Of a stretch of DNA of 64,000 bases, positions 1 to 64,000 are shown in pieces. The position numbers and the translations under genes are program-made. The first letter of the stretch is position 1; each line of letters opens with the position of its first letter. The notes beneath the pieces are model-generated. The model worked only from the letters and a program-made list of their open reading frames with translations, was not told the origin of the DNA and did no database searches. This stretch comes from Utricularia gibba (lineage: Eukaryota > Streptophyta > Magnoliopsida > Lamiales > Lentibulariaceae), in assembly GCA_002189035.1 (NCBI GenBank), contig NEEC01000002.1, positions 1,674,001 to 1,738,000 of the forward strand, read 5' to 3'.

Positions 1-791
1 CTTTTCATTAGTTACCTGTAATTTTAATTTTTAATTTGGAATATAATAAAATCTGTTTGAAATTGTATTAAAAAATATACTATAAATTTAATAAAATTTA
101 ATATACATTATAAAATTTAATATATTAAATTAACATATAATTTAATTTTATAGCTTATGAATAGTAAAATTTATAATTAATATTTTTTTTAATGATTTTA
201 TTACGGATAAAGATTAGAATTTTTAAAAATTAAATAAAATCAATTCAAAAAATTATGAAAACCAAATAGGACCTAAAATTTATAAATAAATTATAGCAAA
301 TTTAATTCATATTAACCTTGTATTTAATAAAAGAATTTAACTATGACTACTAAATCCATTTGTATGTTATCGAATATACGAATCAGTGGGGGTAGAGTGA
401 GGAACTGGTTAATTGATTTGGGCTGCGCAAATGCCGCTTGGCTCTGAGGATGCTCCACTGAAGAGACGACGGTGCGGCGGCGAGTGGGACAGAGTTTTGT
501 TCTGAACCCTGCGATGCGGCGATCTGAACATGAAGAAATCAGAAGCCACTGTGCGTCTAGACAAGAGAAGAATGTGAAAGACGAGAAGCAGCACAAGCAA
601 GTGGGGGGGCCTGCGTCTGCCATATGAAAAAAGAGAGAAACTTGCAATCTATTGCACCAAAACCCAGCAAACATATGGTAGGATTTGAGATTGGATGGGT
701 TTGAATGCAGGGAAACAAACATATGCTATGTGTACAAGTTATCTATCTGATAATGTTTTCTTCTAGAACACCACACCAGACGGCCCCCGCA
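1..791. other. AT-rich spacer, no gene seen
   Basis: The first 350 bases are very AT-rich and hold no sustained reading frame. The rest is of mixed composition, with only short frames that resemble nothing I recognise. It probably includes the 3' flank of the zinc-finger gene that follows on the minus strand. Confidence 0.6.
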
Positions 792-1259
792 TCAGAGACT
801 CAAATCCAAACTCAACCGCTCTTTGCTCCCCGTGGTCTTGCAATGAGCAGTCGCAATCGCCACTACCTTCGGCTTGGAACCGGAGATCGTGCTCATCTGT
901 TGTCTGCTTCTGATCCAGGGACTATGATAAGCATACGCTACAGGGACACTCGCAGCGTACGGTTCTGAATCAAGATGCATCATCATCCTCTTCGCATGCT
1001 GACGCTCCCTTTTGTGGGCATTCTGGTGGCCTCCCAAGGCTTGCGAAGTTGGGAAGTTTCTGGAACAGTATTGACACTCGAACTTCCTGTAAACCTTGTC
1101 CTTGTTACCTCGTTCTTGATCTTCTTCTTGGATGTACATGTCTGCGGCACATCGGAACTCCTTGCCGAAGAGTTTGATGTTCTTCTTGGGAGGGCGCAGG
1201 AAGGGAAGCTGAGAGAAGGAAGTGATGAAATCACGAGTCTCTGCTTCCGTCCTGTCCAT
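792..1259 (-). CDS. C2H2 zinc finger protein, GIS/ZFP5/6/8-like, with C-terminal EAR motif
   Basis: Intronless frame of 155 aa from the ATG at 1259. A longer frame runs upstream, but the 28 extra residues look like untranslated leader and the family usually starts at MDRTEAE-like residues. The N-terminal IKLFGKEF block is typical of the group. A single plant C2H2 finger sits at about residues 63-83 (CQYCSRNF then the plant signature [10 protein letters not shown]). The protein ends in LSLDLSL, an EAR-type repressor motif. Known members of this clade act in the nucleus downstream of gibberellin and cytokinin in trichome and root-hair formation; that role is inferred here from family only. Which member it corresponds to cannot be decided by eye. 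Confidence 0.85.
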
Positions 1260-2118
1260 AGGATACGATGGAATGAGAAGAAAAGGAAGTGGCTTGCGGT
1301 TGAGGATGAACTGAGCAACCAGAAGATGGAACACAAAACGCACTATTTTAATAAAACACGAGTTGGATGATGATTTTATTTAAAGTGTTACATGTTGAAA
1401 GGCAACTTGATCTCATGCTACATGTATAGAACCGTACGATGGAGTGGATGGATTAGACATTATTGGTAGTAAACAGACAGATGGGAAAAAATGAGAAATA
1501 AAATATTGAGGAATAATGTGATCATGGAATGTGAAGTGTATGTGCATAATAGCGACGCACAAGTGAAATTAATTGTGAAGGTGAATGGTGGGTTCAATAG
1601 GGACAAAATGTGTCCATACAAGTCGCCTCGTGCCGACATGAGGGGACCAAAGCCAACATTTTTAGGACATCATGACTCGGTCCACTTGCTGCGCTGGGTA
1701 CGCTGCAGCCCAAGTGGCGGCGTGTCCTTTTGTATCATGTAACGAGTCTGAATCCGGATTCCATTTTGCCCCATTTGCCATCCTTGAAAAATCACAACAA
1801 TTTGAGAAATTAAAATGAAAGGCCGACGTGGACTGATCTGGACCGTCGATGCATTCTGTTTTCCCAAGGATCCTTGAACTCTTCGTTTCTTTCTTTAGTA
1901 TAGTTTAAATTATTACACCATAAAGTTTATTAGAATCCAATCACAAATTCCTAACCTGTTGGGTTCGATGTCAGATTGGCGTCGACCCTGTCTGAGACAA
2001 ATTCAAGTCCGTAGTTTCATATCTTGTCACAACAGCACACAACACATGAAGTTGTTGTTTTTGACAGATCTACATCAACAAAAATCTAATTTACAGTTAA
2101 CAAGACGAGCTTACACTT
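1260..2118. other. Intergenic: zinc-finger promoter side and hydrolase 3' side
   Basis: About 860 bases between two minus-strand genes. The left part is the presumed promoter and leader of the zinc-finger gene, and the right part the 3' UTR and flank of the hydrolase. I see no further coding exon. Confidence 0.5.
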
Positions 2119-3897
2119 TTATATGAGCAGCTCCTTGAGGAAAGGCACGATGGCTTCACCCAGTTCAGTGTGATGAGATGAGTAGACGTGGTTGGCTTCT
2201 TGAATGACTTTCAGCTGGTGGTTTGGGATTATCTTGGCAAATTGATGGGCATCTTCCAATGGGATAACCTCATCAGCGGACCCATGGACTGTAAGTACCC
2301 TGTTTCAGATGGACGATGCTCATCATTCTCTAGTAAAATGCAGTTACTTTTAAGGATAAAGGCTTTGAATAAAAGGAGAAGGCACTGATATTATTTGGGA
2401 GTCAGTAACCAAATCATTAGAGTTGCATCTCTACCTGCAATTCTTATCGATCCCAAGGCATACTTCATGCATGTTTGTGGTGAGTCTTTCCATTAGGCTC
2501 TCTTCCGTGACCCTATAATCAATCTCCCCTGTCATATGCGAGGGGACTGAGTGAAGTGAAGGAACTTTATATGATTTGATGAAAGACGCTCGTGAAGGAT
2601 AAAAGGAAGTTTGAGTATGAAATACTGCCAAAAATATTCAAGCCGCAGCCGGTAAAACAATGAAATCACCTTTTTTGCCCTTTACATCAATGTAGCCATC
2701 CTGCTTGAGTTTTACCAAAAAATCTTTGCCTAATCGCTCTTCAAGTCCTCTCTTTAGATCATAACGACCAGAGGCATTTATTACGCCAGGTACATCGTGA
2801 TACTTGGATGCATAAAGGAGAACAGCATTTCCACCTGAATCATGAGATCTGAGATTTATGAATAAACGCAGACAAAAAAATGTGCCGATGAGTAAAGCAT
2901 ATCAAGGAGAAAGTCCACAACAGGGATGCAGATATAGGAATCATTCGGAATACTAGATGCAAGCAAGGATAGATAATTATATTTTTTAACCTTTACTGTG
3001 TCCAAGAACAGCAATTATCGGCCGTTGCAACCCTTTGAAGTGCTCTACCACAGATCTTATATCTTCAGCCTCACTGCAGTAGTTTGCAAACTGAAACGTA
3101 CCTTCACTTTCTCTGGGAAAGAAAGACAACGAAAAACAAGGATTTGAAAGATGAATTACTTTGAGAAATGTATTTTTCAGCAGATAACTAACAATAAATA
3201 TTCAGGAACATTACCCATTTCCAGAGAAATCGAAACGAAATGCACTGATTCCTTCTTTTTCTAAAGCAGCAGAAAGGTTGGCCATCACATCATCCTCCTA
3301 TGATGAGACAAAACAGTAAAAACACAATTCTGAGACAATACATGATTATGATTTAGTGCAGGTGGTGAAGACTCAAGTTCACATCATAATTTATAATCAT
3401 CCACTTTCCAGGCTAGTGATGACTGTATACTGTGATGCACTTGTTTAAAACAAAGAGACATTGTTTTAGTCGAAATCAATGATCACTTCACATTCAAATG
3501 TATACAAAAGAACAACATTTCTATGCCATTATTGAAAGAATGAAGCTTCGGGTATTTTTTTTTCTCTTCTGTCATTTTCTCCTCTCTGAACTCTGTAAAT
3601 CCTATTTCATTTCCAGCCTGTCTTTGCCAGAAATCTCTCCAGTTTTTAGTTGATAGAAGAAAAAGGAACAAGAAGTATCCCTGACAAGGATCTAGAATGT
3701 CAACTGGGAATTTCAAAATCCTGCACCTCTAAGAAGCATCTAAAATTTGCCCTTGTAGACAAAAAAAAGCTAAATAATCCAACCTTGGATGCTGCAAGGC
3801 CATGGCACAGAATAACGACTTCCTCAGATCCATTGTCATGAAAAAGGCCAACAAGTTTCTCACCGCGCTTGTTTACTACAGAAATTTTCTGTGCCAT
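2119..3897 (-). CDS. Alpha/beta hydrolase (serine aminopeptidase S33-like)
   Basis: Six exons on the minus strand: 3784-3897, 3215-3297, 2991-3112, 2670-2834, 2435-2528 and 2119-2299. Together they close in frame at about 252 aa. Visible family features are CHGLAASK near the N-terminus (the HG oxyanion region), the nucleophile elbow GHSKGG (Ser near residue 105), the acid-bearing loop HGSADEVIP, and the C-terminal catalytic His in ANHVYSSH. The middle block DYRVTEESLMERL is characteristic of the plant members. Substrate is unknown. An in-frame ATG at 3915 would add six residues, but a likely splice acceptor lies between the two ATGs (a 5' UTR exon seems to lie near 4305-4380), so 3897 is preferred. 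The gene diverges from the kinase gene starting at 4794. Confidence 0.85.
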
Positions 3898-4793
3898 AGT
3901 TACTGAATCATCCAAAAACAGGCATTAGCAAGCACCTATGCACTTTTCTCATATAGGATCCAACTAAATTATTTAGACGACGACCATACTCTACCCAAAA
4001 AACCTCAAACTAATCAGATTATAATGGAAATAATCAAATAAAGGATTCTAACTTTAGGTGATTACCCTTCTTACCACCCCTACACACCACAAAATCTGAG
4101 CAATCATGTGTCACTCATTCATTGAACTTCTCGTAATCTCACTCACATACAAGTTCGCAGTAAGATGAAATGACTTGTATTCTTAGGAATAGGTGAAAAG
4201 AAACCACCAGTTAGAGCAGATACTGAGGAATTCAAAGAGAACAATCAAAAAAATTGGAAAAAAACATCAAGTGCAGTCCATTCCTATGCGTTACCTGCCA
4301 ATCTCCGGTGGCCCTGCGGCACTGACGAACACGAACACGTCACTCACTTGAATTTCACTGATTCTCGAGCTCGATTTTGAAACTGTTCCTTGAAAAAGTT
4401 GTTGATGGGTTTTTGGGCCTCGAATAACAACATTGCAGCCCAATATCAATTGCGAATGTTTGATTCTAAACTTTAAATACAGTTTCTAATTAAAATAATT
4501 TACAGGAGGAGAAGCAGCCCATTATATCCTGCGCGCGCGCACGGTAACAGAAATTAGGTTCACTGTAGCGACACAAAAAATGGTCGGTGTTGGTTTCTGA
4601 TTTTTTTTTCCGTCTAGGCAGATGCCGTTAGAATCAACATTTTGCTGTGTACGAAGCCGTTTATGGGGGTCTCTGTTGATGTCCTGGAATTGCAGTCGGG
4701 AGTGTGATCGCTGATGAATGTTTCTGGGCGACTGTGTGGGGTTGGAAGAACGACAAATTGTGAAAAAAAGCAACTGTTTCTCTGTTTTCTTTA
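3898..4793. promoter_or_regulatory. Divergent promoter region between hydrolase (-) and CK1-like kinase (+)
   Basis: Nearly 900 bases between the two start codons. The minus-strand side contains a probable 5' UTR exon of the hydrolase with a GT donor near 4305. The plus-strand side (about 4580-4793) is a leader-like stretch before the kinase ATG. No clear TATA box was identified. Confidence 0.45.
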
Positions 4794-7714
4794 ATGGAGC
4801 CGCGAGTGGGGAACAAGTATCGATTGGGTCGCAAGATCGGGTCTGGGTCATTCGGGGAGATCTATCTAGGTGCGTCATGAAGTTTTTTTGGATTTGTTCA
4901 TGCACTTTTCTCCCCGGTTTTGTATGGCTGTGCCCGGTTTACTGGTGGGGTTATTTCTGTTTCAGGGACAAACGTTCAGACTAATGAGGAGGTTGCAGTG
5001 AAACTGGTAAGTCATTCATTTTGTTTTATGTACATTTTTTGGTTGCTAGTGAGTTTGGTATAGATTAACAAGTAGATTGGAATCTTTGGTGCTTTGTGAA
5101 TCATTTGAACATACTAGCCCCTATAACTGAACTCTAATTTTGAAGATTTTTTACAAAGCAATTCGACCCTTGATGTACCATTCAAATCCTTCAGGAAAAT
5201 ACCAAGACGAAGCATCCTCAGTTGCTGTATGAGTCAAAGCTGTATAAGATTTTGCAGGGCGGAAGTAATTTAATACTGATCATTATGCTTTCTTTCGTTT
5301 CGTAGTGATAAACGTTTGCCTCACTTTACTAATGAAAATTTTCACAATATGGCAGCTGGGATACCAAATGTACGATGGTTTGGTGTTGAAGGGGAATACA
5401 ATGTTCTAGTCATGGACTTGCTTGGCCCTAGTCTTGAAGATCTGTTTAACTTTTGTAACAGAAAATTCTCCCTTAAGACTGTTCTTATGCTTGCTGATCA
5501 AATGGTACTTGTGTTTAGGATAACTCGTTTGTATTTTTGTGATGCAATCCTGTGTTGATTAAAAACTTGTTATGTTAGTCATTATCCCCGAACAACTATT
5601 GCATTGATGATTTTTTCTCTCAGATTAATCGCATTGAATTCGTGCACTCAAAATCATTTTTGCATCGCGATATCAAGCCAGATAATTTTTTGATGGGCTT
5701 GGGTCGACGTGCTAATCAGGTAAGGATCTCTTATCAATCTTTTGGCACTGCCAGATTTTGCTTTATGTAGCATCATATTGAGATTTTGTAACAGGTTTAC
5801 ATCATCGATTTTGGCCTGGCAAAGAAATATAGAGATAGCTCATCTCTCCATCATATTCCCTACAGGTGGGATTAGCATAATTTACTTGTTTTCTGTATGT
5901 AATTACTACTAATTACAATGAAGTTGTTGATTAATCAGGCTGATATTCCTGTTCACTGTCAATGATGTGTGACCTTCATTTCTTACATTTCAACGTATCT
6001 GAACTGTGCATATTGAGTCTAAGCAAAAAGCTTACAATCTGTTTTATGGCTTTCAAGTGAATCTGTCTGCATGATTATGGAATATGAGTCGATATTTATT
6101 CTTTGTATTATAAATCTTCATGGCTGCTCGTGCTCCAGGGAGAATAAAAACCTGACAGGAACAGCAAGATATGCCAGTATGAATACACACTTGGGTATAG
6201 GTAAGTATCTTCTCTCTCTTTTTACCATTTGTTTTTGGCTGCCCTCTAATTTATTCTGAGACCATTTATATTATTTGGCCTTCTAAATAGAACAAAGCCG
6301 AAGAGATGATTTGGAGTCTCTTGGATTTGTGTTGATGTACTTTCTAAGGGGAAGGTGATTCATCATATTTTCTGTTGATAGGGCTTAGTCATTTTGTAAT
6401 TAACTGGCACATGCATGTTGCAGTCTCCCTTGGCAGGGTTTGAAAGCTGGAACGAAAAAACAGAAATATGAAAAAATTAGCGAGAAGAAAGTATCAACTA
6501 CCATTGAGGTCACTTTTCAATAAATGGTCTGTTGTATCCTTCATTCTTCATAACTAACTCTGAATCTCATCTTTCCAGGCATTGTGCCGGGGTTATCCCA
6601 CCGTGTTTGCATCTTATTTTCATTATTGCCGATCACTGAGGTTCGAGGACAAACCAGATTATGCGTATTTGAAGAGAATATTTCGGGATCTTTTCATTCA
6701 CGAGGGTCTGGAAATTTGGTTTAATTTTTCTTTTCCGTTAGCTTATTTTGTTGTTTCCCTATTGGGATGGCAATGGGTTTAACTTTTTTTTTTCCTCTGT
6801 CCTATTCAGGGTTTCAATTCGACTACATCTTTGATTGGACTGTTTTGAAATATCAACAGTCCCAAGTGGCTGCTTCTTCATCCCAGACTCCTGTTAGTTA
6901 TTAACCTCATGATTTTATACCTTCACCTTCGCATGATGTAACTTTCCCACTTTTTGGGGATTTTTTTCAGGGTCAAAGCACTGGGTTGCCGCCTGCCATT
7001 CCAGGCCTTGAAAGGTTACGAGGTGATCCTGCTACATGAGCTCTGTTCTTCCATTAATTTATCTTCTTGTAGTCCATCAGAACTGCCAATTGCATTTTAC
7101 TGTTATACTGCTATGTAGCAAACTATAGGGGATGGTAGGCTGAAGCTTATCTTGGATTGCAGATGATGAAGACGAGAGGCAAACTGGTACTTCAGCAAAT
7201 GTATCCCAGCAGAGACTTTCGGGGCAGCTTGTAAATTCTGGAAGCTTATCTAGGCAAAAGAAGCCAATTGGAAATGACTCGTCTAGCAAGGAAGCAGTGG
7301 TTAGCCCTTAAATTCCTACAGTTGTTCTTGGATAAAGCTGCCTTTTTTCATTGTTCTTCTCTCAGTGGAGGTTCTATATTTGATCTGTATCCTTTTAAAG
7401 AATGCTCTTTCAGTGAAGATTTATGCTGTATTCATTAATTTTATTGCCTTGTTCAGATATCCACTTCAGCTTTTCAAGGGAGATCCTGTGGAACACTAAA
7501 CCGAACTCCTGCTTTTGGAAATTATTCTGATCCTGCTCATTCTCGGACCCCTGAGAACACACCAGCAGGTGACAGCAGAACTCCTAGTGGTCAAAGAGCT
7601 GAATTCTCCGATCCAAGGCATACTTCTTCCACCATCAAGATGAGTGATTCTGTGATAAAGGGTATCGAGAGCCTGCATTTCAAGGGCGAAGAAAAAGGAC
7701 GGGGACTTTCATGA
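4794..7714 (+). CDS. Casein kinase 1-like protein kinase (plant CKL family)
   Basis: Fourteen exons give a 456-aa protein: 4794-4869, 4966-5006, 5195-5264, 5356-5504, 5624-5719, 5795-5865, 6139-6200, 6291-6354, 6424-6508, 6579-6705, 6810-6892, 6971-7022, 7163-7299, 7457-7714. The kinase domain fills the N-terminal two thirds. Visible landmarks are the glycine loop [12 protein letters not shown] (15-26), VAVKLE with Lys38, [10 protein letters not shown] with catalytic Asp128, [10 protein letters not shown] with Asp149, and the CK1-specific [22 protein letters not shown]. The tail is Ser/Thr/Pro-rich, as in plant CKL proteins. These kinases phosphorylate acidic or primed Ser/Thr sites in nucleus, cytosol or at plasmodesmata; the specific partner cannot be read here. 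All exon phases agree and no residue is missing. Confidence 0.95.
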
Positions 7715-8061
7715 TCATCATTTTTTCCCATTTCCAACTGGTAATCAGCTCTGATTTCAAATTTAGTCTCTCTTGTAAGATATTCTGCTCTGCCCGTGTG
7801 CCATTCATCTCACCGTTTGCAAATTATGCTTGTAGCTCAAGTTAGATGTTTCATTACCAGTGTAACGCTGTCAGTTGTCATTCTTCGCCCATTCACTATG
7901 GAGCCAATCTCTTCCCTCCCCCTGATCACAACAAATAGAATACGATATTTACAGATGCTAAAACCACATGCCACCTTTTTGCTAAGCTAAGTATGCATAT
8001 ATGGGGCAGGTTGGCAGAAGAGGCTGCAACTTCCCAGGAGCAAGTCAGGAGTGTAGGAGTT
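7715..8061. other. 3' flank of the CK1-like gene
   Basis: About 350 bases after the kinase stop codon, probably its 3' UTR and polyadenylation region. No coding signal was found. Confidence 0.5.
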
Positions 8062-8259
8062 TTATGTATTTTCATCCGGAATGTGAAGATACAGCGCTTG
8101 TGCAAGAATGCCCAAGATCAACGTACTTCTGGTAAGGTGATGACCCTGTAAGAAATTACTAGTCGCCCATGTGGATATTGGATTGAGACACATGGTGGGA
8201 TGCCATGATATTACCAGAAGTTCAGTTGCCGGTTGTCGATCTTTCGGATCCTCCTGCAC
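8062..8259 (-). pseudogene. Possible remnant of a protein-kinase C-terminus (MAPKK-like subdomain XI)
   Basis: On the minus strand, 8215-8259 reads VQEDPKDRQPATELL and is flanked by a CAG acceptor upstream and a GTAATA donor downstream. A second exon-like piece, 8062-8145, continues in frame as GHHLTRS and stops. The first piece closely resembles the subdomain XI end of plant MAP kinase kinases (QKDPKDR...ELL-HPF). No other kinase exon could be found upstream to about 8520, so this looks like a relic of a transposed or decayed gene. It could also be chance or part of an unrecognised transcript. Confidence 0.35.
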
Positions 8260-9673
8260 CTGTCAAGCAACATAAGTAGGATGTCAATCCAGCAACAGAG
8301 CATTTCTGCTTAGATTCCTCTCACCTTCACTTGTCATGTAGTTGTTCCTTCCTGAATTCTGCCGACACCAAATTTCATCAAACAAGGAATTGAAACACGA
8401 AAGGTGTAACCTTGTCTTGCAAGATATGGCTGTAGGGCGCTATTCGGGCAAGGTGACCACCATTTTCCAATTTGGTTCTCTGGTGGTTGGCTGGAACTGA
8501 GTTAATGCTGAAGACGACATAACTGACATCCAAATAAGACAACAAAAGCAACCAGTAAGAGAGCTACCAAAAGTGAATCATAAAAGAACAAAAAAAAAAC
8601 AAGGATTTGTTTTTAAGAAGAATTATTTTTACAAAAAATTTGAAATTGATTTACAGGTTGGTGTTTAGTGGGATCCAATTTTAATAATATTAAAACTCTG
8701 TTTGGAACAATTTATATTAAAGTATTTTATAAATATTTTGATTATTAAATATGAATGATTTATATTGAAATACTTTAACAATTTAAAATTATTTTTAATT
8801 TGAGTTTTGACTTTTTCAAAATCAAGTCTCTAAAAATGCTTTAAGAAATTATATTAAAAGATGTAAGAAAAAAAATGTTACCATTTATCAAAGTTTTTTT
8901 ATTAAATTATTTAATTATGTGATTAAGAACTTTTTATTGTTCTGTTATTTTGTATTGGAGAATTGGAGAGTGGTTTCCTTTTGGTTGTCTTGCTGGGAGA
9001 TGAAAAGTAGTTTCCTCACAAAAAATGTTGACTTTTGTGGGTAGTGAGGTGGAGTAGCATGGAATGAAGCTTGGGTGCCCGAGCTGCCCGAATTCAATCA
9101 AGGTGTCCTAGCGGAGACGTAAAAGAAGCAGAGAATTGTAGGGGGCATACTGGAAGCAGGGGAATTGGCGGTGGGTGGGAGGTTGAAACTTGCTTCTCTT
9201 GTAATTCATTCGATTAATTGAACATAAACCCTAACCTCCGTAGATTTAGGCAGGCTACGAATTCGTCTTCTTCTTCCTCTTCTATCTACTGCTTCGAATG
9301 CTCAGAGTTTTCTTTTTTTTTTTTCATTCGAAGGCAAGATGGGAAAGGCTAGTTTTGGTCTAATTCTAGTTGATTTCGTGTTCATGTATTCTGGGTTTTA
9401 ATTCCCTGCTGATGGCTTGGTGGTGTTTTGGAGTTGCCTTGATTACGTTTGTAATGAACCTATTATTCGTACTTTTTGTTTTTGTTTTTCCTGTTTATCA
9501 GTTTCTACTGAATGGTTAGGATCAAAGGTCAAATCTTTGAATAGGATCATGCAGTTCAATGTAATCGCTCCAAATTTTGAACACTTATGATTTTTCATAT
9601 TAATAAACAGGTTACTTAAAGCTAGTGTGAGAGCAGGCGTTTTTTTTCAAGGCATCGCCATCTTGGGTAGCGG
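8260..9673. other. AT-rich spacer and 5' leader of the L18a-like gene
   Basis: 8580-8960 is strongly AT-rich, with short A/T runs and no frame. From about 9080 composition changes and the sequence looks transcribed: CT-rich leader at 9260-9330 and long T-tracts typical of a 5' UTR intron before the first coding ATG at 9674. An ATG at 9339 opens a 16-codon frame that would be an upstream ORF or intronic. Confidence 0.45.
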
Positions 9674-10765
9674 ATGGATCTGAGTAAGGAGCTCCAATTT
9701 TTGTTTCAGAATTTTTTTCGTAGTTTAGATGCTTTACTATTTGCAATGTTGCTCTCAGTGAAACAATGTGGCTGTTCCATTATTTTTCTGGGATACCTCA
9801 GCAACTGTCTTTTGTGGGTGAAATAAAAAACTGATAACTGGATTCTAAAGTGTCGTGAATATTCAACCTTTTATTTTGATTCCATGGTACAATATACACA
9901 ACTAGCTTAGATAAGTGGGGAATGAATGAAAGAAAATCTAGAGGGAATCAACATCCTGATGCCACAATATGGGACTTGTTTGGTGTTACAGATTCTGTCA
10001 AAGAGGGAAAGACTAGAAATGCTCTTGAACTGCTCAAATCTGTTACTGATAAGCATCTTGATCTTTTGAGATCATCAGCTCGATATTTTTCCATGCCAAA
10101 AGGTAGTTATTGAATGTTGATTATGTAATATATGGAAAAGCCGCCTTGTTGAGTTTCTGTCCTTGATCATTGGCAAACTATCGATTCTCGTCTTCTTTCG
10201 TGGCTTGATTAGAGTGCTCCATTCTCATTCACGATGAATACATTTACACAATTATATGCAGATTCTCATCTGCCATCTTTAGTAACCCCTACCAGCCTTT
10301 ATGAGATTAAGTGTGTTTTATTGTCAGAGGGAAAGACCAAGTATTCTCTCATGAAGGATGAAGAAGACTCACAACTTGGATTATATGACAAACCTCTTCC
10401 TTGCTTTGGCTGCGGAATTGGCTGGTTCTGGTAAAAACGGAAAATTTGTTTCTATACTCATACGTTTTATCTGGTTTGATAACTCTAAATCTGTTTGTTA
10501 TCCATTACCCAGTTTCTTATTAGGCTTTCTCTGCCCATTGATGTGGTACTATGCAACAATTTTGTACTTCTGTAACTACTACCGCAGGGATCCGAGGGAA
10601 CGGTCTGGTCTGGCTGCCTCTGCAATAGCTGTGAGTAGTCCCCTTGTAGTCTTCTTTGGTTTTACTCTTTGATATCAAAAGTTTACAACCAAGATCATGC
10701 TTGTTTTGCAGGCTTTGGGATGCAGTGTTATATTGTTAATCGTGCTTTTGATTATGGTGTTTTAG
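9674..10765 (+). CDS. Small two-helix membrane protein annotated in plants as 'ribosomal protein L18a-like'
   Basis: Five coding exons: 9674-9683, 9911-10102, 10328-10430, 10513-10630, 10712-10765; 158 aa, frame closed. The first coding exon is only 10 bases (ATGGATCTGA) and joins in frame to the next, giving MDLNKWG before MNERKS; if missed, the protein would start at 9922. The C-terminal half holds the family signature LPCFGCGIGWF followed by a hydrophobic helix, the charged NYYRRDPRERSGLAASAIA loop and a last helix CSVILLIVLLIMVF. Members are called 60S L18a-like for historical reasons, but the two transmembrane segments and absence of rRNA-binding regions argue for a membrane protein of unknown function. 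Confidence 0.85.
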
Positions 10766-11262
10766 CACATCTTTTTTTGGCTGATCATAGAGCTTTTCTC
10801 CAAGCAACACACACATACACAAGTTGAAATCTGTAAGACCGAGACTAAGTAACCAAGGTCCAAGGGTCCCTTGTATCATAGAATGGAACGATTGTAGGCA
10901 ATTGTGCCTGCCCTTTGTTCATTATATCGTATAGCAAAAGCAGACAAACCCCTTTCATTGCTTGTGCCTTTGTGATTCGGAGCTTTCCATTAAAACGCGC
11001 CTTTCTGAGTTTCGATGAATATGCTGTAGAAACTACGTGAAGACATAAAGTTTAGCTACTGATAGTACAGAGAACAATTGCGGATATGCGGCTTGCAAAT
11101 AATGAGCACAACTCTTCAGACCAGTACATGAAGGGAAGAATCAGCTTTGCATTTGTAACACATTCATTCTGAGTAAAATTCCTACAAAACTGTTACTGCT
11201 CAACATTGCCAAGAGCAGTGCAAACGTAAAAATATGCTCTGAACCGTTTGCTCCAGATGTCA
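10766..11262. other. Convergent 3' flanks
   Basis: About 500 bases between the stop of the L18a-like gene (+) and the stop of the LYAR-type gene (-). Probably the two 3' UTRs. No other feature seen. Confidence 0.5.
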
Positions 11263-12945
11263 CTAACGACTAGCTGAGGATGCAAGACGAACATATTTTT
11301 CATCAAGAACAAATCGAGAGCTCGAGCTAATCTGCAGAATGTTGCGTGACCAATACGAATTAGAAAGAAGTAGGATGTTCACTGAAAGAGAAAAAGTACC
11401 TCCATTTCATTATGGTGCCATAAAGATAAAAGGAGGTAACATAAACAGGAGCTTGCCTTGCGCTCCAGTATTTCAGAAACCAGTGCTTTGTTCTGTGCAT
11501 ACTCAGATCCCTCCAAGGATTTTAATACAAGTTTTGTGAGCTTCTTGAACTTCAGCGCACCCTCTGGTTTCTGAAATAGACAATTGCAAGGTATATCAAC
11601 CCCACACCAGATCGAAGGATGAACTAATTTGGAGGGGTAGGCAAGCAGAATTTTTTTTTTTAAAAGGTGGAATATTTGCAGAAAGCGGCAGTAAATCACA
11701 AGCTCTCGCAGTTAGCATTAAAGAAACCATACGGCGAGATCTCAGAACATGATATGTCTAGAAAAGCGTACACAGAATGGCTGGAGCTAAAAGGACAGCA
11801 GGCTTACAGATTTCAGTGCTGAAGAAATAAGCTTTTTCCACTTTATTTTCATTCTGCTAACTTCATTATTGCTCAAGGCAATATCGCGATCTATTTTCTT
11901 GTTCTCCCTTTCTTCCCCACACCTGGCCTTCTTCAGGCCTTTCGCCTCATTTCCTTCTTCTCCATTAATTTCAATAGCATTACCATTTTCCAATTCTGGA
12001 GAGACAACGTTAATGCCATTGAGTAAACTACCACCATTTTCAGATTCCTCAAGCTTTCTTTTCTTGTTAGAGCCTTGGTCACTGGAAATGCCGTGTTTGG
12101 TTTCATTTTCAGCAGATTCATTGATCTCATCTTTTGAACAAGGATGCTGATTTGCTGCATGAAATGCTTTTGCTTTTGCCCTGTGTTTTTTTCCATCAGC
12201 ATGTGCAAGCAAGGTTTGTTTACTTGTAGTCTTGGTATTACACAGGCTGGAAATTGATGGAATAAAATTTAGAATCGCCCATAGAAACATGCATCGAAAC
12301 AAAATACATCCATCTAACGCAAAAATAACATCATGCCAACCTGAATAGGATAAAAAATTTACCTACACACCCATGGCGGCCGCTCAGATAATCCAACGTT
12401 GATGTCAACCTCTGGCTTCTGTTTTGAAGTGGCTTTACCCTTGCCATTCATTGCATTTGAAACTTTCCCTTGACCCTTTGGACCATATTTTTCCTGAAAA
12501 ACACGTACAGAGCAAACCTCGTCATCAAACTTCAGTCAATGCCCGTATAACAAAGTAATTGTAACACAGCATACTAGCTCAAAAATATATGGAACCATGC
12601 AAAGCTTAAAAACTAATCTGATCATCAGTAAAACCATTTTAAAAAATGCTTTCATTAAAATCGATCATATGGGCATTATAAAGGTTTCATCCTTACCGCT
12701 TCAGTAATACATTGCGTGTGACTATCCACATCTTCCTGGCGAAACACTTGCCCGCAATCTATGCAGGACAGCTGAAGCATGACAAGAGAATGAAAGATCA
12801 TGCATAAAATTCAGAATGCTAAATCGTAATCCAAAAGAAAAGAAGACCAAAATTCAACCTTGGAAGCAGAACAGAAATTGAAGTGGTTTGGAAGCTTGGG
12901 CTTCTTGAGATTGTCCCCACAGTCTTCACACTGAAACCAAACCAT
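11263..12945 (-). CDS. LYAR-type C2HC zinc finger protein (UBP1-associated protein-like)
   Basis: Six exons close in frame at 304 aa: 12859-12945, 12697-12771, 12363-12493, 11808-12246, 11457-11570, 11263-11331. The N-terminus has paired LYAR zinc fingers: [20 protein letters not shown] followed by CIDCGQVF...DVDSHTQC. A third C2H2-like finger follows ([26 protein letters not shown], about residues 96-121), then a long Lys/Glu-rich region and a conserved C-terminal helix ending [20 protein letters not shown] proteins are nucleolar and linked to ribosome biogenesis; plant members were also described as UBP1-interacting. The fifth intron appears to use a GC donor (AAG|GCAAGC at 11456). The promoter side (12950-13160) carries several TGGGCY motifs, in keeping with a growth-linked gene. 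Confidence 0.9.
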
Positions 12946-13541
12946 CTCCCTCCCTCCGCCGCCGCAAGCTCAACCCTTCCAGACCAAATGGTTCAAGAAA
13001 ACAGGCACTACTACAATTTCTGGGGCTACTGCCCATTCTAGGGTTCTGTCCATCTATGATGAACTGGAACTACTTCAGTCCGGGCTGGACCCATTTCACT
13101 CCGCCCATCTAGGGCTCACATGCCCAGAATCTAAATGGGCTCATGGGCCAACTTTTTGTTTGAAATTAAGAGTTGTTGAGACCGAATCGATTTTTGAATA
13201 ATTAATAAATTTATTTTTTATTTAATGAGTTTTATCTCTAATAAATTGCTTTGTGAGAAAGAAGCTTCTTGTGCTCTTCTGAGCATTTCTAGCAGTTGTT
13301 TCCTAGAATAATTGCTTTATTGATTGCCGGCATCAATGTTGGCTGTCCTAATCGACCGAATACCTGCTGTACTGTAATTCAAGAGAAAGCAGACCAAAGT
13401 TGGCCAATAAAAAAACCTGCCTGGAGATCAATACAGGATTACCACCAATGTCAGCCAGTGATGAGCAATTACAGCGCTGCGGTTTAATGGAAAACAGAAC
13501 AAAATCGCCAAGAACATACTCTGCAGAGACCAACGGAAGCA
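12946..13541. promoter_or_regulatory. LYAR-like promoter with site II motifs, and 3' flank of RPS3
   Basis: Near 13100-13160 there are repeated TGGGCT/TGGGCC-type site II motifs on both strands (for example around 13136-13149), typical of promoters of ribosome-biogenesis and proliferation genes. The remainder, to 13541, is probably the RPS3 3' UTR. No coding exon seen. Confidence 0.5.
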
Positions 13542-15034
<1,493 letters not shown>

Positions 15035-15374
15035 TTTGAGGTTTCGCCGGCAGATGATGGAATTGCAAATGTGCAAATCAACCAGCACCCGGATGTTTGG
15101 ATAGAAATTAGGGTTCCACAAGTTGTTTGTGGGCTCGCGGCCCGCGTGTTCTTAATAACGCCAAGTATATGGGCCAGTGCATAAGCGCCATGTTGTGTAG
15201 TTGGGCTTTTAATGAGGTCGACATGAATGCTTCGATTTAACTACAAACAGCTGCGTCCCACGGCGGAGGGGGCGAATCGGAGCATTTGTTTTCTCCCCGG
15301 GAGGGGAGTTGGTGGAGCGAAGTTGAGTTTTGGGGATTTTCAGGAAATTAGGGTTTTGGTGTTTGAGGTAATTT
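15035..15374. promoter_or_regulatory. Bidirectional promoter RPS3 / CTR9 with telo-box and site II elements
   Basis: Only 340 bases separate the two start codons. Seen directly: TTAGGGTT at 15108-15115 (telo-box on the RPS3 strand) and again at 15348-15355, plus TGGGCT at 15130-15135, TGGGCC at 15170-15175 and TGGGCT at 15202-15207. The telo-box plus site II combination is the established signature of plant ribosomal-protein promoters. Confidence 0.75.
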
Positions 15375-18300
15375 ATGGCGTGTATCTACATTCCGGTTCA
15401 GAATTCAGAGGAAGAGGTGAGAGTCGCGCTTGATCAACTACCCCGTGACGCGACTGACATTCTCGATATTCTTAAGGCGGAGCAAGCTCCTCTTGACCTT
15501 TGGCTTATAATTGCGGTTAGTCTTGTATCCTGAGCTGATATGCATTGCACACATGTTTCTCAGTTTATTAGGAATGAACTTGAATTCGGAGTGTGTATTC
15601 ATGCCGTTTTAACGCCCATATATGCCACAAGTTCAATGAATAGAGATAATTTGAGTTTGGCTGCCAGGGGAGGGCGGGTGTAGGCTTGTGTTTTAATTTT
15701 TTGTTTCATCAGTCTGGCTGAGTTTCTGTCTTCTGATGTAGAGGGAGTACTTCAAACAAGGCAAGATTGACCAATTCATACAGATATTAGAAGAAGGTTC
15801 TAGTCCTGGTAAATAGTATTGCTATTTTGATATTCTGCATTCCTTGTGAAATAAACACAGTAGCAAGCTTTGTTGTCACTAATATTTTTCTTTTATTTGT
15901 ATTAAATTAGCTCCACTAATTACATGGGACATTTCGCGCAGAGATTGATGAGTATTATGCAGATGTCAAATATGAAAGGATAGCGATACTAAATGCTTTG
16001 GGGCATATTACAGTTACATGTGGAAGTCTGAAATTGATGAAAAAAATAAGGATGAGTATTTTAGACAAGCCACAAAGCACTACAACAAGGCCTCCAGAAT
16101 TGACGTGCATGAACCATCAACCTGGGTTGGGAAAGGTAATGCTCTGCCATTACATTTTGTGACTCTACTGTATAATCTTATTTGATTCCTTTTCCACTTT
16201 TTATCCTTAATTCATCCTCAATGTTCAGATGATTACTGACCATACACATTCCAATGACGACAACATAGTTATGCTACAACTGTCATTTTAATCAAATAAA
16301 AAACACTATCTTAGAAGAATATTTGATACCAGGTCAACTTCTGCTGGCAAAAGGAGAGCTTGATCAAGCTTTTAATGCTTTCAAGATTGTGCTAGATGGT
16401 GATCGTGATAATGTTGCAGCTCTACTTGGACAGGTATCAGAACTTCTACTAGTCGTATATTCTTCTTCCATTTCATAAAATGATTGCAATCTGAGTTTCT
16501 TCACCGAAGATTACTAAGTTTGATCTGATGTTGAAGGAATCTTTCCATCTGATTATGTGTCGCTGACTCCTAATCTAAAGTCCAATGACGTGCCATTCTT
16601 CATTGGCAGGCTTGTGTTCACTTCACTCGTGGGAAATATGCTGATGCCCTTGAGCTATACAAGGTTTTCGAATCTTCCTCCACTCCTTTTGAATGCAATG
16701 CCTGATGTAACTGTGGATGTTAATTATACTCTAAGATGTTTTTGTCAGAGGGCACTGCAACTTTATCCAGTGATTCCCACTGTAAGAGTCGGAATAGGTC
16801 TCTGCCACTATAAGCTGGGCAGGCTTGGAAAAGCAAAGCAGGCATTTTATCGTGTTCTAGAGGCAAGGCACTCAGTACTGTTTTTTCCCAAAAAAGCGAA
16901 GCAGGCTTTTAGCATAGTTCATCAGACCCCTTAACGAAGTTCTTTTTCCAAGTTTATAAGAAAATCTTTATAATCCAAAGTGCAGCTAGATCCAGAAAAC
17001 ATAGATGCTCTTGTGGCACTTGGGATACTGGATTTGCAAACTAATGAAGGTCAGTATCTTTTTCGATTGTATAGCCAGGTCTTGATGCATGTTTTGGAGA
17101 TGGTGCAAGTATCGTATGATCCATAATATGTGGATACTGTAGTTTGAGACAAATAATGCTTGCAGCTTCTGGCATTAAAAATGGAATGAAGAAGATGCAG
17201 AGAGCCTTTGAGATATATCCATTGTGTGCAAATTCGCTGAACTACCTCGCAAATCATTTCTTCTTCACTGGCCAGCATTTCTTAGTTGAGCAATTGACTG
17301 AAGCTGCACTTTCGGTCACTATGCATGGGCCAACAAAGGCACATTCTTACTACAATTTGGCTCGCTCTTATCATAGCAAGGTTAATTATTTATTTATACT
17401 TTCCAAAGAATTCAGCTGATTGGTCAATGAGTTTGGTCGAACTTTCTAAGGACTCTCTTCATCTCTATCTTCCCCTTTTGTTTTATTTGTACCATCTATT
17501 ATGCTGTAAGTTTCATGTATTTGAGTTCCAGATTTTACTATTATCCTCATGTACTTGTGCTTTTTCTATTGCAGGGTGACTACGAACAAGCACGAAAGCA
17601 TTATATGCGATCAGTGGCTGAAAGTGGTAATCCACATGAATTTGTATTGCCTTATTATGGTATGTAAGTATTTATTTTTCCGTTTTCATAGACCCGACTA
17701 TTTTTTTTTTCATTTTTTCTATTTCTAAGTAGATTGTTCTATCAGCAGTATTCAGATCCTCATTACCTTTTTTTCCAAAGTATATGCTGATTTCACGCAC
17801 ATTTCTAATTGGGAATGGGAATAGGCCTTGGACAGGTTCAGTTGAAATTAGGAGACTGGCGGAATGCTTTGTCAAATTTCGAGAAGGTCTTGGAGGTACA
17901 ACCAGAAAATTGTGAGACATTGAAGGTATATGGAAATTAGATGCTCTTGAAATATTGAAGCTTCTTGCTTTAATGGGTTCATGATTTCTTTTTTGAGTAG
18001 GCCGTTGGATATATTTATGATCAGCTTGGGCAGAGTGATAAGGCAAAAGAGCTTTACAGGAAAGCCACCAAAATTAACCCTCAGGACCCCCAGGTGAGAG
18101 TTTCTTTTTTTAACTTTGTCAATAAAGCTTGATAAATGACTTAAAAAAATGAGTGTATAAATATGGTGTCTCCATGAACGTGTATTGCTACTTTCCAGAA
18201 GCCAGATGTCTCTCCAAAATGTGATCTTCATGTTATTTATAGGATTGAGATATGCACCATCATTGGATATGATGACGTGCAAACTTAGAATGCAGACGAT

Positions 18301-21300
18301 ATAGAGCCTTTTACAGACATCTGATCCCTTCAGTTAATGACAGATTTGTCAAGATAAATTGTCCTTTTTGGACATGTATGCACTTCATCTTCCATTTCTT
18401 GTTGTACAGGCATTTCTGGATCTTGGTGAGTTGCTAATTTCAATGGACATCAATGCTGCTTTGGATGCCTATAAAACAGTGAGTGTTTGTAGAATCATGC
18501 CTGATATTAGTGGTGAAAATTCAGCAGCTAAATGCATAGACTACATGTTGTTCATGATAAATGCACTACCTGTCGCTTATTATTATGTTTTTTGTATGCA
18601 GGCTTTCAATCTTATGAAAAAGGGAAATGAAGAAATACCGTTAAATCTGCTTAACAACATGGGGGTTCTCCATTTTGAAAGGGGAGAGCTGGAGGTTAGT
18701 GAAAGCCTTAAGAAGTTCGTTTCCATCGCTCAAAAATTTCTGTTTCTCTCTCTTTTTTTTCTAAACATAATTAAACTGGCTGGGGCTCCACAATGTCCTT
18801 TTTATTTGCAGCTTGCTGCTGAGGTATTTAAGGAAGCTTTAGGAGAGGGGATGTGGTGTAATTTCTGGGATTCTAAAAGTGAATCGATTGTTGACAAGAG
18901 ACATGCGGAATCAAATTTAACAGCACAAAATCCTGTGATTATGAACTTAATTTCGCATCCGTTGAAGGGTCTCCAACTGTTTCAACAAATTGATGAACAG
19001 GGTTTGCCCGTGGAACTGCCTTGGTATAAAGTATCAATATTGTTCAATTTAGGTCGAGTTTTGGAACAAATGCATGATACTGAACTGGCCAGTGCCTTAT
19101 ATCACTTAATTCTGTTCAAGGTTATAATTTTTTTGCTATCTATCTGTGATGAGTTCCCTTTTCACTAAATGTTTTTGGGTGTTAACCATTTATGATGCGC
19201 TTGAATTTTCTGTTTTCATAACTTTGAAGATGCAAATGACCTGCTTTTATCAGTATCACATAAATACTCTGCATGGTGCAAATTGACTACTTTTTCAAAA
19301 TTGCAGCATCCGGAATACACAGATGCTCATTTGAGACTTGCTGCAATTAAGAAAGCTGAAAACGATGTCCACATGAGTCTTGAACATGTATTTTTCTCTG
19401 AACCACCACGTTTTTATACTATTTTTCCGTCTCCTGTATACTGTGTTGTTTTCGCTTTTCTGAAAGAACTTCGTTGGCTATAGATTGGTAATGCACTAAA
19501 AGTGGATGAGAAGTGTGTTGATGCACTGTTAATGCGTGGTGATCTGGAGCTTAAGAATGATGACTGGGTCAAGGCAAAAGAAACGTTACGGGTGGCAAAG
19601 GACTTGACTGGAGAAAAAGATTTTTATGCTGCAGTTTGCCTGGTACGTGAAAACCTTGATATTGCTGTGTTAGCTACTTGCATATTTTATATTAGTATTA
19701 ACTGAATTTTCAAAATGTTTGCAACTGCTACTTTTATTCTTTTGTGTGGATAAAAGTGTAATTCGTTCATTTCAACCAGTTTTGAGTCCAAGAATAATAC
19801 GTCTTTTTCTGAAATGTAACAGCACTTTTATACTTCAGGGAAACTGGAACTACTTTGCAGCTAATAGAAATGAGAAAAGAGCTCCAAAGCTGGAGTCAAC
19901 TCATTATGAAAAAGCAAAAGAGCTCTACACGAAGGTACAGCTCTCTCATGTTGTGGCGCCTGGCTTTTGCAGAACCTAGACATTTTCTTCAATTTTTTGT
20001 TGCATTGGTTATCCAATTGTTGTGATTCGTGGTGAAGAATTGAATGTGCTTGTGGAACTTTCATTCACAATATTATCTCCATCATCTTTACATTGCTTTT
20101 GTTCACATTTATGCTCACTAACAAGACGAAAATTTTTTGTTGACATGACTCTTCATTATTTTTTTCAGGTTTTGCAGCAGCAACCTGCGAACCTCTATGC
20201 TGCAAATGGCGCTGGAATGGTATTTGCTGAAAAAGGTCAATTTGATATAGCAAAGGAGCTTTTTACACAGGTCTGTTTCTCTTCTCTGAACCGGTAATGG
20301 ATGATGTAAATCTCTTTATTTACGAACGTGAATTCATCTTTTGTCCAGGTCCAAGAAGCTGCTAGTGGAAGTTCTAATTTTCAAATGCCAGATGTGTGGA
20401 TCAACCTAGCCCATGTACACTTCGCTCAAGGAAATTTTGCCTTAGCAGTGAAGATGGTTAGCAGTTGATTATCTTAACACATTTTTAATAGATGAATCTT
20501 GAGACAGTTACTAACTTTTGCAATAACTTTGCAGTATGAAAATTGTTTGCGGAGATTCTACAATAATACTGATAGTCAAGTCCTTCTTTACCTAGCACGT
20601 ACACATTATGAAGCTGAACAGTGGCAAGACTGTAAGAAGACTTTATTAAGAGCTATCCACCTGGCTCCTTCAAATTACACATTGAGGTTTAATGCTGGAG
20701 TTGCGTTACAAAAATTCTCTGCCTCTACACTTCAAAAGACGAAAAGGACCCTTAGTGAGGTAAGGGCATTCTGTTTTCATCTTGTTCAGTTTGTAAATTA
20801 TGAATTTTAAATTTCTGTTACCTCATTATTGTTCTCCATCTCTCATAGTTTCTCGAATATGGCAGTTGCGAGCTACTGTAGCAGAGCTAAAAAATGCTGT
20901 CCGTTTATTCAGCATGCTATCTTCAGCTACAAACCTTCATTCTCATGGGTTTGATGAGAAGAAAATTGAAACTCACGTGGCGTATTGCGTGCACCTACTT
21001 GAAGCAGCAGTTGTATATTGTGACTTAGCTGAACGTGAAGAGATGCAGAATATTCAAAGAATGGAAGTGATGCGTCAAATGGAATTGGCAGATGAGTCAC
21101 GCCGAAAAGCAGAGGAACAGAGAAAAGTTCAGGTCATCGTCTGGCACTATTATTTTATAGATGTTTTCATCTTCATTTAGCCAAACTTTATCTCTGAGCA
21201 GATGGAAAAAAGAAAACTAGAGGATGAACTGAAACAAGTTATGCAACAAGAGAAAAACTTGGAGCGTATCAAGGTATGCATTTTCATTCTGTATGGGATG

Positions 21301-22009
21301 CTAAAAATGCGAATCTGTAAATGCTGGTTACGTCTGTGAAATTTAATGATCTTCAATCTCAATGAAGGAACAATGGAAGCATAGCTCGTCTAGTTCAAAA
21401 CGCAAAGAAAGGCACCATGCAGATGATGATGATGGGGGCCACAGTGAAAAAAGAAGAAGGAGAGGTGGTGGTAAGAGGAGGAAGAAGTTTAGGAAAGCAC
21501 ACTACGACTCAGATGAAGGTGATGCTGAGTTGGCAGATCATGATGTTGCGGATTACAGAGAGAGCTACAGAGGCCACAGAGATCATCAACCTGAGTACAG
21601 GGCTGATGTTGAAGATACAGAAGATGCTTCGCAAGGTCTTCTTGCAGCTGCTGGTTTAGATTCTGACGTTGAGGTATCTTTATTCATCACCCTCTCTTTC
21701 TCTTCCCTTTTGGGCGTTTTCTCCAAGCAAAGGCATCGAGCTTGTTCATTATGCTTTTCAAGGAAATGAATAGCTGGTCTTATGTCTTGAATGCTTCATA
21801 TCTAAAAAAGTTGGCCTGTTAATGCACAACCCTCCACTGTATCTGGCGATTGATTTGTCTCCTCATTGTTGAAGGATGCACCGGCAGAAGTTAGCCGGCG
21901 GAAAAGGGTATGGTCAGATTCAGATGAAGAGGTGCCAGAGGCTGTGGACATGCGAGTGAGTGATGGAGAGGGAAATGGAGTCGGAGGTGCAGCTGATGAC
22001 GAAGATTGA
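15375..22009 (+). CDS. CTR9: CTR9 subunit of the Paf1 complex (TPR protein; VIP6/ELF8 orthologue), one-base frameshift in exon 3
   Basis: Twenty-four exons, about 1083 aa if exon 3 is corrected; Arabidopsis VIP6 is close to 1090. Exons: 15375-15515, 15742-15808, 15942-16135, 16333-16433, 16610-16663, 16749-16862, 16986-17049, 17166-17380, 17575-17659, 17825-17925, 18001-18093, 18410-18478, 18602-18694, 18812-19120, 19307-19387, 19484-19642, 19839-19934, 20169-20270, 20349-20456, 20535-20759, 20866-21132, 21202-21273, 21368-21673, 21875-22009. It starts MACIYIPVQNSEEEVRVAL, continues through tandem TPR repeats, a Glu/Arg coiled coil (exons 21-22) and an acidic Ser/Asp-rich C-terminus. CTR9 is the scaffold of the nuclear Paf1 complex, needed for H3K4 methylation and FLC expression. 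In exon 3 the run of four G at 16000-16003 shifts the frame; a fifth G restores GAYYSYMWKSEI. Intron 6 seems to start with GC. Confidence 0.92.
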
Positions 22010-22407
22010 AGAAACCTTTTTTCGCTGATGGATCCCTTAGGCTTCATTGTAACGTATGTGTGCATAGTTGGCTTAGAGCCAGCACCTGTTGCTTGTTCAA
22101 TAGATTTACCACCACTTAGGGTTTAGCATCTTTATCAACTTCGAGCTAAAGGTTTCACTGTCAACTGAGCCCACAAAACTTAGAGGCTTTTAGTTGTAAA
22201 TGCACTATGCAATTAGAAGAAAAATGAATTGAAATTGCAGTTTCCAAACAATGCAGATAAACTGCTACATTTTGACATATACTAGCGTCAGACTTGCACC
22301 TGAACCTATGCTGGATTCATCTAGCATCTGTGCATCATACGGCTAAACTTGTTCCGCATGAACTAGATCTACTGGGGCTCGAGAACGATGAAATTGTTCC
22401 ATTCAAG
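22010..22407. other. Convergent 3' flanks
   Basis: About 400 bases between the CTR9 stop (+) and the stop of the next gene (-). Likely both 3' UTRs; no other feature seen. Confidence 0.5.
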
Positions 22408-23377
22408 TCACTGTTGATCAGCATGGGTAAATACGCCTTCCACTCTGTCAAGAGCCAACTCTAAACGCCCAGATTTCATGTTGAACACTGGCTCATCACT
22501 GCCCAAGCCCCTAAGAAAACAATGGCTCTCAGCAAATCATGGGATGCTGTGAAGACAAAGTGCAAGATGCTTCAGCTCGCAAACTTACCCACTAAATTCA
22601 GGAAGACTGTAATCAGCCCTCCACCCGAAACGGAAGTCCACTCCAGGGCACAAACCAAGGGATGTTTTGTTATAAATTCTCGTCGTCCTGTCAGTTCCCA
22701 AACTCGAGGTAACCTTCCATTTCCAACCTGTTTCATGATAATAAAAACTGTGGCTTACTCCTACCTGAAACGCACAGATGATGCAATCAGTTGATGAAAA
22801 ATGTGAGAAAAGACAAAGGTAGAGACCAAAGAATCAACCTGGAAAAGAAGGAACCTAGTCAAAGAAATCTTCTTAGAAACAAGCTGCACCTCTTGCCACA
22901 GGGGCTCGTATATGAACTTCCACTTCTGCGCGTGGGCTAGAGGTTTCAAAACCAGCTTGGCATGGTAATCATTCACATGGGGGGCATTATATAACTGCGC
23001 CATCAAACACGATTAGGAACTCCAAATGTTTTACAGAAACAGCATAAAAGGTTGATTTCACTTTAATTCAATAGCATTGTACCCAAAAATTTGTGAAATT
23101 TCTGTTCCACAACAAAATTCAAACCTAATCAACCAACAATTCGAATAAAAATGCAAGCACAATTGGTGGGACAACGTCAAATTTCCGCAGTACCCAAAAA
23201 TTCACCAACTGAACTAAAATGAAAATTGAAAGGTAAACACACACGTGCCTCTATGTTGACGCCGACGCGAAGTCCCTGAATTTCCTTTCTGAACTTCAAG
23301 AAGATTTCCGAGGGCACCAAATTCACTTTATAAAGCGCGTCGAACGAAGACGCCTCACCTCCCTCATTATCCTCCAT
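22408..23377 (-). CDS. Conserved plant protein of unknown function
   Basis: Four exons close in frame at 187 aa: 23249-23377, 22839-22994, 22589-22764, 22408-22510. Recognisable conserved blocks are LYKVNLVPSEIFLKFR (exon 1), LYNAPHVNDYHAKLVLKPL and WKFIYEPLWQEVQLVSKKI (exon 2), GWKWKVTSSLG, NKTSLGLCPGVDFRFGWRADYSLPEF (split across residues of exon 3) and a C-terminal GSDEPVFNMKSGRLELALDRVE. I recall similar single-copy proteins in other plants but cannot give a function. The pattern of alternating short hydrophobic strands with aromatic ends could fit a beta-rich or beta-barrel fold; that is a guess. No signal peptide or helix-type membrane segment is visible. The first intron appears to begin with GC (GAG|GCACGT), as no GT donor keeps the frame. 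Confidence 0.75.
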
Positions 23378-23981
23378 TTTCCCTTGAACCGATCTGATCG
23401 AATGCGAAAAGATGAGATGCTTTCAGGTTAATCCCCGTGATCCAGCACACAACAAACCTGGAGAATTCAACAGATCAGGCTCAGCCAATATGAGGGGGAC
23501 CTGATGCACAGTTGCACATAGCCAACTGCCTACCAGGAAAGATCCGAATGTTGTGTCAAGACGTTTTCAAACTTGGTCAAATTTGTCATTTATGGATAAA
23601 AAAAGGATTAATTATTTACACAGAAAAATAATTTTAATAATAAATATTAATAGAACGAGTGGGTGTATCTGATTAATATTCGACTTCAAAATCCAGACAA
23701 CAAAAATTAGAAAAAAAATGCAAACACAACCAGACAACAAAAACTTATTGTAAGGATCCTACTGAACTTTCCAAACAGCGGTTACTGCATTGTCTGATGT
23801 GTCCACAATGTACAGCAAACCCGTGTAGTAGTAGCAAGCGTCTCAGAGGGGGGATTCGACATCACATTCCCCTGTGACCAGACGCTGAGTGAGTGCTGAG
23901 GAATGCATTATTTACACATCACAAACATGTCTGTCTTCAGACCATGGCACTGAACTGAAGGATTTGTGGTAGCAGCTGCTG
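23378..23981. other. Promoter side of the unknown gene and 3' flank of the RRM-like gene
   Basis: About 600 bases between two minus-strand genes. 23570-23760 is AT-rich. No frame of interest seen. Confidence 0.45.
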
Positions 23982-24970
23982 CTACCGGAGAAGACGGTTG
24001 CTTGGTGCCGGCAACCCTGGCCGGCTGATGGGTGCAGGTGCACGGGGAACGAACTTTCTGACCCAAACATGCTTCCCCTTGATGGTGAACTTGGCTGTGT
24101 CTCTTCCATTGAGAATGGCATGGATGATGGATGGTGTTGAGAAGACAATTCTTGCATACAGAGCCTGCTTATCAGGAGGCTTCACCTCCTGCATGTGAAG
24201 TGACTCGATGCAGTCTCCAAACTGCGTGGTGAAATACTCTTTCACTTCATCTTCTGTCACTGGATACCCTTTTGAGAATGTGGCGAACATCGTCCGAGAA
24301 CACTTGACAATACTGGAATGACAGGAGGGGCATCTCCCTTCAGGTAGGAGAAGCTCTGAAATAAGGGATCCATGCTCATTTGGGCCATGGCTTTAGCAGA
24401 ATCAGGGATTGGAACTTCGGGTTGGCTGTTGATAGAGTCTGGGGGCTCATGGGAGGAGAGCAGAGCCGTTTCGCTGCAAGCCGCCGAGGCAGCATCACTG
24501 ATAAGGCTCTGGGCTGATGAGGTATCACCAGAACCACCATGACGTGCCATTTCCATGATATCAGAAAGTAGTGGGATATACAGAGAGCATAATGCAGTCT
24601 GGACATCATTGTAGACCTCTTGTCGAATTTCACGCAAGTATTGGAGGGAGATTTTACAGGGAAGGAGAATCCGTGTCAGAGGAATTTCATCAGCGGTTTC
24701 TAGAATTTGATAGGACTTATTGCCCACTATCTCGAGGCAACACAACGCCTCCTCAGCCAGTTGATTGATCACAGAGAGTCTAAGAGATAAGATCGTCGGT
24801 ATGATGCTGCAAATGCATGCCTGCTCCAGCCAGTGCCAAAAGCCCATAATATGCATACATTCCAAGGGGTTTCGACAAAGATCTTGAACCAGAATGGTGT
24901 AGAGATGCCGATCTCTTGTGTAGAAGACCTTGAATTCATCAACAGTCACTTCACAAATCGTGGGATCCAT
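23982..24970 (-). CDS. RRM-like domain protein of unknown function, frameshifted
   Basis: From the ATG at 24970 a single frame encodes about 230 residues that start MDPTICEVTVDEFKVFYTRD; the segment is helical, Leu/Ile-rich, then Ser/Pro-rich. A second frame (from about 24290 to the stop at 23982) encodes a compact RRM-like domain: MFATFSKGYPVTEDEVKEYF, then FGDCIESLHMQEV, LYARIVFSTPSIIHAILNG and KHVWVRKFVP. In homologues I recall, both parts belong to one protein and the RRM-like part is preceded by an acidic DDRTMF stretch. Here the two frames meet near 24290-24300 and joining them needs one extra base (or loss of 1 mod 3 bases in the past). Alternatives are two separate short proteins or a true loss-of-function allele. 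An RNA-binding role is inferred from the fold only. A 5' UTR intron probably ends just upstream. Confidence 0.7.
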
Positions 24971-27330
24971 GAAGACGGCGTGGAATTGATAAAGGCTGAT
25001 AAAAAAAACCATCTTTGTTTAGACAACAACGTTAGGAAACAAATCATAACGGGGGCGAACAGATTTCAAGGAAATGAAAGGAAGAGGCAAATATTCTAGT
25101 AAAGGGATCATAGATTCAAATGTCCAACACTGTAAGAATATCCAAAATCGACAAAAACTGTAATGCAACCAAGTACCCAGTGAATGTGAATTAACTAACA
25201 CAACAGAAAATCAAAGGGAGGGAAAACATTAAGAAAATTGCAGGAATCCACAAGAAAAATGCCTGAGCTCTCTGCATATACAAACGAAACTGACATTCAA
25301 GAAAATTGAAGAAACTAAAAGTTCATATCAAGATTGTTCTACAACACGGATCACAACCATTCGTTGATATGAAAAACAAGCAGACGGACATAACAAGTTA
25401 TATAGAAATATATACACGAGTTTTCAGAACAAATGAAGGAGACCTACCAGAGAAATTTTGTCCCACGGAATCTCTTTGTTGCAGAATGCCACAAACTGAC
25501 GCCTTTTTTATAGTCTGCTGAGCGATAAAGTTGAGGCAAAGTCATGAAATTTGGGTTCACTCATGAGCACAAACAAACAAATATTATTAATGCTGAGTTG
25601 GAATCATTCTGAAAAACCGTCTTTAGTTGGTTGTAGTAAATATATAGAAAATAACAGTAACATAACTGGAAAATTCTCATGGTTGATGTAACTCCATTAC
25701 AAAGTCGCTTAAGGATTCAAAATTATCAACACAAAAGAGAGAATGACGAAGTGAAAGAACAAGATTTTAGCCCAATATCAGATTTTCTAAGGATTCCCAA
25801 GAATGGGTAATAGAAATAAAGAATAAAGATTAAGGTTATAATCCCATCTTTTTCGTATCCTTAAAATAGGCAGCATAAAATATTTCTTTTTAACTTTTTT
25901 AACCCGAAAAGTCAGCCTCTGGATTTCTGAAATATATCACCTTGCATGTAATCTACAATCAAATAAGTTGGTATAGTTAAAAACAAAGAATGCCCTTGAG
26001 TAAAACTGTCAAAACACATCAACGACCTTGTTTCACCACCATCATCAAACTTAATAGAAATGATTAATATCTGACAGGAAGATGCTGAACTTTCAGCCAG
26101 AACTTGTAAAAGCTCAGAATTAAAGAAATCTCTCCTTAAAATATACCAGGCACGTCACAAGTCATCAATTGCAAATATCAGTAGACACTAATCTTAGATA
26201 TTTGCAAAGCTGAATGTTTTGTAATTCTTAAAATTTTTAAATTTCTTCATGCTCAGCAGAATGATTCCAACGAAATCACTTCAATATCTTACTCACTAAA
26301 AAATTCAAAAATCATGGCGCTGATTCACATCAAAAAGCTGGAAAAGGTGGATTTCAGAATGACAAATGAAAGCAGAATGTTCTGCAAATAGTAACTACAC
26401 CATTGCCGCAGCTGTATCATGAGATACACATCAGAAGAAATGGATAACAGAAAAAAAAAAAATCCCAACTCTCCATACAGCACCTTCATATCGCCAAGCA
26501 CCAAGCAGAAGAATTTCATTAGGAGCATCTGATGCACAAATTACCGACCAACTTTTTCAATACAACCGCTTCTGAAAACCATAGTCCAAGCAATCAGAAA
26601 AAAGGAAGATGAACTAACCTTCATACTTGACCTTATTCTGTACCCTTCAGTGTGTTGAAGAAAAGTTACTCTCCACCATTCAAATGCTGATTACAGGCTT
26701 TTTTTTATCATTGCAAAATTCCTGATATTGAAGGTCGCAAATTACAAAAAATCCATGAACAAAAAATTATCACAATGGAATTAAGGCACCAGAGCTTCAA
26801 ATCAGAGGTGCATCTCAGAAACACGGTTGACCTTCCAAATCATCATCCAGGACGTCTAGTGGCTCACTTCATACAAAACTGCTTCAGTTTGATTGAGGTT
26901 ACTCGATCCATCCCCTGGAGGGTATTTGTCTGTTAAAAGGAATTTAAAAAGAAATCGTGACTGCATCTAAAAGGTAAAGGTGAATCCACCTTCGTGTGAG
27001 GCATTCCGTTCAACTGCCTAAATAAGCGCAATACAAGTTTACATTCAGTGACTAGACACTACAGTCTTCAATCTCCTTCAGAAACAACAGCAGTGACCTT
27101 CAGACGGATGTCAAGACAAGGCAAACTTAAACGAAACCTTTTACCTAGATAAAGATCTGCAGAGTTCCAATAGTGGGGTGAAATAGCAAGAACCATCAAA
27201 CCGTAGAGGAACATAAGTCGGCCTTACTGTTTGGTTTGGCCCATTAACAGCAGGAACTAAAATTTATGCACCAATGGCACATATAAGAATACAGACCTCC
27301 GTGATGGAACATTGACAGCAACCAGTTGAA
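24971..27330. other. Long AT-rich non-coding stretch
   Basis: About 2.4 kb with no recognisable coding exon. The part near 24985-25520 may be a leader or 5' UTR intron of the RRM-like gene (a pyrimidine-rich acceptor lies just before its ATG on the minus strand). The right end is the 3' flank of the OXS3-like gene. I see no repeat structure or RNA gene. Confidence 0.45.
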
Positions 27331-28330
27331 TCAAACTGGCAGAGGAGGCAATGGTGGTGCGCTACATTTAGAAATGTCACCATTGCTGGTATAGGAGGAG
27401 TTGGTAGCCATTGAAATGCATATCATGCTTTTTGAATTGATTGGCCTTTTAGATAGGCCATCAATGCGGCTTTGAAACAAATGCCTAGTATTTGTACTAA
27501 AAAGTTGCTCAAAGCATAAGATTTTTGCGTTACCTAGTGCACGCATTTTCTGGCTTTGCGACATCTTTGATAGTGCCACATCAGATAGAGCGGTAAAAGA
27601 TCTACATTTACCACAACAAAAATTTGAGATGCCTCTCCTGGAATAAGTTCCTCACAATCAGCAAAGCATAACAGCACGAGGTAAAGAAAGAAAAAAATTC
27701 TTCCAATATGATGAAGAGACTGGGAACTTGCATCAGATTTGAAATTAAGAATGAAGAGAAAATAAGCAACTAAGTCAACACATCAAATGAAAAAATAGTT
27801 CATAGACGATCACATAACACGATCGCGACAGAATAAAAAGTTATACAGGGTAACAAGGATTCCTTTAGACACTAACGACTCAGTAATAAAAATCCACGGC
27901 CACTAGAATCCTTTAGAACAAACAGAAATATGAAGGGATAACAAACCTTATAAAGGTCTCTTACCTGATAATTCATGCTTCTCTCGAATACTGTGACTGA
28001 TCACAAAGACAAATTCTTCCAAACAAACAGTAAAGCCACGTACTTCCCCGGCAAAACTTCCTCCGGAGCACCGAAATTGCCAAGAACCCCACATTTATGC
28101 TCACTCTGCACCTCGTCCTCATATCCACACCCATGGAAAAAACTCTTCGTTGCTTTCGCCGATTGAAGAAGTGGATGAGGAGGAGGCAGAACCATCCCGC
28201 TCCTCCGTCAAATGCTCCGGCCCCCTGGGAACTCGGCGGAGCCATAAATGGAGGGGTGGTTGAGAACGCGTCCCGGGACGTCGATCCGGGGATCCGCGCC
28301 GGATTTGGTTGGCCCCAATGCGATGGGCAT
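27331..28330 (-). CDS. OXS3-like (OXIDATIVE STRESS 3 family) protein, exon 1 with two offsetting frameshifts
   Basis: Two exons: 28044-28330 and 27331-27637. Exon 2 is intact and diagnostic: KRGISNFCCGKCRSFTALSDV, then a basic stretch, GLSKRPINSKSM and the terminal APPLPPLP. Exon 1 holds the serine patch SSSSTSSIGESNEE and EVQSEH...EEVLPGK, both OXS3 hallmarks, but they are in different frames. Reading from the ATG at 28330 requires one extra G in the five-G run (28221-28225) and one T fewer in the six-T run (28137-28142, minus strand); the two changes cancel and give about 197 aa. OXS3-like proteins are nuclear and raise tolerance to heavy-metal and oxidative stress, probably through chromatin or stress granules. 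The intact exon 2 suggests sequence errors rather than decay. Confidence 0.75.
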
Positions 28331-29593
28331 CTCCGTCACTCCGTGGAAGGACAAGCAAATGAATCTGCGACACTTTTTGATCGCCTTCCCATGATCTTTT
28401 TATCCAAACCACGAATTCTTTGATCATTAAATAATTAAAGAATTATTATTAAAATAAAATTTAATAAAAAATAATATTATCTGTATTTTTTAATGTTCAT
28501 ATCTATTTAAATTTGTGTTAATCAAAACAATGTTTCTTATATGTTAAAGCAGTGTTATGTAAAATTTTTTAAACCTGTTTTTACTTTTCAAAAGTAAAAA
28601 TAGTTTTGTTTTAGAACACATTTAATTGTAAAAATAATTCTATTAAAAATACTTTTAAAATTATAACTACAAAAATTATTTTTGAAAAAATAAGGAAATA
28701 ATTACTTTTAAGATGTGTTTTAGAAAATTTGTATCACCTATTTTTACTTTTATAAAATTAAAAATACTTTTAATTTAGAACACTATCTATTTTTACTTCT
28801 ATTTTTTTAAAAAATATTTTTGGTATTATACTTCAAAAATTGTTTTTGCAAAAATAGAGAAAATCTACTTTTACATTCTATTTTTACTTTTCAATATAAA
28901 TCCACAAGTTTTTTCATTATTTTCCTAAAACACCTATTTTTTATTTCTACTTTTATAAATTATTTATATTTATACTTTTTAATTTTTCAAAAATAAAAAT
29001 AGATTTTACAAATTTTCTAGAACATACATTTATTTTGTATTTCTACTTTTCAAAAGTAATTTTGAAAATTAAAAATAGGTTTCAAAAATTTTCCAGAACA
29101 CAACTTAAATTTATAATAATTTTATTCTAAGATAATTAAATATTTCTAATTTCAATAATTTCATTATGGAAATATAAAAATTTGTGATTAAACATAATAT
29201 TAAATTCTATAGAAATTATTATATGCATTTAAAATGCGCAACCCATTAGCTGCCCTCGAAAATCGAGAGAGCAGAGCTCGCCGGAAACTTTACGATGTTT
29301 CGATGGCGCCGGCGATGATCATTGCGTGTTACCGGAGGTCGAGAAAATGCAGGCATCGCATTGAGAGAAAATAACAGAGATAAGGAGGGAGACTCGGACT
29401 GTGGTACGTTTTTGGAAGGAACGCAAACAAATTCTGGCCCATAGAGTCAAGGGAGCTTAAGGCCCAGATGTAGGCCCGTGGACTCAGAATCGCCGATTGA
29501 TTTTGATTCAGCATACCGCGGATTCGTTCCTGCTCTTCGTGTCTTTACTCTTCTTGAAGAATCCCTCGTTCTAAACTTTGGCGGTCGGAGAGG
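28331..29593. other. Divergent intergenic region, largely AT-rich repeat
   Basis: The region between the OXS3-like gene (-) and the BAP31-like gene (+). Most of 28430-29220 is a dense AT-rich repeat (described separately); 29230-29593 has normal composition and is the presumed BAP31-like promoter and leader. Confidence 0.5.
28545..29105. repeat. AT-rich inverted-repeat element cluster (nested or multiple copies), related to 47682-47910
   Basis: The stretch carries several copies of a module of the form GTTTTAGAAAATTT...TTTTTACTTTT CAAAAGTAAAAATAG and its reverse complement, for example at 28550-28610, 28715-28790 and 29035-29103. About 100 bases at 28550-28680 match the reverse complement of 47770-47912 closely (shared core AATTCTATTAAAAAT, then AAAATTATAACTA). 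This suggests one family of small non-autonomous elements that inserted more than once here, perhaps nested. No coding capacity. Confidence 0.55.
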
Positions 29594-30217
29594 ATGATTC
29601 AGCCTCTATATGCGCTGGTTTTTGGGGAAGTGGCGTTGATTCTGGTTCTGCTATTTCGAACGCCGCTGAGGAAACCTCTTCTGTTTTTATTGGACAGAGT
29701 CAAGCAGGGACGGGGTCCGGTGGTCGCGTCCACAGCAGGTGCGACGTTGATTGCGGTTATGGTATCGCTTCTGTATAACATCGCTAGTATTAAGGGCCGA
29801 TCTGAGGAAGGTGGAGCCATGAGTCCCACGGATCAGGTTATTTTGGCCCATCAGCTCCTCCAGGCATCGCTTATGGGTAAATTTCTTCTTCCCCTGTTTC
29901 TTTGATTCCGATTTATGTCCAGATCAGAGTGTTGGGGCTCTCTCTGCTTCTTCTTAATGGTGCCTATCCATCATGAACTTTTTGCAAGATATCCCTGTTT
30001 TGGCGCTAAGTTACTCTGCACAACTGTGTTTCTTTGTTGTTGTGGAAATGCAGGTTTTGCTCTTTTCTTGGGGCTGATGATAGACAGAATCCATTATTAT
30101 ATCAAGGAGGTGAGGATGCTGAGAAAGCATTTGGAGGCATTGACGAAGATGGAGAGAAAGCCAGAGAACTCGAAGGGAAAAGGCCAAGCCGTGGAGGAGG
30201 AAGAAGAAGACGACTAG
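29594..30217 (+). CDS. BAP31-like ER membrane protein
   Basis: Two exons, 29594-29876 and 30054-30217, give 148 aa. The N-terminus MIQPLYALVFGEVALILVLL begins a membrane segment; a second lies at about residues 42-63 and a third in exon 2 (FALFLGLMIDRIHYYI). The typical BAP29/BAP31 motif LFRTPLRKPL follows the first helix. The C-terminal tail is charged (YIKEVRMLRKHLEALTKMERK) and coiled-coil-like, and ends in an acidic run EEEEEDD instead of a clear KKXX signal. Family members are ER chaperone or quality-control proteins that handle membrane cargo. The plant short form lacks the caspase sites of animal BAP31. Confidence 0.9.
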
Positions 30218-30870
30218 GTGAAAAAGCAACACAGATGTTGAACACTTCAAGTCAATGTGCAAACTCGTAGCTTTTCTTTTATGATATTTTTTTCGTTTTC
30301 AGGAAATAAACTACTCTGTGTTTACGCCTCTTTGATATTGAATTCTTCAGCAACACCATCATCCATTTGTTGCAGGTGTAGTTTTTTTTTTTTTTTTCAA
30401 TTTCATCCTGTGAAGAATGCAAACTCGTTATCCCCGTAGAAAGATTCAGATAACCACGAACTGACTCCTGAAGACATACGTTGCTGGGATCTCAGAGAAT
30501 GTTAGAAGGGTTCAGAATGCCATGAATAGACTCCTTGAGGAGACTTAGAGAGTGGCAGAAAGCGAGACCGAGCATAGCACTTGCGCCTCTAGTTTCCGAC
30601 GAGAGTCTGCCGTCGCAGTTCAGTCGAGATTCGAGATACCCATACTGAGAATACTCGAAAACCAGCGCCGGGATCCGCTGGTGAAGCTCTTTTCCTCTCT
30701 GCACCGATCCCGATAAAACAAAATTCGATCACTTGTTAAGAACTCGTTTGCATGTAATGTTCGTAAATGCTCACTACGCCGGTTGCAGAAATTTTTTAAA
30801 ACCTGGGTCTAACTGATTCATGTCTATCCTTTTAGGGGAAAAGCAGAGGAACAAGGGTGGATTAAAGCGG
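30218..30870. other. Convergent 3' flanks
   Basis: About 650 bases between the BAP31-like stop (+) and the RING-H2 stop (-). It includes a long T-run near 30381. Short frames here are not supported by any family feature. Confidence 0.5.
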
Positions 30871-31392
30871 CTAAGTATTAGAATGCTGTCCTTGATCTCG
30901 GCCTTCAAGCTCCACTCTCCCACGACAAACAGGGCAGACATTCTTCACTACAAGCCATCTCTTGATGCACGCAGCATGATACTCGTGCAAGCAACCCAGA
31001 ATTCCAATCACGCCGTCGTTGAGGTCGTCTTGGCAAATGGCACAGATCTCGGGCTCCCCATCTTCATCTCCGGTATGACTACTCCTCTTCAGTCTCATAC
31101 TCTGCATTATCATTTCTTCATACAGCTCGCCGTCAGCTTCAGCCGCCTCGTTCACCGTCTCTTCATTTAAACCATCCTCATCTGCTTCCGCGACAGCAGC
31201 ATGAAGAATCCGGAGTTCGTCAGAAGAAAAATAGCTGAGGTCTCCGGTGGGCGATGCCGGAACCCACACCCTAGTTATATAGCCTTCGTGGTTCACTTGT
31301 AAACCAGGGACGTAGAACCCCCTGAAGACGGGTACGTACATCGTCGGAGGGTAGAAGAGAAGCCTTCGTGGTTCAATTGTAAATGCCGCCAT
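30871..31392 (-). CDS. RING-H2 finger protein, probable E3 ubiquitin ligase
   Basis: Intronless, 173 aa, intact. The C-terminal RING-H2 is complete: CAICQDDLNDG (first two Cys), then LGCLHEYHAACIKRWL carrying the C, H, H and C ligands, and NVCPVC with the last pair, at about residues 116-159. The first 110 residues are acidic in the middle (EADEDGLNEE, EAAEADGE) and carry no membrane segment, so the protein is probably cytosolic or nuclear. Closest in type to BIG BROTHER/ATL-like short RING-H2 proteins without a transmembrane helix; the substrate is unknown. It diverges from COG3. Confidence 0.88.
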   Translation of the reverse strand: MAAFTIEPRRLLFYPPTMYVPVFRGFYVPGLQVNHEGYITRVWVPASPTGDLSYFSSDELRILHAAVAEADEDGLNEETVNEAAEADGELYEEMIMQSMRLKRSSHTGDEDGEPEICAICQDDLNDGVIGILGCLHEYHAACIKRWLVVKNVCPVCRGRVELEGRDQGQHSNT

Positions 31393-32075
31393 GATCAGGG
31401 GAACAGAAGAGAAGCAGTTTACTGTCGGAGGATGGATGATGATGTGAAGAAGATGAACACCCTGATTTTAATAGGCTTGTCTTGCGATAAACAAGGAAGT
31501 ATGTATTTTTTTTGGTCAGTTAAACAAGGAAGTATGTGGTTAAATAAGGAAATATTACCCATTAATGTGAATGTTTCTATTAATATATTAAAAAATCAAT
31601 CTAGTCCAGATATCTAAACTATTTTTTTATTTAATCATATTTAATTCATTATTTGTTATGTTAATAATTTAAATTAACTGTTTTTTCAATTGATTAAATG
31701 ATATTTAGTTTATTGTAAAAATATTAGGAACAATAAAAATTTATTTTTCGAATATGATATTTAATACACGAGGAAAGTAAATATAAAAACAAATATTTTA
31801 TAATGATATTTAAAAAAATGAAGCAAACAGCACCTCCACAGGGAACTCCGACGGTTGTACTTAGCAGCAGAAGAAGGAAGACATGAGGAAGATGAAACGG
31901 TAGAAGCGATGTGCGATCTACTTCTAGGTTTGTTCATTTGATTACCGGGGAGAGGTGTCTTGAGTGCACGTCAACTGAAACCCGGGAGGCAGATATTTTC
32001 CGACGAATTCTGGAGAGATTGAATCGAGGATCGTTTTTTGCGGATTTCGGTGCCTTTTGATTCAACAAACGTATA
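31393..32075. promoter_or_regulatory. Divergent region between RING-H2 (-) and COG3 (+)
   Basis: About 680 bases. 31560-31810 is AT-rich; 31830-32075 is more balanced and is the likely COG3 leader. No specific regulatory motif was identified. Confidence 0.4.
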
Positions 32076-35000
32076 ATGTCTGCGACTGCGGCGACCGGAG
32101 GCGCAATTTATAGGGGCTACAACTTCGCTTCTAATTGGGAACAGGTAGGTTCCTGGGATTGGTTTGTTGAAATTCGATGTTTCCAGGTTGTAGATCCACC
32201 ACTGATCTTGCGGCTTCTTTTGTTTGAAAACAATTTTTCGCTTTATCTCCCGATACTCTTTTAAGTTCCTGGCATGATCCCAATCTGTTCATTGTTAGAA
32301 TGCTCCTTTGACCGAGGAACAGCAAGCAGCAATTGTGGCTCTTTCTCATGCAGTTGCAGAGCGATCTTTTCCACCGAATTTGGTAAACTTATCTAATTTT
32401 TCCTGATTTTCCGTTTCATATTTCGGTTTCTTTTTTATAGTGCGTAATCCTTTTATTCATTTTGGGAGCCAAAAGGTACAAGAGAAAGTGACTGGACCGG
32501 AAAATGGCATGAGTATATTTGTCAAAGACAGCGCAATAGAGGATTCAGGAGCCATTGATGCTGCTTTAGTGAATACAAACCAGGTGTGCTGTTTTCCCTG
32601 GATAAGTTTAAGATTTGTCTTCGATGTCTTTGCAAAATGCTGTTCACGTCATTTTGTTTACTAGCTAGTGCAAGGTAATCAATGTGAGTTGCAGACCATT
32701 TGAGTTTCTTAACCATACCCATCGATTTACCATCTGCTTTCTAGGAGAATCTTAGAAGAGTTGCTCATTGTTACTTCATAAAATCCACATTGATGAAGCT
32801 GTACTGACTGATCGAAAAATTGATTTGCCGTATGCTTTTAAGAGATTTTGAACAAACTGCATCTTGTTACTTAGAATTTTCATAATACGAATTTCAAATA
32901 TTAGGAGCCAGTTGTATTCTTTGTATGGAGACTTTTATAACTATTTTTGGATTGTTTATTCCTGTGATTTCCATTATCCTTTCTACTTGTGCTTCCAAAA
33001 ATCAATACTTGATGACAAGTTGATGTCCTTATAGTTTGAGTGTGCTATTGATATTCAGGATCAACAAGTTCATCGTTAATTTTCTCTCTTGCAGTTCTAT
33101 AAGTGGTTTACAGAACTTGAAGCTGCCATGAAATCTGAGGTTACCATGATCTAACTTACCAGGAATTGGCATGATGTAAATTTATTTCTAATGGCATGCC
33201 CACGTTTTCAGACAGAAGAGAAGTATCAGCATTATGTGAAGAGTCTAGCTGAACGTATAGAAACCTGCGATAATATACTCAATCAGGTACATAACTACTC
33301 TTCAATATCAAACTCATCTTGGATGAATTATTTGAGGAATGCATCAAATCTATTTTCTCTCAGACAGATTACACTTATAATTAATGGATGTGTTTCAGGT
33401 TGATGAAACTCTTGACTTATTCAATGAGCTACAACTGCAGCATCAAGCAGTGGCAACAAAGACTAAGACCCTACATGATGCATGTGATCGACTGGTAATT
33501 ATGCACTTTTTATTGGTCATGTGTTGGAAAATCTAAGAGAGAAAAACCATTTCTTAAGCAATAAATGCGGCATTCGAAAAATGACATTTCAGATTGTGAA
33601 TTTTTACTTTCCGACTTGACTAATCTATGAAAGTGTGAAGAACATTACACTTGTTGAATGTCTATGGTTTCAAGTGTGTGACAAATAATTTCAACATTGG
33701 CTTGGTTGTGATGCCCTTTTGCAGCTAATGGAGAAGCAAAAGCTAATAGAGTTTGCTGAATGTCTTCGGGAAAAACTCAACTACTTTGATGAACTAGAGA
33801 ATGTAACGTTTGATATGCTCTTTCGTGCACATTGGCTATTCTGTTATTGCGTCCTCCACTAAACCAGCACTTTTTTTCTATATGGTGACCATTGACAAGA
33901 GCAATAGTAGTAGCGTTTGTGTTAAACCCCTCTGCTCATTAATGCCACTTGCTTTGCAGTTCGCTAACAGCTTCAATTCTCCAAGCATGAATGTGGCGCA
34001 TGATAATTTTCTCCCTTTGTTGAAAAAATTGGATGACTGCATATCGTAAGTGATCGTTTAACTGCCACTTTCTTAATTCTTCCTTTTTTTCTTTGGTTTG
34101 TGTATCTACATGCATCTGTTATCTGAAGTTTCTTATATGTGGCATAGGTATGTCGAGAGTAACCCTCAGTATGCTGAAAGCAGTGTTTATTCACTCAAAC
34201 TCCGCCAACTTCAGGTACCATGCCTCTCATTGAGGAATCTGGATTTCTTTGTCTTATTGGATGAATGATTGCTTGATGCAATGTTGTGTCTTTTTAAAGA
34301 GTTTTTGAAGTGTCTCGGTGTTAATGCTTATCTTTTAACTGGGTTTAGTCTCGAGCACTTGGGATGATTCGCTCTTATGTACTCTCTGTCCTCAAGAATG
34401 CATCGTCTCAGGTATGTTTGATTAACTTTATACGTGGGCAACATGGTTCTATCTTCAGCCAACATGAAAAAAAAATAATGGTAGGTCCAAACAGCCATAA
34501 AAAGCAGTGTTGCAAACCAGACATATGTATCAGAGAGTGTGGAGGCATCGGTAATATATGTACGATTCAAGGCAGCTGCAAATGAGGTTAACCTCCCGTA
34601 AATGTTCCCCCCCCCCCCAATATATAAAATAAGTCATACTTCTACCTGTTTCTGGGCTTGTAAATGCTCACTAATCTGGTATTTGATGTATTGTAGCTGA
34701 AATCAGTGCTTGAGGAAATTGAAAGCAGAAAGTCAAGGAAAGAATATGCTCAGTTTTTATTGGAATGCCACAAACTCTACTGTGATCTCAGGCTTTCTTT
34801 GGTTTGTTAACTTTTACCCACTCCAAACAAAAATTACCACTCATGCACTTACAAGGGCCATCAGTTGCATGGTTCCCCGATCATGATGCATATACTTTTT
34901 AATATTTGGTCCAGGTGAGGGGCATAGTTCTTCAGCGGATTTCTGAATTTTCCAAGAAACAAGACCTTCCGTCATTGGCTAGATCTTGTTGTGCTTACTT

Positions 35001-37849
35001 GATGCAGGTCGCTTTTCTACCACATTCACTCGTCTTCATTATGATGAAAATGTGAACAAGGGACTAGTTATTATTCAAAAATCATTTATGATTGGCTTAA
35101 CATGGTTTCTCTTACGTTACAAAGTACAATTTACTGTTTTTTCTATGTGACCTTGAACAAACATGTGAATGCAGGCATGCCAGCTGGAACATCAACTTTT
35201 TGCTTATTTTTTCCCCTCATCTTCCGAGGATATTTCTAGTTTGAATCCTCTAATAGATCCACTGTAAGTGAATTTAATTTTTGGATCTGGTTGAGGTTGG
35301 CATTTTCTTTCTTGAAGTGTGTTTTGGGAGCCAATGGAATGCCAAGACCCCTGGTAATCATGCTGGAAAATTTCGGTCAAATGAATTGATGTGCGCAAGT
35401 GCAAGACATTTCCTTGTTTTCAGAAGTTATATAAATTTACCTAGTGGGACTTCTCTCTACTGTGGTTGACATTCATCTGAGTCACAAGGTCTCCTCCTGC
35501 TTCAGTCACATATCTATCAAAAAGTGAAACCTCTTCATCAATGTATTGCAGGTGCACCTACTTGTACGACACATTACGTCCGAGACTTATTCACGAAGTC
35601 AACCTGGATATTCTTTGTGAGCTTGTTGACATTTTCAAAGTTGAGGTACTGGCAGAGCAGGTAAGTCGCCGGGGTGAGCATCTAGCAGGATTGCAGCCTA
35701 CCTTCGAGAGGACTTTGGCAGATGTTCATGAACGGCTAACCTTTCGTGCTAGGACCTACATACGTCATGAGGTATACCATTTTTGCAGATAAAGATTCCA
35801 TAATCACTTTCATGTTTCTTTCTACCTTTTTTTTTCTGAAATTTGTGTTTGAAATGAGCTAGGGAAGAGGAAGCCCCATGTGGTCAATTCCTGTAAAAGT
35901 TTTATTAGAATCGTGTTTCTGAAACTTTTATTGAAATTTTGTTTCATAGAATAGTAGGGTGCATTGTTAAATTTCTTTCTTCTATTTAGATTGCAAATTA
36001 TCTTCCTGTGGATGAAGACATTGATTACCCTGCAAAGCTGGAGCAATCTGCTGCTGCAGACTCAGAAGCATCATCTGTAGCTGCAGTTGCGGTAAAACAT
36101 TCATCCCATGTAGTACCAACTGCATGCATCAACCAGTTTCTTTGTTTTTCATTGATAATTTATTCTATTGTTTAATATAGAGTGGAAAAAAGCCGGATAT
36201 TTCTAAAACATGGTACCCTCCTCTGGAGAAAACGATATCGTGTCTATCCAAGCTCTATCGTTGCCTAGAACCTGCAGTTTTCACTGGGTTAGCACAGGTA
36301 ATGCTAGTATTTGGCATTCGTCTTCCTCATTGCATTGACTTATATTTTGCACTTTTCATTCACTTTGTTCACTTTTTTTTTTTTTTTTTACCAGGAAGCT
36401 GTTGAAGTTTGCTCCACATCCATTCAGGTGACTGCTTTTGGTTTTCATGTATTCTGTTCATATTGGGGGTGGGGAGGGGTTGTTATCTTATATTTCCACT
36501 GGAATAATTTTTTTATCTTTTTGGGCGAGTTATTGATTCGCATGCTTGATGTCGCAGAAAGCTAGCAAACAGATTGCAAAAAGATCATCTGTCATGGATT
36601 CTCAATTATTCCTCATTAAGTTTCTTCTCATCCTCAGAGAGCAGGTGGTTTTTATCTCACGTTCACGTCCAACAGAACTGAAAAAAAAAAAAAAAGATCA
36701 ATTCATTTCTTATTACATTGGTAGCTTGTTTGCAGATTGCACCATTTGAAATTGAATTTTCAGTTACGCATAAGGAGCTGGATTTCTCTCATTTATTGGT
36801 AAGCCACCTGGTGCTAATATCCCCTCTTGTCGAATTTGATTGCTGCATGGTTCGCAAAACCAATTGCGGACTCCTGCAGGAGCATCTAAGACGGATTCTC
36901 CGTGGCCAAGCTTCCTTATTTGAATGGACAAGATCGAGTTCATTGGCAAGAACCCTGTCCCCACGAGTTCTTGAAAGCCAGATAGATGCCAAGAAGGTAA
37001 AATGAGATATATCGCTTGCCACCCCTTCTTGTTTGCTGTCTATCTACTAACTAGTGATGAGATGAAATGAACCTCATGATGAATCGTCTCGATTCAGGAA
37101 CTGGAGAAAAGCCTCAAAGCCACCTGTGAGGAGTTCATCATGTCAGTGACGAAGCTGATTGTGGAACCAATGCTGTCATTCGTGACAAAGGTCCTTTGAC
37201 TCGATTACCCTCCCTCGGTAGTAATTACCGTGTTATTGCATGATCTTTGAAAAAGTATCGTCTGTTCATCCAGGTAACTGCGGTGAAACAAACATTGTAT
37301 TCAGCCAGCCAAAATCCAAAGGTGGACTCCGCTATCAGTAAGCCTGTTAAAGACCACGCCTTCGCATCACCAGAAAAAATCGCCGAGATTGTGGAGAAGG
37401 TAAGTTTACACATTCACCCGCACTGGAGTTCCAACAGAATCTTAGTCTCATACTGAGTCGACATCATGGTGATCTTGAGACAGGTGCACGCCGCTATTCA
37501 ACAAGAGCTGGAGGGTGTAGCAACTAAAATGAAGCTTTATCTTCAGAGCCCTGCAACACGTGCTATACTCTTCAAACCCATCAAGTACGCCACCCTTTTT
37601 GCTCAACTGCATGCATCATCACCGTTTTTATCTTGAAAAGAAAGAAAGAAAACCTTCATAAAGCACACATGTTGCGTTGATTTAGCTGTTCGTTGAATCG
37701 TTTGGTTCATTCGCAGGACGAATATCGTTGAAGCTCATGCCCAGGTGCAGTCTATCCTTAAGTTAGAGTACCCTCCTGAAGACGTTGAGGACCTCGTCAG
37801 AGCGGTCGAGCCGGAAGATCTGCAGGCCCGACTTGACAACCTCATGTGA
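32076..37849 (+). CDS. COG3: Conserved oligomeric Golgi complex subunit 3
   Basis: Twenty-five exons, all in frame, 783 aa, about the length of the Arabidopsis protein. Exons: 32076-32144, 32299-32382, 32476-32583, 33095-33139, 33212-33286, 33399-33494, 33725-33802, 33960-34045, 34148-34214, 34349-34411, 34485-34586, 34697-34801, 34915-35007, 35175-35263, 35552-35771, 35990-36091, 36181-36297, 36395-36427, 36558-36644, 36736-36798, 36880-36996, 37098-37190, 37274-37399, 37484-37584, 37717-37849. The N-terminal half holds the COG3/Sec34 coiled-coil core ([39 protein letters not shown]), followed by the helical [28 protein letters not shown] and [16 protein letters not shown] blocks. COG3 is part of lobe A of the COG tether for retrograde transport within the Golgi. 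No frameshift was found. Confidence 0.95.
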
Positions 37850-38364
37850 ATCCTAACCCGACGCCACGACCGGTCTTCTTTATTTAGCAAGTCCAAAGTT
37901 CTCATCAGCTGAATCATACTTTTTATGTTCCGTCAGTCATGCGACGGATCCGAAAACAAACTAGAGGACTTCGCTGCATCCCCTATTTACTCGGTTTCGT
38001 TTTATTAATATCAGATAATGGAAACCGAAATTATTTTTTATTAATCAATTTTTACGGAAAAAAGTATTAAAGAATGCTAACCGAAATTACACATGCATCA
38101 TTAAAAGATAGCATCAGAACAACACAAATGTAATGACAAAATTTCTCGAAATTTCAGATTTCGGGTTTTTTTGTGAAACAAAAATATTCATGCAATTTCT
38201 CTGAAATTTGACCAAAATTTGAAATTGTCGGTAGAACATAATCATGATTTAGCATCACACATTTTCCACAATATTCAAACCATTCAAAAATCAAATCCCG
38301 AAATGAGTGTCATGAGAGGAAACATGTTAAATCAGTCATATGAAAATAAGAGGCTAACTAACCT
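37850..38364. other. Convergent 3' flanks of COG3 and SAUR
   Basis: About 500 bases; 37990-38300 is AT-rich with TTTCTCGAAATTTC-like inverted bits. Only short, unsupported frames. Confidence 0.45.
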
Positions 38365-38806
38365 TCAGGTGCTAGTAGAATCAGCTCTCTGGTTGTTGTG
38401 ATATTCCATCCGCTGAAGAAGATACTTGAACGTCTCGATATCGCAAGGATTGTGAGCCCACCTCGACAATCAAATCCAAACTCCTCCACCTTATCCAGCA
38501 GTTTTTTGAACAGGGATCACTAAGATAGGTGGCAGGGATGATGAACCTCCGATGCTCTGGGCCAACATAAACAGCAAGAGATCCTCTGGGTATATCGCTG
38601 GGCATCTCTAGACTGGGACAACTTTCTTCATCTGAGTCATAATGCAAGCACGCGTTGTTTATTCTCCAACTCACCTCTGGAGAAATGCCTCTTTGCGGGG
38701 AATCAGGATCCTTGGGAGCATGTGCCACGTTTTGCCATCTTTGAACGAACTCCTTGAGTCTGGTGATCTGTCTTAATCCTGTGGTCTTCGTCTTCCTTCA
38801 CTCCAT
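38365..38806 (-). CDS. SAUR-type auxin-responsive protein, with two single-base frameshifts and an unresolved start
   Basis: The SAUR core is clear but split over frames. The first part reads RLKEFVQRWQNV, then DSDEESCPS, then SDIPRGSLAVYVGPEHRRFIIPATYLSDP. It continues only if one C is added to the three-C run (GGG at 38513-38515 on the plus strand), giving LFKKLLDKVEEFGFDCRGGLTI. One more C at 38447-38448 then restores PCDIETFKYLLQRM and a stop at 38365. Both restored joints match the SAUR consensus (LSxxLFKxLL; TIPCxxETF). At the 5' end the first ATG (38806) is followed by GAG and an in-frame TGA, so the true start is unclear. SAUR proteins inhibit PP2C.D phosphatases and promote cell expansion; this longer-N-terminus type is usually auxin-insensitive or constitutive. 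Either sequence errors or a decaying copy. Confidence 0.75.
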
Positions 38807-40246
38807 TTCTCAGGCATTCATTCTATGGGCAACAAAAAAGAAAAAAAAAATAGCATCAAGGACATCCAAGGCTGAATGTATCTCAGGAAACAGGATATAT
38901 ACAGCTGATTCATCCTTATTTTATAATTCATCTAGTTAATATTGTTAAGTCTTATGCAAAACTCAACCACGCCAGCCAGATTCAATTAATCAAGAGACTC
39001 CCGAAACAGAGATTAAACGCCTCAAAGCTGCTTTTCACCATTCACATTTTACCACGCATTTCATCGACAATGAGTATGCATTTTCCAGATGAAGCGATCC
39101 AGATTTAGCCACATGTAAACTAATAATTGCAATCAAAGGTGTTAGCAACACATGGAATTTGGCATCAACGAAGACAGTACCGAGATTTTCCACAAAAAAA
39201 TGACACCATCGTTCGTTATTCGAGTTCCAGTAATCGTAAAACGTATATCTAAAGCAAAACAAATAATATCTCCACCTACCAAAACGGACAAGGAAACCGT
39301 ATTCAGGCGATGAGAAAAAGCGAAGAAACCATCGAATTCAGGTACCGACGACTTGCAGCAGAAGGCGAAAAAATGTAAAACCGTCACGGCGTATTTTACG
39401 AGGGAGGAGTCTCGGCGGAGGATTCGATCAACTCGAGGCGTAATTTTCGCAAACGTGAAGCGCATGCATGCTTTTTGCTTCCTCATCCCATCCCTTTCCC
39501 TCTTCTTTTGTTTATTTATTTGCATCTATTTTTACACTATTTTTATTTACTATTTGTAGCGGTTGGTCTCCACGGTTTTCCCACTCATTAAAAACTCTTT
39601 TTTTATTTTACTATTTCATTCAATTAACCTGTAAATCATTTGGAATGATCAAGTTAAAATCATTTACTCCTCGATCCTAATTATTATTATTGACTAAATA
39701 GCAAGGCGAATGCAAATATTATAGCTGGTGTTCTCAAGCAACCGAAACCCTCTAGAATATCCTGGAGCATTCTAGAATGTTCACCATCGCCAAACCACTT
39801 TTTTGCTTTGTGAGGTAGGACAAAAACCTATGGGGGAAGCAGTTCTTTTTTTTGAAGATAGATAGGCATCGCAGATTTACTCCAAAATGACACAAGAGAT
39901 TCAATTCTCAAGGAAATGTAATAGTTCAGTGGGCAAGTAACATGGAAAATCTGACCACAAATTTCTTTTTTTAAGATGTCGAAAGCTCAGGATAGCTGCT
40001 GTGCTGTGGTGTTATTACATCGACGAGGAGGATACACACAAAACCCACCCAGTGGTCCGGTTCATGTCCAAGTTCAAGAAAACTAAAGCAGCTTTTACCT
40101 GGGAGGGAGGATGAGACTGCGTTGCAGTGTTTCTGAAAATTGGGGAAGACAAAGCAACACAGGTGACATAAGGATCCACCAAAACGATACTTTTGAACAA
40201 GGATGTGGGTTGTTTACCTTGAACTTCATTTTTCAGAATGAAAAAG
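38807..40246. other. Intergenic region upstream of SAUR and downstream of KASII
   Basis: About 1.4 kb. 39350-39480 has balanced composition and could be a 5' UTR exon of the SAUR transcript on the minus strand. The region contains a heat shock element array at 39754-39783 (separate entry). From about 39990 on, it is the probable KASII 3' UTR. No coding exon is supported. Confidence 0.45.
39754..39783. promoter_or_regulatory. Heat shock element, six alternating pentamers
   Basis: Read directly: six uninterrupted 5-base units aGAAt, aTCCt, gGAGc, aTTCt, aGAAt, gTTCa. Units 1, 4, 5 and 6 match nGAAn/nTTCn perfectly; units 2 and 3 each differ by one base. This is a strong binding site for trimeric heat shock factors. 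It lies about 950 bases upstream of the SAUR frame and about 275 bases upstream of the possible SAUR leader near 39480; which gene it serves is inferred. Confidence 0.7.
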
Positions 40247-43200
40247 CTACTTGTAAGGGGCGAATAGGATCGATGAGTTGTGGCCACCGAAGCCGAACGA
40301 GTTAGACAACGCCACTTTGATATCTAGCTTCTCCTTTCTCTGCCCCACTAGCACTTTTGTATCCTGCGCATGGATAAATAAACAGTGGTTGGCAACACAA
40401 GCTAGGATGTGGAACCACGGCGCTACTAAGGAAGAAGGAAAAACGAAGCTTACCACAGCCTCATCAGGGTTTTCGAGATTGATATTTGGGTGAATCCAGC
40501 CTCTCCTGATGGCCTTCAAGAGAAGACGTGTCAGGTCCCTTCAGCAACCGACTTTTAGAGGTTCGTGCACATAAACAGTCTAAAAGGTACCTGCACAGTT
40601 GCCACAGCCTCAACCGCACCAGCAGCTCCGAGAAGGTGTCCAGTCATGGATTTTGTGGAATTCACTCTTAACTGCATTATCATAATGAAGGAAAGTTGGT
40701 TTCTGCTCTCACCGGAAACACTCGGTAGTACGACAGAAATAGTTGATTGAAGTTAAGACCACAGGGTTCTCTCCAAAGCAATGTAGAAGGGCTCGATATT
40801 CCTTGATATCCCCTGCTTGAGTTGATGTTGCATGCGCATTTATATAATTCACATCTTTTCTAGATACCCCTGATTGAGCTAGAGCCTTCTCCACACACAA
40901 AATGATACCTTTGCCTAATAGTGGGCAATAACACAAACGTGAGGATGCATAAAGCATGACCAAAAGAGTTGATAAATCATAGTAAACCTTCTGGATGAGG
41001 CTCTGTCATATGATGTGCATCACAAGTGAAGCTTCCACCAAGAAACTCGGCGTAGATGGTTGCGCCTCGGTTCTGCTCAACACGAAGCAGAAAACAATTA
41101 TCCTAAGAAACATAATAAATACAAGGATAACATTTATCACTTCATGAGCAAGGGCACCTTAGCATGTTCAAGTTCCTCTAGTAGCAAAACACCAGCACCT
41201 TCTCCCATAACAAATCCATCACGACTCTGCTAAGATGAGAAATTAAGCTACCATTAGAGAGACGAATGAGGGAGTAATGTAGCAATGTTAATATGGATGG
41301 GTTAGTTTAATGTACGAATGATGAGCCCATAGCATTTATGTGGATAAAAGAGCATTACACTATCCCAGGGGCATGAAGCTTTTTTAGGATCATTATTTCT
41401 CTGTGACAAGGCTCGGCATGCAACAAAGCCCCCTAATGCTGCATAAAGATTTTCAAACCAGTGAACTTGCATTTTAGCAACGGAAAACTGGGTGGAATTC
41501 TGAAAAGAATAGGGAAGGACATTCACCAACAGGGATAATTGTCGCATCTGAGCCACCACAAAGCATCAGATCCTGTAAATGACTCAAGCGTCAGTTGACA
41601 ATTAAATAAAAAGGCATCAGAATTTAAGGATGTTTACAGAGTTGATTGATCAGTGGATACAGGAAAATTCACTTTGAGAATAAGAAAAGCTGAATCACTT
41701 ACAGCTTCACCTCTGATTATGTGATTAGCAGCATTCAGTATACAGTAGTTTCCAGTTGCACAAGCTGTAGATATTGAATAGTTTGGCCCCATCCATCCCT
41801 ATTACAACAATGTTTTTAAGTCATTTTGTCATCCCATCAGTATCCTGGGACAGAATGGGAAGGTCTAACCAAATCCATTGCGAGAAGAGCAGACCCCATA
41901 TTTGTTGTAGTGGAAGGTACAACGAAGGGGTTCAACTTCTTATATGAAATCCTTAAAGCCTCGATCGCATCACTAAAAACCTGTCAACACTAAGAAGACT
42001 GAGAAAACACCAGAGAACTGAAGACAAGATGTTTGCATGTGGCTGTAGTATACTTTACCAAAATACTTGACAGGGTATACAACTTGGATATTTCAACTAC
42101 GTCTAGCCATTTTAAAACATGGATGATTTCATTTAGATGACATCAATGTCATTCTCCATAACGAGCCCAGAAAGCACAATATTTAAATTCCATAAAACAA
42201 ATACTAATGAGCACATCATTATTATCATGCAATAGATATACTTACTTTCATACCACCCATACCCGAGCCAATGAGTACACCACATTTTGCTTTATTTAAT
42301 TCTTTTAGCACATCTTCAGTAATTCCAGCATCCACTAAGGCCTTCTTGCCAGCTGTTTGCATATAAAGAATGAATTTGTCCATTCTCTTCGAAAGTTTTG
42401 GAGCAATCCAACCATCAGTTGAGAATGACTTGATCTCCCCAGCTATTCTCTACAATTGTAACCTTCATAATTAAAATCAAATAACCATGAAAAATCCATA
42501 CAACAGAAATGATGAGGTATACATACAGTGGGAAAGCTAGAGCAATCAAATCCCTCTATCTCACTAATGCCGCTGACCCCCTCCAGGAGGTTATCGTAGA
42601 ATACATCTGGGTCATTCCCAAGTGGTGTCTCGACACCCATACCAGTCACTACCACCCGCCTCTGTCCGATTGGATGCTTTTTAGTAGGGGTAGCTTCCAT
42701 GACAGGATTTACAGGCATGGCCACAGCCGGCCCTATTATCCATGTGAAATCAATAAGGTAAATGACCTAGTGGTGCCCGAGAAAACAATTTTATGCAGCA
42801 ATATCTAGCACTGCCATGCTTACATGTTCACCAAAAGTGAATGACCAATTGAGGCAACAATAAGAAGGCATAAGATGCTGGAATGAAGATAGAAATTCGG
42901 AGGTTTACTTGAAAAAGCCAACTACTTACCGGGCCTATACAACACCATCCAGGAGAAAATAATACCAGAAAGAAAAAACATAATAATTAGCTCAATTCAT
43001 CATCCCTGATACCCTCCTGCTCTGAACAAACGTCCAGAAACTCAAAAAATACATCAACATTAGGAAAAGTGCGAAACCGAAATTGTGCCTTCTCCCGTAA
43101 GATCGAGCGGATTCATGCATAAAGTGTGAATAGAAAGAATAAAAAAAAAGATAATCCAGACAAGTTTACTAGAATCGAAACTCATTCCTGACGAATATAA

Positions 43201-43683
43201 AAACAAACACATCTGAAAAAATAAAATGAATCCCACCCTGAAGAACGGACTGAAAATCAAAATCAACTTCAACATCAATAAAAAAACCACAAAACCCCAC
43301 GCCGAATAGCCAGAAATCGCGTCAATTGCACAGACATAAAACAAAGACAATCAGTAAGTAGCACCAAAAATAAACTTAGCAAAATCACGAACCGGAAGTC
43401 GCCAAGGGGCGCATAACTCCCCTCTTTATCCGGCCACTCGATCCAAAATCAGTGACTAAATCAGAAACTGTCCAGAATTTACGGAAGTCATCACAAGGCC
43501 CAAAGTTAAAGACGGAGTTGATGCCACCACAATGAGCAGCAATCCCCTTCCCTCTGCGACCCGCCCCTTTCCTTGGCCAGAGCGCATTGTTCCCCCTACT
43601 GCAATACTAACATCCTTCTCAACATCATTCGACATGCATGCCGCTATTATCCACGAGCACAACACCGACGACCCCGCCGCCAT
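40247..43683 (-). CDS. KASII: Plastid 3-oxoacyl-[acyl-carrier-protein] synthase II (KASII), one-base frameshift in the transit-peptide exon
   Basis: Thirteen exons (minus): 43393-43683, 42527-42732, 42246-42449, 41870-41980, 41703-41798, 41527-41572, 41359-41438, 41158-41226, 40988-41072, 40760-40914, 40591-40671, 40454-40513, 40247-40363; about 533 aa. The catalytic triad is present: Cys in STACATGN, His in [12 protein letters not shown], His in [12 protein letters not shown], plus the C-terminal [12 protein letters not shown] loop. KASII extends palmitoyl-ACP to stearoyl-ACP in plastids and so controls the 16:0/18:0 ratio. Exon 1 begins [18 protein letters not shown], like other KASII transit peptides, but the five-G run at 43592-43596 (plus-strand C) puts the rest of the exon out of frame; one more G restores [15 protein letters not shown] and the run-on to exon 2. 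Exon 8 has a tandem acceptor (see findings). All other phases agree. Confidence 0.93.
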
Positions 43684-45218
43684 CTCCGCCGGGAGAAAAC
43701 GGAATCTCCACCTCCTTTACCGGTATATAGGTCTCACCATAAGCGCCTTAGAGCAAGTGGAATCTCAGAGTTTGTATGGCAGCAGCGGCGGCGGAGGTTG
43801 AGAGTGAGGCTGGAGACGGGGAACGGAGAGAGGATGGGCGAAGAGGCTAACGTAGAAATAAACGAGGAGCGAATTAAAAACAAGTTTTGATGACACAGAG
43901 ACGGAATAAATTTCTTTTTTTCCCTAATTTAATAGAGTCCGTTTTTTTTTACTATTTATTGACCAAATTGGGCCTCAGGTATCCCAATAATTCGAAATAT
44001 TAATAATAAAAAATAACAGTACATTATCCCCGATTTCCACACTTGACCTTGACCCATCCCCCCCAATCAAAATTACAGGTTTTCATTTTATCAAATCTTC
44101 AAAAAACAAACCAAGGGTAGAATGGTAAATGGAAAGAACAGGGCCTAAGATATCTGCCCTGAGAGATTCCCCAGGCTTAATAAAAAAAAATAATAATTTG
44201 ATAGTTTATGATATGCATGTTTAACTTCACACCATAGATCATTGATGTTCATTCACGCAAAGTTCCATGGTACCGGACATCTTGTATGCCCGAGTTACAA
44301 CCTCTGCTCCCACAGTGATAGATTACGGTTTTAAAATCATGGAATTCAATTCGAAATTACATTTGGTTTAATTCAAATTTAATGGATTCAATTATTTAAA
44401 CAATAATTAAATATAATTTTAACATCTTTTAGGTATAATTTTTTAAAAAATAAAAATATATGATTTATTACTTTTTATTAAAAATAATAAATTCTAAGCC
44501 TTTATTCCTTTTTGGACAAAAAAAAATCACTTTTATTTAATAGTAAAATTACTCTTGAATTGTTTTTCTAAAAATGTAAATTGTTCAAAACAGATTTTTA
44601 TAATGTCTGCACCATTGCCAATTGAGATACATGTCAAATTGGGAATATAACCGATGTTCATAATTCTGGAAAACTTTTTATTGGATCAAAAAATAATTTA
44701 ATATATTTCAAAATAAATTATCATAATATTAATAAATATTATGTAATAGACTCAAAAACAAAAAAAATAAATTTCTATCCAAATTGTGACAAAAATCTGA
44801 AATTTTAATTAAATTTAAAAAGAAACAATATTGAGTGGTTCACGTCGAACGTCATTATCCTCAGTCTACGAGGATTCTTCACGGGTTCGTGATCCTTATT
44901 TTTTTCCAAGTGATAATTCCTTTTCTAAAAAATAATAAAAAAAGATAATAATTAGTAATAATTAAATAAAACGCTTGGCGGTAGTTAGGAAATGGGTGTA
45001 ACCATATTGTCAAGGACGCGTTGCTTTGTCGAGACGCCACTTCGCTCTCTACCTTTACCCCTTCAAACGTCCCTTCTGGCGCATATTTTAAATAATATTT
45101 TCCATATTTCGGAATAGTTAAATAAATTTATAATCGTCGTTATTACTTTAATCAGGTGAAGCTTCCTTCCTATAATTGTTGACTGTCCGATTCCGAAATC
45201 AATGTTGTACTCTGTGCT
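43684..45218. other. KASII promoter side and JAZ 3' flank, mostly AT-rich
   Basis: 43700-43900 is the presumed KASII leader. 43900-45160 is AT-rich, with long A and T runs and no sustained frame. No repeat family could be assigned. Confidence 0.45.
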
Positions 45219-46023
45219 TCAATGGGGAAACCCGGCGCCCGCCTCTCTCCAGGGCTCGGCTTGGATTGGCGGCGGCGGCGGCGGCTTGGAGGATGGGTAT
45301 GGCGCGAGAGCGGAGTTTCTAGGAAATAACGTAATAATATTTAATAATGCTATTTTCCGTTGGCATTAAAATAAATAACATATTTTCCACTCACCGGTCC
45401 TTTCTCTTTGCCAGGAACCGGGCTAATGAATGCTTCCTGGCTATCGGCAGATCTGTAGAAGAGAAAATATATGTGATTCAGTTGATCTGATCCCATTGAA
45501 ATTGGAATGAGATTCATGAACCCAACTCCTGTTGGTGGAGTACTTTTCGGTACGTGTTTTAGTAGGGGATTACCGGAGGGGAAGAAGTACGGTGAGCTAG
45601 AGCGGGACTCCGCCGCGCGGGAGACGGCGGGTGTATGGGTGGCGGCGAATCTTCCGGCCAACTGAACAATTTCATTCGCTCTCTCTGCTGGAAAGTCGTT
45701 AAACACGAAGACTTTACCGGCGTATAATATCGTCAACGGCGCTCTTTCCTCCGAATCCCCGCCGTCGGGCTTCTCAATCTTGGTCAACAAATCCAACGTC
45801 CCTGTTCGATAAACGATACACCAAGTGAGAAAACACCGACCGTCTGAAATCCAGGAAAACAAAAGGGGAGGAGGTGGCAATAACTTCGATTCTCCGCCGC
45901 CGCATCAGAGGGGCGCAGGCAGAGGGTGAGGTCTCCAAAACCGCAGTTCTCCTTCACGTATTGGCTCAAAAGGGAGCAAGTACGAGAGAAATTACGCCTA
46001 TCCATTCTCTCGGAAGAAGCCAT
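45219..46023 (-). CDS. JAZ (TIFY) repressor of jasmonate signalling
   Basis: Four exons, 45885-46023, 45544-45801, 45395-45452 and 45219-45318, give 184 aa. The N-terminus has FSRTCSLLSQYVKEN-GFGDLTL, as in JAZ1-type proteins. The ZIM/TIFY domain is TILYAGKVFVFNDFPAERANEIVQLA, about residues 70-95. The Jas motif is complete across the last intron: LPIARKHSLARFLAKRKDR joined to NSALAPY, an exact SLX2FX2KRX2RX5PY. The C-terminus ends with a run of six prolines from a CCG repeat. JAZ proteins bind MYC factors and NINJA, and are degraded through COI1 when JA-Ile is present. The end of exon 2 (donor at 45543) is the least certain junction; it gives Asn instead of the usual Asp or Glu before LPIAR. 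A G-box lies about 195 bases upstream of the ATG. Confidence 0.92.
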
Positions 46024-46216
46024 ATCCTCTGCTTCACAAAAATCGCCAAGAAGAAGACAGGAGTCGTCTAGAAACGAGAACCACGCGGAGAGTCTTCATA
46101 TAGAGCCCCCCCTGCGCGTTTCGTGTGAATGAGTCGTCCCTCGCATGCGATGCGGAAGAACTTCAAAAAAAAAATACAACGGAGGGATTGTCTGTAGGGA
46201 CCACCACCTCTCCAGC

Positions 46217-46222
46217 CACGTG
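46217..46222. promoter_or_regulatory. G-box CACGTG in the JAZ promoter
   Basis: A perfect palindromic CACGTG 194 bases upstream of the JAZ start codon. G-boxes in JAZ promoters are known MYC2 binding sites that give jasmonate-induced feedback; function here is inferred from position. Confidence 0.6.
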
Positions 46223-46594
46223 CTTATTTCAGTCCAGAGAACAACTCACCTCATTGTACGGATGGTCGGCCGGCAACCTTTACGCTTTGATATCACCACG
46301 ACCTTTGCAAATTGCAATTGCAACACCCTCACCCTCACGGCGACGGCAAGCCCTCCCAAATTCGCTTTAGTCTTTCGATTGACCTTCTTTTTCCCTTCAC
46401 TATTAACACTTAATCCAACCTAAATGCATATAAATAAATCATAGAATCGTATTTGATAAATTTATTTACATTTATAAATACATACATATATTAATTTTTT
46501 AAAATATGAATCGAATCACCTAAATTCGTAAATCCACGAATCCACACTCATACTATAATGATATACTTGTTTCTCAACACACATATAATTTATA

Positions 46595-46909
46595 AGGGCA
46601 TGTTTGGTAGGAGGTATGGAATAATAGAGGTTATAATTATTAAGGTTTAAAATTAAAATTAAATTTATTCATATTTAAATAAAACCGAGTTTGGTAATGA
46701 TGTTTATTTAAAGCCTGATTTATAATGTAAATTATTTAGTAGAAAATATCCAATTTATTATAAATATACAAGGAGGGTGGACTCAAGAAGTCTAGAAAAA
46801 TAGTGCTTAGTTTAAATTTAGACTTAAATTAACCCATTTCTACCAAACATAAATAATATTAAATCAAACCTAATAAAACCAAGTTAAACACTCCTACCAA
46901 ACAACCCCT
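46595..46909. mobile_element. Candidate MITE, about 315 bp, with imperfect terminal inverted repeats
   Basis: The left end AGGGCATGTTTGGTAGGAG and the reverse complement of the right end, AGGGGTTGTTTGGTAGGAG, agree at 17 of 19 positions. The interior is AT-rich and non-coding. The GTTTGGTAGGAG-type end is common in plant hAT-like or similar MITEs. I could not see a convincing target-site duplication. Confidence 0.55.
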
Positions 46910-47681
46910 AAAACATTTTGATTAACAGAGCATTAATTTATATTTTATTAATCTAATATCACGTATTTTATTTAACGAAAAATAATTTAAATATACAAGT
47001 AATTAAACCGTACTAACAACCACAATCATTAAGCATGTGTCTTCCTTTCAAGTGAAGGTGTGTTCCTCCTCTTTCCCCTTCATCAACCATCATCATAATT
47101 GGGCCCAAATCTGTCTTCCCACGCCCCGCCAGAAGCCAGCCTTGTCCTTTCAACACGAGCGCCTAACGCATTCCCCCATATCGACACAAGTCACAGGCGC
47201 ACATTACCAGCCACAAACTCACTCGAGGGGATTAGGATTAGGACAAGCCCCTGTGTGTTTCCCGTGTTTTGTTATAACGAAAATAAACAAAAAAAATTGC
47301 ATGTTAAAATAAATACCCTTGGAAATTGAGCACGAGCCTGGAAATCCGATTCAACGCGCTTTCGTGTACAAATTTGGACCCGATCAACTGGGGAACATTA
47401 CATTACATTAGCTCCAGTCGATTGGGTTGTGGACCGAAATAGGTGATCAATTGACTTGCCCCCACATCATTATTGACCGGAAGACGTGATTGGGCCCACA
47501 AGATGGATCTTCTAATTAAAGACAATCCACTGCCGGTGCGGCCCATCTAACCTATATTATTAAACTATGTTATAAAATCTAGAAGCGTTTTTTTTATTTT
47601 TAATAAATGAAAGAAAATTGATTTGTATTCTATTATAATTACTTTTTCAAAAAAAAAAATTTTGAAAAATTATACATAAGC

Positions 47682-47910
47682 ATGTTTTTGAAAATTTTTG
47701 AAATCTGTTTTTATTTTTTAAAATTATTTTGAAAAATAGAAATAAAAAATAAAAGTAATCAGCTAATTATTTTTCCAAAAATAATTTTTATAGTTATAAT
47801 TTTAAAAAATTTTTAATAGAATTACTTTTGCAATTAAAAATGTTCTACAATAAAATTATTTTTATTTTTGAAAAATAAAAATAAATTTTAAAAATTTTCC
47901 AAACACTCTT
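47682..47910. mobile_element. Candidate MITE, about 230 bp, related to the 28.5-29.1 kb repeat
   Basis: The left end (ATGTTTTTGAAAATTTTTGAAA, then TCTGTTTTTATTTTT) and the reverse complement of the right end (GTGTTTGGAAAATTTTTAAAA, then TTTATTTTTATTTTT) form imperfect inverted repeats of roughly 35-40 bases. The middle matches 28550-28680 in reverse orientation. Non-coding. Target-site duplication not evident. Confidence 0.6.
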
Positions 47911-48972
47911 GTAATCTAATTCACACTAATTGCTCCAATTTCTAAATTCCGTAACAAGCCGTCGACAAAAGCAAAGCTTGGAAGTTTCTAGAATCAATTT
48001 TATTTCTATAGAATTGTTTATATCTTTCTAATATATACCAAATTATATTATACTAGAATTAATTTTTAAGAATCATTTCAATTTTATGAAAGGAATGAGA
48101 TGATGATTAAAAATAACCGATTTGGGTTAAATTGGGATGCACAAACTATTTTAGGAAGAGAAATGGAGTACAATAAATAATTGTGGTAGTGGCTCTGGGT
48201 GTTACCTTGGTAGCAGGGGAGGAATTTATGTGAAAAAAGAATGATGAATAATATGAAATAATATATTAAATTAAAATGATTAAATATTACTTCACAAAAA
48301 TCTGTTATTTGTGAACTGCACTTGGTCATTTTTTTTTTCTTTTCTTGAGCAAAAGTAGAAAAAAATATCCAAAAAGAAATGCGATTTTTAGGAGTGTAAT
48401 TAAAAATGTGTGATTATTTAGGAAAAAAGTCACAAATTTATCAGAATACAAATTGAATGCTATAAATTAAGTAAATATTAGTGTTTAAGAAACCTGGATT
48501 GGATAATTTTGGATGAGTGTAAATTCTGTTGGCATGTAATAAATATTTCTTTGAGAAAAAGGAAAAGGGAGGGGGCGGCCACCGCCAGGTCGCCCCCACT
48601 GGGTCCGCCTCTGCTTGATCGGATAAAATGGTGGTGGTGGTGCCACTGCAACCACCGGTGTTGAGGCAAAGATAATACGTTGATTTGTGTGTCGGTGGAA
48701 TGGGATGGATGCCACGATGGCGAAAGTGCTCTTCTTTTAGTTGCCCTGCCCGGAATCGAGTTCACTACTTGCTCGCTTTTCTTTTTATTCCCAATATCGA
48801 GCGAACACTTGATCCGACTACAAACCCCACACCGTTCTTCTCCTTCTGGAAAGTGAAAAGTCTCCGCGTCTCGCTCACCACTGATAAACCGCTTGCTGCG
48901 TTTGATTGCGGTCCCGAATGGAGGGGTAGCGCTTAAATTGGCTAAGAATTGGGTATTCAAGCGAATTATTTG

Positions 48973-51900
48973 ATGTTTAGAAGCAAAAATGTGGCGGCCC
49001 GAGTTTTCGAGCGCCAGATTTCTACACCTGCTCCTGGAACCAGTGTAAGCTTTTTCATATGTGGGTTGTTTGTCAATTTGCTTCCACCGTAAAAACTTCG
49101 TTTCTTTATTCCACTGGGTTGTTGGTATAATCTTTGAACTGGTTCGAGCTCGTGTGTGTTGAGTGGTACAGTCATGGCCAAACAAAGGCTGTTTGTTTGG
49201 AGAATGGGAATGATGTAATTTGAACCGTTGAGGGATTCTCAACAAAGGGGTTTCATTTCAGTGGCTACTTCCGAGGAATCAGGAGGCAGAGAGCTTGCTA
49301 TTGCACTTATTCCAAGGCGATGAAGCATGCAATTCAATGGTTTCACTATGTCCTTAGAGCGTGAAATAGACGTTCTGCATCTATTGCGTCTTATGGTGAT
49401 GCGTGTTAGATATCTAAAATGGTAATTGTTTGTGAGAATGGAGTGCCCTAGTGTATTGGTTCTTTCATTTTGGCCTTGGATAGTCATCCTGAGCATCCTC
49501 TATGTGTTTTTCAACTGATTATTTCATTCTTCAATCTGGAAAATTTTCAGCAAGCTCCTCAGTAGCCTTGATTTTGTGATCTCTTGCTATTTCTTATAAG
49601 GAGTTCTATTGTTGGTTCTCAGGTCTATTGTGCCAGAAGATTTTATGAGAACATAGTTCCGAGTCATACAGTATTTGATGTTGAATGCCCGGATATTGTT
49701 TTCCGTAAGTTCAGCGATGATGGGCAGTATCTTATAACCTTTAGCAGGAATCTTAAGGACCTGATTGTTTACAGAACTACTTGGCTGTCATTTCCATGCA
49801 GAGAACATGATTGCCCTGATCATGGTCTTCCTTCTAAAGCCAATAAGTTTGAGAGTTTTTTTACACAGTCGTACAGTGTAACTCTTGCTTCCACCCATGA
49901 GTTTATACACAAAGATTTCTTCCTTTATGTCGAGAAAAACGAATTTGGTATATTTGCAACTTCAACTGCACATATTCAGGATGCACCTGCTGTGGGAGGT
50001 GCTGTTCAAGGAATCTCATCAATAGAGAAAATAACCTTTCACCTTGTAAGGTCTGTACTCCATTTCAATAGTTCTGGAAGCCTATACACTGTTTTGGTTT
50101 TCAGTAAGTTTGTGAACTCAGGTTGGAAGATGGAGTTATACTTGATGAGAAGATTTTCCACAACGATTATATCAATTTGGCGCACAGCTCGGGGGTTTTC
50201 TTGTACGATGATTTAGTGGCTATATTTTCCGTGCGCTATCAGCGAATACACATTCTTCAGATTAGGGACTCTGGGAACCTTGTTGATGTCCGCTCAATAG
50301 GGGAATACTGTCATGAAGACGATGAACTATTTCTGAACTCCAGTACACATACGGTTTGCTCTATTAACGTGAAGCAATTTCCTTTGACATTTTGGCTATA
50401 AAAAAACTGAATCGTTTATTATAGTTTAGGTTTGACATTCAATTTTCATTATTGATCTCAGTTTGTAATGCCAGAGAGAAGTCGATCACATAATGCTGGG
50501 AATGGTTTAGTTAACATCCAGCATGCTGATGAAGTATCCTTTCTGAAAGGTTTGAAGCAGCGGTTGCTCTCTTTCATATTTCGAGGGATATGGGATGAAG
50601 AAGAAGATCCAGTATTAGTATGCCTTTATTGGAAATCTTTTCTCTATGCATTCTTACTTTTTTTTTCTTCTTCAAAGTATAGCATCTTGAGCTTTGTAAG
50701 ACTCAAGGATTCTTTTGTACTGATGTTTCACTTTTTTCAAACCAGAGAATGCATTCCTTGAAGAAAAAGTTTTATTACAATTTCCAAGATTATGCAGATT
50801 TGGTGATTTGGAGGGTATGAATCTTGTTTACGTGTCTGGATACCATGTTTATTGTTTCAAAACGTTGAATGCATAGGAATCCTGTGCTTCACTTGCTTGT
50901 TCCTTACTCCATATGCATATCTTGCTAATGGTTGTCGGTTTATTGCTCAGGTGCAATTTTTAGATCGCCATCATTTGTTAATCAAGCTTGGTAGTGTTGA
51001 TGGTGCGGTAAGTGCTTTCCTTCTGGTTAGCCATATGTCTTGCTCTTAGACAACAGCCACTCCTCACATGGGCACGCTTATCCTCTTTTGCACTGATCAC
51101 CTTCCTTTTGCAAATGCTGTTTGTGATTATACTTACTGTTATTAATCCCTTTACAAGTTAGCGCGAAACACAGAGAATCATACTGCATTTTTTGCTGTAT
51201 ATGACATGGAATCAACAGAAATCTTATCATTTTATCAGGTAAACACGATACTTCTCATGTTAGCTTCTGTACCTTGATGCAAGAGCACTCCAATTTTGTT
51301 TTTGTTTCATGTTGAAGCGCAGGCAGCTGACTAACTAAACCATGAAATTTTGTAGAACTCTGCTGAGGATCTCTACACCTTGTACGAGAGATTTTTTGAC
51401 CATTTTCATTCCTCCTCGAGGTACTCTTTCCAAGTGAACTTTTTGACCACTCATTCGAACAACGTTCACGCCCAGGAACAATTACTATGCAATAAAAGCA
51501 AGGCGAACAGCTTTCCTCAGGTACACATTTCCATTCGTCCTGGCAAAGGTACAACCTCTCCATTTTTTCCATGTTTCATGATGCTCAATGAGTTTCCATG
51601 TTTGTATTGAAACCGAAGTTCGTGAAGAAGATGCTGTCATCGTTGCCTCCCAATTGCCAGTCGCGGAGTCCTTCACCATATTTTGACCACTCTCTTTTCC
51701 GCTATGATGAAAAGGTTCTTTGAATGACAAGAGTTCTCTCCTTTCAACTTCATCTAACTCAAGCTCACATTTAAATGGTTTCTTTCCAATTCAGTCACTT
51801 ACAACTTTCCGTTTTTTTGTACTGATGCTGGCAGCTGATTTCAGCCGCTGATCATCACAGACAGGCAACTGATCATCCCATCAAGTTCATTTCAAGAAGG

Positions 51901-52319
51901 CAGCCTAATATTCTGAAATTCAAGATCAAACCAGGTATAGCATTGCATATTGACCTTGTTCTTTTATGGTTTAAGAAGTTTAGTTCCACAGCACTTTTGT
52001 CAAAAAATCATATAAACTGGAACTGAAATAAATTTGTGCTTGCCTCCTGGTTATGGAACGAGTTTTTATATTTTTTTTGGTGATGCTTTTAGGTATGTTC
52101 TTGCGTAAATGTAGCTGGACAAGTTTTCCAGACAACAGATAGAAAAAAGGTGTACTTTAATGTGCGATGTATCGTGTAGGGCCTGAATCAGGGTCTGTGG
52201 ATGCCCGCCCGAAGAAAATCTTCTCTTTTCTGTTTCATCCAATTTTGCCTCTGGTGATTTCTGTACAACAAACCCAGTATTCGCAACCAGCAGTTGTGAA
52301 TATTCACTTCCGACGGTGA
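48973..52319 (+). CDS. DET1: DET1 (DE-ETIOLATED 1), light-signalling repressor
   Basis: Eleven exons, all in frame, 531 aa against about 543 in Arabidopsis: 48973-49044, 49623-50050, 50122-50353, 50462-50617, 50746-50814, 50951-51007, 51158-51238, 51356-51520, 51619-51714, 51835-51934, 52180-52319. Diagnostic blocks are the start MFRSKNVAARVFERQI, then RRFYENIVPSHTVFDVE, HSSGVFLYDDLVAIFSVRYQRIH, ELFLNSSTHT, GLKQRLLSFIFRGIWDEEEDP, SLKKKFYYNFQDYADLVIW and the terminal PAVVNIHFRR. DET1 is a nuclear WD40-like protein of the COP10-DET1-DDB1 (CDD) complex attached to CUL4, represses photomorphogenesis in darkness and binds histone H2B. No frame problem was seen. The 3' end is convergent with the CCCH gene. 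Confidence 0.96.
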
Positions 52320-52672
52320 TGATAGGTCACAGTTTTGTTATCTGCGATGGTCTTGCTGATACCCCCTTAACCAAGTTGCTCGGATCAGCCGTTACCGTGC
52401 GACGATGTGTAATTCCATCCAGATGTGTAGCAGTCTATACTTGCTGTCTGACCCCATATTTTCAAATGGGCTGTCTTGTCATGTGTAATGACCCAAGGCC
52501 ATATAATGCAAAACCCACGTCTGCAGATTTGGCATCATCAACGCAAATGTTTTCTAGTTCCTCTAGACTCTGCACATTTTTAAAGGGGTGATTTTCTGAC
52601 TGGCAAGTAAGGGCGATTCTACATCTCCATCCTATGGGTGGGGAGCCTCAAATCCAATTTTCAAGCCCCACT
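52320..52672. other. Convergent 3' flanks of DET1 and the CCCH gene
   Basis: About 350 bases between two stop codons on opposite strands. Likely both 3' UTRs; possible overlap of transcripts. No other feature. Confidence 0.5.
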
Positions 52673-54985
52673 TCAGTGAATGTAGATATCTGGTGGGGCT
52701 TCTTCTGGAACCTGAGGAAATATGAGACAAAACAACATATGAGTGATCAGCTCACAGGTAAAAAAATGACAGCCGCTTCCTGATCAGTTTCCATCCCAGG
52801 CAAAAAATGACTGCAGGCACAAGTTATGAATGTCCAAAGTTTACCTCTCCGGCTTTCCACATTTTTGTCCAAATGCCCTCATCCACATTTTTGTCCAGAC
52901 CTGATGTTATGTTACTGGATTCAAAATGATAGGAAACCAGATGAGAGTGCGTCCCCGTAGAGATGCTTTATGCGACATTGCATGACTTATAGATAATGAG
53001 AAAAGGCACTTCACTGAGTGGCATTAGAATTGGATCGAAACATGATGCAGGAAAAAGTCAAAATTGCAATGATCTTAACTTAAGTTGCAGGTTGATGCTC
53101 GGTTGACTCGGCATGTTGGGCGTGAAGCCATTCTGCATGCCGGATCCATTTCCTAATGTAGATGGGCTGCCAAAAGTTGAGAAGGCGCCTGCAAAAGCAG
53201 TTGCCTCAGCATTACCAGAACTTGGTGGTCCGAATGTGAAACTGGTCTGAACGGGTGTTTGTGGGAATTGGCTACTACCAAAGGCACCTAAAAGAGGCAG
53301 ATAGATGTCAGTCAGAATAAACATGCTAGAGCTAAAATTTGAGGTAAAAATAAACTTGATTTACCAAAAGGTGAACTGTTCGCCACCATACCATGGGATG
53401 CCTGATTATTCGAAAACTGCATTGGTTGTCCCTGATTATTCGAAGACTGAATTGGTTGTCCAAAGGTATACACAGGCGGAGGCCTGAAGATGGAGCAGAT
53501 GGTGAGTAGCAAGTTACCAGAACATGTGAGTGGAACAAAGGCATTTGGACATCATACTGCATGCCTCAAAGTTCATAAAATCTCATACCCTGTATTCAGT
53601 GACTGGCCAAACTGATTGAAACCCAATGTGGGTGTCGATGAACTACTGCTTAGGGTAGGAAAACTTCCACCAAATGATGAAACTGTGTGTGTTCTTTGTT
53701 CAAGGCTCTTAAATTCAGATAGCTTAGAGTTCACGAGACTCCTTTCCCTTTCAATCTGCATAATCAAAGAACAAACGTGTAACTTTTTGTGGATTTGTAT
53801 CACATTAACGCGTAAAATCACCTTACAATGTATTGCAAACTTCTCCCGGTCTTTGCATCATCATATGCTACGGCACGCAGCTCTTCACAGCTTATGTCTC
53901 CAGTAGTATCACAGGGGCCACTGTGCATAACAACGGAATATTATTCTTCAAGTTTCCAAGGGAGATGGAGACATAAGAGCTGCAACTTACTATCTGCAGT
54001 GGCCATAACAACTGAGAATCCATTGGGGCTTCTCATTTTTTAGATCATCCATGATCACGCGTTTACAGAGTTCAGGATCATTACACCTAAATGCAAAGGA
54101 AAGTGATATCATGCAATCCAACATGAGTGGAATACAAAAGAGCATACTCAAAAAACGTTCACTCACTTATGTTCAGCGACCTGAGGTTGATTGCCATACT
54201 GCTTAGTGGTAGAGGAGGTATTGTTACTTAATGATGCCGGGCGAATCCACTTATTCTCGAAAGGCTTATGCGAAAAAAAAAAGAAGAAAAAGAAACCAAG
54301 GCAAAACAACCGAGTTAGATACTTGGACGATTCCAAAAAGCCAGCAGCTAATTTTTAGCATTTGGAAGCAAGTGGGCGAGAAGATGACAGAAACAAGAGT
54401 ATTGTGAACCTTGAAGTTTGTTGTTTCGGATGCGTAATCAGTGCCGCCTCTGGACTGATTATTATTCTGGACACCAAATCCAAAAGGGTTTGGCGTTTGC
54501 TGTTGGTTATTTGAGCCCTGAAATGAGCTTCCATTCTGCATCCCAAATCCAAAGGGGTTATTAGGCTTTGACTGCTGTGGAGCGGCGTGAAGAAATTTGC
54601 AGCGATCGCCATACTGACAACTAAATAAGCCAAACATGGTCAAATAACATTAAAAAACACAAGTATTTTCTAAATGCACAAAGTACCCTGTAAACGTTAC
54701 AGAGAATGAAACACGAGTATTTCAGCCTCCTACAATGTTTAACTACCAACAAATAAAAAGAGAATCTTGAGAAATTAACTTGATAAATCTCCAAGGCCTC
54801 TGTCTCCCTTATCGTAAGAAACAAAACAACGTAAATTGAAGGAACCGGAATCCAACAACAGGTCATAAACAAAATGAGAATAAAAAGAAAATCCCCGAAA
54901 CACACATAACTGATCGTTTAGAGAGGGTTGGGGAAACCCACCTGCCACGCTGAAAATTTCTGCAAAGCTCTTGCCTAGGAGGCAT
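52673..54985 (-). CDS. CCCH zinc finger protein with FG repeats (CG1/NUP42-like nucleoporin)
   Basis: Ten exons (minus): 54942-54985, 54410-54620, 54167-54264, 53991-54086, 53827-53920, 53589-53755, 53365-53483, 53108-53287, 52845-52900, 52673-52711; about 367 aa. A single CCCH finger opens the protein (ELCRNFQRGSCQYGDRCKFLH). FG-type repeats follow (two NPFGFG, SSFGGSF, FNQFGQ, YTFGQ, SAFG-like, FTFG). A second Cys-rich block lies in exons 4-5 (CNDPELCKRVI...SCYGHCRYGPCD), and the end is WKAGEVPEEAPPDIYIH. This order matches plant CG1/C3H16-type proteins, relatives of Nup42/hCG1 that work in mRNA export with Gle1. The donor of exon 8 (CCGA|GTCAAC) is weak and was chosen only because it keeps the frame, so that junction may be wrong. 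Confidence 0.85.
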
Positions 54986-55821
54986 GACTGATGATTCAAT
55001 CGTTACGGACACCACCAATTCTGGAGGCCATCTTAGATTTCAGCCAAGAAATGGGTTATTCGGGAACTGCGATTTGATTTAGGGTTTAGTACCTGTATCT
55101 GATGAAAAAGAAAAACCCTGCACACAACTTTCAACCAGGTAGCTGGTGATGCAAACAAAAATCCATGATCTACTTGAACTATATATATGGGATTTGAATT
55201 GCTGTGCGCGTGACATGAGATGGGCCTCCAGACGAACTCTTTGGGTTTGGGGTTTTCCATGGGGGACTGTTCTTGTTCCTTGGAACTGGAGATGGGCCGA
55301 TAGCCCATAGAAAAATGTTGATGAAAGATTATTTTATTTTAAACAATTCAAATTACTCATATTTATAAAAGATTTATATAAATTTAATTATAAAATTTAA
55401 TATGAATTATATGATAAATATTCCTCATTTATATTTTTTAAATAATTTAGTAGTGCTTATATTTAATGTTGAATAAATTAAAAAATCATATCTGACCAAT
55501 TCTAAAAACTGAGCCAAGATGGAGCTTCTCCTTTATAATACATATCATGATTGCCCTGTATTGGTTAATGCAGCACACTGCAAAATGGAACTGAAGAATC
55601 ATTTGATGAAGTTCAAAAATGATAATGAAATACTGACTACAAACTTAAACACACAAATTCATGATATTTAACCCAAAGTTGCTACCTCCTCATAACAGGG
55701 GAGCAACACCAGGAACAAGAAGCATGAGCAGAATTCAGCTGCTGTTGTTTTGGTTCACCAGACACAAAGGTTGATGGGCGAATTCTCTGTGGGATTTGGG
55801 ATGATCTCATTGTTCTTCGCT
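54986..55821. other. CCCH gene promoter side and RBR 3' flank
   Basis: 54986-55310 is the presumed leader and promoter of the CCCH gene on the minus strand, and includes an ATTTAGGGTTTAG telo-box-like motif near 55078. 55320-55500 is AT-rich. No coding exon is supported. Confidence 0.45.
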
Positions 55822-56580
55822 CTAGCGTTTGCATGATTTACAGTAGTGATCATTCAATGGAACTCCACAGTTGTAGCAGAAGGTGTGCCCGCACCTGAGA
55901 ATCATTGGTAGCATATCACCAGAGAAGTAAGCAAACAGAGTCTTGTGGTGGGAAGAGTGTTTCCTGCTGAACTCAATTCATGAACAAACACAAGCACTGC
56001 TGAATTGGTAAAAGCCGAACCTGCATTTCATGAACAAGCAACCGTCAGACTTTTCAACATAGAACCGGCATTTAGAACATCTTCTCCATTTCTGCTGCTC
56101 TGCAAGATTCATCAGCAATATATCCTCGTTGCTTCTCTCATCCTTGTTCAGTTTCTGAAACTCTGAACACACAAGGCCTGAATGCCATGGGACTTGGCAT
56201 TGAGCACAGAAAAGCCTATTACAGTAAGGGCATTCAGATTCCAAAACAACCACATTCTCATCAACTAATATCCCTGCACAATCCTTAAAAGGGCAGTACG
56301 TTTTGCCAAGACCCAAAACAAAAGACTCACATAAAAGATCACCCCAGTTATCAAATACTTCTCTGGGCAAAATAAAACGGCATCGCTCGGGCTCTAAAGC
56401 CTCTGAGCAGCCAGGAACAGGGCATGTGATAGTTGCCACTCTGGATTCTAATCTGGAGGAAATGTATCTCACAATGCAACCGACGCAATATAAATGACTG
56501 CAACCCAGTTCTCTGAATAAATCTTCACCGGGTTTTTCATCTACGCAAATATGGCACGTAAAGATTGAATCTTTAGCCAT
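55822..56580 (-). CDS. RBR (RING-IBR-RING) E3 ubiquitin ligase, compact form
   Basis: Two exons, 56021-56580 and 55822-55894, give 210 aa. RING1 begins CHICVDEKPGEDLF and includes LGCSHLYCVGCIV and TCPVPGC. The IBR is YCPFKDCAGILV, ECPYCNRLFCAQCQVPWHSGLVC. RING2 is CSKCRFYVEKSDGCLFMKCRCGHTFCYNC, with the likely catalytic Cys in the SDGC-type position. RBR ligases pass ubiquitin through this Cys to the substrate. The protein is short: there is no N-terminal extension and only a brief tail (KSCKR). The frame is open upstream of 56580 without another ATG, so 56580 is the start. Substrate unknown. Confidence 0.9.
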
Positions 56581-57006
56581 CCCTGAGTTTGGACTCTGGA
56601 GGTTTCGCTTTCTGTAAAACCCTTTTTCGAAAGCAGTCAACTTGATGATGCACGTTTGCCTTCTAACCGGATCTCAGAGATCTTCACTATTTTCAAAACG
56701 GGAGAGCCCATATGGGAAAACAAAGGGACTCAATTCGAGTTCCCATACTCGGGGAGCGAACAAAAGTTAATCCATGGCTTCATGCCATGCTCCGGATTTT
56801 CTTTCTTTTTTTTGGGCAAGAAGAGATATGGCTAGTTTGTATTTATAAAGGAAACAATAAATTAAACTGCTTAATTTTTAAATGTTAATCCTCTAATGTA
56901 AAACAAATTAGAGAAGCAATGGCACAACTTGGTCATTGAGCGAAGATGACTGCTAAACAAAAGGGCCGAACCGAGTAAAATATTCATGCCAAAAGCAACC
57001 TTGCTT
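56581..57006. other. RBR promoter side and PFD1 3' flank
   Basis: About 430 bases between two minus-strand genes; 56820-56910 is AT-rich. No motif of note. Confidence 0.45.
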
Positions 57007-58221
57007 CTATACCGACATTGCCATAATATGACGAGCAAGTGCAGGATCTTGTTGCAGAAGCTCTCTCAGATTGCTCTCAACCTCCGCTATCTGCTTTTCC
57101 AAGTACTCCTTCGACGCCTGGTCAGACATGGAAAATGTGTTATCAAGCATGCATAGATATAGTATGTGCCAAGTTAGTATCAAATCATCAGCTTCTATTC
57201 AGCAAGCACAACCCATAGTCTCTATATTAAAAAATTTCTGCTGTTTTAAGTGCCCTGGCCTGTGGTTTTGGTGGACGCTTGGAGATGCTCTAGTGACACA
57301 AGGAAACATTACTTCACACGAAGCGATATAAATGTCCTATCTCCAAAGATCTCAATATTTTCTAACTTCCTAGGTCCGGCCACGCAATACAATCAGAACA
57401 TTCAGATAGTATGCTAGGTTATACAAGCAATTCCGGTATGCCCACACACAAAAGATTCTGGGAATCGACTGAACACCCACAAGAAGAAAGGCTCAAATAT
57501 CCACTAAAATCAAAACGACGAGGAATTTAGCCATTGCTCTATTATCACGACAAATGTCGCATTTGCAGAAGCAAGTGAGGGCAATGAAAACGAAAAAGAA
57601 AAATAGAATGACGTAAGAAAAAAAATCTCACAAGCCCAACGACAAAAATGACTAATGAGCTATATTTTCCAGCACTAATGAACACACCTGCAATGTAGAA
57701 ATAGCAGATTCGCTGTCCTTAAGCTTCTGCTCTTGTTCTTGCATCAAAACTGATTTCGGCTCCAGGACAAAACTGCCCATAAAAACCATTACGAGGGAAA
57801 CAAACTAGCTTCAACTGCAACAACCAAAATGATCTAGAAATACTCGCGAAGAGACGACTCACGTTCTGCCAATAGACTTGTAAGTATTGGTATCGTCAGA
57901 TAACTGCTTCAGCTCCTCTAATGTTAAGTAAGCCCGCTTTTTCTCCCCCTCTTTACCTCGCAGCTGATTCTGAACCTGAATCTCGGAAAAAGAACCCAAC
58001 TTCTCTTACCTATTCCAAAGTTGACAACTGACACATGAATTAAATCTCCAGGATACAAAAAATCGTCACCTGCTTCAATTTTGCGGTGGTTTCTATCATG
58101 CGACTCTGAATTTCGAAAAATGCCTGAAAAAGAACAAAGTAAGTTAGGAGGCCTTCCGAAAGGGTTCTCGTTTGAGTTCCATTTGCAAGTCTCTCACCGT
58201 CCTGCTTGCATCCTCCGCCAT
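57007..58221 (-). CDS. PFD1: Prefoldin subunit 1
   Basis: Five exons, 58198-58221, 58070-58123, 57863-57975, 57688-57772, 57007-57117, give 128 aa, the same length as the Arabidopsis protein. It starts MAEDASRTAFFEIQSRMIET and ends ELLQQDPALARHIMAMSV. Two long helices form the coiled-coil arms (IQSRMIETTAKLKQVQNQL and KEYLEKQIAEVESNLRELL), joined by the conserved hairpin region TNTYKSIGRTFVLEPKSVL. Prefoldin 1 is a beta-type subunit of the cytosolic hexameric chaperone that hands tubulin and actin to CCT. Every junction is GT-AG and in frame. Confidence 0.95.
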
Positions 58222-59949
58222 TTTTCTCCTCCCTGATTTATTGCACTGCACTGAACGTTGGCACGTCTAGGGTTCGTGCTCGCATTTTTCAATGATTTTC
58301 CGATCGCTCTCTTTCTCCTACTATTTCTTTTTTTTTTTTAAGTTTTTACAACGTAAGTGGGCCGGGCCTCAACCCTTTTGAAGAATTTGTGTTTTTCTTT
58401 TTTTCTTCAACATGTGAGATCTCTCTCATTTAAGGAAATGGGAAAAATACTTGACAAACATCTAGTACAGAATAAAGAAAAAAAGTGATCAAAATAATCA
58501 CGTAAATCTTATATAATGATTTTTTCCGAAATCATAGAATTTTATTGACAGAAATTTCAAAGGTAAGCATACTTATACTGGAATGAGGAGCATTGAATAA
58601 TTGGTGAATTTTTTAGAAGATAAACTAAAAATAATAAAAATATAAAATCATGTGTAAAATGAATAATATTGTATAAATAATATTTTCTTTTTACTTTTAA
58701 GAAAAGATAGATGTTCATTGTTGAGTAAGAGGAAACAAGGTATCCCATGAATCATATGAATAAGAACATCTTTATTGATTTACGGAAATGATAACGTGGT
58801 TTTCGTTATTGAGTTTTCATAAAGAAATTGAATTTCTTCAAAATGATTTCTACTACATGTAACTCAAAATAAAAATAATTTTTGTAAAAATAAAAATGAT
58901 TTTCGAAAATGAATGTGAACATTTTCGGAAATCAATTTAACAAAATAGGAGGCATCCCCATGCCCCATGAGAATCTGTCTCATCAGAGAGGCCGGCAGAA
59001 TACAAAACAAGACCCGGACAAAGCCGGACCACATCATGACTCACTGCGAAGAGAAGACCCCAATGATTTTTCCTAGGAGAATCTCTGCCTTCATCACGTT
59101 CAAAGAAAAGGAAAACGAAGTTGCCAAGCTAGCAATGGAGATGGAGATTCGACCTGCATCCAGGGCTGTTGAAAACGACATCATGCCCATACAATACAAG
59201 AAGGACAACCAGGAGGGCTGCTGCCCGCTCGAAATATCAATGCCCGCCCATCTTCTCTGCACTGACCATTGAGTCATATATGTATGTATGTATGTGTTCC
59301 AAGAGACAATGTATGGCTCGCCTTCATGTCTGGTGTTGTAACAGGATGTGGAAGAATAGGTGAAAAGGGGGGGAAACGGAATCCCGTGGATGGAGAAAAG
59401 ATGATGAAATCCGCACATGCCTTGACGTTTTCACGCTGGGGAATGAATCTTGGGACCCCATCAAAAGATACGCTCACCCGCCACGCCATTCAACTCCCAT
59501 TTCCATCTCTTGGTCCGAATGGCGACATATCATGTGTTCTCACAACTGATACCCAGCCACCCCCCTCTGCAAACTAAAAATTCAAAACTTTTCTTCGTTC
59601 CGAAAGAACAGATAAAATTGTTAGTAAACACCAACAATTTCACTTTTTATTAAATATGAATAATTTATATTGTAGAATTCCAATGTTTTCAGAATAATTT
59701 TGATTTGGAAATGTTGGAAAGAGGACAAATCTTTATGGAGCTACAATTTTGGAATTTTTTTAACTGGTAAAGAATAATAATTTATGAATGAGTTGTCAGA
59801 TGGGCACAATTTCCGACAGAAATCTACCTGTGTTGAGTGGATAAATGGTCTGCCTAGTCTTTTTCCAATAAATAATTTTAATGCCAAGAAACTAATTTAA
59901 ACATATATTTTATTCCCTTAAAACACAACCTTCGAACTGCTGATAGTTT

Positions 59950-60330
59950 CAGCAACTTCCACGGCTGTGTGAAAACCGGGAGCGACAGCGCACATGCAGC
60001 TTACCCTACACCAGCAGACGCGGCTCCATCCCATTGGCTGCCTCGCCGACCCAATTTATTGATCCACGTCGCCCAGGGGACACGACGGCCCGCTCGGCAG
60101 GATGCCGCTGGTCCCCGCGCGCTTTTCGTGTTGTACTGTCAGTCAGCAAGGTACAACTCGTTCCCAGTGGACCGCCTCCGCCCCCGCCCCCGCCCCCTCG
60201 CAACACAGTCGCTTCCCTACGCCACGCAAAGTCCATATTTCCGTTGTAAATGGCCGGCCTCGCCTCACGCCGTAGGGGGGAGCATTCAAACACCGTGATA
60301 ACGTCACGCAACCTCCGCTCCTACTCCCGC
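59950..60330. other. GC-rich island with a G-quadruplex-type C-run cluster
   Basis: A sharp rise in GC in an otherwise AT-rich spacer. At 60172-60198 the plus strand is a series of C5 runs separated by single G, so the minus strand has three G5 runs, a G2 run and further G: a strong quadruplex-forming pattern. Overlapping frames are open on both strands, as expected for GC-rich DNA, but none resembles a known protein. Confidence 0.45.
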
Positions 60331-61033
60331 CCGCTTCCAATAAATAGTATGTATGCACGTAGTTCATGTCATACAATTTCCAAAAATATTCCCAATTTCC
60401 CCGCCTTTAGTGTTGAAATTAATAAATTAAAAATTCGATAGATTAATAAAACGTACGAGAAATTTAACATTAGAAAAAAAATAGATCCAATATATTACTC
60501 GTTATTTACAATCTTCTATATATTTAACTATTTTGTTAAATTGTTTATTATAATATCTAGATGGTAGTTTGTATTTGATATGTTTGTTTATTACTAAGTG
60601 TTAAAGAACTATGTTTGTTTGATGCACATATTCGTGTTTTATAAAACATTTACATAATTTTTTCAATCATGTTTTTCAATACTTTCATTTCATAGTAATT
60701 TTCTTAAATTATATTTGAATTTATTCATATATATATGGAAAAAAATAAACCGGCGGTTTTTATGAAAACAAATGCAAAATAAAATAAAGGGATGGATAGT
60801 TGGGGTGGTGAAATTGAATATGGGCTAATGTTGGGCAAAGGATGAAATTTGGGTAAATTAAATAAGCACGAGGTGGACCCCGGGAGAGAGCTGTTATTCA
60901 TTTGATTGCCATTACATGGGATTTTTAATAATGACCCCACGTCATCAATGCTTATATTTTTTCTGAAAAAAGAAAGAAAAATATTAATGTTGTATTTATG
61001 CAAAAAGTATTTTTGCGAAACTGGGATTAAAAA

Positions 61034-61058
61034 ATATTATTATTATTATTATTATTAT
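61034..61058. repeat. (ATT)n microsatellite
   Basis: About eight tandem copies of the trinucleotide ATT/TAT read directly in the sequence. Confidence 0.85.
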
Positions 61059-62864
61059 CGTGGATAGTAATTGCTCCTGGTAACATCCATGTCAAACTTC
61101 ATCCTCAGCACATTGAATTGCGGAAGTTCAAGTTGTGCCCGAAAGACAGTGAATCGAGCATCCGCATTGTTTGTCATGATTGATGACCCCGAGATCGCTT
61201 CCGATCCCCCTGAAAATTACCCTCCTCTTTTAGAGTAATTCCCCGCTAATGACACTTAACGCCATTAACCAATGTGACTAAACTAGTTTATTTCACTTTG
61301 GGCAACTTCATCGGACGACAGACATCATGGCACGACGTCGTATAAGCACCTTATTTCTCAATCAGACAGTTTTGCTACACTTGCATCACACGCAGTAGCC
61401 AGTAGGGTTTGGGGTTGGTGAAGCTGTTCTTGATAGCATGCATGCGGTTACCCGTATCATCACTCTTAACCTTGGCAGCATGACGTGGATGGCGAGTGCC
61501 AACATGCTCAACTGTGCATGGTTGTAAATAGGTAATAGCATCCCGACATAATTATTCGATTTAATCATGAATTTTTGATTGAATTCTTTCAATCATTTTT
61601 AATTCTACAAAATTATTTAAATAGATTGAAACTATTATTTTATTTAAATATGAATGAGTTGAACTGGATCTGAAATCTGAGTTAAATTCATCAATAGCTG
61701 GTGTATTAACGCGGTTTGGCGTGACTTGATTCATGCACCTTTTTGGGGTCCACCATCACAACATGGGATTCGGGCATCCAACATTTGGACCCATCTTCGC
61801 CTAAATTAAAGTAAAAACAATTATATTAATATTGATGATGAATCTAAATAATTGAAAACTAATTATTTACGTTCATAAATAGAACGTGATGACAAGGCTT
61901 ATTTAGAACACGATTGTTACTAAAACCTAAACTATGATCTTCCTGCACAAAGTTTATGGTCTCGTTTGATGATACGTTTTATTTTAAATGATGCTAAATA
62001 TGGATGACATTAATTTACATTAGCACAAATGATTTGAAAAACACGAAGAAGTATTATTTATCTGATATTTGATAGAAATATTTATAATTGAATTTATATG
62101 TAATATTAGTAAAACACGTATAGTCAATTATTTATTATGTAATTAAAAAGAAAAGATAGTATCGTATTTTATTACGATGGAATTAACTAAATACATCCCA
62201 ATTTATATTTTACTATAAATGAAATGTTAAATAATAAAATTAATGGAATATTTAATACATGATGTAATATACTACTATTGATCAAATGAGGCCTATATAC
62301 ATCGCAACATTATTTATTATATTGGATTAAATTAGAGAAAAGCGAAACAACTTTATATTTTATTATGTATAGTTGTTTTTTAATTAATGTATGATTATGC
62401 ATAATTAATTAATTAAAATATGTTATAATGATTTTTTTAATTTTTCGAATAAATAAAATGAGAGTGCTGGTAAAATAAACATAAAAGGAAAGGCGGTTGG
62501 CTAGAGCTAGAACGAAAGCAGAGTAATTTGTAGAATGATAAGGTGGTATAAATAGAAAGATTTGCCCGCTGACCGGGGCAGAAGGAAGGGGTAGTGGTGA
62601 TTTGCCCGGGTGCGGTAAAGGGAGACTGTTAAACAAAACAATAATTAATTAAGCATGATTATTTTTGTATTTTAAAATAAATAGAATGAATGCTGACGTG
62701 TATTTACAGTTATATTCTTATTCTCAGTCCAATACAGAGAATGTGAGGAAATGAGATTTAAAAAAAAAAGAAAAAGAAAAAGAAAAGAAAAATGGCATTT
62801 AATAAAAACACAAAATGAAGAAGGAACAACGTCAGAAGCTTTCGGAAGAGAGGAAGAACAGAGG

Positions 62865-63025
62865 GAGGGGGTGGAGAGAGAGAGAGACCTGCAAAAAGGA
62901 GAATTGAGCCTGTAGAAAGGTCTTTCTCCAGAAGGACGAGAATGGAACAGAGAAAGTGAAGCTAGGAAGTAATTGTATGTATATATTGGCGTGTATGTAT
63001 AGATAGAGAGAGAGAGAGATAGAGG
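62865..63025 (+). promoter_or_regulatory. GA-repeat tracts in the ARF leader/promoter
   Basis: (GA)n runs at about 62874-62888 and 63001-63023. Such GAGA tracts are bound by BASIC PENTACYSTEINE factors and are common in plant promoters and leaders. The transcription start is unknown, so they could be either. Confidence 0.55.
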
Positions 63026-63246
63026 TCGTGGGTAGTGTCTGTTTACTGAGTGTTTCTGTGTGTCTGTGGTTGTTTGTAGTGGAGGGAAGGGGGCAATCGA
63101 GAGCAGATTTGTGAAGAGTTGGTCTCTGCATTTCTCAGCATCTTCTGCCCCCTTTTCAGCTCCTCTGTCGGCGATTCCCTGTTCGCCGGAAAATATACTT
63201 CCCCCTCCACGGCGGACGGTTGAGCTCATCATCGTTCTTTTTCTCA

Positions 63247-63297
63247 ATGGCCCAATCCAAGGGTTTCGAGTTTCTGCGCCTATTTTTGCTTGGCTGA
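63247..63297 (+). other. Upstream ORF 1 in the ARF leader (16 codons)
   Basis: ATG at 63247, 16 sense codons (MAQSKGFEFLRLFLLG) and TGA ending at 63297. It lies 135 bases before the main ATG if the leader is not spliced. A second minimal upstream ORF (MGFP, 63361-63375) follows. Confidence 0.5.
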
Positions 63298-63431
63298 GTT
63301 TTCTGGGGCTTTTTACCTTTTGGATTGTGGGTTTTCGTTGATTTCTTGGGGTGGTTCGACATGGGTTTTCCGTGAGGAAAGCTGCCAAGGGGTAGTAAAG
63401 AATTCCAGAACCAGAACCAGAAACGGAGGAG

Positions 63432-63721
63432 ATGAAGGCTCCAAGTGGCGGCGGCAGCGCGGCTGCTTCACGGGCCAACACCTCCGCCGCCTCTGAAGGT
63501 CTCCTTTCCTTTCCTTTCAGATTTGCATGGCAAATTAAACGCACTCCTTTTTTTCCGTTGTCTTGCTTTTCAAAACAATAAAAGAACCATTTGTTTATTG
63601 ATCAGGTGAGGCGAAGAAGAGTATCAACGGCGAGCTATGGCAAGCTTGCGCCGGCCCATTGGTGAATTTACCGGCGGCCGGGTCCCACGTCGTCTACTTT
63701 CCTCAGGGACACAGCGAACAG
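63432..63721 (+). CDS. Auxin response factor, ARF7/ARF19 type, 5' part only
   Basis: Two coding exons visible, 63432-63498 and 63606-63721; the gene continues past the window end. It starts [20 protein letters not shown], the MKAPS opening shared by ARF7 and ARF19, and continues [38 protein letters not shown] (residues split by the intron after residue 22), which is the conserved segment just before the B3 DNA-binding domain. The second exon ends in phase 0 and is followed by GTCATG and an AT-rich intron. These ARFs are transcriptional activators with a Gln-rich middle region; that part is not in view. The leader has two upstream ORFs. Confidence 0.88.
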
Positions 63722-64000
63722 GTCATGATCTTTCTTGATTTTAAATGAGTAAATACATATGAACCCATTCTCCTCCTTCCTTCGTCTCCTACTTTGGTAT
63801 GCCCACGTCCCTATAGCAGAAATCAGAAGGCAACCAAAGCAAAGTTCTTCTTCTGCTCAAACCCCAAAACACTATACGACGTCGTTTCTTTTCGATCAAC
63901 TCTCTGCATTAACATTTAGTGCATATCTTCCAACATCCCTTTCTGTCAGTGCCTGTCTTCGATGCAATTCCCTTCAATAGTTTGATGGATCCGATCACAT
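63722..64000 (+). other. Second intron of the ARF gene (incomplete)
   Basis: From the GT donor at 63722 to the window edge there is no acceptor followed by the expected VAAS-type B3 start, so the rest is read as intron. Confidence 0.6.

Follow-up and report, generated by a model that had tools for sequence, protein, structure and literature searches.

Single-base frame breaks in conserved genes of a Utricularia gibba contig as very probable consensus errors of a long-read assembly

Have five conserved genes on one contig of the Utricularia gibba genome each lost their reading frame, or has the sequence been misread at a few bases? Within the window (the whole stretch of 64,000 nucleotides analysed here, positions 1,674,001 to 1,738,000 of NEEC01000002.1), a first-pass annotation had reported seven 1-base breaks in CTR9, an RRM-like gene, an OXS3-like gene, a SAUR gene and KASII, and had ascribed them to one common technical cause. 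The sequence at each of the seven sites was inspected together with its three-frame translation, and all were found at the coordinates below. All seven are 1-base events, six with one G or C missing (the RRM-like site counted) and one with an extra T. The observation is confirmed: the frame breaks are real in the given sequence.

The exon at 15942..16135 (+ strand) of CTR9, which encodes a TPR protein of the Paf1 complex, is broken once, at GGGG (16000..16003), where sequence and translation both place the run one G short. Its two frames join into a match to human CTR9 (PDB 9eh1_Q), and the alignment of the read-through is gapless across the joint. The RRM-like gene consists of one large exon (24030..24971, − strand) read in frames 1 and 0, with the break located at 24293..24299 by translation and by comparison with a paralog on contig C412 (L080). 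The best joint links VL to RTMFATFSKGYP and needs an additional C adjacent to the one in CTCGG, and the paralog passes through the joint in a single frame. Thus a site that had been described as not clearly in a run became somewhat more definite, a C missing beside a C, whereas the surplus T in the T6 run and the losses of G or C were found as described. The paralog (C412:914837-915552 region) has a frame break of its own upstream of its RRM-like part.

In the first exon of the OXS3-like gene (28040..28332, − strand), translation and a paralog place two breaks: a G5 run one base short at 28221..28225, and a T6 run with one T too many at 28137..28142. The paralog, L083 on contig C304, is intact and keeps one frame over both joints. 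The SAUR gene (38390..38800, − strand) is one C short in CCC at 38513..38515 and again in CC at 38447..38448, as judged by translation and by the score against Pfam PF02519, which rises from 32.2 bits as given to 77.4 bits when read through, with the domain covered. In KASII (3-oxoacyl-ACP synthase II; 40247..43683, − strand), the mature protein is clearly a ketoacyl synthase (PF00109/PF02801), and translation places a G5 run one base short at 43592..43596 in the transit-peptide exon. The earlier claim that conserved protein lies on both sides of each break and that the joints match the family held up through the SAUR score, the CTR9 alignment and the paralogs of the OXS3-like and RRM-like genes. 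The KASII joint is the softest of the seven, as it sits in a poorly conserved transit peptide and rests on open frames on both sides and on what we take to be motif resemblance. The interval that separates the OXS3-like gene from the next one holds an AT-rich stretch with nested inverted repeats (28545-29126), which resembles a foldback or MITE-type element; partial copies of it, about 40 or more, occur genome-wide at 74-93% identity.

For a genome-wide view, the same assembly (100.09 Mb in 516 contigs, the largest contig seen being 8.5 Mb) was searched for GRAS genes, a family whose proteins are usually encoded in one exon. The 25 GRAS domains that appeared complete in this search served to build a profile, with which all 41 loci were aligned in a frameshift-aware manner. 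Of the 41 genes, 16 proved to be broken, with about 23 breaks in approximately 45 kb of domain DNA, or roughly one per 2 kb; the two breaks counted in L064 depend on how a less distinct stretch is interpreted. Every break nets to −1 base, a two-base excess being counted as net −1 since it leads into the frame that a one-base loss gives. In-frame stops unexplained by a break are nearly absent, with few point-mutation stops, and most of the genes score normally for the family once the frame is followed.

Since the profile does not identify the missing base at silent positions, the run context of the breaks was tested instead. Within 10 bases of a GRAS break, the longest G/C run averaged 3.78, compared with 2.41 at random domain positions (none of 20,000 resamples was as extreme), whereas A/T runs near the breaks averaged 2.39 against 2.58 at random positions (P = 0.88). 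A G/C run of at least four bases lies near 57% of the breaks but near only 11% of positions, and five of the nine six-base G/C runs counted in GRAS domains sit at breaks.

The DELLA-type members are broken in a recurrent manner. The conserved GGPP motif is where L028, L029 and L030, which lie on three contigs, all lose their frame: GGTCCCCCAC, GGCCCCCCAC and CCCCGCGG, respectively, lack one G or C. The PAT1-type gene L027 carries two breaks beside the same motif; in these DELLA-type and PAT1-type genes, each GGPP-motif break is one or two G/C short. In the related DELLA-like genes L005 and L007, the motif is intact. The shared site is explained by a consensus that undercalls G/C runs, because the motif is G/C-rich; independent gene death would not choose one motif.

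Other families were hit to different degrees. Two of five large-exon HSP90 copies are broken, with three breaks that are all −1 (in runs TTTT, CCC and CCCC), and one of the broken genes is on the window's own contig (C451). In a KCS gene, one break was confirmed, GGG being one G short in the conserved MGCSAG motif. KCS genes overall have far fewer breaks than GRAS genes, so that the break rate is uneven. A tandem KCS-type cluster was observed at G000:C413:4947000-4997600, in which several genes are intact and several are truncated or carry stops. Furthermore, rpoB on contig C516 stays open in one frame over 1085 codons; the contig was taken as plastid and so as deeply covered, and the intact state of this one gene is consistent with depth-dependent error.

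Taken from the sequence, the seven breaks are very probably single-base errors that remained in the consensus of a long-read assembly. A short G/C run in the true sequence (less often an A/T run) would mostly be reported in the consensus as one base too few, and the undercalled run would shift the reading frame of an intact gene. Such a fault would act genome-wide, the five window genes being conserved ones in which it is visible, and we infer that the plant's reads carry the longer run. One-base indels at homopolymer runs, as expected of long-read error, were found at the 7 window sites and the 23 GRAS breaks, and GRAS, HSP90 and KCS genes were hit on many contigs. The single technical cause proposed in the first-pass annotation is strengthened by the recurrence of the net −1 signature at G/C runs in all three families and by the break of three DELLA-type genes at the same motif. 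The results support a wider scope than had been claimed, namely a property of the assembly as a whole, not peculiar to the five window genes. Against consensus error count the insertion at one of the seven window sites and the rate, which is uneven and, with about one break in 1-2 kb of some coding DNA, higher than would be expected of a deep PacBio consensus.

How much room does this leave for real frameshifts? The given sequence is, after all, broken, gene loss does occur in a compact plant genome that carries duplicates, and the GRAS copies L066 and L071 look partly decayed and may be real decayed genes. That each of the five window genes was broken by an event of its own, as a true pseudogene or a real frameshift allele, is nevertheless very unlikely. 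Nonsense changes, indels of both +1 and −1 and relaxed constraint would be expected of dying genes, whereas the GRAS breaks are net −1 only; overall, almost every break nets to −1 and lies at a short G/C run, and nonsense substitutions are few. Protein conservation is unchanged past each break, and SAUR regains its full family score. Moreover, the genes struck include ones under constraint: KASII, for which a protein search of the genome gave no second copy (other matches were at most about 70% identical and were read as KASI or mitochondrial KAS), HSP90 and the three DELLA-type genes broken at one motif. KASII, HSP90 and DELLA-type genes are needed by plants.

A collapsed consensus, in which the assembler mixed real length alleles of two haplotypes or recent duplicates, draws on the redundant or partly diverged small contigs that are present in the assembly, yet we regard it as more doubtful still. 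One GRAS locus, for example, is found on two contigs, as L013 (C316:29914-34041) and L014 (C412:852287-856414), and the next 10 kb of these contigs are divergent and rearranged, with 307 substitutions. Alleles should differ mostly by substitutions, whereas the two copies of the locus differ by 1 substitution and 11 gap openings over 4.1 kb, and mixing of alleles would not favour the shorter, frame-breaking form every time. The small contig C316 may simply be the poorer copy; as a general measure of error the pair was given little weight, because of the divergent neighbouring 10 kb. A probe of 600 bp spanning the CTR9 site matched a single place in the assembly, and genome protein searches gave no near-identical second copy of KASII, the RRM-like gene or the OXS3-like gene; the DNA self-searches over sites 2-7 (RRM-like to KASII) leave room for a second contig there, the 20-kb search having been dominated by a repeat. 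Least credible of all is that the short runs are real and that the frame is restored by programmed frameshifting, transcriptional slippage or RNA editing. Runs of five or six bases can be slippery and the coding sequence past the breaks is conserved, but many of the runs are only 2-4 bases long and lie in unrelated genes with varied motifs, for which a common signal would be needed and none is offered. Homologues are also intact at the same place, as in the OXS3-like and RRM-like paralogs and, for the DELLA-like genes, in L005 and L007. The weaker form, that some of the short runs are real, with frames restored by slippage in transcription or translation and a genome that tolerates many frameshifted G/C runs, is just as hard to credit.

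Residual consensus error also agrees with what is known of such assemblies. The PacBio assembly of U. gibba was made with HGAP and comprised 581 contigs with an N50 of 3.4 Mb at 88-fold coverage (PMC5793159); the sequence analysed here probably comes from that assembly. Homopolymer-associated indels are the main long-read error, deletion errors following runs of 2-8 bases (PMC12007338). The cases described in that work (Kastor) resemble ours, in that genes are split, and spurious frameshifted pseudogenes arise, where one base is deleted after a short homopolymer; however, they concern small bacterial genomes read mostly by nanopore, whereas the present case is a 100-Mb plant assembly with a bias to G/C runs. 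A further parallel is the pear reference Bartlett.DH_v2, also a plant long-read assembly with gene families damaged by indels, in which family members lost to unexpected indels were recovered by Illumina polishing (PMC9702816). There the correction was made with reads, whereas here the signature is taken from sequence alone. A literature search found no report of this indel error in U. gibba. The frame breaks are, on this explanation, no biological feature, and the effect is known in principle.

The consequences concern users of the genome. Where gene counts, family sizes, pseudogene lists or claims of gene loss are based on this assembly, some genes would be falsely broken, shortened or absent. 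The damage would be greatest in G/C-rich coding sequence, so that families with G/C-rich motifs, such as the GGPP motif of DELLA proteins, would more often be wrongly scored as lost. Apparent gene loss would thereby be inflated, and gene counts drawn from this genome should be corrected.

The window's own gene models illustrate the point. Ab initio models were poor with codon usage trained on GRAS genes and became usable after retraining. The broken CTR9 exon was then skipped by the automatic gene-structure model, the remaining modelled CTR9 exons being without frameshift, as had been anticipated in the warning that automated models here would suffer. The accompanying statement that other long genes of the window are clean held in part: COG3 and the CK1-like gene are without frameshift in gene models that are themselves incomplete, with several exons missed. 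The only frameshift that the gene models called, at 919, was rejected as false, the zinc-finger frame being intact there. At about 750-1220 on the − strand, the window holds an intact single-exon C2H2 zinc-finger gene with a QALGGH motif and a C-terminal LSLDLSL. Finally, contigs C1, C2, C409, C505 and C507 are sized in exact multiples of 500 (8,500,000; 6,192,500; 2,492,500; 3,452,500; and 642,500, respectively), which may reflect consensus calling or trimming in windows of fixed size.
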